Shown: piece by piece, positions 1-64,000 of the stretch | Position numbering within the stretch: the first letter of the stretch is position 1 | Layout: the number at the start of each line of letters is the position of its first letter | Source of the DNA: Clostridia bacterium | GTDB taxonomy: Bacteria; Bacillota; Clostridia; Oscillospirales; Acutalibacteraceae | NCBI GenBank assembly: GCA_017521925.1 | Contig: JAFXBG010000021.1 | Span: 1 to 64,000, forward strand | Direction: 5' to 3' | DNA: 64,000 nucleotides | Notes under the pieces: model-generated | The model's database searches: none | What the model was told of the DNA's origin: nothing | Seen by the model: only the letters and a program-made list of their open reading frames with translations | Position numbers and translations under genes: made by a program

Positions 1-112
1 ACCCTTTTGCAATTTTGCTAAGAATTTGATAAAAATGCAAATTCCATCAGCATAATTGCAGAAATGCTCTTATATTGACTTAGTTTGGCGACTATCGGAG
101 TTTGCGTTTTTT

Positions 113-142
113 GTGCGGTTACTTCGGTAGCCGCACTTTTTT
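113..142 (+). terminator. Rho-independent terminator
   Basis: A GTGCGGTTAC / GGTAGCCGCAC hairpin with a TTC loop is followed by six T. It ends 18 nt before the first gene. It either ends a gene to the left of the window or attenuates the DUF1292 gene. No other feature is seen in 1-160. Confidence 0.75.
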
Positions 143-160
143 ATTATTAGGGGGTTACAT

Positions 161-706
161 ATGGATATTTTTAATATAGTGGCAGGGGCTTGTTCTATCA
201 TTGGATTGATAGTTGCAGTAATTGCTCTTCGTGCGGTATCTCAAATTAGGGCAGAAAAAGGCTCAACTATTATTTCCGGCAAAGGAAACACAGTATATCA
301 AAACAATCCTACGACGATAATTGATCCTATGGCATTTCTGCTTGCTTTGGAAAAAGAAAAGCAAGTGTCGAGAGAATCTCTTGAGAATAAAGAAAACGAG
401 AGTATGACATTTACTGTAGTAGCAGACGATGGGAAGATAACCAAATGTGAAGTCCTGTTTACATTTGAGTCGGAGGAAAACGGCAACAACTATATTGTTT
501 ATACAGATAATACAACGGATGAAGATGGTAATACTCGAGTTTATGCTTCAATTTATACTCCCGATGTAGATGAGACCAAACTACTACCTATTAAAACTGA
601 ACGAGAATGGTCGATGATTGAAATCATTCTCGATGAATTGCAACGGGATCTTGATGAGTCAACTATTCAAAAAAGAATAGATGAGCGTTTGGAAAATCTA
701 AAATAA
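161..706 (+). CDS. Membrane-anchored DUF1292 (YrzB-like) protein
   Basis: This 181-residue protein has unknown function. Residues 5-25 form one hydrophobic segment, followed by a short polar linker. From about residue 82 there is a DUF1292-like domain: an acidic start, LFTFESEENGNNYIVYTDN, then YTPDVDETKLLPI and a final acidic helix. Free-standing DUF1292 proteins of Clostridia and Bacilli are usually around 90-110 residues and soluble, so the N-terminal membrane segment is an addition. The start is set by GGGGG 7 nt upstream. It sits 15 nt before the acyl-CoA synthetase gene and is probably cotranscribed with it. Both lie inside the presumed integrated element. Confidence 0.75.
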   Translation: MDIFNIVAGACSIIGLIVAVIALRAVSQIRAEKGSTIISGKGNTVYQNNPTTIIDPMAFLLALEKEKQVSRESLENKENESMTFTVVADDGKITKCEVLFTFESEENGNNYIVYTDNTTDEDGNTRVYASIYTPDVDETKLLPIKTEREWSMIEIILDELQRDLDESTIQKRIDERLENLK

Positions 707-721
707 AGGGGAGATAAAACT

Positions 722-2452
722 ATGCCAACAGAAAAGAAACTGACGGGTTATCCGTCTATTGATAAACCTTGGTTGAAATACTATCCCGACGAGGTAATAA
801 ACGCTGAATTACCGTGCGGTACGATATATGAATACCTTATGGAAAACAACAAGGATTTTCCGAAAGATACTGCACTGATTTACTTTGGAAAAAACATTAC
901 ATACGGCGAACTGTTCGAGAAGATTGATCGTACTGCAAAAGCACTTACTTCTGTAGGCGTCAAAGCGAATGATATTGTTACAGTTGCTCTGCCGACAATT
1001 CCCGAAGCATTATATCTTGTATATGCAATTAACAAACTTGGTGCAGTTGCTAACATGATCCACCCGCTTGCCGGTGAAAACGAAATTGTCAATTATCTTA
1101 ACGAAGTAAAAGCAACACATTTCTTTATGTTCTATGGTACATACGAAATTGTCAAAAACGCTTTGGATAAGACCTATGTTAAAACCGGTGTTGTTATTTC
1201 TGCAGCTGAATCATTGCCGTTTGGTATTAAGCAACTATATAAACTCAAAACAAAAGAAAAATCGTCCTTTGAGAATTCCGCGCTTATTTGCTGGAATGAG
1301 TTTCTAAAGCAAGGCAAAAGTGCAACTATCCCCACGTACAAGAAGGAACCCAATACACCCGCTATCATTTCTCATACTGGAGGCACAACAGGAGAACCGA
1401 AAGGTGTTGTTCTCTCCGATGTAAGCACAAACACTCTAATCTGGGAAATTGGCTGCAATCTTCCTCACGAACGCCAAGAAATTATGATGCCGGTACTCCC
1501 TCCATTTGTGAATTACAGTTTGGTGAACTGTATGTTAGAACCGTTGGCATTTGGCTTTAAGGTTGTTATGATTCCGAAATATGAGCCGGATAAGTTTGAT
1601 GAGTATGTCAACAAATATCATCCGAATCATATCAACTCCATTCCTGCTTATTGGGAAGCATTGCTTACCAATGATCGCATGAAAACAACCGACTGTTCTT
1701 GCCTGTGCCACCTTTTCTACGGCGGAGAAGGAATGAATGAAAAGATTGAAGAGAGTGTCAACGAGCTACTTCTCTCCCGAGGAGCAAAGTATAAACTTGC
1801 TAAGGGCCTCGGCTCCACTGAAATGGTGAGTGCCGCAACCGCCGCTTATCAGGACTGCAATTTGCTTGGCAGTGTTGGTATTCCCCTGGTAAAGGTAAAC
1901 TGCAAGATCGTCGATCCCGATACTGGAAAAGAACTCCCCTGTAATCAAGAGGGTGAAATTTGCTTCGCAGGTCCTCAGATGATGATTGGATATTACAAAA
2001 ACAAATCCGCAACGGATGACATTATTAAAATTCACGATGATGGGGAGCGTTGGCTCCATACCGGTGATCTTGGGTATTTGAATGAGGATGGTGTTCTCTT
2101 CGTCAGCGGTAGAATCAAGCGGATTATTATGACCAAGGGCAACGACGGTATCGTAACCAAGATGTTCCCTGACAGAATTGAAAAGGCGGTTATGGAACAT
2201 CCGGCAGTTGAACTTTGCTGTGCAATCGGTGTTGCAGACGATGTCCGTATCAACTATGCGAAGGTATATGTGGTCTTGGCAGAAGGTTATACGGCAGACA
2301 AGAATGTAACAAATGAGATTCTCACTATTTGCCACGAGAAACTGCCTGAGTATATGGTTCCGGAGGAGATTGTATATCGTAATGATCTACCCAGAACTGA
2401 CAGGGGCAAAGTTGATTACCGTGCACTCGAAAAAGAAGCAGAGAAGTTATAA
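722..2452 (+). CDS. AMP-binding acyl-CoA synthetase/ligase
   Basis: This 576-residue member of the ANL (acyl/aryl-CoA synthetase) superfamily would activate a carboxylic acid as acyl-AMP and pass it to CoA or a carrier. The substrate cannot be read from the sequence. The P-loop-like motif TGGTTGEPKG is near residue 218, an adenine-binding GLGSTE segment near 362, the ERWLHTGDLGY motif near 440, and the catalytic Lys of LPRTDRGKVDYRAL lies near the C-terminus. Length is normal for a stand-alone enzyme and no carrier domain is attached. AAGGGGAG lies 9-10 nt upstream of the ATG. It is the last gene before the putative attR. Confidence 0.9.
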   Translation: MPTEKKLTGYPSIDKPWLKYYPDEVINAELPCGTIYEYLMENNKDFPKDTALIYFGKNITYGELFEKIDRTAKALTSVGVKANDIVTVALPTIPEALYLVYAINKLGAVANMIHPLAGENEIVNYLNEVKATHFFMFYGTYEIVKNALDKTYVKTGVVISAAESLPFGIKQLYKLKTKEKSSFENSALICWNEFLKQGKSATIPTYKKEPNTPAIISHTGGTTGEPKGVVLSDVSTNTLIWEIGCNLPHERQEIMMPVLPPFVNYSLVNCMLEPLAFGFKVVMIPKYEPDKFDEYVNKYHPNHINSIPAYWEALLTNDRMKTTDCSCLCHLFYGGEGMNEKIEESVNELLLSRGAKYKLAKGLGSTEMVSAATAAYQDCNLLGSVGIPLVKVNCKIVDPDTGKELPCNQEGEICFAGPQMMIGYYKNKSATDDIIKIHDDGERWLHTGDLGYLNEDGVLFVSGRIKRIIMTKGNDGIVTKMFPDRIEKAVMEHPAVELCCAIGVADDVRINYAKVYVVLAEGYTADKNVTNEILTICHEKLPEYMVPEEIVYRNDLPRTDRGKVDYRALEKEAEKL

Positions 2453-2466
2453 AAAGGTATTGGTGA

Positions 2467-2581
2467 TAACGCCGTAACATTTCATACGACTATTATCTCT
2501 ACCCCAAATTCACTTTATTTGCTAATTGCTTGCTAATGGGACAATGTAAAGCGGCATAAAATCAGCGGTAACGCCGTAACA
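2467..2581 (+). repeat. Two short direct-repeat pairs, possible integrase arm sites
   Basis: TAACGCCGTAACA occurs exactly at 2467-2479 and again at 2569-2581. Between them TTGCTAAT occurs at 2519-2526 and 2530-2537. Paired short direct repeats inside the end of a tRNA-integrated element are typical of tyrosine-integrase arm-type sites. That role is an inference. Confidence 0.45.
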
Positions 2582-2597
2582 CAAGATAATACTTTAA

Positions 2598-2631
2598 CCT
2601 AAAAATCCCCTGATAGCAGGGGATTTTTAGG
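2598..2631. terminator. Bidirectional terminator-like palindrome
   Basis: The perfect 13-bp inverted repeat CCTAAAAATCCCC / GGGGATTTTTAGG has an 8-nt loop and T-runs on both strands. It lies between the acyl-CoA synthetase gene and the tRNA remnant. Confidence 0.8.
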
Positions 2632-2683
2632 TATTACAAGGGATGCGAAAGAGATTTTCCTCGATATCTCCTAAGATTTAGAT

Positions 2684-2711
2684 GTGAGTTCGATTCTCGC
2701 AGGGGGTGCCA
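2684..2711 (+). pseudogene. tRNA 3'-end remnant (putative attR)
   Basis: The T-arm GTGAG-TTCGATT-CTCGC is followed by a 7-nt acceptor strand AGGGGGT, a discriminator G and CCA. No matching 5' acceptor, D-arm or anticodon arm is found in the preceding 100 nt, so this is a fragment. The isoacceptor cannot be assigned; none of the four intact tRNAs in the window ends with this sequence. Confidence 0.65.
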
Positions 2712-2742
2712 ATATAAACACATTTTATTGTGTGCTAAAGAT

Positions 2743-2775
2743 AACCGAGTTTTTTATAAACTCGGTTTATTTATT
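2743..2775 (+). terminator. Terminator upstream of the polysaccharide operon
   Basis: The 10-bp stem AACCGAGTTT / AAACTCGGTT is followed by a T-rich tract. It would have ended transcription of the original tRNA gene at this locus and insulates the downstream operon. Confidence 0.75.
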
Positions 2776-2788
2776 TTCTAAATGTATG

Positions 2789-2817
2789 TTGCAATATTTG
2801 TCTAGCCGTGCTATAAT
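2789..2817 (+). promoter_or_regulatory. Sigma-A promoter of the polysaccharide operon
   Basis: TTGCAA (2789-2794), a 17-nt spacer and TATAAT (2812-2817) lie 85 nt before the first gene of the locus. Confidence 0.8.
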
Positions 2818-2902
2818 AAAATGGAAAATGGAATAATTGTTTGTTGATAACGAACAATTAAGGGTTTTTTGAAAATAGTTTAAAGGGGGCGACTGCATTT
2901 AA

Positions 2903-3604
2903 ATGGAAATTAAAGATAAAATATTGCTAAATGCACCCCGAATTGATGCAGGTAATGCTGTAGAAGAACATAGAACTACAGTCGACCTGAACAATAAACC
3001 TGTATATGATTTTTTCAAGAGATTTTTTGATATTCTGTGTTCTTTACTCGGTTTGATTGTTTTAGCTATTCCTCTTTTGATTGTAATGTTAATTGTAGTT
3101 ATTGATAGTCCTGGTGCTCCTCCAATCTACGTTCAGGAGCGTGTGGGTAAGAATGGACGCAGATTCAAGTTCTATAAATTTCGTTCTATGATTCCTGACG
3201 CAGAGCAAATGCTGGATCAGTTACTTGAAAAAAACGAGATGGATGGTCCTGCTTTTAAAATTAAGGACGACCCCAGAATTACGCGGTTTGGCCGCATTAT
3301 CCGAAAGACCAGTATAGATGAATTACCTCAACTCTGGAATATTCTTAAAGGCGATATGAGTTTGGTAGGACCTCGTCCTCCGTTACCTCGCGAAGTAGAA
3401 TTATACACTGAACATCAGTATCAAAGATTATCTGTAACACCTGGGCTTACCTGTTATTGGCAGATACAGCCTAAAAGAAATAACCTGACTTTTGATGAAT
3501 GGTTATTATTCGATTTGAAATACATATCTGAAAGAAGCTTTAGGACAGATTTAAAGATTATTTTTAAAACTGTAGGTGCCGTGTTCGGATTGGAGGGCAT
3601 ATAG
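2903..3604 (+). CDS. Polyprenyl-phosphate sugar-1-phosphate transferase
   Basis: This 233-residue initiating enzyme would transfer sugar-1-phosphate from a nucleotide sugar to undecaprenyl phosphate at the membrane, starting repeat-unit synthesis. It has only the short catalytic form of the WcaJ/PglC family: a polar N-terminus, one membrane helix around residues 47-68 (after KRFFDILCSLLGL), the VQERVGKNGRRFKFYKFRSM motif, DPRITRFGR, TSIDELPQLWNILKGDMSLVG with the RPP motif, and TPGLTCYWQI. The long N-terminal domain of WbaP-type enzymes is absent. It is the first gene of the operon and overlaps the next gene by one base. A GGGGG ribosome site is 13 nt upstream, slightly far. Confidence 0.93.
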   Translation: MEIKDKILLNAPRIDAGNAVEEHRTTVDLNNKPVYDFFKRFFDILCSLLGLIVLAIPLLIVMLIVVIDSPGAPPIYVQERVGKNGRRFKFYKFRSMIPDAEQMLDQLLEKNEMDGPAFKIKDDPRITRFGRIIRKTSIDELPQLWNILKGDMSLVGPRPPLPREVELYTEHQYQRLSVTPGLTCYWQIQPKRNNLTFDEWLLFDLKYISERSFRTDLKIIFKTVGAVFGLEGI

Positions 3605-4749
3605 TGCCGAAAGTAAAAGAAAAGAAGCTTAGAATTGCTATGCTTGGGCACAAGAGAATTCCCTCACGAGAAGGCGGAGTTGAAATTGTTGTTGAAGAGC
3701 TGGCAAAGAGAATGTCAAAGCTTGGATTTGACGTTACCTGCTTTAACAGACGCGGACATCACGTCGGCGGTGTAGCTTTTGATGAAAAAACCGCAAATGA
3801 ATATTGCGGAGTAAAACTTAAGAATGTCTGGACACTTGATAAAAAAGGTCTTGCGGCAATGACTTCATCATTTTCAGCGGCATTTTGTGTTGCTTTCGGA
3901 AGATATGATGTTGTTCATTTCCATGCAGAAGGCCCCTGTGCTATGATGTGGCTTCCAAAGCTTTTTGGAAAGAAATGTATTGCTACTATCCACGGTTTGG
4001 ATCATCAGAGAGCCAAATGGGGTAAGTTTGCATCTTGGTATATACGTACCGGCGAAAAGTGTGCTGTGCGTTTTGCTGATGATATCATAGTTCTCAGTGA
4101 TAATGTAAAACAGTATTTTAAAGAAACATACAACCGTGACACAGTGTTTATTCCTAACGGAGTACTTCCTGCTCAGTGTAAAGAAGCAGATGAAATAACT
4201 GAACACTACAAAATTCATAAAGATGATTATATCCTTTTTTTAGGAAGGTTGGTTCCGGAAAAGGGAGTTAAATATCTTATACAGGCTTATAAAGAGCTTA
4301 ACACCGATAAAAAGCTTGTTATAGCCGGCGGCACATCTGACAGCAGTGATTATTTGGAAGAACTGAAAAAACTGGCTGCTGATGACCCTAAAATTATTTT
4401 TACTGGTTTTGTGCAAGGTAAAATTCTTGAAGAGCTTTACAGTAATGCATATATTTATGTTTTACCCTCTGACCTTGAGGGGATGCCTTTAAGTTTGCTT
4501 GAAGCAATGAGTTACGGCAATTGTTGCCTGACTTCAGATATTCCTGAATGTGCAAGTGTTCTTGGTGAACACGGACTTACATTTCTAAAAGGTAATGCAC
4601 AGAGTTTGGCGGACACACTTCAGCAACTTTGTGATTCTCCGCAGTTGGTTCAGGAATTTAAAGAACAAGCAGCAGATTATATTTACAGCAAGTATAACTG
4701 GGATGACGTTACCAAAGATACATTAAAATTATATGGGATAACAGATTAA
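3604..4749 (+). CDS. GT4-family glycosyltransferase
   Basis: This 381-residue GT-B enzyme should add the next sugar to the lipid-linked intermediate at the cytoplasmic face. The N-terminal half has the GHKRIPSREGGVEIVVEEL motif seen in DUF1972-type GT4 enzymes and HFHAEGPCA. The C-terminal half has LFLGRLVPEKG and the donor-binding EX7E region (SDLEGMPLSLLEAMSYG). It starts at a GTG whose first base is the last base of the upstream TAG, with GGAGGG just before it, so translational coupling is likely. Donor and acceptor sugars cannot be deduced. Confidence 0.92.
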   Translation: MPKVKEKKLRIAMLGHKRIPSREGGVEIVVEELAKRMSKLGFDVTCFNRRGHHVGGVAFDEKTANEYCGVKLKNVWTLDKKGLAAMTSSFSAAFCVAFGRYDVVHFHAEGPCAMMWLPKLFGKKCIATIHGLDHQRAKWGKFASWYIRTGEKCAVRFADDIIVLSDNVKQYFKETYNRDTVFIPNGVLPAQCKEADEITEHYKIHKDDYILFLGRLVPEKGVKYLIQAYKELNTDKKLVIAGGTSDSSDYLEELKKLAADDPKIIFTGFVQGKILEELYSNAYIYVLPSDLEGMPLSLLEAMSYGNCCLTSDIPECASVLGEHGLTFLKGNAQSLADTLQQLCDSPQLVQEFKEQAADYIYSKYNWDDVTKDTLKLYGITD

Positions 4750-4756
4750 GGATAGG

Positions 4757-5866
4757 ATGGGTGAGATGATACGGATTCTTCATTGCGTTAATAATATGCA
4801 TAGAGCAGGACTAGAAACTATGATAATGAATTATTATCGTAACATTGACAGAACTCGTATACAGTTTGATTTTTTAACCCATCGTCCCGATCACTCTGAT
4901 TATGATGATGAAATAATTTCTCTGGGCGGTAAAATTTATCACGCCCCTAGATTATATCCTCATCATTATCCCGCGTATTTTCGATATATGAAGGACTTTT
5001 TTCAGGAGCATCCTGAATATAAAATTCTCCATTCCCACATAGATTCTATGAGCTATCTGCCGTTACTTACCGCGAAGAAGGCAGGTGTACCTGTAAGAAT
5101 TGCACATAGCCATAGTACAGGTATCGACCGTGATTTAAAATATCCCTTAAAACAGTATTTCCGACATCAGCTTGGCAGGGTTACAACTCATGCCTTTTCC
5201 TGCGGCAAAGAGGCAGGCGAATTTTTATTCCGAGGCAAGGATTTTACTGTTGTGCCCAATGCAGTTGATCCCATAGAGTTTCATTTTTCTGCTGAGATGA
5301 GGCAGAAAAAAAGAGAAGAACTGGGACTTTCAGATAAGTTTATTATTGGCCACGTAGGCAGAATGTGTTATCCCAAAAACCACGAATTTCTTTTCAGCTT
5401 GTTGTCAGAACTTTTAAACAAGCGTCCTGAAGCTGTTTTGCTTTTGGTTGGTACAGGTGAAAAAGAGCAGGAATTAAAAGAAAAAGCTGATTTCCTCGGG
5501 CTTTCTTCCTCTGTTATCTTTTTAGGTAACCGCGGTGATGTGAACGAGTTGTATCAGGCAATGGATATTTTCGTTTTACCTTCTTTTTTTGAGGGTATAC
5601 CCGTGGTTGGTATAGAGGCTCAGTTTGCAGGTTTGCCTTGTTTGTTTTCAGAGGGTGTGCCTGAGGAAGTGTGCTTCAGTAAAACTTGTCGCTTTCAAAG
5701 CCTTGATCAGCCTGTTTCAGTATGGGCAGATGATGTGTTTTCTCTGGCTGATAGTGCAAATCGTAACGAAATACCGGAGTATTCAACATATGATGTCAGA
5801 GCAGCGGCTGTAAACTTACAAAACTATTATGAGAATCTTCTTAAAAATGAAAGGGTAATTTGCTGA
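4757..5866 (+). CDS. GT4-family glycosyltransferase (EpsF-like)
   Basis: This 369-residue GT-B glycosyltransferase resembles Bacillus EpsF. The N-terminus ILHCVNNMHRAGLETMIMNY and FDFLTHR are typical of that group, followed by HSHIDSM and AHSHS acceptor-side motifs. The C-terminal domain has GHVGRMCYPKNH and the EX7E donor site in SFFEGIPVVGIEAQFAGLP. The start could be 4757 or the ATG at 4766; an AAGGATAGG site precedes both. The stop codon overlaps the start of the acyltransferase gene. Confidence 0.92.
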   Translation: MGEMIRILHCVNNMHRAGLETMIMNYYRNIDRTRIQFDFLTHRPDHSDYDDEIISLGGKIYHAPRLYPHHYPAYFRYMKDFFQEHPEYKILHSHIDSMSYLPLLTAKKAGVPVRIAHSHSTGIDRDLKYPLKQYFRHQLGRVTTHAFSCGKEAGEFLFRGKDFTVVPNAVDPIEFHFSAEMRQKKREELGLSDKFIIGHVGRMCYPKNHEFLFSLLSELLNKRPEAVLLLVGTGEKEQELKEKADFLGLSSSVIFLGNRGDVNELYQAMDIFVLPSFFEGIPVVGIEAQFAGLPCLFSEGVPEEVCFSKTCRFQSLDQPVSVWADDVFSLADSANRNEIPEYSTYDVRAAAVNLQNYYENLLKNERVIC

Positions 5867-6600
5867 TGCAGGTAATTAAAAAACTTTTAAGAAAGATTAT
5901 TTATAAAGAAGATGCTTCTTCTGAATCATTGCAACATTTTTTAAGAGAAAAAGGTGCTCAGATTGGTAAAGGTGTAATTATATACGCACCTAATAAAACT
6001 TTAATAGATAAAACTACTCCTTGGCTTCTTAAAATAGGGGATAATGTAAGAATAACGGAAGGTGTAAAAATACTTACTCATGATTATTCCTGGTCTGTTT
6101 TAAAATGTTATTCTTCTGACAATATTATTCCGGGTGAAATACTTGGTGCACAAAGTGCCGTAGAAATCGGTAATAATGTTTTTATCGGTATGAATGCTGT
6201 TATTACCAGAGGTGTTACCATAGGTGATAACGTAATTATCGGAGCAGGTAGTGTGGTTGCTAAGAACTGCGAATCCAACAGTGTTTATGCAGGTGTTCCT
6301 GCCAAAAGGATTATGAGTATAGAAGATTATTACAGCAAAAGAAAAAGCGCACAGTTTGAAGAAGCAAAAGATATTGCTGTCCGATATAAGAATACATTCG
6401 GTGTTGAACCGGATAAAGAGGTTTTCAATGAATATTTTATGCTGTTTTCTACTAAAGAAGAGGCTGATAGTATAAATCGATATAAAAAGCAAATGGAAAC
6501 TTCTATGAATTACGATGAGTGTGCCGAGTATATGCTTTCTCATAAGCCGATGTTTTCAAGCTATGAGGAGTTTTTAAAAGCTTGTTATAAAAAGGTTTAA
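5866..6600 (+). CDS. Hexapeptide-repeat O-acyltransferase
   Basis: This 244-residue left-handed beta-helix acyltransferase of the WcaF/LacA type probably acetylates a sugar of the repeat unit. Hexapeptide turns run from about residue 30 (IGKGVIIYAP, KIGDNVRITEG) through IGNNVFIGMNAVITRGVTIG and DNVIIGAGSVVAKNC to the typical end YAGVPAKRI. The catalytic His is probably in the LTHDYSW segment. About 90 residues after the helix are helical and not typical of small acetyltransferases. ATG 5866 was chosen over TTG 5860 because AAAGGG is about 11 nt upstream and the ATG shares its A with the preceding TGA. Confidence 0.88.
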   Translation: MQVIKKLLRKIIYKEDASSESLQHFLREKGAQIGKGVIIYAPNKTLIDKTTPWLLKIGDNVRITEGVKILTHDYSWSVLKCYSSDNIIPGEILGAQSAVEIGNNVFIGMNAVITRGVTIGDNVIIGAGSVVAKNCESNSVYAGVPAKRIMSIEDYYSKRKSAQFEEAKDIAVRYKNTFGVEPDKEVFNEYFMLFSTKEEADSINRYKKQMETSMNYDECAEYMLSHKPMFSSYEEFLKACYKKV

Positions 6601-6655
6601 TAATAAGAATCTTATGTGTTTGGCTTCTAAGGATTTTACATATTGAGGTAATATA

Positions 6656-7696
6656 ATGAATGAATTAGTGTCTGTTGTTGTTCCTGTATATAACGTAGAA
6701 AAATACCTAAATAGATGTATAAGCAGTATTGCTAATCAAACATATAAAAATCTTGAGATTATATTGGTGGACGACGGCTCACCCGATAATTGTCCGCAGA
6801 TTTGTGATGAATGGGCAGCTAAAGACATCAGAGTAAAAGTTATTCATAAGAAAAACCAAGGTCTTGGCTTGGCTCGCAATACCGGTATTGATAATGCAAC
6901 AGGTGACTATATTTGTTTTTTTGACAGCGATGATTCCATAGAGCCTGACACTATTGAAACTTGTGTTAATATAGCTCTTGAGCATAACGCAGAGCTTGTG
7001 GTTTTTGGTCACGATGATGTAACTCCTGATATGAAGTTGTTGGGTACACATATTCCTTGTCCGAAAAAGAATCTCTTTACAGCAGATGAGGTAAAAGAGG
7101 TATTACTTCCTTATTCCCTTTACAGCAACCTTGAGACAGGTGAAGACTGGAATATAGTTATGAGTGCATGGAATAAGCTGTATTCTATGAATATTATTAA
7201 AAAGTCAGGTTGGCGGTTTGCTTCTGAAAGAGAAATCATTTCCGAGGATTTCTATTCTTTAACAGAACTTTACGGTTATCTTGGCAGTGTATATATATTA
7301 GATAAAGCTTTTTATCATTATACAGTAAACAATGCCTCGCTATCTCGTTCTTATAGGCCTGATCGTTTTGAAAGAATCAAAGTTTTTTATGATGTAATGA
7401 ATTCTCTCAGTAAGCGAATGGGACTTTGTGATGTTTTGGATCAGTCAATCAAAGGTGTTACCTTTGGTCTGATTATCGGTACTATGAAAATTATCGTAGC
7501 ATCAGAGCTTAGTTTTAAGCAACGATGCAGTGAACTGAGAAAAATAGTTAAAGATAACTTTTTGCAAAATCTGGTAAGTGAAACAGAGTATTCCGGAGCC
7601 GGTTGGCAAAAGAAACTGCTATATAAAGCAACAAAAAATAAATTGGTTTTGCTTTGTTTTTTACTTGTGTATCTAAAAAATAAATGTGATGCCTGA
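6656..7696 (+). CDS. GT2-family glycosyltransferase
   Basis: This 346-residue GT-A enzyme opens with VSVVVPVYNVEKYLNRCISS, then ILVDDGSPDN, NQGLGLARNTGI and the metal-binding ICFFDSDDS, all standard GT2 motifs. It probably adds another sugar of the repeat unit. The C-terminal third, after a SEDFYSLTELYGYL segment, is helical. A TTGAGGTAAT ribosome site precedes the ATG. It ends 22 nt before the polymerase gene. Confidence 0.93.
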   Translation: MNELVSVVVPVYNVEKYLNRCISSIANQTYKNLEIILVDDGSPDNCPQICDEWAAKDIRVKVIHKKNQGLGLARNTGIDNATGDYICFFDSDDSIEPDTIETCVNIALEHNAELVVFGHDDVTPDMKLLGTHIPCPKKNLFTADEVKEVLLPYSLYSNLETGEDWNIVMSAWNKLYSMNIIKKSGWRFASEREIISEDFYSLTELYGYLGSVYILDKAFYHYTVNNASLSRSYRPDRFERIKVFYDVMNSLSKRMGLCDVLDQSIKGVTFGLIIGTMKIIVASELSFKQRCSELRKIVKDNFLQNLVSETEYSGAGWQKKLLYKATKNKLVLLCFLLVYLKNKCDA

Positions 7697-7718
7697 AAAC
7701 TACAGGAGTAGAGAATCA

Positions 7719-9014
7719 ATGGAGAGAAAGGGAATTTTGAAAATTGAAAAGAGGCCGGCACCCTGTTGGTTGATTTTTTTAATAGTGGCTTTGCCGCTTT
7801 TTTGGGGATTTATTTTTCATTTCCTTTCGATGCCTTCGTTTGTCAAGTATACAGCTGATTTGGCTTGGATTGGACTTTTCGGTTTTATGGTTTTCAGAAG
7901 AAACTTAGAACTCAGAAAAAAGATTTATCCCTTGATTTTGCTGGTCGTTTCGTTTTTTGTTTATTGTTTGATTTTATATTTTCTTAACTTTCAGTCAATA
8001 ATTTATTTCCTATGGGGACTAAGAAATAATTTCAGATTTTATATTTTTTTCTTTGCTGTTGCAATTTTCTTTCGTGAAAGCGATGTAGAAAAGAGTTTCA
8101 AGTTTATGGATATTCTTTTCTGGGTTAATGTGCCTGTTACGTTGATTCAGTATTTTGTGTTCCATTATCAGCAGGATTATCTGGGCGGAATCTTTGGTAT
8201 TGAAAGCGGAGCCAATGCTTCATCCATTATCTTTTTCACTATTGTATTGAGTCATTCCATAATTAAGTATATGAACAGGCAGGAAAGCTTCTGGCTTTGC
8301 GGTTTAAAGTGTGTGGTTACACTAATATTTTCAGCTTTGGCAGAACTTAAATTCTTTTTCTTCTTTTTCATCATTATTATGATTATGGCGGCATTTCTTA
8401 CAGCTTTTTCCTGGCGAAAACTTTTGATTTTTCTTGTATGTGCATTTGTAATCTTTTTAACGAGTACACTTCTTGTAACGTTGTTTGAGAATTTTGAAGG
8501 TTTCTTTTCTCTTAAGAATATCTGGGAATTGGCTACTCAGAAGCATTACAGCACAGATGAAACTGTTAACCGCCTCAGTGCAATTCCTACTCTTTCAGAA
8601 ATGCTCGTGCCAAAATTCAGTGACCGTCTTTTCGGTTTTGGCTTGGGCAATTGTGACACTTCTTCCTTTAAAATATGTAATACTCCATTTTATCAAGCCT
8701 ATGGACATCTCAGATACACTTTCTTTTCTGCAGCGTTTCTGTTTTTAGAGGTAGGCTATATCGGACTTCTGTTTTACATCGCTTTCTTTGTACTTTGCTT
8801 TTTTATGATAAGAAAGCGTATGAAAAATGGTTTGTGCAACGACCTGTACGGTTCTGTTGCACTTATTATGGCAGTACTTTCTATTGTTCTGGTTGTGTAT
8901 AACTCTTCTTTACGTGCAGAGGCAGGATATATGGTGTACTTTGTACTAGCACTTCCTTTTGTTGATGCTGAACCTTTAACGGTATTTGAAAACGACACCC
9001 AAAATAGTAATTAA
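7719..9014 (+). CDS. Wzy-like polysaccharide polymerase
   Basis: This 431-residue, strongly hydrophobic protein has about ten predicted membrane segments and a larger extracytoplasmic loop around residues 270-330, as in Wzy/O-antigen ligase polymerases. Such proteins join flipped repeat units outside the membrane. Sequence identity in the family is low, so the call rests on topology and on its position between glycosyltransferases and a flippase. The ATG at 7719 was preferred to GTG 7686 because AGGAG lies 10 nt upstream and this start avoids overlap with the previous gene. Confidence 0.75.
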   Translation: MERKGILKIEKRPAPCWLIFLIVALPLFWGFIFHFLSMPSFVKYTADLAWIGLFGFMVFRRNLELRKKIYPLILLVVSFFVYCLILYFLNFQSIIYFLWGLRNNFRFYIFFFAVAIFFRESDVEKSFKFMDILFWVNVPVTLIQYFVFHYQQDYLGGIFGIESGANASSIIFFTIVLSHSIIKYMNRQESFWLCGLKCVVTLIFSALAELKFFFFFFIIIMIMAAFLTAFSWRKLLIFLVCAFVIFLTSTLLVTLFENFEGFFSLKNIWELATQKHYSTDETVNRLSAIPTLSEMLVPKFSDRLFGFGLGNCDTSSFKICNTPFYQAYGHLRYTFFSAAFLFLEVGYIGLLFYIAFFVLCFFMIRKRMKNGLCNDLYGSVALIMAVLSIVLVVYNSSLRAEAGYMVYFVLALPFVDAEPLTVFENDTQNSN

Positions 9015-9073
9015 CAGGGATATGAAATTATATTTATAGGTTTATCCGGTAAGCAGAAAATCGGTACATTATC

Positions 9074-9095
9074 CCACTTTTTAGAAGTGGTTATT
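9074..9095 (+). promoter_or_regulatory. Weak hairpin before the giant surface-protein gene
   Basis: CCACTT-tttag-AAGTGG is followed by TTATTG. It could reduce read-through into the next gene. No convincing promoter was seen in 9015-9135. Confidence 0.3.
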
Positions 9096-9135
9096 GTAAA
9101 TAAAGATCATAAAATAATTTAGAAGGAGGATTATT

Positions 9136-12100
9136 ATGGTCAAATCAATAAGCAAGAGATTGATTTCATTGCTTTTGGTTTTGTTGTTGGCTTTGTCACT
9201 TGTACCTGCTCAGGTGTTCGCACTTGAAAGTGGTGCTGATGATGCAGAACAACATAATCACGAGCATATGGACATCAACTCGTTTGAAGAAACCGTGCTT
9301 CTTAAAGAAGTAAAGTCTCAGATGGACGAGATTCTTGACAATTACTTAGGGGCAAGAGTATTGTCCCGAGAAGAAGTCGAGGATATGGTCTGGAATCTTG
9401 ATGACGACTCTTTAATGAGTGCATGGGATGAGTGTGAAGCACTTCGTGAAAAGGTGGAGGCTATGACTGATGCTGAAACCTACTTTATGAGGCTTTACGA
9501 AAGCACAGAAACTTTTGGATATTTCTATGAGGTTTTATCTGAAATATTCAATGGCGAAGTAAACTTCTTTGCAGCTTCCGGTACACACACACCTGTTGAA
9601 GGTGTTACTGTTGGTGTCAGCGGTGCTACTGATAACAGTATGTCCGGCGGAAGCGTTACTGTAACCGCAAAGGGTTCAGCCGGTATTTTTGGTTTTGGTG
9701 CATCTGCAAAGACAGCAACCATTACAGTTTATAATGAGTCCGGCGTTACTGCTACAGTTTCTTTTAATTGGACAGCTACATCTGTTAACCAGCTGAAGAT
9801 CGACGGCACTACTTATACAGGTGCATCCGGCAGCTTCAGCAAAACAATGGATGCAGGCGAAAGTTTCACAGCTACAATTACAACTGCTAAAAACAGTACT
9901 GTCAATAAGCTTGTGATGAGCGATTTTGCTGTTGTTGCATCTAAAGCTGAGTCAGACGTTACTTTCAAGTATGACAATACTCTTGGTAGTGTAACAGTAG
10001 GCGGAAATGCTGTTGATAACGGCGGTGTGGTTAAAATCTCTAAAGATGGTGCGGCTGTAGTTGCTACACCTAAGAGCGGTGTAAACTTCCTTGGTTGGAT
10101 AAATACAGCAGATAATAAGATTATTTCTAAGGATAAGAGCTTTACACTTCAGCCTGCTGATGATATGACTGTAAAGGCTATTTTTGTTACAACTGCTCCT
10201 TGTTTCCTTGTAAATACTGATTATCTTTACGAGGGTCTGAATGAGGCAATGGCAGCAGTAAGTAATGTTGCTAATAAGACTGTTGTACTTGCAAATAATG
10301 CAACACTTCCTGCAGGCGATTATACAATTCCTCAGGGTGTAACATTGCTCATTCCTTATGATGCTGCCAATACACTTTACACAAATGTACCCGGTACAAC
10401 CTCAGCAACAACTTATGTTGCTCCTACTGTGTATCGTACACTTACCATGGCAAGCGGTGCCAATATTATAATTAATGGTGCTATCAGCTTGTCTGCTATA
10501 CAGACAGCTGCAGGCGGTTTGTCTTGTCCTTATGGTCCCACCAGCTTTATCAAGATGGAAAGTGACAGTTCTATTACAGTAAATAACGGTGCTAACCTTT
10601 ATGCATGGGGTTTCATTACCGGTTCCGGTGCAGTAACCGTTAAGAACGGCGGTACTGTATATGAGGACTTCCAGGTTACCAACTGGCGCGGCGGTACCAA
10701 TACAAGTGATATGGTTGATAACAAACAGGGCGTATTCCCCTTGAACCAGTACTACGTGCAGAATGTTGAAGTACCTATGACATTAGAAGCAGGTGCCGTT
10801 GAATACGGTTATATGTCTGTAAACATTACAATGGTTGGTATTCAGGGTTCCGCTGTTCCTTTCATCGGACCCAACGGTATGTTCAAGATTCTTTCAGGTT
10901 CAATTACCAAAGATTATGATGAGACAAAAGACCGCCTTATCATTGAAATCAATGGTGAGTTAGGAATGCAGAGCCTGTCTATCTCTATGAAGTTAGGTCT
11001 CCTGGGTACTAGTACAATCAACTCCCAGAAGTATGAACTTCCCGTAACAAGCAACCTTTCCGTTATTATCAATGACGGCAGTAAGGTTACTATTACACAG
11101 GATATTGCAATGCTTCCAGGTTCAGAAATTATTGTTAATCAGGGAGCAGAATGTATTTTAGCTAAAGGCTACAATATTTATGTTTATGACGCTACCGAGT
11201 GGAAGCTTAATTATTTTGCAGGTGTTAATGCTTATGTAAATCCTGTAAAATACGCTCCCGGTAAGCCTGCCAACGTAGCTTGGCATACAGCTGATGATGA
11301 TGCACATGTACATGTTGCAGGTACAATTGATGCATCTGAGAGTTTTGTATATGTAACAGAATCCGGTGCTAACATTACTGCAGATGAGGGTGCAGTTGTT
11401 AAGCTTAATCCCGGCAGTCAGACAGTTACCCACCAGGTAAATCAGGGTGGTTCTGACGGAAAAACTCTTACATATGTAGAGATTCCCATTAAGCCCGTTT
11501 CGTTAATTGAAAATGATAACGGTCTTGGAGGAACCTATGAGTATTCTGACGGCTCCTGGGAAAAGACAGCCTGTGCACACGTTTATAAAGAAGAAATAAC
11601 AACTGCGGCCGATTGTGTTAACGATGGTCTTAAGACATTTACCTGTCCTTGCGGTGATTATTATACCGAAACAATAAAGGCAACAGGTCACACCGAAGTT
11701 GTTGATGTTACTAAAGCTCCTACTTGTACAGAAACAGGTTTGACAGAAGGTAAGCATTGCTCAGTTTGCGGCGAAGCAACTGTTAAACAGGAAGTTATTC
11801 CTGCATTAGGTCATACTCCCGGTGCAGCTGCTACCTGTACTACTGCACAGATTTGTACCGTATGTGATGCTGTGCTTGTACCTGCACTTGATCATGATTA
11901 TAAGGGTGTTGTAACTGATCCTACATGTAACGATGTTGGTTATACAACATATACATGTACTCGTTGCAATGACAGCTATGTAGATGATGAAGTACCTGCA
12001 AAGGGTCACACAGAAGTTATCGACAAGTACGTTGCTCCTTCTTGTACTGAAACAGGTCTGACAGAAGGCAAGCACTGTTCTGATTGCGGCGAAGTATTGG

Positions 12101-15100
12101 TTGCTCAAACTGTTATTCCTGCTGCAGGTCATAAGGGCGGCAAAGATGCAGACTGTACTGCAGCACAGACTTGTACTGTATGCGGTACTGAACTTGAGGC
12201 TGCTCTCGGTCATGAGTACAGCGGAGTTGTAACTGAACCCGATTGTAAAAATGGCGGTTATACTACATATACCTGTGGCCGTTGCGGCGATACCTATATA
12301 GATGATAAAGTACCTGCTAATGGTCATACAGAGGTTATAGATAAGAGCGTGCCGGCAACCTGTACCGAAACAGGTTTGACAGAAGGTAAACACTGTTCTG
12401 TTTGCGGCGAAGTTATAGTTAAACAGGAAGTAGTTCCTGTTATTCCTCACGCAGAGGTTATTGACGAAGCAAAGACACCTACATGTACAGAAACAGGTCT
12501 GACAGAAGGTAAACACTGCTCTGCTTGCGGTGAAGTATTAGTGGCTCAGACAGTTCTTCCTGTTAAGCCTCATACTCCCGGTGCTGAGGCTACCTGTACA
12601 ACAGATCAGGTATGTACTGTATGCGGTACAGTAATAGTTGAAGCTAAGGGTCATACATGGACAGATGTTCCTGCAAAGGCTCCCGGTCGTACAGAAAACG
12701 GTTACGAAGCTTACAGAGCTTGTGAAATCTGCGGTGAGACTGACGGCGAGATCGTTGTAATTCCTGCACTGGGCGAGGCTGATATCAAGAGCTATGATGA
12801 GTTGATTTTCAACTTGACATTGCTTGAAGAAATTGCCGGACAGTATGTAAAGGAAAATCCCGGTAAAAATCCCATTGCTCTTGTTATCAAGTATATCCGT
12901 ACAGGTGTTGACCGCTATAACTCCGGTTCATGGGGTATTATGGCAGGCTATGAGGATGCTGATTTTGCCAAGTACGTAAAACGTCTTGAGGATGCAGCAA
13001 ACGCAGAGGTTACTGATGGCAATTATGTTAAGGTAACCGGCCTTAAGAACATCTATAACTTTAGTCTTCCTAATGGAGATAAGGCAGATATCGGACACGT
13101 GTTCGGTGCAATGGATATTACATATCACAACAAGGGAAGCCAGAACCACGCTGACGTTTCAGGTTGGGCAGGTGACCTGGTTGACCTTCTTGAGTTGTCA
13201 GATATGGTTGGCGTTACCGGCGATCTTGATGCAATGATTAAAACTGTTTCTGACAATATCCTTGGTAAGAAGATAGATATTTTAGGTGCTCCCAGTATGA
13301 GCCAGGAAGATATCGACGGTGACCTTGATGCATATTACATTATATATGCATTAAATGAAGTAGAAGAGGATTATACTGCAGGTACTTTGGCTGAGATATT
13401 TATGAATTATTTCACTGAAGAACTCACAAATGAGAAACGTGCAGCATTCTTCCTCAGCAATCGTTTGGAAACTACAGGCACTCGTGCTCAGGTTCGTAAT
13501 GCTGTATATACTGAATATGCAGGTAACAAGCTGATTGCTACTCTTGAAGGAACCAGAGAATTTAATTCTGACAATTTATTCGATCTTAGAAAAGCTGTCT
13601 GCTATGCATTTGCAGATTATATCTGTAAGTTAGCAGGCGACTATGTTGAAGAGATTGAGAATCCCTACTATGATGTATTCAACTCCAGTATGTCAGTGCT
13701 TGCACCCGGCATTACTCAGGAGTATTACCAGGCAACATCTGCAGATGGTAAGCAGATGGTTTACTATGTTGCAACCGCTGATATTACCAGAGACGATGTT
13801 AATGTATATGCTAACTATAGCAATGCTGCTCCCGAAGACGGTTGGGCTATGCAGCGTGTTAAGGACCAGGCTAATGCCGCACAGGAAAAATACGGCAATC
13901 CCGACAGTCCTGATTATATCCCCAACTATAACGTAATTATCAGTACAAACGCTGATGGATATAATATGTCTACCGGTGAGCCCGGCGGCTTGCTTATCAT
14001 GAACGGCAAAGAATGGCACGGAATTGATAAGGGTGGCTTCTTTGGTATTACCAAGGACGGTAATGCTGTTATCGGTACAAAGGATGACTATAACAACATT
14101 TACAGAGGTCAGCTTACTGACGCTGTCGGCGGATTCGGTACTATGCTTATTGATGACGGCGTTATTACAGTAGCTCCCAGTGACAGCTATACAAAAGACC
14201 GTGCACCCAGAACTGCAGTCGGTATCACAAAGACCGGCAAGGTAGTTATTATGGTGCTTGACGGTCGTCAGGAGCCCTATTCCTGCGGCGGTAGTATGCA
14301 GGAAATTGCACAGATTATGTTTGAGGCAGGCTGTGTGGAAGCAGTAAACCTTGACGGCGGCGGATCTTCTACATTTGTTGCAAAGCAGCAGGGTGAAGAA
14401 GAACTTACAGTTATGAACAGACCTTCTGACGGTGCTGCACGTTCAGTAAGTACTTCGCTCCTTATGGTTTCCACAGCTCCCAGCTCTACAGCATTTGATC
14501 ACGCAAATCTTATTTCTGACTACAGCTATGCTACTATCGGTACTCCCGTAGCATTTACTCCTGTTGGTATCAGTGCAACAGGTAACATCACAGATCTTCC
14601 TGAGGGTTATACCTGGGCAGTTTCTGATGACAGATGGGCAACAATTTCTGAAGATGGTGTATTCACCGGTCTCAGAAACGGTACCGTAGATGTATACCTT
14701 ATGCTTGACGGTTCCATTATCGGAACTAAGACTATGAACATCGTAGTTCCCGAAAGTATTTATTTCACCAAGGGTACTGTTGATGCAGTTTATGGTTCTA
14801 CAATCCAGTTACCTGTAGCCGCTTTGTATGAGGGCAAACAGGTTGCCATAAGTGCAAATGATGTCGATTTCGCAATCGATAAGATTGAGGCAGGTTCAAT
14901 CAACGGATTTGAATTTACTGCTAATGAAGTTTCAGATGTAAAGGTTGCAAAGGTAACTGCAACGCTTAATGCTGACACTTCTATTACTGCATTGCTCACT
15001 ATTAACCTGTATAAGCAGGGTGAGAACTCCTTCGATTTCAGTAAGGCAACAGGCGGTGACCGTTTACTTGCATGGGATCGTGTAATTTCCAATTCAACAA

Positions 15101-17943
15101 CAGGTGACGGCATTTCCTACACAGCCATAGATACTGATGAGGAAATGGTGACATCCTATGTGTTTGCAATGGATATGTCGCAGATTCCGATTCCTGCACA
15201 GTTAGCAGACCTTGTATATATGCTGCCCGGTGCAGATATGGTTGATGCTTCTGCATGGAACTTCCTCCTTCAGCTTGCTGAGCGTGTAAGTACACTGACA
15301 GAAGTAACACCCGAACTTCGTTTTGATCCTAATGTGGATGTAGACTACAGTGAACTGAAGATTCTTAACGAGTATTTCGAGTTGGTTGGTACAGAGTTTG
15401 ATGAGGAAACCAATACTCTTAGATTGAAACTCAAATGGATCGACCAGACAGCAGCTATTGACCCCGCAACAGCAAATCCCATTTGTATTGTAAGCGGTAT
15501 CAAGCTTACTCCCAAGGATGACAGCTGGGATTCCAATAAACGCATGACCGTTACTCACGCAGGTGAAATCAGTTATAAGATTTATCTCCGCGCAAATGCT
15601 CTTTATTCCTTTGCACAGAAGCCTGAAAATCAGGAAATCTTCGGTTTGATGCCTTTTGTAAATCCCGACATTCCTTCTGAGTCAGGTGCATATTTCAGCA
15701 ATATTTATAAAGAGTTTGAAGATACCTATACTCTTGTTAATTCGCTTAAGAATGGTTGGTATGCAGAAGACGGCGGATTTGCATACTACATTGAAGGTGT
15801 AAGAATGGCCGGCGGCGTTAAGAAAGTAGGTGGCTATTACTACTACTTCGATGATAAGGGTATCAATGAAGGTCAGGTTAAGTACACAGGTGTATTCTAC
15901 AGTTCTTCTGCAGGTGCTTATTATTACTCTAAGAGCGGTGTTCTTGAAGGCGGCTGGCAGTCTGTTGACGGTGACTGGTACTACTTTGATAAGACCACTC
16001 TTGAATCTGTCAGCGGAACACAGAAGCTTGGCGGTGTTACCTACGAGTTTGAAAGCAACGGCAAGCTTAAGTCCGGTAAATGGGTTAACGTAGTTACCGG
16101 CTGGAGATACTACTATGGTCCTTCTTATTACCTCAGCAAGTGGCAGAACATCGACGGAGAATGGTACTACTTCCGTAACGGTCATCCTGTAACAGGCTAT
16201 TCAATTGTTGATGATAAAGAATTCAACTATATCCGTAAGTGGTATAACTTCGGCGAAGACGGTATTGCCAAAGAGATGGAGTATGACGGCTTCTACACAA
16301 TCGATGGCGAGCTCTACTACATTGTAGACGGAATCCATCTGGTTGGTCTCCATAAGATTGACGGCGATTATTACTTCTTCACGTACAACGGTCCTGCAAT
16401 CCGTAACGACAGCTACTACGCATGGCAGACAAATTGTGACTTGCCTTGTGATACTTATGCATTTGATGCTGAAGGTAAGATGATAAACGGTCTTGCTCAG
16501 ATGTCTGACGGACTCTACTACTATGTTGACGGTAAGGTTAACTGGGAGCAGGCAGGTCTCCATAAGATTGGCGATGACTACTACTTTATCAACACAGCAG
16601 GTAAATGCGTAACCGGTCCTTACTACGCATGGGCAACATTCTGTGATTTACCTTGCGGTAATTACGAGTTTGGCGCAGATGGTAAGATGCTTCAGGGCAT
16701 TGTAGAGAAGGAAGACGGCTACTATTACTACAGCAATGGCAAGATTGACTGGCAGCAGGCAGGTCTCCACAAATTTGGCGATGACTACTATTTTGTTGCT
16801 ACAACAGGTAAGTGTGTAACCGGTTCTTACTATGCATGGGCAACCTTCTGTGATTTACCTTGCGGTAATTACGAGTTTGGTGCAGACGGTAAGATGCTTC
16901 AGGGTATTGTAGAGAAAGAAGACGGCTACTATTACTACATCAACGGCAAGATTGACTGGCAGCAGGCAGGTCTCCATAAATTTGGCGATGACTACTATTT
17001 TGTTGCTACAACAGGTAAGTGCGTAACCGGTTCTTACTATGCATGGGCAACTTTCTGTGATTTACCTTGCAGCGAGTATGAATTCGGCGCTGACGGCAAG
17101 ATGCTTCAGGGTATTGTCGAGAAGGCAGACGGCAATTACTTCTATATCAATGGTAAGATTGATTGGGAGAAGGCAGGTCTCCATAAGATTGGCGACGATT
17201 ACTACTTTGTTAATACTGTCGGTAAGTGTGTAACAGGTCCTTGCTATGCATGGGCTACATTCTGCGATTTACCTTGCGGTGATTATGAATTTGGTGCTGA
17301 CGGTAAGATGCTTCAGGGTATTGTAGAGAAGGAAGACGGTTATTATTACTATGTCAACGGCCAGATCGACTGGAAACTGGCTGGTCTGCACAAGATTGGT
17401 GATGACTACTACTTCATCAATACAGCAGGTAAGTGCGTAACAGGTGCTTACTATGCATGGGAAACCTTCTGCGATTTACCTTGCGATAATTATGAGTTTG
17501 GTGCAGATGGTAAGATGCTCCACGGATTTATCGAGAAGGAAGACGGAATCTATTCCTATGTAAACGGTAAACCCGGCAGTGCAAATCCCGGTCTTGCAAA
17601 AATTGGTGATTACTATTACTTCATCAATACAGCAGGTAAGTGCGTAACAGGTACTTACTACGCATGGGCTACAAACTGTGATTTACCCGTTGGTACATAC
17701 GAGTTTGATGAGCAGGGTAGAATGCTTGATGGCTTTATAACAAAGGATGACGGCATCTACTACTACGAAAATGGTAAGATAGCACATTATGGTGTTAACT
17801 ATATTGATGGCTATTACTACTTCCTTAATACTAAAGGCAAGCTTGTAACCGATCAGATTTTCTGGGTTTGGGAAACAAATGGTCTTATTCTTGAAGCACA
17901 TTATGTCTTCAATGAACTCGGTCAGATTGTTTGCCTGGCATAA
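9136..17943 (+). CDS. Giant secreted NAGPA phosphodiester glycosidase with wall-binding repeats
   Basis: This 2935-residue secreted protein has a Sec signal peptide (residues 1-30, cleavage near AQVFA). Then follow a beta-sandwich region (about 150-275), an InlB B-repeat-like domain (about 285-355, with FLGWIN and VKAIFV), a beta-rich stalk (to about 800), a Cys-rich repeat zone (812-1215) with eleven CxxC motifs in [20 protein letters not shown] units, and a helical segment. A NAGPA-type phosphodiester glycosidase domain (about 1500-1780) contains [20 protein letters not shown] and NLDGGGSST, the family signature. An Ig-like region follows. The C-terminus (about 2205-2935) is aromatic choline/glucan-binding-type repeats, seven of them 69-70-residue near-identical units. 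The enzyme may trim a phosphodiester-linked glycan; that substrate is inferred. AAGGAGG precedes the ATG. Confidence 0.88.
16345..17796 (+). repeat. Seven in-frame tandem repeats of 207-210 bp
   Basis: Units begin at 16345, 16555, 16762, 16969, 17176, 17383 and 17590, each starting with a [11 protein letters not shown]-like segment and containing [10 protein letters not shown] and [10 protein letters not shown]. The second to fourth units are nearly identical at DNA level, indicating recent duplication and likely copy-number variation. Each unit keeps three cysteines, which is unusual for wall-binding repeats. Confidence 0.93.
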
Positions 17944-17952
17944 AAAGTATAA

Positions 17953-17980
17953 TTCCAGAGCCCCTTCGGGGGCTCTGGAA
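17953..17980. terminator. GC-rich hairpin after the giant gene
   Basis: TTCCAGAGCCCC / GGGGGCTCTGGAA form a very stable stem just after the stop codon, but no T-run follows. It may protect the 3' end or pause polymerase before the real terminator at 17996. Confidence 0.6.
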
Positions 17981-17995
17981 AGCTTAATCAAAAGT

Positions 17996-18047
17996 ATAAA
18001 GCATATCAAAAAATATCAGTCGTAGTTTTGATATGCTTTATGTTTTT
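17996..18047 (+). terminator. Strong rho-independent terminator
   Basis: A perfect 16-bp inverted repeat, ATAAAGCATATCAAAA / TTTTGATATGCTTTAT, with a 14-nt loop is followed by GTTTTTG. Confidence 0.8.
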
Positions 18048-18080
18048 GTAGCACAGATAATAATATTTATGGTGTAGAAT

Positions 18081-19616
18081 ATGGATAAAAGAAAAGGCAT
18101 ATTGAATGTTAGTGTGTCTATCGGATTTAAATTTGTTACAATGATAGCCGCTATCTTTTTAAAACGTTTATTAATTGAAAATTGTGGAAATGATATCAAC
18201 GGTCTTAACGCTCTCTATCTTAGTATAATCGGTTTTTTGTCTGTTGTTGAGCTTGGTGTAGGCAGTGCAATTACCTTTTGTATGTACAAACCCATAGTAG
18301 AAGGTGATAACGATACTGTATCTGCACTGTATCACTTGTTCCGACGTATATATATTATTATCGGCTGTGTTATTTTTGCGGGTGGTTTGGCAATTGTACC
18401 TTTTCTCAAGTTTTTGGCCAAAGACTACGAGCAAGTGGACGTAGACCTTGGGTTTACATTTGTGTTGATGCTTGTTTCGGTATTTATTACTTATTTCTTT
18501 TCCTGCAAAACTTCTCTTATTAATGCATATAAAAACAACTACATAACTACTTCTATTTCATACGGCGGTATTTTGTTGCAATACATTATGCAGATCGTTG
18601 TTTTGATAATAACTAAATCCTTTGTATGGTATCTTGTATGTCGCATAGTTGCAACAGCACTTCAATGGATTGTAACAGAAATAATTGCACGTAATAAGTA
18701 TTCGAATGTTATTAAGAACATCAAGAAATTAGGAGGCACTGAAAAGAAAGAACTGGTCAAGAACATTAAAGCTATGTTTATGCACCGAATTGGTTATATA
18801 CTGGTAAATACTGTCGATAGTATTGTAATCTCAACCTTTGTGGGTGTTGTTGCTCTTGGTGAATATTCTAATTATACGATGATTCTTACATCTATGGCTG
18901 AAGTATTAAAAATTGGTTTTACATCTTTGACATCCGTTATCGGTCATCTCTATGTTGAAGCAAGCAAGAAAACGACCCAAAGATATTGTGAGGCTTTTCA
19001 CCTTCTTAATTTTGTCCTCGGAGTTGTGTTTTTCCTTGGATATTATGCAATTATTGATAATCTGATTGCTATTATGTTTTCAGCAGACCTTGTTGTGTCA
19101 AAATCAGTTTCTATTGTTATAACAATGAACGGCTTTGTTCAGTTTATGCGTCAGAGTGCTATGTTGTTCAGAGAGGCTACCGGTACATTTTATAATGACA
19201 GATGGAAGCCTTTGTTTGAAGGCGGTCTCAATATTATTCTTTCTGTGATTTTTGTTCAGTGGTTTGGTGTTGCGGGTGTTATTGTGGCAACCATTATTAC
19301 TAATTTGTTAATTTGCCACGTTGTAGAACCCTATGTGCTTTATAAAAATGCTTTTGCTGCTTCTCCCAAGAATTATTATCTCAAGAATTATGGTATGATT
19401 TTACTGTTTGGTTTTTCAATTGTCGTTCTTGCTTTTTGTATGCAGGATTTTGATAATCAGTGGATTGAACTTTTGGTGAACGGAATAATCTCAGTAGGAA
19501 TTTCCTTGTGTGCTTGTCTGGTAGTATTTCTGCTTAACAGAAAGCTGGGTGTTGAAATACTCGGAAAACTTAAGGCAAGTATGAAAAAATTCAAGGCTAA
19601 ATTATCAGTAAAGTAA
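18081..19616 (+). CDS. Wzx-type polysaccharide flippase
   Basis: This 511-residue MOP-superfamily membrane protein has 12-14 predicted membrane segments. It would flip lipid-linked repeat units across the membrane for the Wzy-like polymerase. The N-terminus (GILNVSVSIGFKFVTMIAAIFLKRLLIENCG, read in two parts around residue 20) resembles Gram-positive polysaccharide exporters. The call rests on topology, length and locus. No strong ribosome site precedes ATG 18081. It follows a strong terminator, so it needs its own promoter; none is obvious in the 34 nt between. Confidence 0.8.
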   Translation: MDKRKGILNVSVSIGFKFVTMIAAIFLKRLLIENCGNDINGLNALYLSIIGFLSVVELGVGSAITFCMYKPIVEGDNDTVSALYHLFRRIYIIIGCVIFAGGLAIVPFLKFLAKDYEQVDVDLGFTFVLMLVSVFITYFFSCKTSLINAYKNNYITTSISYGGILLQYIMQIVVLIITKSFVWYLVCRIVATALQWIVTEIIARNKYSNVIKNIKKLGGTEKKELVKNIKAMFMHRIGYILVNTVDSIVISTFVGVVALGEYSNYTMILTSMAEVLKIGFTSLTSVIGHLYVEASKKTTQRYCEAFHLLNFVLGVVFFLGYYAIIDNLIAIMFSADLVVSKSVSIVITMNGFVQFMRQSAMLFREATGTFYNDRWKPLFEGGLNIILSVIFVQWFGVAGVIVATIITNLLICHVVEPYVLYKNAFAASPKNYYLKNYGMILLFGFSIVVLAFCMQDFDNQWIELLVNGIISVGISLCACLVVFLLNRKLGVEILGKLKASMKKFKAKLSVK

Positions 19617-19662
19617 TTATATATGTTTTGTAAATGGGTTCAGAGAACTAAGGAGACTTAAA

Positions 19663-20661
19663 ATGAAGGAAACACAAGTAATAGATTTTGTTGTACCTTG
19701 GGTGGATGATACCGACCCTGTGTGGCGAAAGAAAAGAGCCGAGCATCTTGGAATTACAGAGCTTGAAGGAAATTCTGAAGTCAGATACAGGGATTGGGAT
19801 AACTTAAGATACTGGTTCCGCGGTGTTGACAAGTATGCTCCCTGGGTACGTAATATTTATTTTGTTACAGATAATCAAAAGCCTGAGTGGCTCAATACAG
19901 ACCATCCCAAGCTTAAGTGGATAAAACATACAGATTTTATCCCCGAGGAGTATTTGCCTACATTTTCCTGTCAGGGTATTGAATGGAATTTGCATCGTAT
20001 CCCGGGGATTTCAGATAATTTTGTTTTCTTTAATGATGATGTATTTATGATTAATAAAACCAAACCTGAGGATTTTTTTGTAAACAATCAGCCTTGTGAC
20101 CTTCCCAGACTGGCGGTTTTATATCCTATAGGTTTTTTCAATCACATATTATTCAATAATACAGAACTTATCAACCGTCACTTTTCTCTTAAGGAATGTA
20201 TCCGTAAAAATCCTAAAAAGTGGATAAAAAGTCAGCCTTTAAGCGGTTTGGTAAAACTAGCTATATACGGTAACAGGGACCATTTGTCATATAATATGAC
20301 CCCGCATATCCAGCTTTCTTACAGCAAAAAGACTTATGATGCATTATGGAAAGCAGAGTATGACATAATACATGCAACCTGCCTCAGTAAAGTCCGTACC
20401 AAGGAGGTTGTTACATCCTATTGTATCCGTGACTGGCAGATTCTTTCAGGTGAATTTTACCCCAAAAAGCCAATCGGTAAGTGTTTTCACACATCAACTA
20501 TGTCCCACAGCAACGAGGCTATTGAGTACCTCAGAAAGCAAAAGGGAAAGATTATCTGTCTTAATGATACTGAGGATGAAACAGATTTTGAACTTCATAA
20601 GCAGATGATAATTAAAGAGTTTGAAAAGCTGTTTCCAAATAAATCCTCGTTTGAATTATAA
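19663..20661 (+). CDS. Stealth-family sugar phosphotransferase
   Basis: This 332-residue Stealth-family protein is related to capsule polymerases and to the catalytic part of eukaryotic GlcNAc-1-phosphotransferase. It would transfer a hexose-1-phosphate and create a phosphodiester-linked glycan. CR1 is IDFVVPWVDDTDPVW at residues 6-20. CR2 spans WVRNIYFVTDNQKPEWL and FVFFNDDVFMINKT (about 55-135). A CR3-like segment with CFHTST follows, and the C-terminus is short. AAGGAG sits 9 nt upstream. A phosphodiester-forming enzyme in the same locus as a NAGPA-type phosphodiester glycosidase is suggestive. Confidence 0.85.
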   Translation: MKETQVIDFVVPWVDDTDPVWRKKRAEHLGITELEGNSEVRYRDWDNLRYWFRGVDKYAPWVRNIYFVTDNQKPEWLNTDHPKLKWIKHTDFIPEEYLPTFSCQGIEWNLHRIPGISDNFVFFNDDVFMINKTKPEDFFVNNQPCDLPRLAVLYPIGFFNHILFNNTELINRHFSLKECIRKNPKKWIKSQPLSGLVKLAIYGNRDHLSYNMTPHIQLSYSKKTYDALWKAEYDIIHATCLSKVRTKEVVTSYCIRDWQILSGEFYPKKPIGKCFHTSTMSHSNEAIEYLRKQKGKIICLNDTEDETDFELHKQMIIKEFEKLFPNKSSFEL

Positions 20662-20676
20662 TCTGAGGTTTTGTGA

Positions 20677-21174
20677 ATGAAATTATCCAAAAATTCAGTC
20701 ATCAGAGTAATTCTGGTTGTGTTATTAATATTGGTTACCTTTTTTATATTTAAAAATTCCTTTGAAAATCTTGCAACGTCCCATCAGTACAGCGAAAACG
20801 TTATGGACGTTATTGCTCCCAACAGGGATGCTACCGATTATAGTGGGAACAGTAATATGGAGAGGTTAATCAGAAAATCTGCTCATCTTGTTGAATATGC
20901 GGTGTTAGGCGTTGTGGTAATGGCTTTAGCGCTTAACATAAGAAATCTGTTAAAAAATGCAGTGTACGGAATATCGCTTTTTTATGCTTTGTTTATAGCG
21001 GTTCTTGACGAGCATATTCAGTCGTTTTCAGAGCGAACAAGTTCCACAGGTGACATTCTGTTGGACTTTGTTGGTTCTATGATTGGGTTCGCCGTGGTGC
21101 TTGTTGTGTATTTTATTTATGTAAAATGTAAAAATAAAAGGGCAACGGGCAACGATGAGCCTTTAATATCCTGA
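20677..21174 (+). CDS. VanZ-like membrane protein
   Basis: This 165-residue protein has four predicted membrane helices and the VanZ-like signature: RKSAHLVEYAVLG near residue 70 and DEHIQSFSERTSSTGDILLDF near 110-130. VanZ-like proteins are small envelope proteins of mostly unknown function; VanZ itself gives teicoplanin resistance. Position at the end of the polysaccharide locus suggests an envelope role. GAGG precedes the ATG, 16 nt after the Stealth gene. Confidence 0.88.
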   Translation: MKLSKNSVIRVILVVLLILVTFFIFKNSFENLATSHQYSENVMDVIAPNRDATDYSGNSNMERLIRKSAHLVEYAVLGVVVMALALNIRNLLKNAVYGISLFYALFIAVLDEHIQSFSERTSSTGDILLDFVGSMIGFAVVLVVYFIYVKCKNKRATGNDEPLIS

Positions 21175-21217
21175 CAAATCCAATTTTATATATTATTAGT
21201 TTATGGGAGGTAATACT

Positions 21218-22441
21218 ATGCAGAAATCCAAACTTCGTGCTTACGCACATTTAATTGCCCGCAAGGGTGTTAATATTCAGAAGCGTCAGTCTGTAATTAT
21301 TGAGGCAGAGCTTGACCAGCCTGAATTTATTGAAATTTTGGTTGACGAGTGCTACAAAGCTGGTGCTTCCAAAGTTGATGTAAGATGGTCTCACCAAGCC
21401 CTTACCAAGCTTAATGTTCGTCATCAGACTCTTAAAAATCTTACAACCGTTGAGGATTGGGAGCTTGAGCGAATGAAACATCAGGAGGAAACACTCCCCG
21501 CAAGAATTGTTATCCTTTCTGACGACCCTGACGGACTTAAGGGTGTTAATATGGATAAATACTCCAAGGCTTCTCAGGCAAGACGTAAAGCTTTCAAGCC
21601 ATACCGCGACAGAATGGAAAATAAATATCAGTGGTGTATTGCCGCAGTACCCGGCGTAAAGTGGGCTAAAAAACTTTTCCCAAATGACAGAAAGAGTGTT
21701 GCTGTGGAAAAGCTCTGGCAGGCAATTCTTTCTGCTTCCCGTGCTGATATTGACCCCATAAAGCAGTGGGAAGAGCATAATGCGAATATCGCCAAAAGAT
21801 GCGAGTATCTTAATTCTTTAGGTGTTTCTGAGCTTCGCTACAAGTCCGCAAACGGCACAGATTTTACCGTAGGACTTATTGAAGGAGCGGTGTTTGTAGG
21901 CGGTGCAGGCGGTACTACAAAGGGTGTTATGTTCAACGCAAACATTCCTTCAGAAGAAGTTTTCATTACTCCTATGAAGGGTAAAGCTGAGGGTAAGGTG
22001 GTTTCTACAATGCCACTTTCTTACGAATCCCAGCTTATTGAGAATTTCTCAATAACCTTCAAAGACGGCAAGGCTGTAGAGTATTCTGCCGAGAAGAATG
22101 AAGAGCTTTTAGGCAAGCTCCTTTCAATGGATGAAAACGCAGGCTACCTTGGCGAGTGTGCCTTGGTGCCCTTTGATTCTCCCATTAATAATTCAGGAAT
22201 CCTTTACTACAATACTCTCTTTGATGAGAATGCTTCCTGTCATCTGGCTCTCGGTGCAGGTTACAGCGAATGTATTCCCGGTTTTGAAAATATGACCTTT
22301 GAAGAGTGCGTTGAAAAGGGTTGCAACGATTCTATAATCCACGTTGACTTTATGATTGGTGCCCCTGACCTTTCTGTTATCGGTGTGGACTCCAATGGCA
22401 AGGAAACACCTCTATTCGTAGACGGCAACTGGGCATTTTAA
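21218..22441 (+). CDS. M29-family aminopeptidase
   Basis: This 407-residue metal-dependent cytosolic aminopeptidase is of the AmpS/PepS (M29) type, probably releasing N-terminal amino acids from peptides. Family landmarks are the N-terminal VNIQKRQSVIIEAELDQPEF, SANGTDFTVGL, the metal-site region around FNANIPSEEVFITP and ENAGYLGECALVPFDSP, then SCHLALGAGY and HVDFMIG. Length matches the family. ATG 21218 was chosen because GGGAGG at 21205-21210 lies upstream of it and inside the longer frame. The stop codon abuts repeat copy A. Confidence 0.92.
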   Translation: MQKSKLRAYAHLIARKGVNIQKRQSVIIEAELDQPEFIEILVDECYKAGASKVDVRWSHQALTKLNVRHQTLKNLTTVEDWELERMKHQEETLPARIVILSDDPDGLKGVNMDKYSKASQARRKAFKPYRDRMENKYQWCIAAVPGVKWAKKLFPNDRKSVAVEKLWQAILSASRADIDPIKQWEEHNANIAKRCEYLNSLGVSELRYKSANGTDFTVGLIEGAVFVGGAGGTTKGVMFNANIPSEEVFITPMKGKAEGKVVSTMPLSYESQLIENFSITFKDGKAVEYSAEKNEELLGKLLSMDENAGYLGECALVPFDSPINNSGILYYNTLFDENASCHLALGAGYSECIPGFENMTFEECVEKGCNDSIIHVDFMIGAPDLSVIGVDSNGKETPLFVDGNWAF

Positions 22442-22543
22442 GCGGGTCAGCCACCCGCAGGGCATTTCGCCCGTTAGCCACGGTGGGCAGTTCGCCTTTG
22501 GATAGGTTAGTATGGAGGTAATCTTTCATTAACGGCGGGTCGG
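22442..22543 (+). repeat. Stop-codon-abutting repeat, copy A
   Basis: The element starts directly after the aminopeptidase TAA. Stem 1 is GCGGGT-CAGCC-ACCCGC, followed by GGGC-loop-GCCC. The hairpin pair is then partly repeated (CCGT-TAGCC-ACGG, GGGCAGTTCGCCT) before the conserved TTGGATAGGTTAG and TTAACGGCGGGTCGG end. It is the longest copy in the window. Confidence 0.85.
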
Positions 22544-22601
22544 TTTGGGTTTTAGTTGCAGGGGAGGGGTTATCCCTTTTAAAAGCTTTCCGTACAGGGT
22601 A

Positions 22602-22653
22602 TATTTCTCTCAGAGAAATACACAAATTGATAATAAAAAATTTGTATATTTTC
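22602..22653 (+). terminator. Hairpins ending the aminopeptidase transcript
   Basis: TATTTCTC-TC-AGAGAAATA is followed by a second hairpin, ACAAATT / AATTTGT, and an AT-rich tail ATATTTTC. The 22544-22601 stretch holds only a GGGGAGGGG/CCCTTTT partial hairpin. Confidence 0.5.
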
Positions 22654-22665
22654 ACTTTTAATTCC

Positions 22666-22694
22666 TTGACAAATATACGCCGAAGTGATACAAT
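22666..22694 (+). promoter_or_regulatory. Promoter of the pyrimidine operon
   Basis: TTGACA (22666-22671), a 17-nt spacer and TACAAT (22689-22694). The start of transcription would be near 22702, just before the PyrR-type leader. Confidence 0.85.
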
Positions 22695-22709
22695 ACTTTC
22701 AGCAAATCT

Positions 22710-22822
22710 TTAAGACGATACAGAGAGATCGGCAAGATTGCAGAATATTTATCTCGTGGTGTAGCAGTACGCCAATTTTGCGGTATATTCAGCCTTGTCG
22801 ATTTCGGCAAGGCTTTTGTTTT
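22710..22822 (+). promoter_or_regulatory. PyrR-type transcription attenuator
   Basis: The leader contains a PyrR-binding-loop-like hairpin, CGAT-ACAGAGAG-ATCG followed by GGCAAG, close to the known CAGAGAG loop. An antiterminator can form between CGGCAAG (22730-22736) plus GAATAT (22743-22748) and ATATTC (22785-22790) plus CTTGTCG (22794-22800). The terminator is GCCTTGTCG-attt-CGGCAAGGC with TTTTGTTTT (22792-22822). The two are mutually exclusive. By analogy with Bacillus, UMP-bound PyrR would favour termination. No pyrR gene lies in the window. Confidence 0.8.
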
Positions 22823-22853
22823 GCCTTGCTATATACTCTGGAAAGGAGAAGTT

Positions 22854-24071
22854 ATGAAAGAGCCGGTTAAAGCTAAAATATATGGTGCTGACAAATACCC
22901 TGAGCTTAGTGCCTTTATTTCTGATTTCTTCGCTGAGAATCCTGTTCTCGGTTTTCTTAATAATTCCCGTTTTGCTATATTTCCCGGTTTTTGCGATGTG
23001 CATGTGCATTTTCGTGAGCCGGGTTTTTCTTATAAAGAAACCATAAAAACGGGTAGTATAGCTTCAGCTCACGGCGGTTATACCGACGTCTGCACAATGC
23101 CGAATTTAAACCCTGTACCGGACTCAGTAGAGCATATCAAGGTCCAGCAGGATATTATCGACAAAGACGCAGTCATAAAGGTTCACCCTTACGCCTCAAT
23201 CACAATAGGCGAAATTGGCGAAGAGCTTGTTGATATGGACGCACTCAAAGATAAATGCATCGCCTTTTCTGACGACGGCAGGGGAGTGCAGGATGAAGAA
23301 ATGATGCGAAGTGCTATGCTTAAGGCAAAGTCCCTCGGCAAAATGATTGTTGCACATTGCGAGGTTAACGACCTTTTATTCGGCGGATATATTCACGACG
23401 GCGAATATGCCAAAGAGCATAACCACAAGGGCATCTGCAGTGAAAGCGAATGGAAGCAGATTGAGCGAGATATTAAACTAAGCAAAGAAACAGGTTGTAA
23501 ATATCACGTATGCCACATTTCCACCAAGGAAAGTGTCGATTTAATCCGCAAAGCTAAGGCTGAGGGTGTAGACATCACCTGCGAAACAGGACCTCATTAC
23601 CTGATTCTTGATGACAGTAATCTTCAGGAGCACGGCAGATTCAAGATGAATCCTCCTCTGAGAAGTAAGTCGGATAAAGAAGCTTTAATCGAGGGTGTCC
23701 TTGACGGCACAATTGATGTTATCGCCACCGACCACGCTCCCCACGGAGAAGAGGAAAAGTCAAGAGGCTTAGCTTTAAGCCCCTTTGGCATAACAGGAAT
23801 TGAAACCGCTTTTCCGCTTTTATACACAAAATTAGTAAAAAAGGGCATACTTACTTTAGAAAAGCTTGTTGAGCTTTTATGTATAAATCCCAGAGAAAGG
23901 TTTAATATTCCTTTTACCAACGACTTTGTTATTTGGGACTTACAGGAAGAGGTTTTAGTCAACAAGGATTTCTTCCTTTCAAAGGGTACAGCTACTCCTT
24001 TTGAAAACGAAAAACTTTTTGGTAAATGTGTTCTTACCGTTTCTGACGGCAAGATTTCTTATAAAGCATAA
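22854..24071 (+). CDS. pyrC: Dihydroorotase
   Basis: This 405-residue amidohydrolase cyclises N-carbamoyl-aspartate to dihydroorotate, step three of UMP synthesis. The metal-binding DVHVHFREPG is near residue 45, with HCEV, HISTKES and the terminal metal ligand in IATDHAPHG (near 300) all in place, as in class I enzymes. ATG 22854 was chosen because GAAAGGAGAAG lies just upstream, beyond the leader terminator; the longer frame would start inside the terminator. It is the first gene of the pyr operon. Confidence 0.95.
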   Translation: MKEPVKAKIYGADKYPELSAFISDFFAENPVLGFLNNSRFAIFPGFCDVHVHFREPGFSYKETIKTGSIASAHGGYTDVCTMPNLNPVPDSVEHIKVQQDIIDKDAVIKVHPYASITIGEIGEELVDMDALKDKCIAFSDDGRGVQDEEMMRSAMLKAKSLGKMIVAHCEVNDLLFGGYIHDGEYAKEHNHKGICSESEWKQIERDIKLSKETGCKYHVCHISTKESVDLIRKAKAEGVDITCETGPHYLILDDSNLQEHGRFKMNPPLRSKSDKEALIEGVLDGTIDVIATDHAPHGEEEKSRGLALSPFGITGIETAFPLLYTKLVKKGILTLEKLVELLCINPRERFNIPFTNDFVIWDLQEEVLVNKDFFLSKGTATPFENEKLFGKCVLTVSDGKISYKA

Positions 24072-24088
24072 TACGGAGGTAGATTAAA

Positions 24089-27000
24089 ATGGCTAAAAGA
24101 ACAGACATTAAAAAGATTATGATTATCGGTTCAGGTCCTATCGTTATCGGTCAGGCTGCTGAGTTCGACTATGCAGGCACACAGGCTTGTCTTGCACTTA
24201 AAGAGGAAGGTTATGAGGTTGTACTTGTAAACTCAAACCCTGCTACAATTATGACAGATACATCCATTGCCGATAAGGTATATATGGAGCCTCTTACTTT
24301 AGAGTATATTGCACGCATCTTACGTTACGAGCGTCCCGACGCAATTGTTCCCGGTATCGGCGGTCAGACAGGCTTAAACCTTGCAATGCAGCTTGAGAAA
24401 AAGGGCGTTTTAAAGGAGTGCGGCGTCGAGCTTTTAGGTACCAGCAGTAAGTCTATCGAACGTGCTGAGGACAGGGAGCTTTTCAAAGAGCTTTGCGAGT
24501 CTATCGGCGAGCCTACAATCCCCTCTGAAATTACCTACAACCTTGACGAAGCTAAAGAAGCAGCCGCCAGAATCGGCTACCCTGTAGTTCTTCGTCCTGC
24601 ATTTACCCTTGGCGGTACAGGCGGCGGCTTTGCAAACAACGAGCAGGAGCTTGTAGACATCGGTATTAATGCTTTCAAACTTTCTCCTGTGCATCAGGTT
24701 CTTATTGAAAAGAGTGTTAAGGGCTATAAGGAAATCGAGTTTGAGGTTATGCGTGACTCAGAGGACCACGCAATCACAATCTGCGGTATGGAAAATATCG
24801 ACCCTGTAGGTGTTCACACAGGTGACTCCTTGGTTGTTGCTCCTATCCTTACTCTTAATGACCACGACCTTAAGATGCTCAACGACAGTGCTATTAAGAT
24901 TATCAAAGAGCTTAAAATCGAAGGCGGCTGTAACGTTCAGTTTGCACTTAACCCCGAAACAAGCGAGTACTTCCTCATTGAGGTTAACCCCCGTGTTTCA
25001 CGTTCCTCTGCTCTTGCTTCTAAGGCTAGCGGTTACCCCATTGCACGTGTGACTGCAAAAATCGCAGTAGGTATGGCTCTTGAAGATATCGAAATCGCTA
25101 ACACAACTGCCGCTTTCGAGCCCAGACTTGACTATGTAGTTGCAAAGGTTCCCAGATTCCCCTTTGATAAGTTTGCAAATGCATCCAACGTACTTGGTAC
25201 TCAGATGAAGGCAACAGGCGAGGTTATGGGTATCGGTTCAACTTTAGAGGAATGCTTACTTAAGTCTATCCGTTCCCTCGAGACAGGTGCTTATCACTTC
25301 TGGCTTCCTAAGTTTGACAATATGACAACCGACGAGCTTTACGCTTACCTCGACCTTTTCAAGGACGACACAATCTTCTGTGTAACCGAGCTCCTTCGTC
25401 GCGGCGAAACAGTAGAAAAGCTCCACGATGTTACAAAGATTACCGCTTACTTCCTTGAGTCTTTAGTTAAGATTATCGCAATGGAAAATAAGCTTAAAGA
25501 AAACGTAATGGACGAGGCTACCCTTAAGGAAGCTAAGGTTATGGGCTTCGGCGACAAGTTTGTTGCAAAGCTCTGGAATATGGCAGAGATTGACGTTTAC
25601 AATTTCCGTAAAGAAAAGGCAATGTTCCCTGTTTACAGAATGGTTGACACCTGCCACACAAACGCATATATTCCTTACTTCTATTCCTCTTACACAGGCG
25701 AAAATGCTTCTAAGCTTACAGATAAAAAGAAGATTGTAGTTTTAGGTGCAGGTCCTATCCGTATCGGTCAGGGCGTTGAGTTTGACTACTCCACAGTTCA
25801 CGCAGTAACTACAATCAAGAATTCAGGTTACGAGGCTATTATTATCAACAATAACCCCGAAACCGTTTCCACCGACTATACAACTGCCGACAAGCTTTAC
25901 TTCGAGCCTCTTACCCCTGAAGATGTTATGAATATCATCGAGTTTGAAAAGCCCGAGGGTGTTATCGCTTCCTTAGGCGGTCAGACAGCTATTAACCTTG
26001 CAGAGCCTCTTATGAAGCGCGGTGTCAAGATTATCGGCACAGACTGCGAAGCTATCGACAAGGCTGAAAACCGCGACAGCTTCGAGAAAATACTTACAGA
26101 TTTAGGTATTCCTCAGCCTCAGGGTAAGGCTGTTACAAATATCGAAGACGGTGTAGCCGCTGCTAAGAAAATCGGCTTCCCTGTGCTTGTACGTCCTTCC
26201 TTCGTTCTGGGCGGCCGTGCTATGCAGATTGTTACAACCGAGGAGCAGTTAAGAACCTACCTTAAAACAGCCGTTGAAATCGACGAAGATAAGCCTGTGC
26301 TTGTTGACAAATACATTCAGGGTAAGGAAGTTGAGATTGACGCAATCTGCGACGGCAGAGATGTTTTCGTTCCCGGTATTATGGAGCTTGTTGAACGTAC
26401 AGGCGTTCACTCAGGCGACTCAATAAGTGTTTATCCCACATTCTCAATTTCAAATAAAGTCAAGGGTACAATACTCCAGTATGCTAAGCAGTTAGGTCTT
26501 GGCATCGGCATTGTTGGTCTTTACAATATCCAGTTCATTGTTGACGAAAACGACAATGTATTCATCATCGAGGTTAACCCCCGTTCTTCCCGTACAGTTC
26601 CTTTCCTTAGTAAAGCTACAGGCTACTCCTTAGCCGACATCGCAACTGAGGTTATTATGGGTAAGAGCCTTAAAGAGCAGGGTATCTTCGATATTTATCC
26701 CGAGGAGAAAAAGCGTTGGTACGTAAAGGTTCCCGTATTCTCCTTTAATAAAATCAGAGGTTTGGATGCTTACCTTTCTCCTGAAATGAAGTCCACAGGT
26801 GAAGCAATCGGTTACGACGACAAGCTCAACCGTGCTTTATTCAAGGCTTTACAGGCAAGCGGTATGCACCTTCAGAACTACGGCACAGTTTTCGCAACTA
26901 TTGCTGATTCCGACAAGGACGAGGCTCTGCCTCTTATAGAGCGTTTCTATAACTTGGGCTTCAACATTCAGGCTACAGAGGGTACTGCAAAGTTCCTTAT

Positions 27001-27262
27001 CGAAAACGGCATCCGTACACACGTTCTCCAGAAAATCAGCGAGGGTAGCGAGGAAATCCCCGAGGCTATCCGTCAGGGCCATATTGCTTATATCATCAAC
27101 ACCCGTGAGGTTGGCTCTGTAGGCTCTGCTTCCGACGGTCATATGATTCGCCACTACGCAACCGAGAACAACGTTTCTCTCTTTACAAACCTTGACACAG
27201 TTAATGTTCTGCTTGACGTTTTAGAGGAAACAACTTTAGCAATTTCTACTATCGACGCATAA
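24089..27262 (+). CDS. carB: Carbamoyl-phosphate synthase large subunit
   Basis: This 1057-residue protein makes carbamoyl phosphate from bicarbonate, ammonia and two ATP. It has two homologous ATP-grasp halves. The first begins KKIMIIGSGPIVIGQAAEFDYAG and the second, near residue 550, KKIVVLGAGPIRIGQGVEFDYS. Both keep the FxxEVNPRxSR metal-binding motif. A C-terminal MGS-like allosteric domain starts near 930. Length is full. The glutaminase subunit carA, normally just upstream, is missing here. ACGGAGG precedes the ATG. Confidence 0.96.
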   Translation: MAKRTDIKKIMIIGSGPIVIGQAAEFDYAGTQACLALKEEGYEVVLVNSNPATIMTDTSIADKVYMEPLTLEYIARILRYERPDAIVPGIGGQTGLNLAMQLEKKGVLKECGVELLGTSSKSIERAEDRELFKELCESIGEPTIPSEITYNLDEAKEAAARIGYPVVLRPAFTLGGTGGGFANNEQELVDIGINAFKLSPVHQVLIEKSVKGYKEIEFEVMRDSEDHAITICGMENIDPVGVHTGDSLVVAPILTLNDHDLKMLNDSAIKIIKELKIEGGCNVQFALNPETSEYFLIEVNPRVSRSSALASKASGYPIARVTAKIAVGMALEDIEIANTTAAFEPRLDYVVAKVPRFPFDKFANASNVLGTQMKATGEVMGIGSTLEECLLKSIRSLETGAYHFWLPKFDNMTTDELYAYLDLFKDDTIFCVTELLRRGETVEKLHDVTKITAYFLESLVKIIAMENKLKENVMDEATLKEAKVMGFGDKFVAKLWNMAEIDVYNFRKEKAMFPVYRMVDTCHTNAYIPYFYSSYTGENASKLTDKKKIVVLGAGPIRIGQGVEFDYSTVHAVTTIKNSGYEAIIINNNPETVSTDYTTADKLYFEPLTPEDVMNIIEFEKPEGVIASLGGQTAINLAEPLMKRGVKIIGTDCEAIDKAENRDSFEKILTDLGIPQPQGKAVTNIEDGVAAAKKIGFPVLVRPSFVLGGRAMQIVTTEEQLRTYLKTAVEIDEDKPVLVDKYIQGKEVEIDAICDGRDVFVPGIMELVERTGVHSGDSISVYPTFSISNKVKGTILQYAKQLGLGIGIVGLYNIQFIVDENDNVFIIEVNPRSSRTVPFLSKATGYSLADIATEVIMGKSLKEQGIFDIYPEEKKRWYVKVPVFSFNKIRGLDAYLSPEMKSTGEAIGYDDKLNRALFKALQASGMHLQNYGTVFATIADSDKDEALPLIERFYNLGFNIQATEGTAKFLIENGIRTHVLQKISEGSEEIPEAIRQGHIAYIINTREVGSVGSASDGHMIRHYATENNVSLFTNLDTVNVLLDVLEETTLAISTIDA

Positions 27263-27271
27263 GGAGTTAGT

Positions 27272-28009
27272 ATGAATCAGAGAATTTTAAAGGTAACAGA
27301 GAATACTCCTCTTACCTCAAATGTTTATAAAATGGTACTTCAGGGCGATGTAAGCGAAGTTACCCGTCCGGGTCAGTTCATTAATATTAAATTAGACGGC
27401 TTCTACCTTCGCAGACCTATTTCGGTCTGCGACAAGGTAGGCGATACATTAACAATCATCTATAAGGTAGTAGGCGAAGGCACCGAGTATATGGCAAATC
27501 TTACAGAGGGTGCCGAGCTTGACGTGCTTATCGGTCTTGGCAACGGCTTTGACGTAAACGCCTCAGGCGACACAGTCTTGCTTCTTGGCGGCGGTGTTGG
27601 CGTGCCTCCGCTTTATATGCTTTGCAAAAAGCTTATTGAAGAAGGCAAAAAGGTTACAGTTTGCCTTGGCTTTAACACAGCTGATGAAGTTTTCTACGAG
27701 GAGGAGTTCAAAGCTTTGGGTGCAGATGTAAGAGTTGCAACTGTTGACGGTACATACGGCACAAAGGGTTTTGTAACAAATCTATTTGATGATGTTGACT
27801 ATAGCTACTACTACACCTGTGGTCCCGAGCCTATGCTTAAAGCAGTATTTAATACTTGTGCATCAGACGGTGAGCTTAGCTTTGAAGAGCGTATGGGTTG
27901 CGGTTTCGGTGCTTGTATGTGCTGCAGCTGCAAAACCGTTACAGGCTACAAGAGAATCTGCAAGGAAGGCCCCGTTATGAAGAAGGAGGAGATTTTATGG
28001 AACGCTTAA
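27272..28009 (+). CDS. pyrK: Dihydroorotate dehydrogenase electron-transfer subunit
   Basis: This 245-residue FAD and [2Fe-2S] protein passes electrons from PyrD to NAD+. The FAD-binding YLRRPISVCD motif is near residue 48, the NAD-binding LLLGGGVGVPPLYML near 105, and the C-terminal cluster ligands are in CGFGACMCCSC plus a later Cys. It overlaps pyrD by 13 nt and the two products form the class 1B heterotetramer. AAGGAG precedes the ATG. Confidence 0.95.
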   Translation: MNQRILKVTENTPLTSNVYKMVLQGDVSEVTRPGQFINIKLDGFYLRRPISVCDKVGDTLTIIYKVVGEGTEYMANLTEGAELDVLIGLGNGFDVNASGDTVLLLGGGVGVPPLYMLCKKLIEEGKKVTVCLGFNTADEVFYEEEFKALGADVRVATVDGTYGTKGFVTNLFDDVDYSYYYTCGPEPMLKAVFNTCASDGELSFEERMGCGFGACMCCSCKTVTGYKRICKEGPVMKKEEILWNA

Positions 28010-28908
28010 AGGTTAATCTTTGCGGAATAGACATTGATAACCCCATAATCCCCGCCAGCGGTACCTTTGGTTTTGGCTATGAATTTGCAGATATTTACGA
28101 CATAAACAAGCTTGGTACATTTTCTTTCAAGGGTACTACAAAAGACCCAAGGTTCGGTAACCCTACTCCCAGAGCTGCCGAATGCACTGCAGGTATCATC
28201 AACTCTGTAGGTCTTCAGAATCCCGGTGTTGATAAGGTTATTTCTGAGGAATTACCCAAACTTGCAAAAGTTTTTGATAAAAAAGTTATGGCTAACATCG
28301 GCGGTTTTTCAGTTGAAGAATATGCATATGTGGCTGAGAGAATAGCAGAGTGTGAGCAGGTAGGCTGGTTAGAAATCAACATCAGCTGTCCCAATGTTCA
28401 CGGCGGCGGTATGGCAATGGGTGCTGACCCAAATATGGCGGCGGCTGTTACAAAAGCCGTTCGTAAAGTTACCGACAAGCCTGTTATTATTAAATTAAGT
28501 CCCAATGTTACCGACATTGTTTCTATCGCAAAAGCTTGCGAGGCAGAGGGTGCAGACGGCGTAAGCCTTATTAACACTCTTTTGGGTATGAGAATTAACT
28601 TAAAAACCAAAAAGCCCATAATTGCTAACAAAATGGGCGGTTTCTCAGGTCCTGCAGTTTTCCCTGTAGCCTTGAGGATGGTGTATCAGGTAGCAGGGGC
28701 GGTTAAGATTCCGGTTGTTGGTCTTGGCGGTGTAAGCCGTGCAGAGGACGTAATCGAAATGATGCTTGCAGGTGCAACTGCCGTTCAGGTAGGAGCCGCA
28801 AACCTTATCGACCCTGCCGCTTGCTCTGACATTATCGACAAGCTCCCCGAGGTTATGGACAAATACGGTATTAATAAACTTTCAGATATTATAGGAGGCG
28901 CATTATAA
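27997..28908 (+). CDS. pyrD: Dihydroorotate dehydrogenase, class 1B catalytic subunit
   Basis: This 303-residue FMN TIM-barrel enzyme oxidises dihydroorotate to orotate. The catalytic Cys is in the NISCPNV motif near residue 130, which marks class 1B; the adjacent pyrK agrees. The FMN phosphate site [21 protein letters not shown] is near 240. ATG 27997 was chosen because it has AAGGAGG 8 nt upstream and starts at the conserved N-terminus; the longer frame reads through pyrK. The stop overlaps the pyrF start (TAATG). Confidence 0.95.
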
Positions 28909-29606
28909 TGGGTAAGGACGTTATTGTAGCTTGTGACTTTTCAAGTGCACAGCAGGTATTTGACTTTCTCGATAAATTCACAGACAGAAAGCCATTTGTT
29001 AAAATCGGTATGGAGCTTTTCTATGCAGAAGGTCCCCAGATTGTAAGAGAAATCAAGAAACGCGGTCACAAGATTTTCTTAGACCTTAAGCTTCACGACA
29101 TTCCCAACACAGTTAAAAAGGCTATGAATGTTCTTTCTAATCTTGATGTTGATATCACCAATCTTCACGCAGGCGGTACAACACGTATGATGGAAGCCGC
29201 CCTTGAAGGCTTAATGAGAGAAGACGGCACACGTCCTCTTTTAATCGCAGTTACTCAGCTTACATCTACCGACCAGCAAGCTATGGAGGATGACCTTCTT
29301 ATCAAAGAGCCTATTGACGAGGTTGTTATCCACTACGCAAAGAATGCCGCAAAGGCAGGCCTTGACGGTGTAGTTTGCTCACCTCTTGAGGCAGGTAAGG
29401 TTCACGCAAACTGCGGCGAGAAGTTCCTCACAATTACTCCCGGTGTTCGTTTTGCAGACGGCGACGTGGGGGATCAGAAGCGTGTTATGACTCCTGCACA
29501 GGCTAAGGAAATCGGCTCTGACTATATTGTAGTAGGCAGACCTGTAACTGCTGCAGAAGACCCTGTAGCCGCTTATAACCGTTGCGTTGCAGAGTTCTGT
29601 GACTGA
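28908..29606 (+). CDS. pyrF: Orotidine-5'-phosphate decarboxylase
   Basis: This 232-residue TIM-barrel enzyme converts OMP to UMP. The N-terminal substrate-binding VACDFSS, the catalytic [13 protein letters not shown] motif near residue 60 and the C-terminal [20 protein letters not shown] and VVGRPVT phosphate-binding segments are all present. It is the group I short bacterial form. It is coupled to pyrD by a one-base overlap and preceded by AGGAGG. Confidence 0.95.
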
Positions 29607-29649
29607 TATTAATATAACTTAAATTACAATAGATAAGGAGATAAATATT

Positions 29650-30288
29650 ATGCAGAAGCTTATAGCAAAGGATTTACTTTCCATCAAGGCAGTATTTTTC
29701 AGACCCGAAGAACCCTTCACATGGGCAAGCGGTATCAAAAGCCCTGTTTACTGTGACAACAGACTTACTCTCACAGCTCCTAAGGTTAGAACTGATGTAG
29801 AAGAAGGTCTTGCAAAATTAATCAAAGAAAACTATCCTGAGGCAGAGGTACTTATGGGTACATCTACAGCAGGTATCGCTCACGCAGCTATTACTGCTCA
29901 TCTTCTTGATATGCCTATGGGTTATGTTCGTTCAGGTGCAAAAGACCACGGCAGACAGAACCAGATTGAAGGTAAACTTGAAAAGGGCCAGAAGGTTGTA
30001 GTTGTTGAGGACCTTATCTCTACAGGCGGCAGTGTTATCGAGGTTGTTGACGTTCTTCGTGAGGCTGGTGCTGAGGTTTTAGGTATTGTTTCTATCTTCA
30101 CCTACGGTATGCAGAAGGGTCTTGACAGACTGGCAGCTGCAAACGTTAAGAACATTTCTCTTACAAACTTCGACGTTATTGCTGAGGTTGCTGCTGAGGA
30201 AGGTTACATCAAGGACGAGGATATTGCCCGTCTTATCGCATTCAGAAACAACCCCTCTGACGAAAGCTGGATTACAGCTAAGGCATAA
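29650..30288 (+). CDS. pyrE: Orotate phosphoribosyltransferase
   Basis: This 212-residue type I phosphoribosyltransferase joins orotate to PRPP to give [18 protein letters not shown] near residue 20 and the PRPP signature [13 protein letters not shown] near 120 are intact, as is the flexible-loop segment [17 protein letters not shown] precedes the ATG. Its stop is 3 nt before pyrB. Confidence 0.95.
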
Positions 30289-30291
30289 GCT

Positions 30292-31215
30292 ATGAAAAGT
30301 CTTATTGATATTTTGGATTTCACGGTTGAAGAAATCGACGAGCTTTTGAGCGTTGCCAATGATATTATTGCTAACCCTGTAAAATATAGCGAAATATGTC
30401 ACGGCAAAAAGCTTGCCACACTTTTCTTTGAGCCTTCAACAAGAACACGTCTTAGTTTTGAGGCAGCTATGTATGAGCTTGGGGGAAACGTTCTTGGCTT
30501 TTCTTCAGCAAATTCTTCATCTTCATCTAAGGGCGAAAGTGTTGCTGATACTGCCAAAATGGTAAGTTGCTATGCTGATATTATCGCTATGCGTCACCCA
30601 AAAGAAGGTGCACCCTTGGTTGCGGCAATGAACGCATCAATCCCTGTTATTAATGCAGGTGACGGCGGACATAACCATCCCACCCAGACACTCACCGATT
30701 TGCTTACAATTAACCGTGAAAAGGGAAGATTTGAAAACCTCAACATCGGTTTCTGCGGAGACCTTAAATTCGGCAGAACAGTACATTCCCTTATTAACGC
30801 AATGAGCAGATATAAAGGCAACACTATATATCTTGTTTCTCCTACAGAATTAAAACTTCCCGATTATGTTAAAAAGGACGTTCTGGACAAAAAGAACATC
30901 AAGTACGTGGAAACCCAGAGCTTAGACGAGGTTATGCCTGAGCTTGACATCCTCTATATGACCCGTGTTCAGCGTGAGCGTTTCTTTAATGAAGAGGAGT
31001 ATTTAAGACTTAAGGACAGATATATCTTGGTTCCCGAAAAGCTTGATAGTGCTAAAGAGGACTTAATAATTATGCATCCCCTTCCAAGGGTAAACGAAAT
31101 AAGCGTTGCAGTGGATGAAGACAGCCGTGCCTGCTACTTCCGTCAGGCTCTTTACGGCAAATACATCCGTATGGCTCTTATCTTAAAGCTCTTAAAGGAG
31201 GCAGGCACAATATGA
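30292..31215 (+). CDS. pyrB: Aspartate carbamoyltransferase catalytic subunit
   Basis: This 307-residue enzyme transfers carbamoyl phosphate to aspartate. The carbamoyl-phosphate site [12 protein letters not shown] is near residue 46, HPTQTLTDL near 126, and the aspartate-side MTRVQRERF and HPLPRVNEI follow. Length is normal. It overlaps pyrI by 4 nt (ATGA), so the enzyme is the E. coli-like regulated holoenzyme rather than the unregulated Bacillus type. Confidence 0.95.
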
Positions 31216-31631
31216 ATATAGACTCCATTAAAGACGGCTTTGTCATTGACCATATTACTGCAGGCAGAGCTATGCGTATCTACGAGCTTTTAGAGCTTTC
31301 AAAGCTAGATGTGCCTGTTGCTATTATTACCAACGCAGGCAGTAAAAAAATGGGCAAAAAGGATATTATCAAAATTGACGGTGACGTACCACTAAACCTT
31401 GAGGTTATCGGCTATGCCGACCCTAAGGTTACCGTTAATATTATCAAAGACGGCAAGCTTACCGAAAAGCTTACTATCCCAATGCCCGAAATCCTTACTA
31501 ACGTAATTTTTTGCAAAAATCCCAGATGTATTACTTCTGTAGAGCAGGAGATTAACCACATTTTCAAGCTGACAGATAAGGAAGAAAACGTTTATCGTTG
31601 CATTTACTGCGAGTCTAAAGCAGACCTTTAA
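31212..31631 (+). CDS. pyrI: Aspartate carbamoyltransferase regulatory subunit
   Basis: This 139-residue subunit binds allosteric nucleotides in its N-terminal domain and contacts PyrB through a C-terminal zinc domain. The four zinc ligands are in CKNPRC and CIYC. The start overlaps pyrB. Presence of pyrI means nucleotide feedback can act on the enzyme in addition to the leader attenuator. The stop codon abuts repeat copy D. Confidence 0.94.
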
Positions 31632-31703
31632 CCGTTATCTACAAAAGGCATTTCGCCTACGGATAGGTTTAATATATAGATGACCTTGATTAACGGCGGT
31701 CGG
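31632..31703 (+). repeat. Stop-codon-abutting repeat, copy D
   Basis: The element starts right after the pyrI TAA. The first hairpin is degraded, but AGGC-atttc-GCCT, the TTCGCCTACGGATAGGTTTA core, AGGT...ACCT pairing and the TTAACGGCGGTCGG end are kept. Confidence 0.8.
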
Positions 31704-31766
31704 TTTATTGCAGGGACAGACTCTGCAACTGTCCGAAACTTTTTGATATATTAATATTTATGTTCA

Positions 31767-31795
31767 AAAGCCTCGCTTAACAGCGGGGCTTTTTG
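31767..31795 (+). terminator. Pyr operon terminator
   Basis: AAGCCTCGC-ttaaca-GCGGGGCTT is followed by T4. An upstream hairpin, GGACAG/CTGTCC, lies at about 31714-31734. Confidence 0.8.
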
Positions 31796-31812
31796 TTAGC
31801 AAATTTTCCGTA

Positions 31813-31841
31813 TTGCTATTTATCTTTTTTTATGATATAAT
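31813..31841 (+). promoter_or_regulatory. Promoter of the hydrogenase-maturation operon
   Basis: TTGCTA (31813-31818), a 17-nt spacer and TATAAT (31836-31841). Confidence 0.75.
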
Positions 31842-31847
31842 TTCTTT

Positions 31848-31980
31848 AGTACCTGACAAGAAGATGTATCTGACGGAAAGGTAACAGCAATTTTAAAAAA
31901 ATCGCCATATCTTTATGGCTTAATAATGCTGTTTTCCGCCACACTCTTCATTGGGTGTGGCTTTTTTTGGAGGTAATTAT
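31848..31980 (+). promoter_or_regulatory. Unassigned structured leader with intrinsic terminator (riboswitch-like)
   Basis: About 130 nt of leader carries an outer pairing CGGAAA-ggt-AACAGCA (31874-31889) with TGCTGTTTTCCG (31927-31938). This encloses a GCCATA-TCTT-TATGGC hairpin (31904-31919) and an A-rich joining strand. A terminator, GCCACAC / GTGTGGC plus T7 (31938-31968), follows. The outer stem and the terminator share the base at 31938, so folding of one can affect the other. The ribosome site GGAGG comes immediately after the T-tract. I do not recognise a named class. Confidence 0.65.
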
Positions 31981-31982
31981 AT

Positions 31983-32246
31983 ATGGAAACCCGTGTTGCA
32001 GTAATGAGCATAATTGTAGAAAACCCTGATTCTGTCGAGGATTTAAACGCCCTTTTACATACATTCAGTAAGTATGTTATAGGCAGAATGGGCATCCCCT
32101 ACAGAGAGAAGAATATAAATATTATAAGTGTCGCCGTTGATGCACCCCAAAATGAAATTTCTGCTCTTTCAGGCAAAATTGGCAAATTAAAGGGTGTAAG
32201 CATCAAAACCGCCTACTCAGGAGTGATTTCCAGTGAACAGTCTTAA
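31983..32246 (+). CDS. TM1266-like putative [FeFe]-hydrogenase system regulator
   Basis: This 87-residue protein has an ACT-like ferredoxin fold (METRVAVMSIIVENPDSVED at the start, then YVIGRMGIPY and IISVAVDAP). It matches the small proteins usually encoded next to hydE/hydG and annotated as putative iron-only hydrogenase system regulators. Its biochemical role is not established. GGAGG is 9-10 nt upstream, right behind the leader terminator. It overlaps hydE by 14 nt. Confidence 0.85.
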   Translation: METRVAVMSIIVENPDSVEDLNALLHTFSKYVIGRMGIPYREKNINIISVAVDAPQNEISALSGKIGKLKGVSIKTAYSGVISSEQS

Positions 32247-33291
32247 GCTGTTAGAAAAATTAGCTGATACCCAAAGCCTTAATTCAGAAGAATACAAATT
32301 TCTTGTTGATAATTATAGTCAAGAAACCGCAGACTTTGCGTCACAATTAGCAGTAAAGAAACGCAAAGAAATTTACGGTAATTCTGTTTTTATACGCGGT
32401 CTTATTGAAATAAGCAACATCTGCAAAAACGATTGCTACTACTGCGGAATCCGTTGTTCTAACCGTAAGGCTGACCGTTATCGTCTTACTAAGGAAGATA
32501 TTCTTTCCTGTTGTGATTCAGGCTATGGTTTAGGTTTTCGTACCTTTGTTATGCAAGGCGGGGAAGACCCTTACTTTACTGATGAGGTTATGTGCGACAT
32601 AGTAACATCCATCAAAGATAAATACCCCGACTGTGCTGTAACCTTGTCATTAGGCGAACGAAAGAGAGATAGCTACCAAAAGCTTTTCGAAAGCGGAGCT
32701 GACCGTTATCTTCTCCGTCACGAAACCGCAGACAGCTGTCATTACAACAAGCTTCACCCTGAAAATTTAACCTTAGCAAACCGAATGGATTGTCTTAAAA
32801 ATCTGCGTGAAATCGGCTTTCAGACAGGTTGCGGTTTTATGGTAGGCTCTCCTTACCAGACCTCAGAGCATATAGCAAAAGACCTTAAATTTATCGAAAA
32901 TTTCAAGCCGGATATGTGCGGTATTGGCCCGTTTATCCCGCATAAAGACACACCTTTTAAGGACTTTAAGGCAGGCAGTGCTTCTCTTACCTGCTATCTT
33001 TTATCCATAGTTCGCCTTATTCATCCCCCTGTTTTGCTTCCTGCTACTACAGCGTTGGGAAGCTTGGGACAAAACGGCAGGGAAAAGGGAATTTTATCAG
33101 GTGCAAACGTAGTAATGCCCAATCTTTCTCCTGAAAGCACAAGGGCAAAATACGAGCTTTATAATAACAAACTCTCAACGGGTGCCGAGTCCGCCAACGG
33201 ACTTGAGGCACTTCGTAAAAATTTAAAGGATATCGGTTACGAAATTGTGACTAACCGCGGTGATGTAAGAAAGGAAGATAAGAATGAGTAA
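32233..33291 (+). CDS. hydE: [FeFe]-hydrogenase H-cluster maturase HydE
   Basis: This 352-residue radical-SAM enzyme takes part in making the dithiomethylamine-bridged diiron subcluster of [FeFe] hydrogenase. The SAM-cluster motif CX3CX2C is CKNDCYYC near residue 65, with GGEDP near 113 for SAM binding. The C-terminal BATS-like region contains TALGSLGQNGREKGILSGANVV, read in parts around 280. GTG 32233 is used, with AGGAG upstream, inside the end of the preceding gene. It overlaps hydG by 8 nt. Confidence 0.93.
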   Translation: MNSLKLLEKLADTQSLNSEEYKFLVDNYSQETADFASQLAVKKRKEIYGNSVFIRGLIEISNICKNDCYYCGIRCSNRKADRYRLTKEDILSCCDSGYGLGFRTFVMQGGEDPYFTDEVMCDIVTSIKDKYPDCAVTLSLGERKRDSYQKLFESGADRYLLRHETADSCHYNKLHPENLTLANRMDCLKNLREIGFQTGCGFMVGSPYQTSEHIAKDLKFIENFKPDMCGIGPFIPHKDTPFKDFKAGSASLTCYLLSIVRLIHPPVLLPATTALGSLGQNGREKGILSGANVVMPNLSPESTRAKYELYNNKLSTGAESANGLEALRKNLKDIGYEIVTNRGDVRKEDKNE

Positions 33292-34732
33292 CTATAATGT
33301 AAAATCAATGAAGGCAGAGGAGTTTATAAGCGATGCTGAAATCCGCGAAACTCTTGAATATGCCGAAGCTAACAAAAATAATATTGAACTTATCGACAGC
33401 ATTTTAGAAAAGGCAAAGCCCGTGAAAACTGACACAGGCTACGTGTGTGCAGGCCTTTCTCACAGGGAAGCTTCTGTTCTTCTTGCTTGCGAAATTCCCG
33501 AAAAGGTGCAGAAAATCTATGAAATTGCCGAGGATATCAAGCTTAAATTCTACGGTAACCGAATTGTTATGTTTGCACCGCTTTACCTTTCAAACTATTG
33601 TGTAAACGGCTGTGTGTACTGTCCTTATCACCTTAAAAACAAGGATATTGCCCGTCGTAAATTAACTCAGGATGAAGTAAAGGCAGAGGTTATAGCTTTG
33701 CAGGATATGGGACACAAGCGACTTGCAATTGAAGCAGGCGAAGACCCCAAGAATAACCCCATTGAGTATATTCTGGAATGTATCAACACCATTTACAGCG
33801 TTAACCACAAAAACGGTGCAATTCGACGTGTTAACGTTAATATTGCCGCTACAACCGTTGAGAATTACCGAAAACTCCGTGATGCAGGCATCGGTACATA
33901 CATACTTTTCCAGGAAACTTATCACAAGGAAAGCTACCTTGAGCTTCACCCAACAGGCCCCAAGCACGACTATGCTTATCATACCGAAGCAATGGACAGA
34001 GCTATGGAAGGCGGTATTGACGATGTAGGTTTAGGTGTGCTTTTCGGTCTTGAGCTTTATAAATACGAGTTTGCAGGCTTACTTATGCATGCCGAGCATC
34101 TTGAGGCTGTTCACGGTGTAGGTCCTCACACTATAAGCGTACCTCGTCTTAAAAAAGCAAACAACATCGACCCCGATAGCTTTGATAATGGTATTGATGA
34201 TGATACTTTCGCAAAAATCACCGCTTGTATCCGACTTGCAGTACCCTACACAGGTATCATTATTTCCACCCGGGAATCTCAGGAGGTTCGCTCACGTCTT
34301 CTTAACTGTGGTGTTTCTCAGGTAAGCGGAGCTTCCCGTACATCTGTCGGCGGATACACCGAGGAAGAACGCCCCCACGATACCGAGCAGTTTGACGTTT
34401 CAGACCAGCGTACCCTTGACGAGGTCGTTCGTTGGCTTATGGAAAACGGTCATATCCCCTCATTCTGTACAGCTTGCTACCGCGAAGGCAGAACAGGCGA
34501 CAGGTTTATGAGCCTTTGTAAATCAGGTCAGATTGTCAATTGCTGTCACCCCAATGCACTTATGACATTGACCGAGTTCCTTGTTGACTACGCAAGTGAT
34601 GAAACAAAAGAAATCGGCTATAAGATGATAGAAGACGAACTTAATAAAATTACTAACCCCAAGGTTCTTGAAATTGCAAAAGATAACATCGAGAACATCA
34701 AAAATTCCAACCGCCGGGATTTCAGATTCTAA
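33284..34732 (+). CDS. hydG: [FeFe]-hydrogenase maturase, tyrosine lyase HydG
   Basis: This 482-residue radical-SAM tyrosine lyase makes CO and cyanide ligands for the H-cluster. The SAM-cluster motif is CVNGCVYC near residue 107. The C-terminal region carries the auxiliary-cluster cysteines in CTACYREGRTGDRFM with a later Cys in QIVNCCHPNA, the HydG-specific feature that separates it from ThiH. The start overlaps hydE. The stop codon abuts repeat copy B. Confidence 0.95.
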   Translation: MSNYNVKSMKAEEFISDAEIRETLEYAEANKNNIELIDSILEKAKPVKTDTGYVCAGLSHREASVLLACEIPEKVQKIYEIAEDIKLKFYGNRIVMFAPLYLSNYCVNGCVYCPYHLKNKDIARRKLTQDEVKAEVIALQDMGHKRLAIEAGEDPKNNPIEYILECINTIYSVNHKNGAIRRVNVNIAATTVENYRKLRDAGIGTYILFQETYHKESYLELHPTGPKHDYAYHTEAMDRAMEGGIDDVGLGVLFGLELYKYEFAGLLMHAEHLEAVHGVGPHTISVPRLKKANNIDPDSFDNGIDDDTFAKITACIRLAVPYTGIIISTRESQEVRSRLLNCGVSQVSGASRTSVGGYTEEERPHDTEQFDVSDQRTLDEVVRWLMENGHIPSFCTACYREGRTGDRFMSLCKSGQIVNCCHPNALMTLTEFLVDYASDETKEIGYKMIEDELNKITNPKVLEIAKDNIENIKNSNRRDFRF

Positions 34733-34810
34733 ATGGGTCAGCCACCCATAGGGCGGTTCGCCTGTGGATAGGTTAGATATAGTGAAAACCTATGTTTAAC
34801 GGCGTGTTGG
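34733..34810 (+). repeat. Stop-codon-abutting repeat, copy B
   Basis: The element starts directly after the hydG TAA. It is the clearest copy: ATGGGT-CAGCC-ACCCAT, then GGGCG-gtt-CGCCT, TGTGGATAGGTTAG, a third stem ATAGGT...ACCTAT, and TTTAACGGCGTGTTGG. It separates hydG from hydF. Confidence 0.88.
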
Positions 34811-34823
34811 ATATAAATATTCG

Positions 34824-34876
34824 AGAGTCAGAGTGTAGGGGGAGGGGTTGCCCCTCCCGAAATTTGCACTCTAAAT
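34824..34876 (+). terminator. Nested hairpin between hydG and hydF
   Basis: GGGGAGGGG-tt-GCCCCTCCC is enclosed by an outer AGAGTG/CACTCT pairing, just downstream of repeat copy B. It lacks a long T-run, so termination is uncertain. Confidence 0.4.
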
Positions 34877-34944
34877 TAAGCTTTACGGGAGCTTAAGCGG
34901 CTCCTATACAAAAAATGTTTCATTTTTTTCTAAGGAGGCAAAAT

Positions 34945-36144
34945 ATGAGCCTTAGTAATACACCGAGTGCCGAAAGAATTCACATTGGTTTTTTCGGACT
35001 TCGAAACGCAGGCAAGTCAAGCCTTGTCAATGCCGTAACAGGTCAGGAGCTTTCGGTAGTTTCAGACGTACTCGGTACCACCACCGACCCTGTAAAAAAA
35101 GCTATGGAGCTTTTGCCTTTGGGCCCTGTTGTTATCATTGATACTCCCGGTTTTGACGACACAGGCTATTTAGGCGAAAAACGTGTTTTAAAAACCCGCA
35201 AGGTTCTTGCGTCTGTTGATATTGCTGTCCTTGTAGTGGATGCTCAAAAGGGCGTTTCACAGGACGACAACACCCTTATTGAGCTTTTCAAAGAACGTAA
35301 GATTCCTTATGTAATCGCTTATAATAAATCGGATTTAACCGAGAAGAAAACAGAAAATAAAAACGAAATCGCTGTAAGTGCGGTAAACGGTAAGAATATC
35401 AGTGAGCTTAAAGAGCTTATAGGAACCCTTATAAACTCAAAAGAAGAAAAGCTCATACTTGCCGATTTGGTAAAAGCGGGTGACAAGGTGGTCTTGGTTA
35501 CGCCTATTGATGCCTCAGCACCTAAGGGAAGGCTTATTCTTCCTCAACAGCAAACTCTCAGAGAGCTTCTTGATTTACACTGCACCGCTGTAGTTTGTCA
35601 GCCTGAGGAGCTTAAAGCTGTTTTAGCAAGTTTTAATACAACCCCAAAACTTGTAATCACCGATTCTCAGGTTTTCGGCAAAGTTTCAAAGGATGTACCC
35701 GAAGACATAGCCCTTACTTCCTTTTCAATTTTATTTGCAAGGTATAAAGGAGATTTAGAAGCCTTGGTAAAGGGTGCTGCAACGTTAAAAAGCTTACAAG
35801 ACGGTGACAAGGTGCTTATAAGCGAGGGTTGTACTCACCACCGCCAATGTGGTGACATCGGCACAGTAAAGCTTCCAAACTGGATAAAGAGTTATACAGG
35901 CAAAAACATTGAGTTTAATTTTACAAGCGGCGGAGATTTTCCTGAGGATTTGTCGCAGTATGCATTGGTTGTTCATTGCGGCGGCTGTATGCTCAATAAC
36001 CGTGAAATGGCTTATCGCATAAACTTTGCCAAAGCAGAGGGTGTGCCAATTGTAAACTACGGTGTATTAATTGCACATATCCACGGAATTTTAAAACGTA
36101 GCCTTTCGCCATTTAAAAATCTTAAGGATATGTTAGGTGAGTGA
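34945..36144 (+). CDS. hydF: [FeFe]-hydrogenase maturation GTPase HydF
   Basis: This 399-residue scaffold GTPase carries the diiron precursor and loads it into the hydrogenase. The N-terminal GTPase has the P-loop GLRNAGKSSL near residue 15, DTPGFDDTG near 65 and NKSD near 120. The C-terminal cluster domain has CTHHRQCGD near 305 and the conserved HCGGC near 345. ATG 34945 is preferred because TAAGGAGG is 8-9 nt upstream; the longer frame has no ribosome site. Confidence 0.95.
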   Translation: MSLSNTPSAERIHIGFFGLRNAGKSSLVNAVTGQELSVVSDVLGTTTDPVKKAMELLPLGPVVIIDTPGFDDTGYLGEKRVLKTRKVLASVDIAVLVVDAQKGVSQDDNTLIELFKERKIPYVIAYNKSDLTEKKTENKNEIAVSAVNGKNISELKELIGTLINSKEEKLILADLVKAGDKVVLVTPIDASAPKGRLILPQQQTLRELLDLHCTAVVCQPEELKAVLASFNTTPKLVITDSQVFGKVSKDVPEDIALTSFSILFARYKGDLEALVKGAATLKSLQDGDKVLISEGCTHHRQCGDIGTVKLPNWIKSYTGKNIEFNFTSGGDFPEDLSQYALVVHCGGCMLNNREMAYRINFAKAEGVPIVNYGVLIAHIHGILKRSLSPFKNLKDMLGE

Positions 36145-36695
36145 AAATGCTTGAACTGAAAAAAGGCAGGCCCGAAGATTATGACCAAAGATCAGTAATC
36201 GAACAGGCGGTTTACGATTTTCTTGATAATCTTAATATTGAGTATGACCGCCTTGACCACGAGCCTGCTTACACTATGGAAATCTGCAGTGAAATCGACA
36301 AAAGCCTGGGTGCGTTAATCTGTAAAAATCTTTTTTTATGTAATCGTCAGAAAACAGATTTTTACCTGCTTATGATGCCAGCAGACAAGGTTTTCAAAAC
36401 CAAAGAGCTTTCTAAAGCCTTAGGTGTTTCAAGGCTTTCATTTGGTGACGCAGACAAAATGCAGGAGCTTTTAGGTACTACTCCCGGCTCTGCAAGCGTT
36501 ATGGGACTCTTGAACGACAAAGAAAACAAAGTGAGGCTTATAATTGACAAAGATGTTTTACAGGAAGAGTATTTTGGCTGTCATCCTTGTGTCAATACAT
36601 CAAGCCTAAGAATCAGCATCAAGGATTTGACAGACAAAATATTACCACCTCTTAACCATAGCTACACAGTTATTAAACTATTTGGCGAAGAATAA
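36141..36695 (+). CDS. YbaK/ProX-type prolyl-tRNA editing deacylase
   Basis: This 184-residue single-domain protein of the YbaK/ProX (INS-like) family probably hydrolyses mischarged aminoacyl-tRNA such as Ala-tRNA(Pro). The conserved DHEPAYTMEIC near residue 40, a Lys in ICKNLFL, MMPADK, and GSASVMGLLND near 115 fit the family. It starts at GTG 36141 overlapping the hydF stop, or ATG 36147. The link to hydrogenase maturation is probably only cotranscription. Confidence 0.85.
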   Translation: MKMLELKKGRPEDYDQRSVIEQAVYDFLDNLNIEYDRLDHEPAYTMEICSEIDKSLGALICKNLFLCNRQKTDFYLLMMPADKVFKTKELSKALGVSRLSFGDADKMQELLGTTPGSASVMGLLNDKENKVRLIIDKDVLQEEYFGCHPCVNTSSLRISIKDLTDKILPPLNHSYTVIKLFGEE

Positions 36696-36700
36696 TATAC

Positions 36701-36727
36701 AAAAGGCGATTTTATCGCCTTTTTTCT
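36701..36727 (+). terminator. Terminator of the hyd operon
   Basis: AAAGGCGAT-ttt-ATCGCCTTT is followed by TTTTC. Confidence 0.85.
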
Positions 36728-36809
36728 TTATTGGAAACTAAAACTGTCATTTTTCATAGGTTAAGCTTCGCTTATTTTATATCTTCTACAAAAATCACAT
36801 ACGCAAATT

Positions 36810-36838
36810 GACACTGTTTTTAGGGAATGATATAATTG
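36810..36838 (+). promoter_or_regulatory. Promoter of the BMP-type importer operon
   Basis: TTGACA (36810-36815), a 17-nt spacer and TATAAT (36833-36838): a perfect sigma-A consensus, 63 nt before the gene start. Confidence 0.92.
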
Positions 36839-36900
36839 TAGTGTTGTGAAAGTCTTTAATGATTCACAAAAAATTAGCCGAAAGGCGAGGAGGAAAAACA

Positions 36901-38112
36901 ATGAAAAAGGTACTTTCTATTCTCTTGGTTCTCGTACTCTGCTTTGGTACATGTATGGCATTTGCAGGTTGCGGTGAAACAACAACAGGCACAGATAAGG
37001 CGGATGTTAAGGTTGGCTTTATCTTCCTTCACGACGAAAACTCCACATACGACAAGAACTTCATGGATGCAGCTAAGGCAGCTTGTGAGGAAATGGGTGT
37101 TGAGTATGCTCAGAAGACTCAGATTCCCGAGTCCAACAAGTGCTACGATGCAGCAGTTGAGCTTATCGAGGTTGACGGTTGTAACGTAATTTTTGCAGAC
37201 AGCTTCGGCCACGAGTCCTTCCTTATGGATGCTGCTAAGGATTATCCTGATGTTGAGTTCTGCCACGCTACAGGTACACAGGCTCACACAGCAGGTCTTT
37301 CTAACTTCCACAATGCTTTCGCATCTATCTATGAGGGCAGATTCCTTGCAGGTGTTGCTGCAGGTATGAAGCTCAACGAGATGATCGATGCAGGCAAAAT
37401 CACAGCTGACCAGGCTAAGATGGGTTACGTAGGCGCATTCACATTTGCAGAGGTTATGTCCGGTTACACATCCTTCTACCTCGGTGCAAAGAGCATTTGC
37501 CCCACAGTTACTATGGATGTTAAGTTCACAGGTTCATGGTATGATGAGCAGTTAGAGAAAGAAGCAGCTCAGGCTCTTATTCAGGGCGGTTGCGTTCTTA
37601 TCAGCCAGCACGCTGACTCTATGGGTGCTCCCACAGCTTGCGAAACAGCAGGTGTTCCCAACGTTTCTTACAACGGTTCCACAATTGCTGCTTGCCCCAA
37701 CACATTTATCGTTTCTTCCAGAATCAACTGGGCTCCTTACTTCAAGCACATGATTACATGTGTTCAGGAAGGCAAGGATATCGAGCTTGACTGGACAGGT
37801 ACTATTGAAACTGAGTCCGTTCTTCTTACAGATGTAAACGAGGCAGTTGCTGCAGAAGGCACAGTAGCTAAGATTGAAGAAGTTAAGGCTAAGCTTCTTG
37901 ATGGTTCCATCAACGTATTTGATACAGCTACATTTACAGTAGGCGGCGAAACTCTCACAAGCTATATGGCAGACGTTGACTTTGACGCAGCTTACGAGAA
38001 GGACACAGAGGTTATCGAGGATGGCGTATTCTACGAGTCAAAGTGGCGTTCAGCTCCTTACTTCGATCTCGAAATCGACGGCATCACACTTCTTGACAGA
38101 AACTACGGCTGA
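36901..38112 (+). CDS. BMP-family nucleoside-binding lipoprotein
   Basis: This 403-residue lipoprotein (signal residues 1-19, lipobox FAGC) is the substrate-binding part of a nucleoside ABC importer, anchored outside the membrane. The BMP/PnrA fold is shown by VGFIFLHDENSTYDKNFMDAA (read in parts near residue 35) and by segments for the ligand pocket, GCNVIFADSFGHESF and GGCVLISQHADSMG. ATG 36901 with GAGGAGG upstream was chosen over a longer frame lacking a ribosome site. The strong promoter and a hairpin after the gene fit higher expression than the downstream transport genes. Confidence 0.92.
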   Translation: MKKVLSILLVLVLCFGTCMAFAGCGETTTGTDKADVKVGFIFLHDENSTYDKNFMDAAKAACEEMGVEYAQKTQIPESNKCYDAAVELIEVDGCNVIFADSFGHESFLMDAAKDYPDVEFCHATGTQAHTAGLSNFHNAFASIYEGRFLAGVAAGMKLNEMIDAGKITADQAKMGYVGAFTFAEVMSGYTSFYLGAKSICPTVTMDVKFTGSWYDEQLEKEAAQALIQGGCVLISQHADSMGAPTACETAGVPNVSYNGSTIAACPNTFIVSSRINWAPYFKHMITCVQEGKDIELDWTGTIETESVLLTDVNEAVAAEGTVAKIEEVKAKLLDGSINVFDTATFTVGGETLTSYMADVDFDAAYEKDTEVIEDGVFYESKWRSAPYFDLEIDGITLLDRNYG

Positions 38113-38124
38113 TAAAGCTTTTAT

Positions 38125-38160
38125 GAGGCGGAGCTTTTCGCTCCGCCTTATTACTATTTT
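38125..38160 (+). terminator. Partial terminator between binding protein and transporter genes
   Basis: AGGCGGAGC-ttttc-GCTCCGCCT is followed by a broken T-tract (TATTACTATTTT). It would let only part of the transcription continue, a common layout for importer operons. Confidence 0.65.
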
Positions 38161-38232
38161 AGTTTTCAACAGAGTGCTTAAGAAAATAGAGCATTCTCTT
38201 GAAAATTAAATTTTCAGAAAGGGGAGTTTTAA

Positions 38233-39780
38233 TTGGGAAAACCGGTGGCTATTGAGCTTAAGAACATTACCAAAACCTTTGGTCAGAAAGTTATCGCTAA
38301 CAAAGATGTTAACCTTATTGCATACAAAGGGGAAATCCTTTCAATTCTCGGTGAAAACGGTTCGGGTAAAACCACGCTGATGAATATGATTTCAGGTATT
38401 TATTTTCCCGATGAGGGTCAGATTTTTGTAGAAGGTCAAGAAGCAGTAATAGCTTCTCCTAAGGATGCTTTTGGTTACGGAATCGGTATGATACATCAGC
38501 ATTTCAAGCTGGTCAATGTTTTTACCGCTGCTGAAAATATTGTTTTAGGCGTTAATGACGGCAGATATAACCTAAAGAAAAGCAAGGCAAAAATCAAAGA
38601 AATCTGTGACAAATACGGTTTTAACATCGATCTGGATAAAAAGATTTATACAATGTCTGTTTCTGAAAAGCAGACTGTTGAGATTATCAAGGTGCTTTAT
38701 CGCGGTGCAGACATACTTATCCTTGATGAGCCTACTGCAGTATTAACACCTCAGGAAACAGACAAGCTTTTCGATATCCTTCGTAATATGCGTGAGGACG
38801 GCAAGTCTATTATTATCATTACTCATAAGCTTAACGAGGTTATGGAAATTTCCGACCGTGTTGCAGTACTCAGAAAGGGCGAAAATGTTGGCGTTGTTAA
38901 TACCTGTGAGGTTAACCCCTCTAAGCTTACGGAGCTTATGGTAGGTGATAAGGTAGAGCTTAACATCAACCGCACTGAGCCTAAAAATGTAGCCGACCGC
39001 TTGGTTGTTAATGGTATTACCTGCTATAGCCGTGATGGCGTAAAGCTTCTTGATAACGTAAGCTTCACTGCAAAAGCCGGTGAAATTTTAGGTATTGCAG
39101 GTATTGCAGGCAGCGGTCAGCGTGAACTTCTTGAGTCTGTAGCAGGCTTACAGAAGCTTCAAAGCGGTGAAATTCTCTATCATAACCCCAAAACAGGTTC
39201 TATCGAGAACTTAAGAGACAAAACTCCTATGCAGATTCGTAATTTAGGCGTTCGTCTTTCGTTTGTTCCTGAGGACAGACTTGGTATGGGTCTGGTTGGC
39301 AATATGGATATTGTAGATAATATGATGCTCAGAAGTTACCGCAAGGGTAAGGGAATGTTTTTAAGACGTCAGAAACCCAAGAATCTTGCAAACGATATTG
39401 TTGACCGACTTCAGGTTGTAACTCCCAGCGTTTCAACCCCTGTCCGCCGTCTTTCAGGCGGTAATGTTCAGAAGGTTCTTGTAGGCAGAGAAATTGCATC
39501 TTCTCCTAAGGTGCTAATGGTAGCTTACCCTGTACGTGGTCTTGATATAAATTCCTCATATACAATCTTTAATCTTCTTAATGAGCAGAAAGAAAAGGGT
39601 GCCGCTGTTATTTTTGTAGGTGAAGACCTTGACGCACTTCTGGAGCTTTCTGACCGCATTATGGTTATCGGTTCAGGAAGAATTACCGGTACAGTAGATG
39701 CACGTACTGCCACAAAAGAAGAAATCGGACTTCTTATGACAAAATCAGAAAGAGAAAGGGAGGGCGATAACAATGACTGA
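38233..39780 (+). CDS. Nucleoside ABC importer ATPase (YufO-like)
   Basis: This 515-residue double-domain ATPase energises the importer. The first half has a complete Walker A (GENGSGKTTL near residue 39), a signature region MSVSEKQTVEI and Walker B LILDEPTAVLTP. The second half has a degenerate Walker A GIAGSGQREL, signature LSGGNVQK and the substituted Walker B VAYPVRGLD, typical of YufO/RbsA-type proteins with one full site. It starts at TTG 38233 with AAAGGGGAG upstream. It overlaps the next gene by 8 nt. Confidence 0.93.
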   Translation: MGKPVAIELKNITKTFGQKVIANKDVNLIAYKGEILSILGENGSGKTTLMNMISGIYFPDEGQIFVEGQEAVIASPKDAFGYGIGMIHQHFKLVNVFTAAENIVLGVNDGRYNLKKSKAKIKEICDKYGFNIDLDKKIYTMSVSEKQTVEIIKVLYRGADILILDEPTAVLTPQETDKLFDILRNMREDGKSIIIITHKLNEVMEISDRVAVLRKGENVGVVNTCEVNPSKLTELMVGDKVELNINRTEPKNVADRLVVNGITCYSRDGVKLLDNVSFTAKAGEILGIAGIAGSGQRELLESVAGLQKLQSGEILYHNPKTGSIENLRDKTPMQIRNLGVRLSFVPEDRLGMGLVGNMDIVDNMMLRSYRKGKGMFLRRQKPKNLANDIVDRLQVVTPSVSTPVRRLSGGNVQKVLVGREIASSPKVLMVAYPVRGLDINSSYTIFNLLNEQKEKGAAVIFVGEDLDALLELSDRIMVIGSGRITGTVDARTATKEEIGLLMTKSEREREGDNND

Positions 39781-40891
39781 TACTAAAAAAGCAAAGCATC
39801 ATCGTGAGCCATGGGTTCACATTGTCAAGCGTGACGACCTTCCTTGGTGGAAAGCTTGGCTTATCCGTATTTCTGCTATAGTAATCGCTATACTCCTTGT
39901 TGGTGTAATTTCAACACTTCTTACAAAAGTAAGCTTCTTAGAAGTTTATGAAGTTATGATCAAAGGCGTTTTCGGGCGTCTTTTCGAAGGTGGTTCCACA
40001 ACAATGCTGTGGAAGTTCCTGCAGGAAACCGCAATTTTGCTTTGTTTAGCCCTTGCAGTTACTCCTGCATTTAAAATGCGATTCTGGAACTGTGGTGCTG
40101 AAGGTCAGGCTCTTATGGGCGGTTTAGCATCTATGATTTGCATGATAGAGCTTGGTGATAAACTTCCTTACCCTGTGCTTTTAGGTGTAATTTTCCTTAC
40201 AAGTATGCTGGCAGGTGCTTTGTGGGGTGTAATTCCTGCAATTTTCAAGGCTCAGTATAACACCAACGAAACTCTCTTTACACTTATGATGAACTACGTT
40301 GCCACTCAGATTATCAAGTATTATGTTTACATTGAGGGCGGCGGTTCAAATACAATTCAGCCTGTAGCTGCAGGTAATCTTCCAATAATCGGCGATAATC
40401 GTTATCTTTTAAATGTTATTATCGTTGCTGTGCTTACAGTGGGTCTCTTTATTTATCAGAAATACAGCAAGCAGGGCTACGAAATTTCTGTAGTAGGTGA
40501 GAGCCAGAACACTGCAAAATACGTTGGTATCAACGTTAAAAAGGTTATTATTCGTACTATGATTATCTCAGGTGCAATCTGCGGTATTGCAGGTATGCTT
40601 TTAGTTGCAGGTACAGACCACTCCATCAACACCAACACCGTTGGCGGTCAGGGCTTTACTGCAATTATGGTTTCCTGGCTTGGTCAGTTCAATCCTTTTA
40701 TTATGGTACTTATGTCAGGTCTTGTTGTATTTCTCAGAATGGGTGCAGGCAAGGTTGCCGATACCTGTGCACTTAACGCATCATTTGCCGACATTGCTGT
40801 TGGTATTGTAATTCTTTTCGTAGTAGGCTGTGAGTTCTTTATCAGATATTCTGTTAAATTCAAACACAGCAATAAGGAGGTAAAGGCATGA
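39773..40891 (+). CDS. Nucleoside ABC importer permease (YufP-like)
   Basis: This 372-residue membrane protein of the BPD_transp_2 family has about eight to ten helices and forms the channel with the next gene product. MRFWNCGAEGQALMGGLAS near residue 102 and VVGESQNTAKYVGINVKK near 245 are the conserved family segments; the latter is the coupling helix. It overlaps genes on both sides (8 and 4 nt), so stoichiometric translation is likely. Confidence 0.93.
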   Translation: MTDTKKAKHHREPWVHIVKRDDLPWWKAWLIRISAIVIAILLVGVISTLLTKVSFLEVYEVMIKGVFGRLFEGGSTTMLWKFLQETAILLCLALAVTPAFKMRFWNCGAEGQALMGGLASMICMIELGDKLPYPVLLGVIFLTSMLAGALWGVIPAIFKAQYNTNETLFTLMMNYVATQIIKYYVYIEGGGSNTIQPVAAGNLPIIGDNRYLLNVIIVAVLTVGLFIYQKYSKQGYEISVVGESQNTAKYVGINVKKVIIRTMIISGAICGIAGMLLVAGTDHSINTNTVGGQGFTAIMVSWLGQFNPFIMVLMSGLVVFLRMGAGKVADTCALNASFADIAVGIVILFVVGCEFFIRYSVKFKHSNKEVKA

Positions 40892-41877
40892 TTATAACTT
40901 TCATTTGCCGAGCTATCTTACTTGGCGTACCTCTTCTTTTTGGTTCAGTAGGTGAGATTATCACTGAAAAATCAGGCCACCTTAATCTTGGTATTCCCGG
41001 CGTTATGTATGTTGGTGCCATAAGCGGTGTTATCGGTTCCTTTATGTACGAAAATGCCTGCGGTAACGACATTGCTGCTATGAATCCCTTCCTTTCTGTT
41101 TGCATTCCCTTGCTTTGCTCCATTATCGGCTCAGTTCTTATGGGTCTTATCTACAGCTTCTTTACAGTTACTTTAAGAGCTAATCAGAACGTTACAGGTC
41201 TTGCACTTACAACCTTTGGTATCGGTCTTGGTAACTTCTTCGGCGGTTCTCTCATTAAGCTTGTAGATAGCGATATGCCTTCAATTGCTCTTACAAAGAC
41301 AAGTAATTTCTTTACAACTAAGCTTCCTTTTGCAGACGACTTAGGTGCCGTTGGTGAAATTCTGTTTTCACACGACTTTCTAACTTATGTTGCGATAGCC
41401 ATTGCAATTATAGCTACTTTTGTGTTAAAACGTACACGTGTAGGTCTTAATCTTCGTGCTGTTGGTGAAAATCCTGCCACAGCCGATGCCGCAGGCATCA
41501 ACGTTACACGTTATAAGTATGTTGCAACTATGATTGGTTCTGCTGTTGCAGGTCTTGGCGGACTCCAGTACGTTTTTGCATATGCAAACGGCGTTTGGTC
41601 AAACAATGCCTTTGGTGACAGAGGCTGGATGGCTATTGCTCTTGTAATTTTTGCACTGTGGAATCCTTCCCTTGCTATTGCAGGTTCCTTCCTTTTCGGT
41701 GCTCTCTGCAACGCAAACAACTATATTCAGGGTCTTGGAACAGAAACTCAGGAGCTTTTCAAAATGCTTCCTTACGTTGTTACAATTATTGTTCTTGTAT
41801 TTACAAGTATGCGTAAAAAGCGCGAGCATCAGCCACCTGAAAGCTTAGGACTTTCATACTTCCGCGAAGAACGCTGA
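40888..41877 (+). CDS. Nucleoside ABC importer permease (YufQ-like)
   Basis: This 329-residue BPD_transp_2-family membrane protein is the second permease. ITEKSGHLNLGIPGVMYVGA near residue 25 and LRAVGENPATADAAGINVTRYK near 190 (coupling helix, read in parts) identify it. It is the last gene of the operon; its TGA abuts repeat copy C. Confidence 0.93.
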   Translation: MIITFICRAILLGVPLLFGSVGEIITEKSGHLNLGIPGVMYVGAISGVIGSFMYENACGNDIAAMNPFLSVCIPLLCSIIGSVLMGLIYSFFTVTLRANQNVTGLALTTFGIGLGNFFGGSLIKLVDSDMPSIALTKTSNFFTTKLPFADDLGAVGEILFSHDFLTYVAIAIAIIATFVLKRTRVGLNLRAVGENPATADAAGINVTRYKYVATMIGSAVAGLGGLQYVFAYANGVWSNNAFGDRGWMAIALVIFALWNPSLAIAGSFLFGALCNANNYIQGLGTETQELFKMLPYVVTIIVLVFTSMRKKREHQPPESLGLSYFREER

Positions 41878-41954
41878 GTGGGTCAGCCACACACGGGGCG
41901 GTTCGCCTGCGGAAAGGTTAGTTTTAGAGGCAACCCTAATAAACGGCGTGTTGG
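41878..41954 (+). repeat. Stop-codon-abutting repeat, copy C
   Basis: The element starts after the permease TGA: GTGGGT-CAGCC-ACACAC (one mismatch), GGGCG-gtt-CGCCT, TGCGGAAAGGTTAG, GGTT...AACC, and AAACGGCGTGTTGG. Confidence 0.87.
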
Positions 41955-41970
41955 TTTATTATGAATGTAA

Positions 41971-42006
41971 AACACCACTGAGAAAATAAATCTCAGTGGT
42001 GTTTTT
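41971..42006. terminator. Bidirectional terminator between convergent operons
   Basis: AACACCACTGAGA / TCTCAGTGGTGTT has a 7-nt loop, with T-runs reading in both directions. It sits exactly between repeat copies C (plus) and H (minus). Confidence 0.9.
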
Positions 42007-42032
42007 ATATCTTAACTTCCAAATTTACTTTT

Positions 42033-42108
42033 GTACCGCCGTTAATGAAGGCTAAGTTTTAACCTGACTTTTTTAAAGGCGGAAAAGCCCTGCAGGTGGC
42101 TGACCTGC
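42033..42108 (-). repeat. Stop-codon-abutting repeat, copy H
   Basis: On the minus strand the element follows the lipoprotein TAA directly: GCAGGT-CAGCC-ACCTGC, GGGC-loop-GCC, a GTCAGGTTAAA core and TTAACGGCGGTAC. The stem arms differ from other copies but still pair. Confidence 0.85.
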
Positions 42109-42873
42109 TTATACTGCAAAGTCGTAGTATTTTGTCAGTATATCCTCAACCGCTTCATCGCTGAGCTTTACAGACGTAGCGGTTAAATAGTTTGTAAGGT
42201 AAATATCCCTTGTCTGCATAATGTGAAGCTCATAACCGCTTAAGGTGCCTCTGAGGGTCAGACCCTTGTTGCATTTGTAAAGGGGATAAATAACTTCTCT
42301 TGACTCCTCTATGATTTTGGCATAGTCTGAACCATCATCTGCACCGTTGAAGTAACTGAAGATTTCTTCGCTGGTTTTTGACGATAACAAAGCTGTGCCG
42401 TAATCACCGTAATATGTGCACTGAAAACCGATTCTGTCGGCATCATCATAGGAAATCTGAGAGTATTCCTCGTAATTTTCCTGTTGGGTATAGTAGGTGC
42501 TCTGGATTTCCTCAGGCGGATAGGCAAGGGATTTATAGGTATTTGCTCCGTTTTTGTAAATGTCAATGTTTGACACCGCCAGAATTTCCCTCAGCCCGTC
42601 GTAATAGCCTGTGTAGCCAAGTTCCTCGCTTAAAAGCACAGGCACGTCAGACTCGGTAACGCTTATTCTGTTTGAATATACGTCGTTGAAAAAGTAGGGA
42701 ACACCCTCAGGAAGCTTCACAAAAGTTTTACCCTGAAAGCTTACGGTTTCTCTGTCTTCGCTTAAAACTGCGTGCCGTGCTTTCAGTTCGTCAAGCATAT
42801 CACAGCCTGTAAACATCATGCCCAGAAGTGCTATGAGAGCAATGACACTTAAAAGTCTGATAAGTTTTTTCAT
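42109..42873 (-). CDS. Lipoprotein, paralogue of the next upstream gene
   Basis: This 254-residue protein has unknown function. It has a lipoprotein signal (lipobox FTGC near residue 24), then a segment LKARHAVLSEDRETVSFQGK nearly identical to the paralogue, a shared VTESDVPVLLSE motif, and a divergent C-terminus. GGGAGGATAATT precedes the ATG. It is the last gene of the GntR/ABC operon, so it is probably a surface protein serving or protected by that exporter; that link is inferred. Confidence 0.8.
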   Translation of the reverse strand: MKKLIRLLSVIALIALLGMMFTGCDMLDELKARHAVLSEDRETVSFQGKTFVKLPEGVPYFFNDVYSNRISVTESDVPVLLSEELGYTGYYDGLREILAVSNIDIYKNGANTYKSLAYPPEEIQSTYYTQQENYEEYSQISYDDADRIGFQCTYYGDYGTALLSSKTSEEIFSYFNGADDGSDYAKIIEESREVIYPLYKCNKGLTLRGTLSGYELHIMQTRDIYLTNYLTATSVKLSDEAVEDILTKYYDFAV

Positions 42874-42911
42874 AATTATCCTCCCTTGTCAGAAGCTTTA
42901 CTGAAACAACC

Positions 42912-43781
42912 TTAGTCTACAAACATCATTGTAGGTCCGTCGGCAGAGCCGATTACGCCTACGTATTCTGTGTCATAGGCAGTATCAGACCAGCTTCCGT
43001 AGAAGTGTTCATCCTTAAGCTCTTTTGAAGCTTTGTCGGAAAGCTCAACTGCCTTTTCGGTGGTGTAGTCCACAAGATAAGCCTTGCTCTCGGAGTCTCT
43101 TGCAATGGTTATGTTGTTCAGATAAGCGGCAACCAAAGCGTTTTCGTCGCACTTGTAAATGCCTGACTGCAGGGTGTCGCAGTATTCATTTCTGATAAAG
43201 AGTTCCTCATAAACGTTTTCACTCATATTTTCGGGGTTGCTCAGGTGCTCAAAGATTTCCTTTGTAAAATCTTCGCTTAAAACCTCAAGGGTATAATACC
43301 AGCCGTCGGCTTCTACAACTTCAAACTCAATACCTGCACAGTTAAGCTCGTTACTGCTGAGAGCTTTAACGTATTTATCATAGTCCTTCTCGTTGCAGTA
43401 ATAGAGCATATTGTCAGAGCTTGATATGTATTCCGTAGTAAAAGAGCCGTTGTCAGCAGCAACCCATATGTTAATCGAGAAAATATCCTTTGCCTTATCA
43501 TATTCAGAAGAGTACCTCTGAGTTTCAGAGAGCAGCACAGGCACGTCTGCATCGGTTACCGAAATGTTGTCGTACTCGTAGCCGTAGGATGAGCTTACGT
43601 AAATTGATTCGTGGGTGGGGAGCTTTCTGTAGGTTTCGCCCCGAAAGCTTATTGTTTCCCTGTCCTCACTTAAAATCGCATGATTTGCACGCATTTGGTC
43701 AAGGTAATCGCAACCTGTAAAGAGCAGTGCAAAAGCTGCAACTGTAAGGCAAAGGGCAATTATTTTAATAGATTTTTTCAT
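42912..43781 (-). CDS. Lipoprotein, paralogue of the downstream gene
   Basis: This 289-residue lipoprotein (lipobox FTGC) has unknown function. It shares the MRANHAILSEDRETISFRGE and VTDADVPVLLSE segments with the gene downstream, showing a tandem duplication followed by divergence; this copy is about 35 residues longer. The C-terminus ends in GSADGPTMMFVD, resembling the conserved tail seen in some Clostridial sodium-pump-related and lipoprotein families. ATG 43781 was chosen because AAGGAGG lies 7 nt upstream. Confidence 0.8.
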   Translation of the reverse strand: MKKSIKIIALCLTVAAFALLFTGCDYLDQMRANHAILSEDRETISFRGETYRKLPTHESIYVSSSYGYEYDNISVTDADVPVLLSETQRYSSEYDKAKDIFSINIWVAADNGSFTTEYISSSDNMLYYCNEKDYDKYVKALSSNELNCAGIEFEVVEADGWYYTLEVLSEDFTKEIFEHLSNPENMSENVYEELFIRNEYCDTLQSGIYKCDENALVAAYLNNITIARDSESKAYLVDYTTEKAVELSDKASKELKDEHFYGSWSDTAYDTEYVGVIGSADGPTMMFVD

Positions 43782-43791
43782 AGGTGCCTCC

Positions 43792-44601
43792 TTACTCAAG
43801 GTTAAGCTTCTTCTTCATAATTGTATGTGCAATAAGGTAGTAAACTCCGCCTAAAACTGCTTCAATTACCAGAGCACCTAAAAATGCAACGTGAACGAAC
43901 TCTGTGGGGTTAAGCTCAATCCATCTGATGATATTGTAGAAAAGCTCTGTGTCCTCAAACACTGTCATAAACACCAAGCCAAATGTAACGATTATCTGAG
44001 TAAGGTAGTAGTAGCCGAAGTATACACCAAGTGCTAAAAGCACACGGCTTCTCTTTGCAAGCTGACCGATGCACATACAAGCATAGAAAAGCAGAATACC
44101 TGTGCAGATGGATACAAGCATAAGAACCGCAAACTCAATAATATAAAGAGCAAGGTCTGCACCTAAAGTTTCGCTTGCTTTGCCGAAAATAAAGCCTGCT
44201 GCCTTGAAAATTTCCACTAAAAGCTCACCGCTTGTTGCAATGCAGAAGGCAAAAAATATAACAGCCAGAGATGCAATATAAGCAACGGCAGATGTAAAAA
44301 GCTTTGTGCCTAAGTGAGCATTTACAGATACAGGCAATGTAAATGTCAGGTAGCCTTCTTTTGAGAAAAGATTTCTGTAAAATCTGATAATACAGGAAAC
44401 CATTGTGAAAACAACGCCTACAACAAGTCCTATTGCAAGGACAATAATTGAAGAAACGCTTATGATGTCGTAGATAACCGAATCATTTTCAAAGATTACG
44501 ATGATTCTTGTAATAAGAGAAAGTCCTAAAAGAATTATGTACATAGGCACAAGCATTCTGGAAAGTGCCATAAATTCGTGTTTAATTAATTTCTTTACCA
44601 T
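43792..44601 (-). CDS. ABC transporter permease
   Basis: This 269-residue membrane protein has about six helices and no clear periplasmic domain, typical of ABC-2-like exporter permeases in YtrA-regulated operons. It starts HEFMALSRMLVPMYIILLG. It overlaps the ATPase gene by 7 nt. Substrate is unknown; family members are often linked to envelope stress or antimicrobial peptides. Confidence 0.8.
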   Translation of the reverse strand: MVKKLIKHEFMALSRMLVPMYIILLGLSLITRIIVIFENDSVIYDIISVSSIIVLAIGLVVGVVFTMVSCIIRFYRNLFSKEGYLTFTLPVSVNAHLGTKLFTSAVAYIASLAVIFFAFCIATSGELLVEIFKAAGFIFGKASETLGADLALYIIEFAVLMLVSICTGILLFYACMCIGQLAKRSRVLLALGVYFGYYYLTQIIVTFGLVFMTVFEDTELFYNIIRWIELNPTEFVHVAFLGALVIEAVLGGVYYLIAHTIMKKKLNLE

Positions 44602-45293
44602 CTGAATACCTCCCTGAACAGCTCGTCAACACTCATACCGTTTTCTTCTCTGATTTCGTCAACGGTTTTCTGAAGCTTAACCACACCTTTGTCAATGAAG
44701 ATAACCTCGTCTAAAATCTGCTCAATATCCGAAATAAGGTGAGTAGATAAAAGCACAGATGCTTCAGGGTTGTAGTTGTTGATGATAGTTGAGATTATGT
44801 AGTCACGTGTGGCAGGGTCAACACCCGCAATAGGTTCATCAAGCACGTAAAGCTCGGCATTTCGGCTCATAACCAAAATAAGGCAAACCTTTTCCTTGTT
44901 ACCTTTTGAAAGGGTCTTAAGCTTAACAGTGGGGTCAATGTCAAGATTCTTAAGCATCTTGTACGCAAGCTCAGGTCTGAAATCAGGGTAGAAGTCAATA
45001 AACATATTGACAATCTGCTCCACCCTCATCCAGGAGTTTAAGTAGCTTGAGTCAGGCAGATAGGAAACCTTGCTTTTGGTTTCTACTCCGGGGGTGTAGC
45101 CGTCAATAGTAAGCTTACCGTCTGTAGGGGTCAGAAGACCGTTCATAATTTTAATAAGTGTGGTTTTACCTGAGCCGTTAGGGCCAAGCAAACCGATAAT
45201 TTTGCCTCTGGGAATAACCAGATTAACATTGTTCAGAGCTGTAATCTTACCGTAGGACTTAGTAAGATTTTCACATTTTAAAAGCTCATTCAT
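44595..45293 (-). CDS. ABC transporter ATPase
   Basis: This 232-residue single-domain ATPase has Walker A GPNGSGKTTLI near residue 37, Q-loop region SYLPDSSYL, a signature variant TLSKGNKEKV near 130 and Walker B LYVLDEPIAGVDP. The SKGNKEK signature (instead of SGGQ) is typical of YtrB/YxlF-type exporters. It overlaps the GntR gene by 8 nt and pairs with the downstream permease. Confidence 0.92.
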   Translation of the reverse strand: MNELLKCENLTKSYGKITALNNVNLVIPRGKIIGLLGPNGSGKTTLIKIMNGLLTPTDGKLTIDGYTPGVETKSKVSYLPDSSYLNSWMRVEQIVNMFIDFYPDFRPELAYKMLKNLDIDPTVKLKTLSKGNKEKVCLILVMSRNAELYVLDEPIAGVDPATRDYIISTIINNYNPEASVLLSTHLISDIEQILDEVIFIDKGVVKLQKTVDEIREENGMSVDELFREVFRW

Positions 45294-45651
45294 TGCAATT
45301 CCACTCCTTCACATACCTTTTAATTTCGCTATTGTCCATCCCAAGAGCATTCATCTGACCGAAGTAGTCACTGGTCTTACTCCTGATAAGCTCATCGACT
45401 TCATTTTCTGCGGTCTCTGTCTGTGCTGACACATACCAACCTGAACCACGAACTGAGTAAATAATGCCTTTTTGGTCAAGCTGCTCAAAGGATTTTTGCA
45501 CAGTGTTTGGGTTAACACCCGCTGTAACTGCAACTTCTCTGACAGACATAAGGCGTTCGTTGGGCTTAAACTCGCCTGCGGCAATTTTAACACAAATCTG
45601 TTCGCAAATCTGTGGGCAGATTGGTCTGGTTTTGTCAAGCTTCCAGCTCAC
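45286..45651 (-). CDS. YtrA-family GntR transcriptional regulator
   Basis: This 121-residue regulator has an N-terminal winged helix (LMSVREVAVTAGVNPNTVQKSFEQL near residues 36-62, read in parts, then GIIYSVRGSGWYV) and only a short C-terminal dimer helix, the hallmark of the YtrA subfamily. It should repress its own operon. GTG start with AAGGAGG upstream. Palindromes in its promoter (see 45671-45723) are likely operators. Confidence 0.92.
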   Translation of the reverse strand: MSWKLDKTRPICPQICEQICVKIAAGEFKPNERLMSVREVAVTAGVNPNTVQKSFEQLDQKGIIYSVRGSGWYVSAQTETAENEVDELIRSKTSDYFGQMNALGMDNSEIKRYVKEWNCNE

Positions 45652-45670
45652 AAATATACCTCCTTAAAAT

Positions 45671-45723
45671 GTACTGTACTACTGTACTAATACGATAATA
45701 CACTGTAACAGTATAAAAGTCAA
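45671..45723 (-). promoter_or_regulatory. Promoter and operator of the YtrA-like operon
   Basis: Minus-strand TTGACT (45723-45718), a 17-nt spacer and TATTAT (45700-45695). The spacer holds the perfect palindrome ACTGT-A-ACAGT (45702-45712). Downstream of the -10 lies GTACTGTACTACTGTAC (45671-45687), rich in TACTGTA/TACAGTA. Both are placed where a repressor would block transcription. Confidence 0.75.
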
Positions 45724-45828
45724 GCTTTTTTTAAATGAAAAATATGAATATTTAATATTTTCTGATATAAGGTGTTTATATTAAAAGATTAAGTCAAGAT
45801 TATTCTTTAACAGGGTAAAAGAAAAATA

Positions 45829-45864
45829 CCGCTCCTTGAATTTATAACAAGGTGCGGTATGACT
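45829..45864 (-). terminator. Terminator of the alarmone synthetase gene
   Basis: On the minus strand, ATACCGC-A-CCTTG / CAAGG-A-GCGGTAT is followed by TTTTTC. The 45724-45828 stretch shows nothing further. Confidence 0.8.
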
Positions 45865-45883
45865 TTTTATATCGATGATGATA

Positions 45884-46570
45884 TCAGTCGATTACCTGTC
45901 TGCGTAATCTTTCCATTCTGTAGTCAAGCTCTGCACTTAAATCGGCACATTTCTTAAGCTCTTGAGCCATTTCATCTGAAAAATGTACGTCCTTTTTGTA
46001 CCTGAGCTGATGTTCAAGGCTTGCCCATACATCCATTGCAATGGTTCTCAGCTGAACTTCAACTTTCATAATCTTCTTTTCATTTGCCAAAAATATAGGA
46101 ACGTTTACAAGAAGATGCAAAGAGCGGTAGCCATTGTCTTTGGGATGTGCTATGTAATCTTTTTTTCGTATAAGGGTGATATCATCCTGTTTTAAAAGTG
46201 CATTTGCAATAATGTAAACATCATCTGTAAAAGAACAGATAACCCTTATGCCGGCGACATCGTAAAGATATTCTTCAATGTTTTCTGCTGTCAATGCAAG
46301 GTTGTTACGTTCGAGCTTTTCGGTGATGCTTAAAATGCTTTTTAGTCTTGTTTTTATAGTGTTAATGGGGTTTCTGTCGTGTTGAAGGGAAAACTCCTCG
46401 TTAAGTACATTAAGTTTGGTTTCAACTTCCATAATTGCACATTTGTAATATGCCATAAGGTTAGTCATATTTTCAGAATGCTCTTTAACCCATTTAAGCG
46501 TTTGAGGATTTACATATTCAAAAATCTGATTGTCCTTATTATCGTAATTCTTCTTGCTTTCCATTTTCAA
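45884..46570 (-). CDS. Small alarmone synthetase, RelA/SpoT domain (RelQ/YjbM-like)
   Basis: This 228-residue single-domain enzyme would make (p)ppGpp from GTP or GDP and ATP. The synthetase motifs AGIRVICSFTDDVY near residue 110, the G-loop-type HPKDNGYRSLHLLV near 150 and VEVQLRTIAMDVWASLEHQ near 180 are present; no hydrolase, TGS or ACT domain is attached. The start is TTG 46570 with GGAAAGG 7 nt upstream, or ATG 46564. It has its own promoter and terminator, so it is a single-gene unit. Confidence 0.9.
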   Translation of the reverse strand: MKMESKKNYDNKDNQIFEYVNPQTLKWVKEHSENMTNLMAYYKCAIMEVETKLNVLNEEFSLQHDRNPINTIKTRLKSILSITEKLERNNLALTAENIEEYLYDVAGIRVICSFTDDVYIIANALLKQDDITLIRKKDYIAHPKDNGYRSLHLLVNVPIFLANEKKIMKVEVQLRTIAMDVWASLEHQLRYKKDVHFSDEMAQELKKCADLSAELDYRMERLRRQVID

Positions 46571-46594
46571 ATCTGCCTTTCCTTTACTACATTA

Positions 46595-46623
46595 AGCATA
46601 AGCCTTTTATTTGTTTTTGTCAA
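46595..46623 (-). promoter_or_regulatory. Promoter of the small alarmone synthetase gene
   Basis: Minus-strand TTGACA (46623-46618), 17-nt spacer, TATGCT (46600-46595). Confidence 0.8.
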
Positions 46624-46668
46624 TTAATAGGATGTAAACTCTGTATGATTGCTTCGTGAAAATTTGTG

Positions 46669-46697
46669 TTGACAAACATTAAGTTTTGTTGTAATAT
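46669..46697 (+). promoter_or_regulatory. Promoter of tRNA-Ala
   Basis: TTGACA (46669-46674), 17-nt spacer, TAATAT (46692-46697), 66 nt before the tRNA. It is divergent from the alarmone synthetase promoter. Confidence 0.85.
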
Positions 46698-46762
46698 ATG
46701 AAAAGTTCCTTAAGTAAAAAACAACTTATTCACTATTATTTTTTACTTGTTACTTCAAATAT

Positions 46763-46838
<76 letters not shown>

Positions 46839-46844
46839 AAGTAT

Positions 46845-46875
46845 ACGACAGTTCTTAGAGGAGCTGTCGTTTTTC
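46845..46875 (+). terminator. tRNA-Ala terminator
   Basis: ACGACAG / CTGTCGT stem with an inner TTC/GGA helix is followed by TTTTTCTTTTTT. Confidence 0.85.
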
Positions 46876-46939
46876 TTTTTTGTAAAAAACTTACAAAACA
46901 AAGCTTTTAACTTTGTCTGATACGTTACACTTAAGATTG

Positions 46940-46968
46940 TTGAAAACATAGTCCTGATATATTATAAT
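46940..46968 (+). promoter_or_regulatory. Promoter of the dockerin-protein gene
   Basis: TTGAAA (46940-46945), 17-nt spacer, TATAAT (46963-46968), 46 nt before the start codon. Confidence 0.85.
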
Positions 46969-47014
46969 AAAGTTAGGAGAAATCCTTTGAAAATAAGAAA
47001 ATCAGGAGGTAATT

Positions 47015-48706
47015 ATGAAAAGAATTATTAAAAGTTTATTGGCATTAACCCTTACGGTTTTGATTGTCTTTGGCTCTTTTGCGTTTGTTTCTGCTGAAGA
47101 TAACGGGAACAGCAGTATAATTTATTTTGAAGCCCCCGATTTTTGGGAGGAATTTGAGAATATTTACTGCCATATTGCGCCTTACGGCAGAGATGCTTTT
47201 GCAAATTGGCATTCGGAAGTGACTAAATGCATTTATGTATCTGACAACCTTTACGCCTACGATGTTTCAAAGGTTTGTACTCTTGAGAACGGTAAGTATT
47301 ACAGCCTTATTTTCAGTTCTGATAGTAATGATAAGATCTTTGATGTAATCCTTTCTACCAAATGCATAGGGGACACCCTTTATTGCGACGGTAATGTTGT
47401 TGATGAGCCTACATCATCCCACGCAAACACCGCATATTGGAAAAATTCGTTTCCCATAATGGTAGGCGACACCAATCTTGACGAAAGAGTTACTATCCAG
47501 GATGCCACAAAAATACAGAAGGTTATAGCATTTTTTGAGGATATGCCTGCTCATTGGATGTTTATGCTTGACACTAATGGTGACTCAAAAGAAAATATCA
47601 AGGATGCCACTGAAATTCAGAAATGGATTGCAAAATTGCCCTCAAATGATAAAATCGGTGTGTTTGACGAAGCGGTACCTGAATCTACAATCGCCACCGA
47701 GCCTTCAACAACCGCAAGCGAAGATTCTGTACCAACCGAACCTGTTACAACTACCGAAGCATTAAGCGACCCTGTTGAGAACACTTTACCTTCCACAACA
47801 GCTTCTTCAGATGAACCCGTTGAAACTACAGTTGCTACTGACCCTTCAACTGCAACTGATCCCGTTGAGGGTACAGAGCCGGAGGAAACTATCCCTGCAA
47901 CCACTGCAGAGAATACCGAGCCAACCTGGGCTGAGTACGACCCTTATCAAAAAGAAGTAATTGAAATATTCAAAGAGCAGGGTCACAATGCCTATGAGGC
48001 AGGAATGTTTTATAAAGTAATTTACAATTACTATGAAAACGCAACTGCTGATGAGGCAACAGCTGATGAGGCTACTCCCGACTATGCACTTATCTGGACA
48101 AGTGTTGGCTCTATAGCTGACGAGGTGTTCGAGGTTATTATTGGCGATTATGTGCTTACTTGTCCGGCACACTGTTATCCTTATACCCCCGGCTATTATA
48201 TCTACATTCCGTCATCAAATACCCTTATGACAATTGAAGAAGCTTATCACTCACATCTTGAGGGGCTTGAAACCGTTTTTGAGGAAGCGCCTGTCTTCAG
48301 ACCCATTGAGGTAGATTTTAAGGTTATTGATGAACAAAGGGTCAGTTGGTACGGTAGTGAAAAAACCGAACTGTTCCTTCTGAGTCATAATTCTCATGAG
48401 ATGAATGTCACTTCAAAATTTGAAAGGGGCAAAGCTCCCGAGTTTAATCTGCCTCATGATGAAAAAGGCTTTTACGGTGATAAAATTTATCTTGTTTCCC
48501 TTAATTTCTTAGGCGGAGGTAACTCAACCCAGACTATTGACAGAATTACAGTTGTTAACAAGACTCTTACTATTTACCGCACAATAACAAGTCCTGAGCT
48601 TCAGACTCCTGACAATAATTTTCAATATGTATTGATTGAGCTTGACGCAAGTCTGCTTGAAAGCATAAGTGAGCTTGAAGATTTTACGGTAAAAAATATT
48701 ATTTAA
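47015..48706 (+). CDS. Secreted protein with dockerin type I domain
   Basis: This 563-residue protein has a signal peptide at residues 1-27 (FAFVSA|ED). The N-terminal domain (28-145) resembles starch-binding-like modules found beside dockerins (WEEFENIYCHI, NLYAYDVS); this is tentative. Residues 150-210 form a dockerin with two calcium-loop repeats, GDTNLDERVTIQDATKIQK and DTNGDSKENIKDATEIQK. A long Thr/Pro/Glu/Ser linker (about 215-305) follows, then a C-terminal domain of unknown type. An internal dockerin flanked by other modules is less usual than a terminal one. No cohesin or glycoside hydrolase is seen nearby. CAGGAGG precedes the ATG. Confidence 0.85.
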   Translation: MKRIIKSLLALTLTVLIVFGSFAFVSAEDNGNSSIIYFEAPDFWEEFENIYCHIAPYGRDAFANWHSEVTKCIYVSDNLYAYDVSKVCTLENGKYYSLIFSSDSNDKIFDVILSTKCIGDTLYCDGNVVDEPTSSHANTAYWKNSFPIMVGDTNLDERVTIQDATKIQKVIAFFEDMPAHWMFMLDTNGDSKENIKDATEIQKWIAKLPSNDKIGVFDEAVPESTIATEPSTTASEDSVPTEPVTTTEALSDPVENTLPSTTASSDEPVETTVATDPSTATDPVEGTEPEETIPATTAENTEPTWAEYDPYQKEVIEIFKEQGHNAYEAGMFYKVIYNYYENATADEATADEATPDYALIWTSVGSIADEVFEVIIGDYVLTCPAHCYPYTPGYYIYIPSSNTLMTIEEAYHSHLEGLETVFEEAPVFRPIEVDFKVIDEQRVSWYGSEKTELFLLSHNSHEMNVTSKFERGKAPEFNLPHDEKGFYGDKIYLVSLNFLGGGNSTQTIDRITVVNKTLTIYRTITSPELQTPDNNFQYVLIELDASLLESISELEDFTVKNII

Positions 48707-48733
48707 TCTGAGAAATAATGAATTTATACAATG

Positions 48734-48766
48734 AATCCCTGTGTTTATACACAGGGGTTCTTTTTA
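48734..48766 (+). terminator. Terminator of the dockerin-protein gene
   Basis: GAATCCCTGTGT / ACACAGGGGTTC stem is followed by T5. Confidence 0.85.
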
Positions 48767-48838
48767 CATCTAAAGTATATCTATGTTTAGATAAAATATT
48801 TTAGGTCGGCAAATATATGTAGAAGAAGCAACAATAGC

Positions 48839-48868
48839 TTTACAACATACTGCAATATATGCTAAAAT
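48839..48868 (+). promoter_or_regulatory. Probable promoter of the ABC-F gene
   Basis: TTTACA (48839-48844), 18-nt spacer, TAAAAT (48863-48868). Confidence 0.6.
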
Positions 48869-48900
48869 AATTGATAATATTCTAATTTCAAGGAGAACAC

Positions 48901-50457
48901 ATGAGTATTTTAAATGTAGAGCATCTGACCCACGGTTTTGGCGACCGTGCAATTTTTGACGATGTATCATTTCGCCTTTTAAAGGGTGAGCATATAGGAC
49001 TTATCGGTGCAAACGGCGAGGGTAAGTCAACATTTATGAATATCGTTACAGGCAAGCTTATGCCCGATGAGGGTAAGGTAGAGTGGTCTAAAAATGTCCG
49101 TGTAGGTTACCTTGACCAGCATACAGTGCTTTCTCAGGGTATGACCATTGAGGATGTTTTAAAGTCTGCTTTTTCTTATCTTTTTGATATGGAAAAGCGT
49201 ATGAACGAAATCTGTGATGCATTGGGAGAAGCTGACGAAGACAGTATGACTGAAATGCTTGAGGAGCTTGGCACAATTCAGGATACACTTGATTCTCACG
49301 ATTTTTATGTGATAGATGCCAAGGTGGAGGAAATTGCACGAGCTTTCGGACTTACTGATATCGGACTTTCAAGAGATGTAACTGATTTAAGCGGAGGTCA
49401 GCGTACCAAGGTTTTACTTGCAAAGCTCTTGCTTGAAAAACCCGACATTCTGCTTCTTGACGAGCCTACCAACTACCTTGACGAAGAGCATATTGCCTGG
49501 CTTAAGCGCTATCTTATTGACTATGAAAATGCCTTTATCCTTATATCTCACGATATTCCTTTCCTTAACGAGGTTATCAATATAATCTATCATATGGAAA
49601 ACTGCGAGCTTAACCGTTATGTTGGCGACTATAATCATTTTCAGGAAGTGTACGCCGTCAAAAAAGCTCAGCTTGAAGCCGCCTACAAGCGTCAGCAACA
49701 GGAAATCAGCGAGCTTAAGGATTTTGTGGCACGTAATAAAGCTCGTGTTTCCACCCGAAATATGGCTATGTCAAGGCAAAAACTTCTTGATAAAATGGAC
49801 GTTATTGAGCTGGCACACGAAAAGCCAAAGCCTGAGTTTAACTTTAAGGTTGGCAGAACGCCAAGTAAGCTTATTTTTGAAACCAAGGATTTGGTAATAG
49901 GATATACCGAGCCTTTGTCTAAGCCTCTTAATATCACTATGGAAAGGGGACAGAAGATAGCTTTAACAGGTGCCAACGGTATTGGCAAGACTACACTGCT
50001 TAAAAGTATCTTAGGTCTTATTCCAGCCCTTTCAGGCTCTGTTGAAAAAGGCGACAACCTGCTTATCGGCTATTTTGAGCAGGAGTATACAGGCGATATG
50101 ACCAATACCTGTATCGAGGAAATCTGGAAAGAGTTCCCCTCATTAATGCAGAACGAAGTCCGTGCCGCTTTGGCAAAATGCGGACTTACAACAAAGCATA
50201 TTGAAAGTCAGGTAAGGGTTTTAAGCGGCGGCGAGCAGGCAAAGGTAAGGCTTTGTAAGCTTATTAACAACGAAACCAATATACTTCTTTTAGATGAGCC
50301 TACAAACCATCTTGATGTTGATGCTAAGGACGAGCTTAAGCGAGCCTTGCAGGAGTATAAGGGCAGTATTCTGCTTATCTGTCACGAGCCTGAGTTTTAC
50401 CTTGATGTGGTTGATGAAGTAATCGACTGCACCCAATGGACAACCAAAATATTTTAA
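48901..50457 (+). CDS. ABC-F family ribosome-associated ATPase
   Basis: This 518-residue soluble protein has two ATPase domains and no membrane segment. Walker A motifs are GANGEGKSTFM near residue 38 and GANGIGKTTLL near 360; signatures are LSGGQRTKV and LSGGEQAKV; Walker B motifs are LLLDEPTNYLD and LLLDEPTNHLD. The linker between (about 255-300) has the charged P-site tRNA-interacting motif region. These proteins act on the ribosome; some give antibiotic target protection, others aid general translation, and sequence alone does not decide which. AAGGAG precedes the ATG; the TAA abuts repeat copy E. Confidence 0.93.
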   Translation: MSILNVEHLTHGFGDRAIFDDVSFRLLKGEHIGLIGANGEGKSTFMNIVTGKLMPDEGKVEWSKNVRVGYLDQHTVLSQGMTIEDVLKSAFSYLFDMEKRMNEICDALGEADEDSMTEMLEELGTIQDTLDSHDFYVIDAKVEEIARAFGLTDIGLSRDVTDLSGGQRTKVLLAKLLLEKPDILLLDEPTNYLDEEHIAWLKRYLIDYENAFILISHDIPFLNEVINIIYHMENCELNRYVGDYNHFQEVYAVKKAQLEAAYKRQQQEISELKDFVARNKARVSTRNMAMSRQKLLDKMDVIELAHEKPKPEFNFKVGRTPSKLIFETKDLVIGYTEPLSKPLNITMERGQKIALTGANGIGKTTLLKSILGLIPALSGSVEKGDNLLIGYFEQEYTGDMTNTCIEEIWKEFPSLMQNEVRAALAKCGLTTKHIESQVRVLSGGEQAKVRLCKLINNETNILLLDEPTNHLDVDAKDELKRALQEYKGSILLICHEPEFYLDVVDEVIDCTQWTTKIF

Positions 50458-50530
50458 CCGTCAGCCACGTTTGGCTATTTGCCTTAGCAGAGGTTACATA
50501 TTAAGATAAAACGCATCAACGGCATGTTGA
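50458..50530 (+). repeat. Stop-codon-abutting repeat, copy E
   Basis: The element follows the ABC-F TAA. Stem 1 is CGT-CAGCC-ACG, extended by pairing of the stop-codon AA with TT across one mismatch. GGC-tattt-GCC, GAGGTTACA and ATCAACGGCATGTTG follow. Confidence 0.78.
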
Positions 50531-50553
50531 TAAATTTATATAAATTATAAAAT

Positions 50554-50587
50554 AAAAAAGGGAAGGCACAATGCCTTCCTTTTTTGT
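50554..50587. terminator. Bidirectional terminator
   Basis: GGAAGGCA-caa-TGCCTTCC has an A6 tract on the left and T7 on the right. It serves both the ABC-F gene and the convergent TSCPD gene. Confidence 0.88.
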
Positions 50588-50593
50588 TATTTA

Positions 50594-50839
50594 TTATTCA
50601 AGTGCCTCTCTCAATGCTTTTGACAATTGGTCTGGGCAGGAGGTAGGCTTAAAGCCGCAACGTATACCCTCAAGTCTTTCAATAGCTTCATTGGCTTTCA
50701 TACCCTTGACCAAAGCCGCAACGCCCTGAGTGTTGCCGCTGCAACCGCCGATAAATCTAACTTCTTTAATAATATCGCCTTCAAGCTCAAGCTCAATGTG
50801 GCTTGCACAAACACCTTTTGTCTTATACTTATATGTCAT
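50594..50839 (-). CDS. TSCPD-domain protein (TIGR03905-type)
   Basis: This 81-residue protein consists only of a TSCPD domain, the Cys-rich module also found at the C-terminus of some B12-dependent ribonucleotide reductases. Conserved segments are GVCASHIELELEGDIIKEV, FIGGCSGNTQGV and the name-giving TSCPDQL. Stand-alone versions are widespread in Clostridia with unknown function. ATG 50839 was chosen over GTG 50848 because the GAGG site is then properly spaced. Confidence 0.88.
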   Translation of the reverse strand: MTYKYKTKGVCASHIELELEGDIIKEVRFIGGCSGNTQGVAALVKGMKANEAIERLEGIRCGFKPTSCPDQLSKALREALE

Positions 50840-50854
50840 AATGAACACCTCTTG

Positions 50855-50884
50855 AAAATAAAAAATGCCGACTCAAGGTCGGCA
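50855..50884 (-). terminator. tRNA-Gly terminator
   Basis: Minus strand: TGCCGAC / GTCGGCA stem followed by TTTTTATTTTC. Confidence 0.82.
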
Positions 50885-50885
50885 A

Positions 50886-50961
50886 TGGAGCGGATGACGA
50901 GGCTCGAACTCGCTACCTCCACCTTGGCAAGGTGGCGCTCTACCAGATGAGCTACATCCGC
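50886..50961 (-). tRNA. tRNA-Gly (anticodon GCC)
   Basis: This 76-nt cloverleaf on the minus strand has acceptor GCGGATG / CATCCGC, anticodon loop TTGCCAA, T-arm GAGTTCGAGCCTC and an encoded CCA. Confidence 0.95.
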
Positions 50962-50974
50962 ATCAACAGGCAAT

Positions 50975-51003
50975 ATAATAACACATAAATTCGCAATAGT
51001 CAA
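50975..51003 (-). promoter_or_regulatory. Promoter of tRNA-Gly
   Basis: Minus-strand TTGACT (51003-50998), 17-nt spacer, TATTAT (50980-50975). Confidence 0.8.
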
Positions 51004-51117
51004 GCAAAATTTTAAAAAAACTTATTTTTTTTTATTTTTCTCAAAAACTATTTCCAGATATACATTATTGTGGTAAAATAACTAAAAATATTATATTTTG
51101 AAAGCGAAAATTAATTT

Positions 51118-52131
51118 ATGGCTTATAATCTTAACTTAGGTGCGTGGGGGTCTGTTTTTGCAGTGCCATCTGCCGTGGTAGACGAGCATATCAAAATCGC
51201 AAACGGCAACCATCTTAAAGTTTTACTGTATTTACTGAAAAATAATAATACTGATTTAAGCGATGAAATCCTGGCAGAAGCTTTAACTATGCACCCTGAT
51301 GATGTTAAGGATGCCATAATCTTCTGGACAGAGCGAAAGGTGATTTCTGTCTGTAACGATGAAATTACTCCTGCAAAGCCTGAATCAATAACAGGCGAGA
51401 GCCTTTCTGTTACTACGGTCATAGCTCAGGATGAACCTAAAAAGACTAAACGCCCCGTGTCCCGTGCAGTCCGACCCGAACCGGGCTATGTTATCAAACG
51501 TTTAGGCTCAGACCCACAGCTTGCAACGCTTATGGACGAGGCACAGCGGATTTTCGGCAGGATGCTTTCCAATGCCGAGGCAGGCACCTTGGTTATGCTT
51601 ATGGATACTGACGGACTTCCTGCTGACGTTATAATAATGCTTATGCAGTACTGTGCTGACAATAATAAGGGTACAATGCGTTTTGTTGAGAAAATCGGCA
51701 TAGAATGGGGAAGCGAGGGCATAAATACCGTTTCTCTTGCCGAGGAAAAAATCCGTACTGTTACTGAGACCTATTCCTATTTCAACAGGGTAGCCTCAAC
51801 CTTTGGCATGAAGAATGTCGGCTCTCCTACCAAAAAACAGCTTGCTTTTGCTCAGCAATGGGTAGGAACTTGGAGTTTTTCTGATGATATGCTCCGCCTT
51901 GCCTACGAGCGTTGTGTAGATACAAAGGGCGAGTTTAATATGAATTATATAAACGGTATACTTGATAAATGGTACAAGGCAGGATGGAAAAACCCCGATG
52001 ATGTAGAGGCTGATGTGCCTGCAACCGCCAAAAAATCAGCAGATAAACCTAAGAAAAAAAGCAAAAATGCCTTAGAGGTTGATGCTTCCTACGATATTGA
52101 CGAATACGAGAAAAAGAGTATTTTTGATTAA
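51118..52131 (+). CDS. DnaD-domain replication initiation protein
   Basis: This 337-residue protein has an N-terminal winged-helix domain (residues 1-80) and a DnaB_2/DnaD C-terminal domain around 215-290 (FNRVASTFGMKNVGSPTKKQ, then FNMNYINGILDKW). DnaD-type proteins remodel origin DNA and help load the replicative helicase. It lies 17 nt before a DnaI/DnaC-like loader gene, the same pairing as in other Clostridia. The ribosome site is weak (GAAAGCG). The Lys-rich tail (KPKKKSKN) may bind DNA. Confidence 0.88.
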   Translation: MAYNLNLGAWGSVFAVPSAVVDEHIKIANGNHLKVLLYLLKNNNTDLSDEILAEALTMHPDDVKDAIIFWTERKVISVCNDEITPAKPESITGESLSVTTVIAQDEPKKTKRPVSRAVRPEPGYVIKRLGSDPQLATLMDEAQRIFGRMLSNAEAGTLVMLMDTDGLPADVIIMLMQYCADNNKGTMRFVEKIGIEWGSEGINTVSLAEEKIRTVTETYSYFNRVASTFGMKNVGSPTKKQLAFAQQWVGTWSFSDDMLRLAYERCVDTKGEFNMNYINGILDKWYKAGWKNPDDVEADVPATAKKSADKPKKKSKNALEVDASYDIDEYEKKSIFD

Positions 52132-52157
52132 CTCATATTAGATAAAAGGTGATTTGT

Positions 52158-53147
52158 ATGTCATACAGCGATGCTGTTTATTCAAAAGCATATGGTGTTT
52201 TAGATGCAAGGCGTAACCGTGCAGTAGCTGAGGCGGAAGAAAGAAAGCTTAAAATATATTCTGAAATTCCCAGAGTAGAGGCAATAGAGCGAGAGCTTGC
52301 GTCCTGTTCTGTCAAGGCTGCCCGTGCGGTTTTTGCCGGGGGAGATGCAAAAGAACATTTAACACTTCTTAGCGAGCAATCTAAAGGTTTAAGAGCAGAG
52401 CTTGAAGCTTTGCTTATAAATGCAGGCTATGATAAAAAAGCTCTGGAGCCTCATTTTACATGTCCTGTTTGCGAAGACAGAGGTACCATAGAGCTTAACA
52501 ATAAAACTGTTACCTGTAACTGTTTTAAAGAGCTTTTAAAGGAGTGCGCCTGTCAGGAGGTTAACAGCCTTTCGCCTCTTAACCTTTCAACCTTTGATAC
52601 CTTTGAGCTTTCGTATTACCCCGAAGCAGAAACTGCCGACGGTGTAAGTCCCCGCAGGAGAATGTCTCAGATTTTAAATTACTGTAAGGCTTATGCTAAT
52701 AATTTTAAGGCTGACAGCAAGAGTCTTCTTATGCGCGGTGCTACAGGTCTTGGTAAAACTCATCTTTCATTAAGTATAGCCAACGAGCTTTTAAACAAAG
52801 GCTTTTCTGTAGCTTATGTGTCAGCTCCTGACATTCTTTTTCAGCTTGAGCGTGCTCATTTTTCTTATGAGTACGACAAAGAGCAGGATTTAATATCAAC
52901 TCTTACAGAGTGTGACTTGCTTATTATTGATGATTTAGGTACAGAATTTGCTACAAACTATACCAACAGTCAGATTTATAATATTTTCAACAACCGTATA
53001 TTACGCACAAAGCCGGTTATAATAAATACCAACCTGACTATAAAGGAACTTGAAAATGCTTATACACAGCGATTCGTAAGCCGTGTAATGGGTACCTGTG
53101 ACAAGTTGGATTTTGTGGGCAGAGACATCAGACCCCAAAAAGCATAA
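52158..53147 (+). CDS. DnaC/DnaI-like helicase-loader ATPase
   Basis: This 329-residue AAA+ protein probably loads the replicative helicase. A coiled-coil N-terminus (residues 1-95) is followed by a four-Cys zinc site (CPVC, then CNC and CAC near 105-140) and the AAA+ core: Walker A GATGLGKTHLS near 195, Walker B LLIIDDLGTEF near 255 and sensor region NTNLTIKEL. ATG 52158 with AAAGGTGAT upstream was chosen over GTG 52149, which overlaps the ribosome site. Confidence 0.9.
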   Translation: MSYSDAVYSKAYGVLDARRNRAVAEAEERKLKIYSEIPRVEAIERELASCSVKAARAVFAGGDAKEHLTLLSEQSKGLRAELEALLINAGYDKKALEPHFTCPVCEDRGTIELNNKTVTCNCFKELLKECACQEVNSLSPLNLSTFDTFELSYYPEAETADGVSPRRRMSQILNYCKAYANNFKADSKSLLMRGATGLGKTHLSLSIANELLNKGFSVAYVSAPDILFQLERAHFSYEYDKEQDLISTLTECDLLIIDDLGTEFATNYTNSQIYNIFNNRILRTKPVIINTNLTIKELENAYTQRFVSRVMGTCDKLDFVGRDIRPQKA

Positions 53148-53175
53148 GATTTTTAGAAAAATTTTCAAAAAACTC

Positions 53176-53203
53176 TTGACTTTTTTAGAAAATAGGGTAT
53201 AAT
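53176..53203 (+). promoter_or_regulatory. Promoter of the tRNA-Gln/tRNA-Pro cluster
   Basis: TTGACT (53176-53181), 16-nt spacer, TATAAT (53198-53203). Confidence 0.75.
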
Positions 53204-53219
53204 AATCAACGTTGTCCAT

Positions 53220-53293
53220 TGCGGAATTGTGTAAGGGTAGCACAGCAGACTCTGACTCTGTTTGTCTGGGTTCGAATCCTAGTTCCGCAGCCA
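53220..53293 (+). tRNA. tRNA-Gln (anticodon CTG)
   Basis: This 74-nt cloverleaf has acceptor TGCGGAA / TTCCGCA, anticodon stem GCAGA / TCTGT with loop CTCTGAC, T-arm GGGTTCGAATCCT and an encoded CCA. A GGCTCCGA/TCGGAGCC hairpin with T5 follows at about 53299-53330. Confidence 0.94.
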
Positions 53294-53343
53294 ATACGGC
53301 TCCGAGTCAATCGGAGCCGTTTTTATTTTTAAAATTCAAAATT

Positions 53344-53402
53344 CGGAGTGTAGCGCAGTTTGATAGCACGCGACCTTCGGGACGAAGATGTTTTTCTTCG
53401 TC
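53344..53402 (+). pseudogene. Broken tRNA-Pro copy (5' half only)
   Basis: CGGAGTGTAGCGCAGTTTGA and the anticodon region match the intact tRNA-Pro at 53438 with a few changes. After the anticodon arm the sequence diverges; no variable loop, T-arm or CCA follows. Its end forms a perfect GACGAAGA / TCTTCGTC inverted repeat (53381-53402). Length and missing parts rule out a working tRNA. Confidence 0.8.
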
Positions 53403-53437
53403 GTTAAGTTCAGTTTGTTTAATAATTTCATAAATTT

Positions 53438-53514
53438 CGGGGTGTAGCGCAGTTTGGTAGCGCGCTTCGTTCGGGACGAAGAAGTCGTGGGTTCGAATCC
53501 CGTCACCCCGACCA
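53438..53514 (+). tRNA. tRNA-Pro (anticodon CGG)
   Basis: This 77-nt cloverleaf has acceptor CGGGGTG / CACCCCG, anticodon stem CTTCG / CGAAG with loop TTCGGGA, T-arm GGGTTCGAATCCC and an encoded CCA. Confidence 0.95.
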
Positions 53515-53711
53515 AGTTAAAGACTATGTCTGTCTTAATGATAGATGTAGTCTTTTTCTTTTATGAACTAAGGGATTCGAACCCTGAGAGGGTGAGTAGC
53601 GTTAAAAAAACAGTCCGGTGGACTGTTTTTAGCTACGAAGTCCGCGGTGGCTATGCCACAAGGACGAAAGATACAAGTATCACTTGTGTCTTTATCCCGT
53701 CACCCCGACCA
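53497..53711 (+). repeat. 18-bp tRNA-Pro 3'-end duplication flanking a small insert
   Basis: The last 18 nt of tRNA-Pro (53497-53514) recur exactly at 53694-53711. The 179 nt between hold a terminator (53519), a T-arm-like AGGGATTCGAACCCT (53571-53585), and a compound hairpin: GTAGC / GCTAC enclosing AAACAGTCC-ggt-GGACTGTTT (about 53596-53634). No coding capacity is seen. Confidence 0.75.
53519..53558 (+). terminator. tRNA cluster terminator, first copy
   Basis: AAAGACTA / TAGTCTTT stem with TTTCTTTT tail. A similar terminator occurs at 53993. Confidence 0.75.
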
Positions 53712-53717
53712 GAAAAT

Positions 53718-53747
53718 GACAAGTTTCAACAGAAACTTGTCGTTTTC
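53718..53747 (+). terminator. Hairpin after the second tRNA 3'-end copy
   Basis: Perfect stem GACAAGTTTC-aaca-GAAACTTGTC is followed by GTTTTC. Confidence 0.65.
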
Positions 53748-53748
53748 A

Positions 53749-53918
53749 GTTATATTCGCCTTACGGCGAGTGATATGCACCTTCGATGCGTGATATTTGC
53801 TTCGCAAGTGATATGCCCACGGGCGTGTGTGGCGAATATAATATCACTGAAATCGTAGGTTTCAATATCACATTTTGCACAAGTAAAATATATAACTCCG
53901 TCATAGACGGAATATCAC
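53749..53918. repeat. Multi-hairpin array spaced by GTGATAT / ATATCAC
   Basis: GTGATAT occurs three times on the left (about 53770, 53790 and 53808), each followed by a small hairpin such as TTGC-ttc-GCAA or GCCC-ac-GGGC. ATATCAC occurs three times on the right (53840, 53864 and 53912), with GAAATC-gta-GGTTTC and CCGTC-ata-GACGG between. TATATTCGCC (53751-53760) pairs with GGCGAATATA (53831-53840). The region is non-coding. Confidence 0.8.
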
Positions 53919-53992
53919 TAAAAACTGACCTATTTACGAGAGTTCGTATTCATACGCAAAAATTGAAAAAATATCTTTTGTAGACGATATAC

Positions 53993-54033
53993 AAAGGACT
54001 ATGTTATCTTAAGGATATATAGTCCTTTTTTTA
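53993..54033 (+). terminator. tRNA cluster terminator, second copy
   Basis: AAAGGACTAT / ATAGTCCTTT stem followed by TTTT. Stem and loop resemble the terminator at 53519. Confidence 0.78.
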
Positions 54034-54038
54034 TATTT

Positions 54039-54074
54039 AAAAAAACCGCCGAGGCTTGCAAAAACCTCGGCGGT
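54039..54074 (-). terminator. Terminator of the cobalamin-uptake operon
   Basis: Minus-strand ACCGCCGAGG / CCTCGGCGGT stem followed by T6. Confidence 0.88.
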
Positions 54075-54078
54075 AATT

Positions 54079-54591
54079 TTAATATATATACTTCTCAGCT
54101 TTTCTTAATACTGCAATAATAGGGCAGATTAATAAACCGCATACAAGATTGCTTATTCCGTGAATCAAATCAAAAGGCAGTCCCGATATAATCCACGCAA
54201 CAGTAGCCTCAAAGCTTAAACCGAAAAACAGAGCCTGAGCAGGGGCATAAAGCAAGCCATATAAGAATCCGTGTAAACCGCAAAGTCCACAGTAGATAAA
54301 TGGCTTTGCTCTTTTTGGTAAGCTTTTGGGTAAAAGCATTGTTGCTCCCCAAAGAATTGTCCAGATGTAAAGGTAGGGTACCCACCACACATTAAAGCCT
54401 GCGAAAAGTCCGTTTAAAAGAACATAGATATAAATGGGATACAGCGCCTTTTGCCGATATACAACTGTAATTGCTATGGTGAAAACTCCCAGCAAATGAA
54501 TGTTTGGCAAAAATTCCATAAGCATTTTGGAAGCAAACATCATTGCTCCAAGCATACCGAAAACCGCTATTTCTTTAATGTTAAGTTTCAT
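54079..54591 (-). CDS. ECF transporter S component, predicted cobalamin-specific
   Basis: This 170-residue membrane protein has about six helices and the small size and AVFGMLGAMMFASK-type first helix of ECF S components, the substrate-binding subunits that work with a shared energising module. The cobalamin riboswitch upstream and the DUF4430 lipoprotein gene next door point to vitamin B12 or a precursor. It starts at TAATG, one base overlapping the preceding stop. The ATPase and EcfT subunits are not in the window, as is usual for group II ECF systems. Confidence 0.82.
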   Translation of the reverse strand: MKLNIKEIAVFGMLGAMMFASKMLMEFLPNIHLLGVFTIAITVVYRQKALYPIYIYVLLNGLFAGFNVWWVPYLYIWTILWGATMLLPKSLPKRAKPFIYCGLCGLHGFLYGLLYAPAQALFFGLSFEATVAWIISGLPFDLIHGISNLVCGLLICPIIAVLRKAEKYIY

Positions 54592-55043
54592 TACTCAACT
54601 TTTAAAGCGTATGACTTGCCGCTTTCGATTTTGGTGACATCAACGCCCGTTGAGGCGTATTCGCCGTCAATGTAAAACGCCCAGTACTTGCCGTCTTTGT
54701 CAAAATCGGCGGTAATGCCGTTGACGGTCTTTACATAAAGACCGTAAGGGCCTTCGTCACCTTCTAAAAGACCAAGTTCCATAAGTGCTTCGCCAACGGT
54801 TTCTTTGTTTGTGTGAATTTCAAATGAACTTTCAACGCCGTCGTAGTCTGTAACCGTAAGGTCAAAGACTTTTTCACCCTCTCCGAGAACAGTAACACCT
54901 GTTGATGAAGTGGTAACTAATGGCGTTTCTGTTTCGGTTGGTTTATTGTTGTCACCACAACCTGCTGAAACAAGTGCTATAGCCGCAATAAGCACAGTCA
55001 GGAGGCAAAGTGACAAAATTTTCTTAAAATTTGTCATCTTCAT
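54591..55043 (-). CDS. DUF4430 lipoprotein, predicted cobalamin-binding
   Basis: This 150-residue surface lipoprotein has a signal at residues 1-28 with lipobox VSAGC, a Thr-rich linker, and one DUF4430 domain (about 60-150). DUF4430 resembles the C-terminal domain of transcobalamin-like proteins; TVGEALMELGL and YWAFYIDGEYAS are typical. Behind a cobalamin riboswitch and ahead of an S component, it probably captures corrinoids at the cell surface; this is inferred. AGGAG precedes the ATG. Confidence 0.82.
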   Translation of the reverse strand: MKMTNFKKILSLCLLTVLIAAIALVSAGCGDNNKPTETETPLVTTSSTGVTVLGEGEKVFDLTVTDYDGVESSFEIHTNKETVGEALMELGLLEGDEGPYGLYVKTVNGITADFDKDGKYWAFYIDGEYASTGVDVTKIESGKSYALKVE

Positions 55044-55074
55044 ATTTTTCTCCTATAAATTATATTTCCTCACT

Positions 55075-55262
55075 TTGTCGGCACTCGCAACTTTTGCGTG
55101 AAGATTTTGCCTTAAAAATATTCCGACTCGGTACATAATACTTTCACCTTCTCAGGGGATGCCCAATGGTTTGTCTTCTGTTTGCGGCACAGAATAGAAA
55201 GTATTAAAAACGTACCTTACGGCGACGGGCTCGTACAGGATTTTCACCTGTTTCCTTTTAAG
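55075..55262 (-). promoter_or_regulatory. Cobalamin riboswitch
   Basis: On the minus strand, AAAAGGAAACAGGTGAAAAT at the 5' end matches the conserved opening of the cobalamin aptamer, followed by CCTGT, CGAGCCCGTCGCCGTAA, GGGCATCCCCTGAGAAGGTG and a GAGTCGGAATATTTT segment before the gene. It sits directly upstream of the DUF4430/S-component operon and should lower expression when B12 is plentiful. Confidence 0.85.
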
Positions 55263-55270
55263 ACTTTCAT

Positions 55271-55299
55271 ATTGTATCATAATCTACAGAAAGCTTCAA
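55271..55299 (-). promoter_or_regulatory. Promoter of the cobalamin-uptake operon
   Basis: Minus-strand TTGAAG (55299-55294), 17-nt spacer, TACAAT (55276-55271), just upstream of the riboswitch. Confidence 0.78.
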
Positions 55300-55392
55300 T
55301 ATTATGGCGAATATTTCTCAAAATCCGTTTATTGCAGAAATCCTTTTAAAGTAATAAAATATTACAGGTACTTAAAAGGGGATAGAAAATAT

Positions 55393-56532
55393 ATGAAAGC
55401 CATAAGTTTTAAAAGTATTTTTTCAAAAGTAATACTCTTTGTCAAAAAAAATCCGGTGCTAACAATTGCCTTTTTTGCGGCTGTAACCACCTGCTTTTTT
55501 GTGCCAATCGATAGGGAATATCTTAACTATTTTGATTATAAAACCCTTACATGCCTTTTCTGCGTTTTAGCAGTGGTCTGTGCCCTTAAAAACGTAAACT
55601 TTTTCTATGTTTTGGCACGGAAAATCGTAGAACTTTTCAGAAATGCAAGGCTGGCTATACTTGCACTTGTATACATAACTTTCATAGGTTCAATGCTTAT
55701 CGCCAACGATATGGCACTTTTAACTTTTTTACCCTTGGGATATTTTGTTCTTCATACAACTCAGAAAGAAAAGTATATGGCGTTCACCTTTATAATGCAG
55801 AATATAGCGGCCAATTTAGGTGGAATGTTAACACCCTTCGGCAACCCTCAGAATCTTTATTTGTACTCTAAATTCAACATTCCCACAGGTGAGTTTACGC
55901 TGATAATGTTACCGCCTTTTCTTTTATCTGTAGCACTTATAACCCTTTGCTGTCTTGTTTTTGTCAAGGCTGAAAAGCTTTTACTGCCCAGCAAAAAAAT
56001 ATATCTGAGTCCCAGACGCACAGGTGTGTATCTTCTTTTGTTTGCTTTATCAATTCTTATAGTCTTCAGAGGAATTCCTTATTGGATAGGTCTTATTATC
56101 ATTCCCATTGCCATTGGAATTCTCGACTATAAGGCACTTAAGGCTGTCGACTACGGTCTTTTGTTTACCTTTGTATTTTTCTTTATTTTTTCGGGCAATA
56201 TGTCCCGCATTGAAGCTGTCAGGGAGCTTTTCTCATCACTTCTTGAAAAAAACACCTTGCTTGTAAGTGTTACATCCTGTCAGGTAATAAGTAACGTACC
56301 CTCAGCAATTTTACTTTCACAGTTTACTGAAAATTATGCAGATTTGCTTGTTGGTGTTAATATTGGTGGCACAGGTACACTTATTGCATCTTTGGCAAGC
56401 CTGATTACTTTCCGCGAGTATAATAGGGTAAAACCTGGCAGAACATTAAGATATGTAGCTGAATTCTCACTTTTTAATTTCAGTTTTCTGATTATTCTCA
56501 CAACATTTATGATGTTTATAAACTCAATCTGA
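55393..56532 (+). CDS. SLC13/ArsB-type anion permease
   Basis: This 379-residue membrane protein of the ion transporter superfamily has about ten helices. NDMALLTFLPLG near residue 110 and TPFGNPQNLYLY near 148 correspond to the conserved substrate/sodium-site hairpins; the second half has SNVPSAILLSQF near 300 and NIGGTGTLIASLAS near 325, the inverted-repeat counterpart. The transported anion (dicarboxylate, citrate or other) cannot be read. AAGGGG precedes the ATG. Confidence 0.85.
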   Translation: MKAISFKSIFSKVILFVKKNPVLTIAFFAAVTTCFFVPIDREYLNYFDYKTLTCLFCVLAVVCALKNVNFFYVLARKIVELFRNARLAILALVYITFIGSMLIANDMALLTFLPLGYFVLHTTQKEKYMAFTFIMQNIAANLGGMLTPFGNPQNLYLYSKFNIPTGEFTLIMLPPFLLSVALITLCCLVFVKAEKLLLPSKKIYLSPRRTGVYLLLFALSILIVFRGIPYWIGLIIIPIAIGILDYKALKAVDYGLLFTFVFFFIFSGNMSRIEAVRELFSSLLEKNTLLVSVTSCQVISNVPSAILLSQFTENYADLLVGVNIGGTGTLIASLASLITFREYNRVKPGRTLRYVAEFSLFNFSFLIILTTFMMFINSI

Positions 56533-56541
56533 GGAACTAAA

Positions 56542-57411
56542 ATGAATACAAAAATCACAGACGTAAGAGCCGTAAAGGGCGATAGTGCCTTTCTTATTGA
56601 CGACGGCAAAACCTCGATATTATATGATTCAGGCTTTGGTTTTACAGGCTTTCAGGTAGCAGATAATATTAAAAGCGAGCTGAAAGGCAGAAGCCTCGAC
56701 TATATTTTTCTCACTCATTCTCATTACGACCATGCTTTAGGTTCAGCTTATGTATTAAACCGATTTAAAGATGCAAAGATTGTAGCAGGGGAGTATGCTG
56801 TAAAGATTTTCAGTAAACCCACCGCAAAAGCTCTGATGCGTGACCTTGACAGAAAGTTTGCCATTAAAAACGGAGTTTCCGATTACGAAGACTTAACCGA
56901 TAATTTAACAGTTCATATTGCTGTCAAAGATGGTGATATAATCAAAGCAGGGGATATGGAGTTTACCGCCCTCAATCTTACAGGACATACCAGGTGCTCC
57001 GTAGGTTATTATCTTAAAAGCGAAAAGCTTTTATTAAGTACAGAGTCATTGGGGGTATATACCGAAGATGGTGAGGTTGTACCTTCCTATCTTGTCGGTT
57101 ATCAGATGGTTATCGATTCAATAAAACGTGTGCAGAGCCTTGATGTAGAAAAAATCCTTATTCCGCATTATGGTGTAATTGTGGGAGCTGAAGCAAAAGC
57201 TTACCTTGATAAAGCTCTCGAAAATGCATCTCAGACTGCTAAGGAAATTGTAAGAATTTTAAAATCAGGCGGCGGTAAAGATGATGCCGTAGATTATTTC
57301 GTAGCTAAATACTACAAAGGTAAGGTTAAGGAAATTTATCCTTATGATGCTATGATGCTTAACACAAGCATCACAGTAAACCTTATTGAAAAAGAACTTG
57401 TGAATATATAA
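56542..57411 (+). CDS. Metallo-beta-lactamase-fold hydrolase
   Basis: This 289-residue metal-dependent hydrolase has the core motif THSHYDHAL near residue 60, LTGHTRCSVGYYL near 140 (third metal ligand His) and IPHYG near 210. It resembles glyoxalase-II-like or lactonase-type members; substrate is unknown. TGAGGAAC precedes the ATG, 9 nt after the permease gene, so the two are cotranscribed. The C-terminal 60 residues are helical. Confidence 0.87.
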   Translation: MNTKITDVRAVKGDSAFLIDDGKTSILYDSGFGFTGFQVADNIKSELKGRSLDYIFLTHSHYDHALGSAYVLNRFKDAKIVAGEYAVKIFSKPTAKALMRDLDRKFAIKNGVSDYEDLTDNLTVHIAVKDGDIIKAGDMEFTALNLTGHTRCSVGYYLKSEKLLLSTESLGVYTEDGEVVPSYLVGYQMVIDSIKRVQSLDVEKILIPHYGVIVGAEAKAYLDKALENASQTAKEIVRILKSGGGKDDAVDYFVAKYYKGKVKEIYPYDAMMLNTSITVNLIEKELVNI

Positions 57412-57412
57412 A

Positions 57413-57448
57413 AAGTGCCGACCTTGCTTGATGCAAAGTCGGCATTTT
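57413..57448. terminator. Bidirectional terminator
   Basis: TGCCGAC-c-TTGC / GCAA-a-GTCGGCA stem has an A-run on the left and T-run on the right. It lies between the MBL gene and the convergent regulator gene. Confidence 0.85.
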
Positions 57449-57467
57449 AATTTAGCTGTTAATTATT

Positions 57468-58550
57468 TCAATCGGCTTTACGTTTTGCTCTGCGTACTCG
57501 GTTTATGTGCCTTTCAAAGCTTCCGCTTTCAATAAGCTCACAAAGTACATATTGGTCAAGCACAGGCACTGTGCAGGAGTAAAATCCCAGCTTTTCGGTA
57601 AAATCCTTCAGTAAATTTTCCGGTAGTACCATATAGCCGATTCGCATAGATGGAGCAATGGTTTCTGAAAAAGTATTAAGATAAATAACCCTGCCGTTTT
57701 CTGAAAGTGAAAATACCGTATCCTCGTTTTTCTTTGATACAGTAAGTTCTGCTGCGTAGTTGTCCTCTACAATAAAACCTTTACGATTTTCTGCCCATCT
57801 TAGGTATTCTTGCCTTTTGCTTACAGTTGCGGTAATACCTGAAGGAAAGCTGTTAAAAGGCGTAATATGCAGTACAGTAGCCGCCGTACGGTTAAGTTCA
57901 GTAGTTTTAATTCCGTTACCGCCTAAGTTAAGCATATCTGTTTTAACATTGTTTGCAGAGTATACTTTACGGATTTTTTCATAAGACGGATTTTCCAAAG
58001 CGAAAATCCTGTTCTTGCCCAAAAGCTGTAAAATCAGGCTGTAAAGGTATTCGGCACCTGCACCGACTATAATCTGTTCCTTTGAAACCCTTATACCATT
58101 ACTGCGGAAAAGGTATTCAGCTATAGCACCTCTCAGTTCTTCAAGTCCCTGATTGGGTGAACGCTTAAGGATTTCGCTATCTTTATCGATTAATACTTTC
58201 CTCACGGCTTTTTGCAAAACTGATACAGGAAAGTCACACTCGGCTTTTTTTCGGCTTGTCTTTAAGATTTGGGGCTCTGAGTGTGAATCTATAGTGGATA
58301 AAAAGTCGCTTTCTTTGTAGATTACAAAGTATCCGCTTCGCTCCTTGGCTTCAATATAACCCTCGTCGCAGAGTATTGAATAAGCATGCTCAACGGTAAT
58401 AACGCTAACACCTGTTTCCTCGCACATAAGCCTTTTTGACGGTAATTTACTGCCAAATCTGATTGCTCCGCTTACTATGTCTTTTTTTATCTGTTCATAA
58501 ATCTGCAAATAGGCAAATTTGCCCTCTGAAACATTTATGCTGTACTTCAT
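57468..58550 (-). CDS. MocR-type GntR/aminotransferase regulator, C-terminally short
   Basis: This 360-residue protein has a GntR winged helix at residues 15-75 (FAYLQIYEQIKKDIVSG, LMCEETGVSVITVEHAY) and a fold-type-I aminotransferase-like domain. SPNQGLEELRGAIAEYL, a VGAGAEYLYSL segment, NPSYE and VEDNYAAEL are seen. It ends at ERHINRVRRAKRKAD, where full-length MocR proteins normally continue for roughly 80-100 residues. The stop, a second in-frame stop and a terminator follow at once, so the end is real in this sequence. ATG 58550 is preferred over GTG 58562. Confidence 0.85.
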   Translation of the reverse strand: MKYSINVSEGKFAYLQIYEQIKKDIVSGAIRFGSKLPSKRLMCEETGVSVITVEHAYSILCDEGYIEAKERSGYFVIYKESDFLSTIDSHSEPQILKTSRKKAECDFPVSVLQKAVRKVLIDKDSEILKRSPNQGLEELRGAIAEYLFRSNGIRVSKEQIIVGAGAEYLYSLILQLLGKNRIFALENPSYEKIRKVYSANNVKTDMLNLGGNGIKTTELNRTAATVLHITPFNSFPSGITATVSKRQEYLRWAENRKGFIVEDNYAAELTVSKKNEDTVFSLSENGRVIYLNTFSETIAPSMRIGYMVLPENLLKDFTEKLGFYSCTVPVLDQYVLCELIESGSFERHINRVRRAKRKAD

Positions 58551-58597
58551 CTGATAATACACAACCTTTTGGTTTTTATAAATAACATATTACCAAA

Positions 58598-58626
58598 ATT
58601 ATATTTATATTTTATAATAATGTCAA
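58598..58626 (-). promoter_or_regulatory. Promoter of the MocR-type gene
   Basis: Minus-strand TTGACA (58626-58621), 17-nt spacer, TATAAT (58603-58598): perfect consensus. A TTTTGGT / ACCAAAA inverted repeat (58567-58597) overlaps the expected transcription start. Confidence 0.85.
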
Positions 58627-58676
58627 TGGAATTTGATACATAAAAAATATTCTGTAAAATCCGACATTATTTTACA

Positions 58677-58692
58677 ATTTGTCTATACAAAT
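58677..58692. promoter_or_regulatory. GntR-type operator-like palindrome
   Basis: ATTTGT-CTAT-ACAAAT contains GTCTATAC, matching the GT-N-TA-N-AC core of GntR-family operators. It lies between the divergent MocR and DUF4358 genes and just upstream of a TAGAAT -10-like box (58707-58712), so it may control either gene. Confidence 0.55.
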
Positions 58693-58743
58693 GGAAATTG
58701 ATGTGATAGAATAAGCCTACAAAATTATATTGGAGGTTATTTT

Positions 58744-59232
58744 ATGAAAAAAATTTTTGTTCCTGTATTAGCGATTTTTATGTGTGTGTGCCTGCTTACA
58801 GCTTGCGGTAACACAAAAACACTTAACGATACACCTCTTTCAGAAGCTATGGATAAAATCAATGCCGAAGTGTTTGGCGGCACAGAGAATATGAGGGTTA
58901 TCGATTCTCTCGATAAGCTTGAGCTTTACTACGATATTGACCCTGCTGACGTTAAGGAGTTTGCCGCCGAGGTTGCTAAAAATTCCGCAACAGAGATTGA
59001 CGAGGTTATCTTGATAAAAGCAGTTGACGAAGAAGCTGCAAAACGCGTTGCTGAGAAACTCGAACTTCGACTCCAGGCTCAGAAAGACCTTTGTGCAAGC
59101 TACTCTGCCGAACTTTTGGCAGTTGCCGATAAATGTTCCGTGCGGACTCAGGGTGGCGTGCTGGTATCTCTTATTATTACAGAGCAGTACGACACAGCAA
59201 TCAAAATCTGTGACGATTTACTTTTCGGCTAA
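58744..59232 (+). CDS. DUF4358 lipoprotein
   Basis: This 162-residue lipoprotein (lipobox LTAC, Cys at about residue 21) has a DUF4358 domain: an acidic helical region, YYDIDPADVKEFAAEV near residue 65, EVILIKAVDEEAAKRVAEKL near 95 and a final beta segment. The family is common in Clostridia with no known function. TTGGAGG precedes the ATG. It is divergent from the MocR-type gene and could be its target. Confidence 0.85.
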   Translation: MKKIFVPVLAIFMCVCLLTACGNTKTLNDTPLSEAMDKINAEVFGGTENMRVIDSLDKLELYYDIDPADVKEFAAEVAKNSATEIDEVILIKAVDEEAAKRVAEKLELRLQAQKDLCASYSAELLAVADKCSVRTQGGVLVSLIITEQYDTAIKICDDLLFG

Positions 59233-59240
59233 ATTTACTA

Positions 59241-59276
59241 AACACCGTCGTTTATGTTAACGGCGGTGTTTTATTA
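59241..59276 (+). terminator. Terminator of the DUF4358 gene
   Basis: AACACCGTCGTT / AACGGCGGTGTT stem with a short loop is followed by TTATTATT. Confidence 0.8.
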
Positions 59277-59308
59277 TTGCTTGATGCTGTTTTAATTCTT
59301 CAATCGTA

Positions 59309-59337
59309 TTGATACAAAAAAATTTTTATGTTACAAT
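59309..59337 (+). promoter_or_regulatory. Promoter of pcrA
   Basis: TTGATA (59309-59314), 17-nt spacer, TACAAT (59332-59337), 31 nt before the start codon. Confidence 0.8.
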
Positions 59338-59368
59338 GGTTAAAGTTATTTGAAGGGATTTTTTAGTT

Positions 59369-61606
59369 ATGGATACTCAGGAAATAAGAAAGCATTTTTC
59401 TAAAATGAACGATATGCAGCAGAAAGCTGTTTTTCATACCGAGGGTCCTCTGCTTATTCTGGCAGGTGCAGGCTCGGGCAAAACCACCGTGCTTGTTAAC
59501 CGTATTGCCTATATTCTGCAGTGCGGTCTTTGCGAGCCCTGGCAGATTTTGGCTATTACCTTTACCAATAAGGCGGCTACAGAACTTAAAGAGCGAATCT
59601 GCAAGTCTGTGCCTGAGGGCGGTGCTGATATCTGGGCAGCTACTTTTCACTCTACCTGTGCCAGAATTTTACGTCGCTTTGGCGACAGAATAGGCTACGG
59701 CTCTCACTTTACAATTTACGATACCGACGATCAGCGTCGCCTCATGAAGGATATCTTAAAAGAGCTTAACGTTGACGAAAAAATGCTTCCTCACCGTAAA
59801 GTCCTTGCTGCTATTTCTTCTGCAAAGGACGAAATGAAATCTCCTGAGCAGATGAAAACGGAGTCTTCTTTTGATGTTCGCCAGCAGACAATTGCCAAAG
59901 CCTACGGCATCTATCAGAAAAAGCTTAAAGATGCCAACGCAATGGATTTTGATGATATGCTTTTAAACACCGTTCTTCTTTTTGAAGAGCATAAGGATGT
60001 TTTAGAGCTTTATCAGCATCAGTTCAAATACATCATGGTAGACGAGTATCAGGACACAAACCGCGTTCAGTACCGTTTTGTAAGTTTGCTTGCTGGCGGT
60101 TCAGGCAATATCTGCGTAGTGGGTGACGACGACCAGAGTATTTACAAATTCCGAGGTGCAACTATTGAGAATATTCTTTCCTTTGAGGATACTTTCAAAA
60201 GCTCATCTGTAATACGTCTGGAGCAGAATTACAGAAGCACTAAGAACATCCTAGCTGCCGCTAACGATGTTATTCAGAATAATAAACAGCGAAAGGGCAA
60301 AACCCTATGGACACAGAACGAAGAAGGAGAAAAAATCACCCTTCATACAGCTTACGACGAAAGGGAAGAGGCTCGATTTGTTGCCGACACAATTCTTGAC
60401 GAAGTTGCAAAGGGTGCAAACTTCTCAGACTTTGCTGTTCTTTATCGTATGAATGCCCAGTCAAACTCAGTTGAGCAGGCTTTAGCCAGAGCAGGTGTAC
60501 CTCATCGTATTATCGGCGGTCACCGTTTCTATGACCGTGAAGAAATCAAGGATATGACAGCGTATCTGCAGGTTATCAACAATCCTGACGACAGCCTGCG
60601 TTTAAGCCGTATAATCAATAAGCCAAAAAGAGGAATAGGTGACACCACCGTTGGCAGAGCTCTTGATATTGGTGCCGGTATAGGCGAAAGTCTTTTTGAA
60701 GTAATCGGTCATGCTTCGGATTTTCCTGAGCTTTCCAGAAGTGCCGCAAAGCTAATGGCTTTTCATAGTTTGATTGCAGGTCTTATTGAAGCTTCAAACG
60801 ACGATGATACAACTCTCGGAGAATTATATAATCTTATCTTAGAGCATACAGATTACAAGAATTACCTCAAAGCAGAAAAAGAAAACGCCGACGAACGAAT
60901 TGAGAACATCGACGAATTGCTTTCTAATATAAACACCTTTGAGCATGAATACGGCGAAGAGGCTAATCTTTCAGCTTTTTTAGAGGAAATTTCACTGCAG
61001 ACAGATATTGATAACTATGATGCTGAGGCAGACTGTGCTACAATGATGACCCTTCATTCTTCAAAAGGCCTTGAATTTCCCACAGTCTTTCTTATCGGTA
61101 TGGAAGAGGGTATCTTTCCCTCAATGGCAGCATTGATGTCAGGCGAAGAGCTTGACGAAGAACATCGCCTTGCTTACGTTGGCATAACCCGTGCCAAGAA
61201 AAAGCTTTACCTTACCTGCACCCGCAGTCGTATGCTTTTCGGCTCAACCCAGCACAATAAAGTAAGCCGCTTTGCTGAGGAAATCAGCGAACAGTATCTT
61301 GAGCGTACAGGTGTTACCAAAGCTTTCGGCTCAGCTGAGAATTCTTATTCTTCTTCTAAAATCGGAATAGGCACAACAGCTAAATCCGCTTATAACCCTT
61401 ACGGAGTCAAGAAGCCTGCAAGCAGTACCAATGCCGCCACTGGTAATTCCTACAAAGTGGGTGACAAGGTAAAGCACAAGGTTTTCGGTATTGGTATGGT
61501 TATCAAGGCAGAGCCTATGGGTAAAGACACTATGATGGAAATTTCCTTCGAAAGCGTGGGTACAAAAACCCTTATGGCAAATTTCAGCAAAATGGAGAAA
61601 ATATAA
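59369..61606 (+). CDS. pcrA: PcrA/UvrD-type superfamily 1 DNA helicase
   Basis: This 745-residue 3'-5' helicase acts in nucleotide excision repair, plasmid rolling-circle replication and removal of RecA. All motifs are present: Q-motif near residue 16, Walker A AGAGSGKTTVL near 33, VDEYQDTN near 225, GDDDQSIYKFRGA near 252, the LEQNYRST motif near 290, LHSSKGLEFPTVFL near 565 and VGITRAKKKLYL near 610. The C-terminal Tudor-like module (VGDKVKHKVFGIGMV) binds RNA polymerase. The TAA abuts repeat copy F. An AAGGGA site precedes the ATG. Confidence 0.95.
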   Translation: MDTQEIRKHFSKMNDMQQKAVFHTEGPLLILAGAGSGKTTVLVNRIAYILQCGLCEPWQILAITFTNKAATELKERICKSVPEGGADIWAATFHSTCARILRRFGDRIGYGSHFTIYDTDDQRRLMKDILKELNVDEKMLPHRKVLAAISSAKDEMKSPEQMKTESSFDVRQQTIAKAYGIYQKKLKDANAMDFDDMLLNTVLLFEEHKDVLELYQHQFKYIMVDEYQDTNRVQYRFVSLLAGGSGNICVVGDDDQSIYKFRGATIENILSFEDTFKSSSVIRLEQNYRSTKNILAAANDVIQNNKQRKGKTLWTQNEEGEKITLHTAYDEREEARFVADTILDEVAKGANFSDFAVLYRMNAQSNSVEQALARAGVPHRIIGGHRFYDREEIKDMTAYLQVINNPDDSLRLSRIINKPKRGIGDTTVGRALDIGAGIGESLFEVIGHASDFPELSRSAAKLMAFHSLIAGLIEASNDDDTTLGELYNLILEHTDYKNYLKAEKENADERIENIDELLSNINTFEHEYGEEANLSAFLEEISLQTDIDNYDAEADCATMMTLHSSKGLEFPTVFLIGMEEGIFPSMAALMSGEELDEEHRLAYVGITRAKKKLYLTCTRSRMLFGSTQHNKVSRFAEEISEQYLERTGVTKAFGSAENSYSSSKIGIGTTAKSAYNPYGVKKPASSTNAATGNSYKVGDKVKHKVFGIGMVIKAEPMGKDTMMEISFESVGTKTLMANFSKMEKI

Positions 61607-61677
61607 TCGCAAGCCATGGTGTGGGTTCGCCTAGAGACAGGTTAACTTTAAGTATACCTTTTATCAACACGGACTGA
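61607..61677 (+). repeat. Stop-codon-abutting repeat, copy F
   Basis: The element follows the pcrA TAA. Stem 1 is degraded (AAGCCATGG), but GGGTTCGCCTAGAGACAGGT, the AGGT...ACCT stem and a TATCAACACGG end are kept. Confidence 0.72.
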
Positions 61678-61706
61678 AAAATATAAATAAACACAAATAA
61701 GAAATT

Positions 61707-61742
61707 AGAGTGGATGTTTTGTCAGCATCTGCTCTTTTTTTA
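61707..61742 (+). terminator. Terminator of pcrA
   Basis: A 10-bp stem AGAGTGGATG / CATCTGCTCT (two wobble pairs) is followed by T7. Confidence 0.75.
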
Positions 61743-61797
61743 TCACAAATAAAGAGAATACCCATAGTATGAAGTAAAAACTATTCGGAGGTAGCTT

Positions 61798-62607
61798 ATG
61801 AGTGATAATGCAAACATCTCGATGTGCGATAGCAACGATATCAAAAACGAATGTTCAAACGCCGTTTGTATTGACGCTATGCGTGTATACGACAGTTGCT
61901 CAGACAAGGATTGTATCAACGATTTAAGGGTTTTCTTTACTGAGGAGGTTCAGGGTCTTGTTGACGATGCGGTAAATGTTCGCCTGAGGGATGCTGAGGT
62001 AGTTACCGTTACTACAAACCTGGAGCCTGTTCCTTTTAACAAGGGCTTTTATTCGGTAGATATTACATTTTTCTTCAGCGTAACCCTTGACCTTTACACT
62101 ACTGCAGGCGGAGTACCTACACAGGTTCAGGGTACCGCAATGTTTAACAAAAAGGTTATTCTCTTTGGCTCAGACGGTAACGTTAAGGTCTTTTCGACCG
62201 AATACGGCTCAGACCCTGCAGAAGCTCAGACTTTAAGCCTGCCCAGAGTAAACGTTCAGGTTGCTAAGCCTGTTTCATTGTCAGCGAAAATTGGTTTATG
62301 CTCAAGCCTAAGCCGTTTTCCGTGCTCTGTTCCTCAGTGCGTGTGTAACTGCGTAGGCGGTGAGCCTACAGACGACGGTACAAGATGTGTTACCGTTACC
62401 TTGGGACTATTTTCTATTGTGCAGATAGAGCGTAATGTTCAGCTTCTGGTCCATTCTTACGACTTTTGTATTCCAAAGAAAGAATGTACTAATTCTACCG
62501 ATAATCCCTGCGAAGTATTCTCACGCCTTGATTTTCCAAAAGACCAATTCTTTCCTCCCAATATCTGCGACGCCAAAAATAACGGTTGCAATTGTGGCTG
62601 TAACTGA
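61798..62607 (+). CDS. Cys-rich protein of unknown function, possible spore-coat-type
   Basis: This 269-residue protein has no signal peptide and no membrane segment. It contains about nineteen cysteines, clustered at the N-terminus (SMCDSN through CSDKDCI), near residue 170-200 (CSVPQCVCNCVGG) and at the very end (NGCNCGCN). The middle (50-150) is beta-rich and acidic. Segments like VYDSCSDKDCINDLRVFF recur in uncharacterised proteins of spore-forming Clostridia, so a spore-coat-like structural role is possible but unproven. CGGAGG precedes the ATG. No sigma-A promoter is clear upstream. Confidence 0.75.
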   Translation: MSDNANISMCDSNDIKNECSNAVCIDAMRVYDSCSDKDCINDLRVFFTEEVQGLVDDAVNVRLRDAEVVTVTTNLEPVPFNKGFYSVDITFFFSVTLDLYTTAGGVPTQVQGTAMFNKKVILFGSDGNVKVFSTEYGSDPAEAQTLSLPRVNVQVAKPVSLSAKIGLCSSLSRFPCSVPQCVCNCVGGEPTDDGTRCVTVTLGLFSIVQIERNVQLLVHSYDFCIPKKECTNSTDNPCEVFSRLDFPKDQFFPPNICDAKNNGCNCGCN

Positions 62608-62634
62608 AAAAAGCTCCCGAAAGGGAGCTTTTTC
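62607..62634 (+). terminator. Terminator of the Cys-rich gene
   Basis: AAGCTCCC-gaaa-GGGAGCTT stem followed by TTTCG, with A-run upstream. Confidence 0.85.
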
Positions 62635-62669
62635 GTTTAAATAATTTATGGTTTGCATATAAATTTACT

Positions 62670-62739
62670 CGCAGTTAATAGGCGTTTGCCTGAACATTAA
62701 CCTGTCCAAAGGCGAATTGTCCACCGTGACTAACGGTGT
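62670..62739 (-). repeat. Stop-codon-abutting repeat, copy G
   Basis: On the minus strand the element starts one base after the phosphatase TAA: CACCGT-TAGTC-ACGGTG, a perfect 6-bp stem with arms unlike other copies. GGACAATTCGCCTTTGGACAGGTTAA and an AGG...CCT pairing with ATTAACTGCG close the copy. Confidence 0.83.
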
Positions 62740-63972
62740 TTACTGACTAACCTCATTTAAGAACTTAACCTCAGCTTCGCCGTATGTATCGTTTAACGCC
62801 TGTCTCATAATCTTGGCGATATCTGTGTTGTCAATCATATCTTCGGTGAAAAGCTCGCCGGATTTTGCTCCTGCCGCAAAAAGTGCAACGTTTGTGCTGG
62901 TATGCTCACCGTCTGATGTAAAGCAGTCGTTATTTACGCTTTCAGGCTTTCTGTCTTCAGGAACAATAACACCGCCTGTTTCGTGATCAGCTGTTACAAT
63001 TACAAGGGTACCGGGGTGAGTTTCTGCCCAACTTAAGGTGTAGTCAATGCATTTGTCAAAAGACTGCATTTCTTTAATTGTACCCTCCATATCCATGTCA
63101 GCTTCTGTAATGTCGATGTAGCTTTCCTCAACCATAAGGAAAAAGCCGTCCTCACCTTCAAGAAGCTCTAAGGCTGAGGCTGTCATATCGGTTAAAGAAG
63201 GAAGATTGCCTGCGTACATGCCACCCCAGTTAAAAGCACCGATTACAGGTGTTTCAAGGCTGTTATTATAAAGCTCGTCAGCGGTCTTGATATAGGTGTA
63301 ACCTGAGTTTTCAATTCTCTGTTGCATTTTTGCAGTGTCTGTGTACTCGCTGCCCCCGCCGTACATAACGTCAACATTTGCATTTATCATCTGCTTTAAA
63401 ATTACATTGAAAAGGCCTCTGTAATCTGTATGTGCAATCATACCGGCAGGTGTTGCATGGGGAATAATCTGAGTAGCTACCACACCTGTCTTGAGTCCTC
63501 TTGCTTTAGAAAATTCAATAATGGTTTCTACCGCCTCTTTGTTCTCGTCAACGCCAATGTACTGGTTGTGAGTTTTGACACCGCAACTCATAGCTGTAGA
63601 TGCTGCTGCAGAGTCGGTTGTTCCGTCAAGAGAATCCGTGGTAACATAGCATTTGTAGGGCATACCACGCATTGCAAGCTTATCGCCCTTAATAATTTCA
63701 GCATTCTCAATTATATTTTCTCCCATGCCGTCGCCAATCATAAGGATGATGTTTTTAACCTCGGTATCCTCTTCAAGGTTGTACTCTGTGTATGGAACAA
63801 ATGAAAGGTTATCTTTTAAAGGTTCGGTTACCACTGCTTCAGTAGCAGGTGCGGTAATAATGTCTGGTTCGGTGGCTTTATTTGTGTTTTGCTGTGTACA
63901 TCCTGCAAAAACTACACAAATTGTCAGCATACAAAGCAATACTGCAATTGATTTTATAAATTTACTTTTCAT
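62740..63972 (-). CDS. Alkaline phosphatase family lipoprotein
   Basis: This 410-residue surface lipoprotein (lipobox FAGC near residue 22) is a metal-dependent phosphomonoesterase. The first metal Asp is in LMIGDGMGENI near residue 75, the nucleophile Ser in DSAAASTAMSCG near 120 (DSAAxxTA signature), with metal ligands in HTDYRGLF, EESYIDI and VTADHETGG near 330, plus a His in DGEHTSTNV. It probably scavenges phosphate. AGGGG precedes the ATG; no Pho-box was recognised in the 28 nt of upstream sequence available. Confidence 0.92.
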   Translation of the reverse strand: MKSKFIKSIAVLLCMLTICVVFAGCTQQNTNKATEPDIITAPATEAVVTEPLKDNLSFVPYTEYNLEEDTEVKNIILMIGDGMGENIIENAEIIKGDKLAMRGMPYKCYVTTDSLDGTTDSAAASTAMSCGVKTHNQYIGVDENKEAVETIIEFSKARGLKTGVVATQIIPHATPAGMIAHTDYRGLFNVILKQMINANVDVMYGGGSEYTDTAKMQQRIENSGYTYIKTADELYNNSLETPVIGAFNWGGMYAGNLPSLTDMTASALELLEGEDGFFLMVEESYIDITEADMDMEGTIKEMQSFDKCIDYTLSWAETHPGTLVIVTADHETGGVIVPEDRKPESVNNDCFTSDGEHTSTNVALFAAGAKSGELFTEDMIDNTDIAKIMRQALNDTYGEAEVKFLNEVSQ

Positions 63973-64000
63973 CTTAATAACCCCTCTTATATAATTTATT

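Follow-up and report, generated by a model that had tools for sequence, protein, structure and literature searches.

Short repeats are often met close to gene ends, a position commonly ascribed to the tolerance of intergenic DNA. Some other elements also settle at the ends of genes: group IIC introns insert behind terminator stem-loops, and integron attC sites follow cassette stops. Among REPs, the CGTC group is, to our knowledge, without a RAYT transposase. Where REPs of P. entomophila and S. wittichi lie between convergent genes, most of them are <20 bp from the 3' ends, and the GTAG termini of REPs often supply the stop codon (PMC3733652). BOX elements of Streptococcus pneumoniae are regarded as parasitic, and PMC3049150 gives 36 cases where a BOX contains a gene's stop codon.

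The repeat described here was found in eight copies in a 64,000-nt stretch (the window) of a draft genome (G000; 1.41 Mb, 72.6% complete). It is a short interspersed repeat made of at least one 5' hairpin module and a core, CGCCTTTGGA...ACGGCGG. Copies have one to four modules at their 5' side. In each module, GGGCAATTC(C)GCC comes after a hairpin whose 5-nt loop is mostly TAGCC or CAGCC; in the alignment the core reads CGCCTTTGGAnAGGTT, a variable AT-rich stretch, and TTAACGGCGGG. Overall, 5' module(s) whose sequence can change are joined to a core hairpin, CGCC-TTTGGA...ACGGCG, by a short linker (..AATTC or AAAGC).

Like REPs and BIMEs, this is a short hairpin repeat present in many copies, mainly downstream of genes and near their 3' ends, and occurring in pairs and arrays (both inverted convergent pairs and tandem arrays are found). 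Unlike REPs, it has no GTAG/CGTC tag and no RAYT link that we could find, it lies 0–1 nt from many stops, and its body is larger and in two parts, i.e., a conserved core with a changeable 5' hairpin. A REP is a single palindrome of 20–40 bp, whereas here a hairpin module is joined to a core that itself spans 51 alignment columns. BOX elements, compared by plan rather than by sequence, are likewise modular with one module in variable number, but that module sits between two fixed ends in BOX and at the 5' end here, and many copies of the present repeat begin flush behind a stop. Group IIC introns share the position behind terminators but are far larger; the copies have no Rfam intron match, G000 has no match to the reverse transcriptase domain RVT_1, and stops are adjoined as well as terminators. 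The repeat resembles REP and BOX elements in kind, with an unusually precise placement and without a GTAG tag or RAYT link. Literature searches found no stop-flush repeat of this kind, and the first-pass annotation's remark that no described family has these features agrees with our Rfam searches, in which the window copies had no match at gathering score and thresholds of E≤1 (copy B) and E≤0.5 (six loci) likewise gave nothing.

Table 1. The eight copies of the repeat in the window and the genes that they follow
Copy	Position	Strand	Anatomy	Adjoining gene	Remark
A	22442..22548	+	two 5' modules, GCGGGT-CAGCC-ACCCGC then CCGT-TAGCC-ACGG, and core	directly 3' of TAA, M29 peptidase gene (21203-22441)	
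D	31632..31709	+	decayed hairpin 1 and core	3' of TAA, pyrI (31212-31631)	site without element in sister genome G026
B	34733..34815	+	single hairpin module and core	gap between hydG (33284-34732) and hydF (34915-36144)	
C	41878..41959	+	single module and core	3' of TGA, permease gene (40888-41877)	three modules at same site in G026
H	42026..42108	-	single module and core	3' of TAA, minus-strand gene (42109-42873)	
E	50458..50535	+	short hairpin 1 and core	3' of TAA, ABC-F gene (48901-50457)	
F	61607..61682	+	degenerate, decayed hairpin 1	3' of TAA, pcrA-like gene (59369-61606)	
G	62659..62739	-	single module CACCGT-TAGTC-ACGGTG and core	3' of TAA, alkaline phosphatase gene (62740-63972, minus)	

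All eight copies begin 0 nt behind a stop (seven TAA and one TGA) and run on the same strand as the gene, which bears out the first-pass positions and orientations (Table 1); copies C and H are convergent. The plan of hairpin plus core that was first given for them also stands, with the corrections that A has two 5' modules and that the first hairpins of D and F are decayed. The eight host genes look mutually unrelated. Six were identified as Peptidase_M29, PyrI, HydG, BPD_transp_2 permease, ABC-F, and alkaline phosphatase genes, and the gene 5' of copy F encodes a PcrA-like helicase that scores below the PcrA cut-off. The 254-aa gene 5' of copy H had been labelled a lipoprotein, a name we could not confirm because a Pfam search gave no match at 1e-5.

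Stem 1 covaries strongly, as first proposed. This was assessed with 109 of 115 matches (the others were duplicates or had no recognisable loop), and pairs 3, 4, and 5 were paired in 100, 94, and 90 of the 109 copies; the highest counts reached in shuffles were 68, 63, and 61 (shuffle mean for pair 3, 54.6). In the core, the outer stem, CGCC/GGCG, is invariant across 31 copies from several species, though these copies were chosen by a pattern that contains that stem (31 of 35 cores, picked with CGCC and ACGGCG fixed). In the inner stem (stem 2), 69% is paired and covariation is weak. RNAalifold gave just five pairs on a first alignment, in which hairpin 1 was probably misaligned. With up to two mismatches allowed, the core pattern has 36 matches in G000 and its reversed counterpart has none.

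Two covariance models were used for searching, R1 and the core-only R2, built from the 31 cores. R1 finds 61 matches in G000 at E≤0.1, and 13 of 59 genomes surveyed are positive (G000 included), all within one genus, with 58 matches in G000 in this survey, at least 80 in G026 (81 candidates scored), 15 in G018, 7 in G006, and 0–3 in the other genomes of the genus. Further genomes gave 16 (RGIG2200, goat colon), 52 (SIG571), and 107 matches (RGIG4202, roe deer colon). Weak R1 matches in other species of the genus have the core in common and different 5' hairpins, i.e., the hairpins differ between species on one common core. R2 is positive in 20 of 36 genomes of the genus, again counting G000 (52 matches; 61 in G006 and 79 in G026). 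Under stricter filters, R2 found only G000 and G146, a member of another family, among 245 sampled genomes of the order; G146 (13 matches at E≤0.05) was also the only positive among 41 genomes of its own family. The repeat family is patchy: it is abundant in some species and was not found in close relatives. Copy number runs from 0 to at least 80 within one genus.

Placement was examined with 59 of the 61 matches in G000 (copy E, itself flush, and a match at G000:C6:19963 were left out) and 55 of at least 80 matches in G026, taken around its better-scoring copies, together making 107 arrays, which are not independent because some sites are common by descent. The 5' edge lies −1 to +3 nt from a stop in 42 arrays and the stop falls within the first hairpin in another 14, so 56 of 107 are at or over a stop, and at many of these the spacing is 0–1 nt on the gene's strand. 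A further 11 lie behind a terminator T-run (10 of them within 3 nt). By script, the stop is 4–40 nt upstream in 9 arrays and neither a stop nor a T-run adjoins the other 31, making 40, several of which also appear flush by eye (misplaced edges or extra modules) but are excluded from the counts. Some of the remaining edges meet other kinds of sequence, all by loose motifs: one parS-like palindrome, at a site that G000 and G026 share, accounts for two, three lie close to what look like antisense ribosome-binding sites, and two lie close to antisense −35-like boxes. These edges fall outside a stop/terminator rule. Two statements of the first-pass annotation, that stop adjacency is strict and that no copy lies upstream of a gene in the opposite sense, therefore hold within the window but not genome-wide.

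For other genomes, a scripted rule scored a copy as flush when a hairpin of ≥4 bp begins ≤2 nt from a stop. Of 812 ORF ends without the element, 32 have such a hairpin, and some copies that are visibly flush escape the rule. In 40 fresh stretches, which had not been inspected before the rule was written, there were 44 arrays, 26 with a stop ≤75 nt upstream, of which 12 were flush, and two more were flush with a T-run. The two other sets had been inspected beforehand: distant lineages of the genus (54 arrays; 19 of 34 with such a stop flush, and one T-run flush) and G146 (12 arrays; 6 of 8 flush, and one T-run flush). The matches used numbered 51 of 56, 67 of 72, and, in G146, 12 of 13. The effect is weaker in the 44 fresh arrays than in G000 and G026, and in some genomes (e.g., RGIG4202) placement is clearly less tight, or lost in part. 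The tendency is also seen in species that carry unrelated 5' hairpins on this core, including one species of another family.

Orthologous sites are mostly empty. Orthologs of hydG are present in 32 of 35 genomes of the genus, and of 20 that were compared, those of G000 and G026 are filled and 18 are empty; in 14 of these 18, read by eye, the next start is no more than about 60 nt from the stop. Seven ABC-F orthologs gave two filled sites and five without the element. In G016, which neither R1 nor R2 matches, 102 gene-end queries against 40 stretches gave 31 matches up to the stop and none carries the element, although one gene recurs among the 31 and some of the matches, at low identity, may be to paralogs. 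At these sites the element was probably gained rather than ancestral, judging from the sequences compared; the alternative is that the empty relatives once carried it and then lost it. A copy number of 0 to at least 80 in one genus, together with orthologous sites that are mostly empty, indicates that the element spreads, and we infer that it does so by insertion. No filled/empty pair alignable on both flanks was found, so no target-site duplication can be read.

Shared sites also turn over. Between the two sister species, module number and hairpin sequence differ at the same site, and in 18 pairs of orthologous G000/G026 copies the core similarity has a median rank of 14 of 55 (about 28 expected by chance), with five pairs at rank 1–2. 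Descent is therefore visible in only some pairs, and the cores are just somewhat closer than those of unrelated copies; the flanks are too diverged to separate replacement from fast change. Many of these pairs keep flush placement despite the sequence turnover.

Our preferred explanation, to which we assign a probability of roughly 0.57, is a non-autonomous, modular, hairpin-forming, REP/BOX-like spreading repeat that is joined at a stop codon or behind a terminator T-run. A new copy would be joined by the base of its first hairpin to the end of the stop codon or just past the T-run. It would lie on the transcribed strand, with the native stop and the native downstream spacer both kept in place, and a trans-acting enzyme that handles the single-stranded hairpin is predicted. 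One of the first-pass suggestions, a transposable repeat with a very specific target, fits, but "strict" was too strong a word for the placement. Precise spacing on the gene's strand, across unrelated 5' hairpins, makes the question of how repeats find stop codons a testable one.

A functional 3'-UTR RNA, whose distance from the stop is held by selection (for ribosome release, mRNA 3'-end protection, or translation coupling) and whose other copies are by-products, would account for the sense strand, the 0–1 nt spacing at many stops, and a structure that is retained while stem sequence varies, but we consider it unlikely. The element is missing at orthologous genes in most relatives compared, copy number runs from 0 to at least 80 within the genus, the window's host genes look unrelated, and copies behind terminators cannot act alike on an upstream reading frame. 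Selection on a sense RNA predicts that G.U is tolerated above A.C, and the stems are divided on this. In stem 1, pairs 3–5 have 10 G.T and 10 A.C among 351 cells. Among 296 cores, the outer pairs favour G.T over A.C (90 vs 4 at pair 1, 179 vs 7 at pair 2, and 71 vs 12 at pair 3), while the outermost core pair tested, pair 4, goes in the opposite direction (40 vs 65). T.G in the core is typical of whole clades, and the excess at pairs 1 and 2 may reflect few inherited changes. The first-pass idea of a regulatory 3'-UTR RNA is thus unsupported as far as a conserved element is concerned, given the empty orthologs, the patchy copy number, and the lack of a G.T excess in stem 1. An RNA role of the element is nevertheless possible: by analogy with E. 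coli REPs, which are reported to lower translation when ≤15 nt from the stop (PMC12306157), a hairpin at this position may influence the ribosome as it terminates. If it does, the effect would extend to dozens of genes per genome at once.

How a spreading repeat would come to be joined at such positions allows a further, quite speculative reading, which we hold to be improbable as it stands: insertion is guided by the end of the expressed unit. The repeat would be joined where translation or transcription stops (a stop codon or a T-run), on the transcribed strand, for example via cut or terminated mRNA 3' ends or via DNA opened there, and lineages would exchange the 5' hairpin but keep the rule of placement.

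The flush edges might instead arise from random intergenic insertion, followed by one-sided loss until the 5' edge reaches a functional boundary (a stop, T-run, parS, ribosome-binding site, or −35 box). This would explain why 5' edges adjoin several unrelated kinds of functional sequence, but the other end of the element makes it very doubtful. The two ends behave differently: the 5' edge piles up at functional boundaries and the 3' edge shows no comparable pile-up. Among 61 downstream terminators, 7 begin within 13 nt of the 3' edge, 28 at 14–40 nt, and 26 farther, and 43 of 49 antisense stops on that side are ≥44 nt away. Random insertion also predicts that about half of the native spacer should remain 3' of the element. 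Where there is no element, the spacer from stop to terminator has a median of 15 nt (n=84; 2.4% at ≤1 nt), and the spacer left behind stop-placed elements has a median of 25.5 nt (n=24; p=0.002), which is at least the whole native spacer. The native spacer thus seems to be retained on the 3' side of the element, which points to joining at the stop and disfavours erosion; the surplus of 10 nt may be an unrecognised tail of the element.

A GTAG-type REP family moved by a RAYT transposase is highly improbable: short hairpin repeats near gene 3' ends that also form inverted and tandem pairs, and GTAG REPs that often provide a TAG stop (PMC3733652), speak for it, but alignments of 28 and 31 copies show by eye no unpaired GTAG or CGTC tag, the Y1_Tnp domain (PF01797) has no match in the copy-rich G026 (93% complete, at least 80 copies) or G018 (both incomplete drafts), and the 3.3-kb locus around the sole Y1 gene of G000 is free of the element. 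Phage or plasmid carriage is unsupported: viral contigs have no exact match to the pattern, and copy B alone, used as the query, is unmatched in phages and plasmids. No RVT_1 match was found in G000, bearing in mind its 72.6% completeness. Across four genomes the single RVT_1 match is in G026, beside an apparent phage-type variable protein, and probably belongs to a diversity-generating retroelement of phage type.

The flush stops themselves are TAA in 33 cases, TGA in 5, and TAG in 4, compared with 202, 55, and 8 in the control (p=0.067). A fixed TAA target is not supported, since each of the three stops occurs, although TAG is somewhat over-represented (4 of 42 vs 8 of 265).

Several element copies are followed on their 3' side by other recurring sequences. 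A second palindromic repeat, which reads GTAGGGGCGATTATTAATCGCCC or GTAGGGGAGGGGTTxCCCCTCCC, lies downstream of several copies and has in common with classical REPs (repetitive extragenic palindromes) that it starts with GTAG. A third motif, approximately ATAATCGCAC..GTGCCACC, forms a small hairpin and is likewise found repeatedly 3' of element copies. A terminator-like hairpin, CCCCGCTTAACGGCGGGG, is followed by a T-run; it and the 3' end of the element both contain TTAACGGCGGG, and one may be derived from the other. On the 5' side of the core, a module of about 33 nt, CCGTTAGCCACGGTGGGCAGTTCCGCCTTTTGA, has expanded in tandem at one locus (L307) of genome G061.

In both sister genomes (G000, the window's own, and G026), an element copy directly adjoins the parS-like palindrome TGTTTCACGTGAAACA.

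G000 has only one IS200-like Y1 transposase gene, and the element was not found in its locus. In G026, a reverse transcriptase gene adjoins a gene for a protein with a variable-region-like C-terminus, and the pair is possibly a phage diversity-generating retroelement. Rfam matches in the window include two known RNA families, given in the table.

Locations of the repeats, genes and RNAs described
Feature	Location	Strand	Loci (handles)
Terminator-like hairpin	window 31771-31788		L130, L137, L098
Second palindromic repeat	window 34836-34859		3' flanks of L132, L135, L143
Third motif			3' flanks of L065, L082, L086, L124
Element copy at parS-like palindrome	G000:C1 ~20223; G026:C60 ~3840		L073 and L129
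Y1 transposase gene	G000:C5:30918-31244	minus	L031
Reverse transcriptase and neighbour	G026:C20:114726-115364		L326
Gut-1 RNA (RF01706, 62.4 bits)	window 53747-53819	minus	
Cobalamin riboswitch	window 55096-55292	minus
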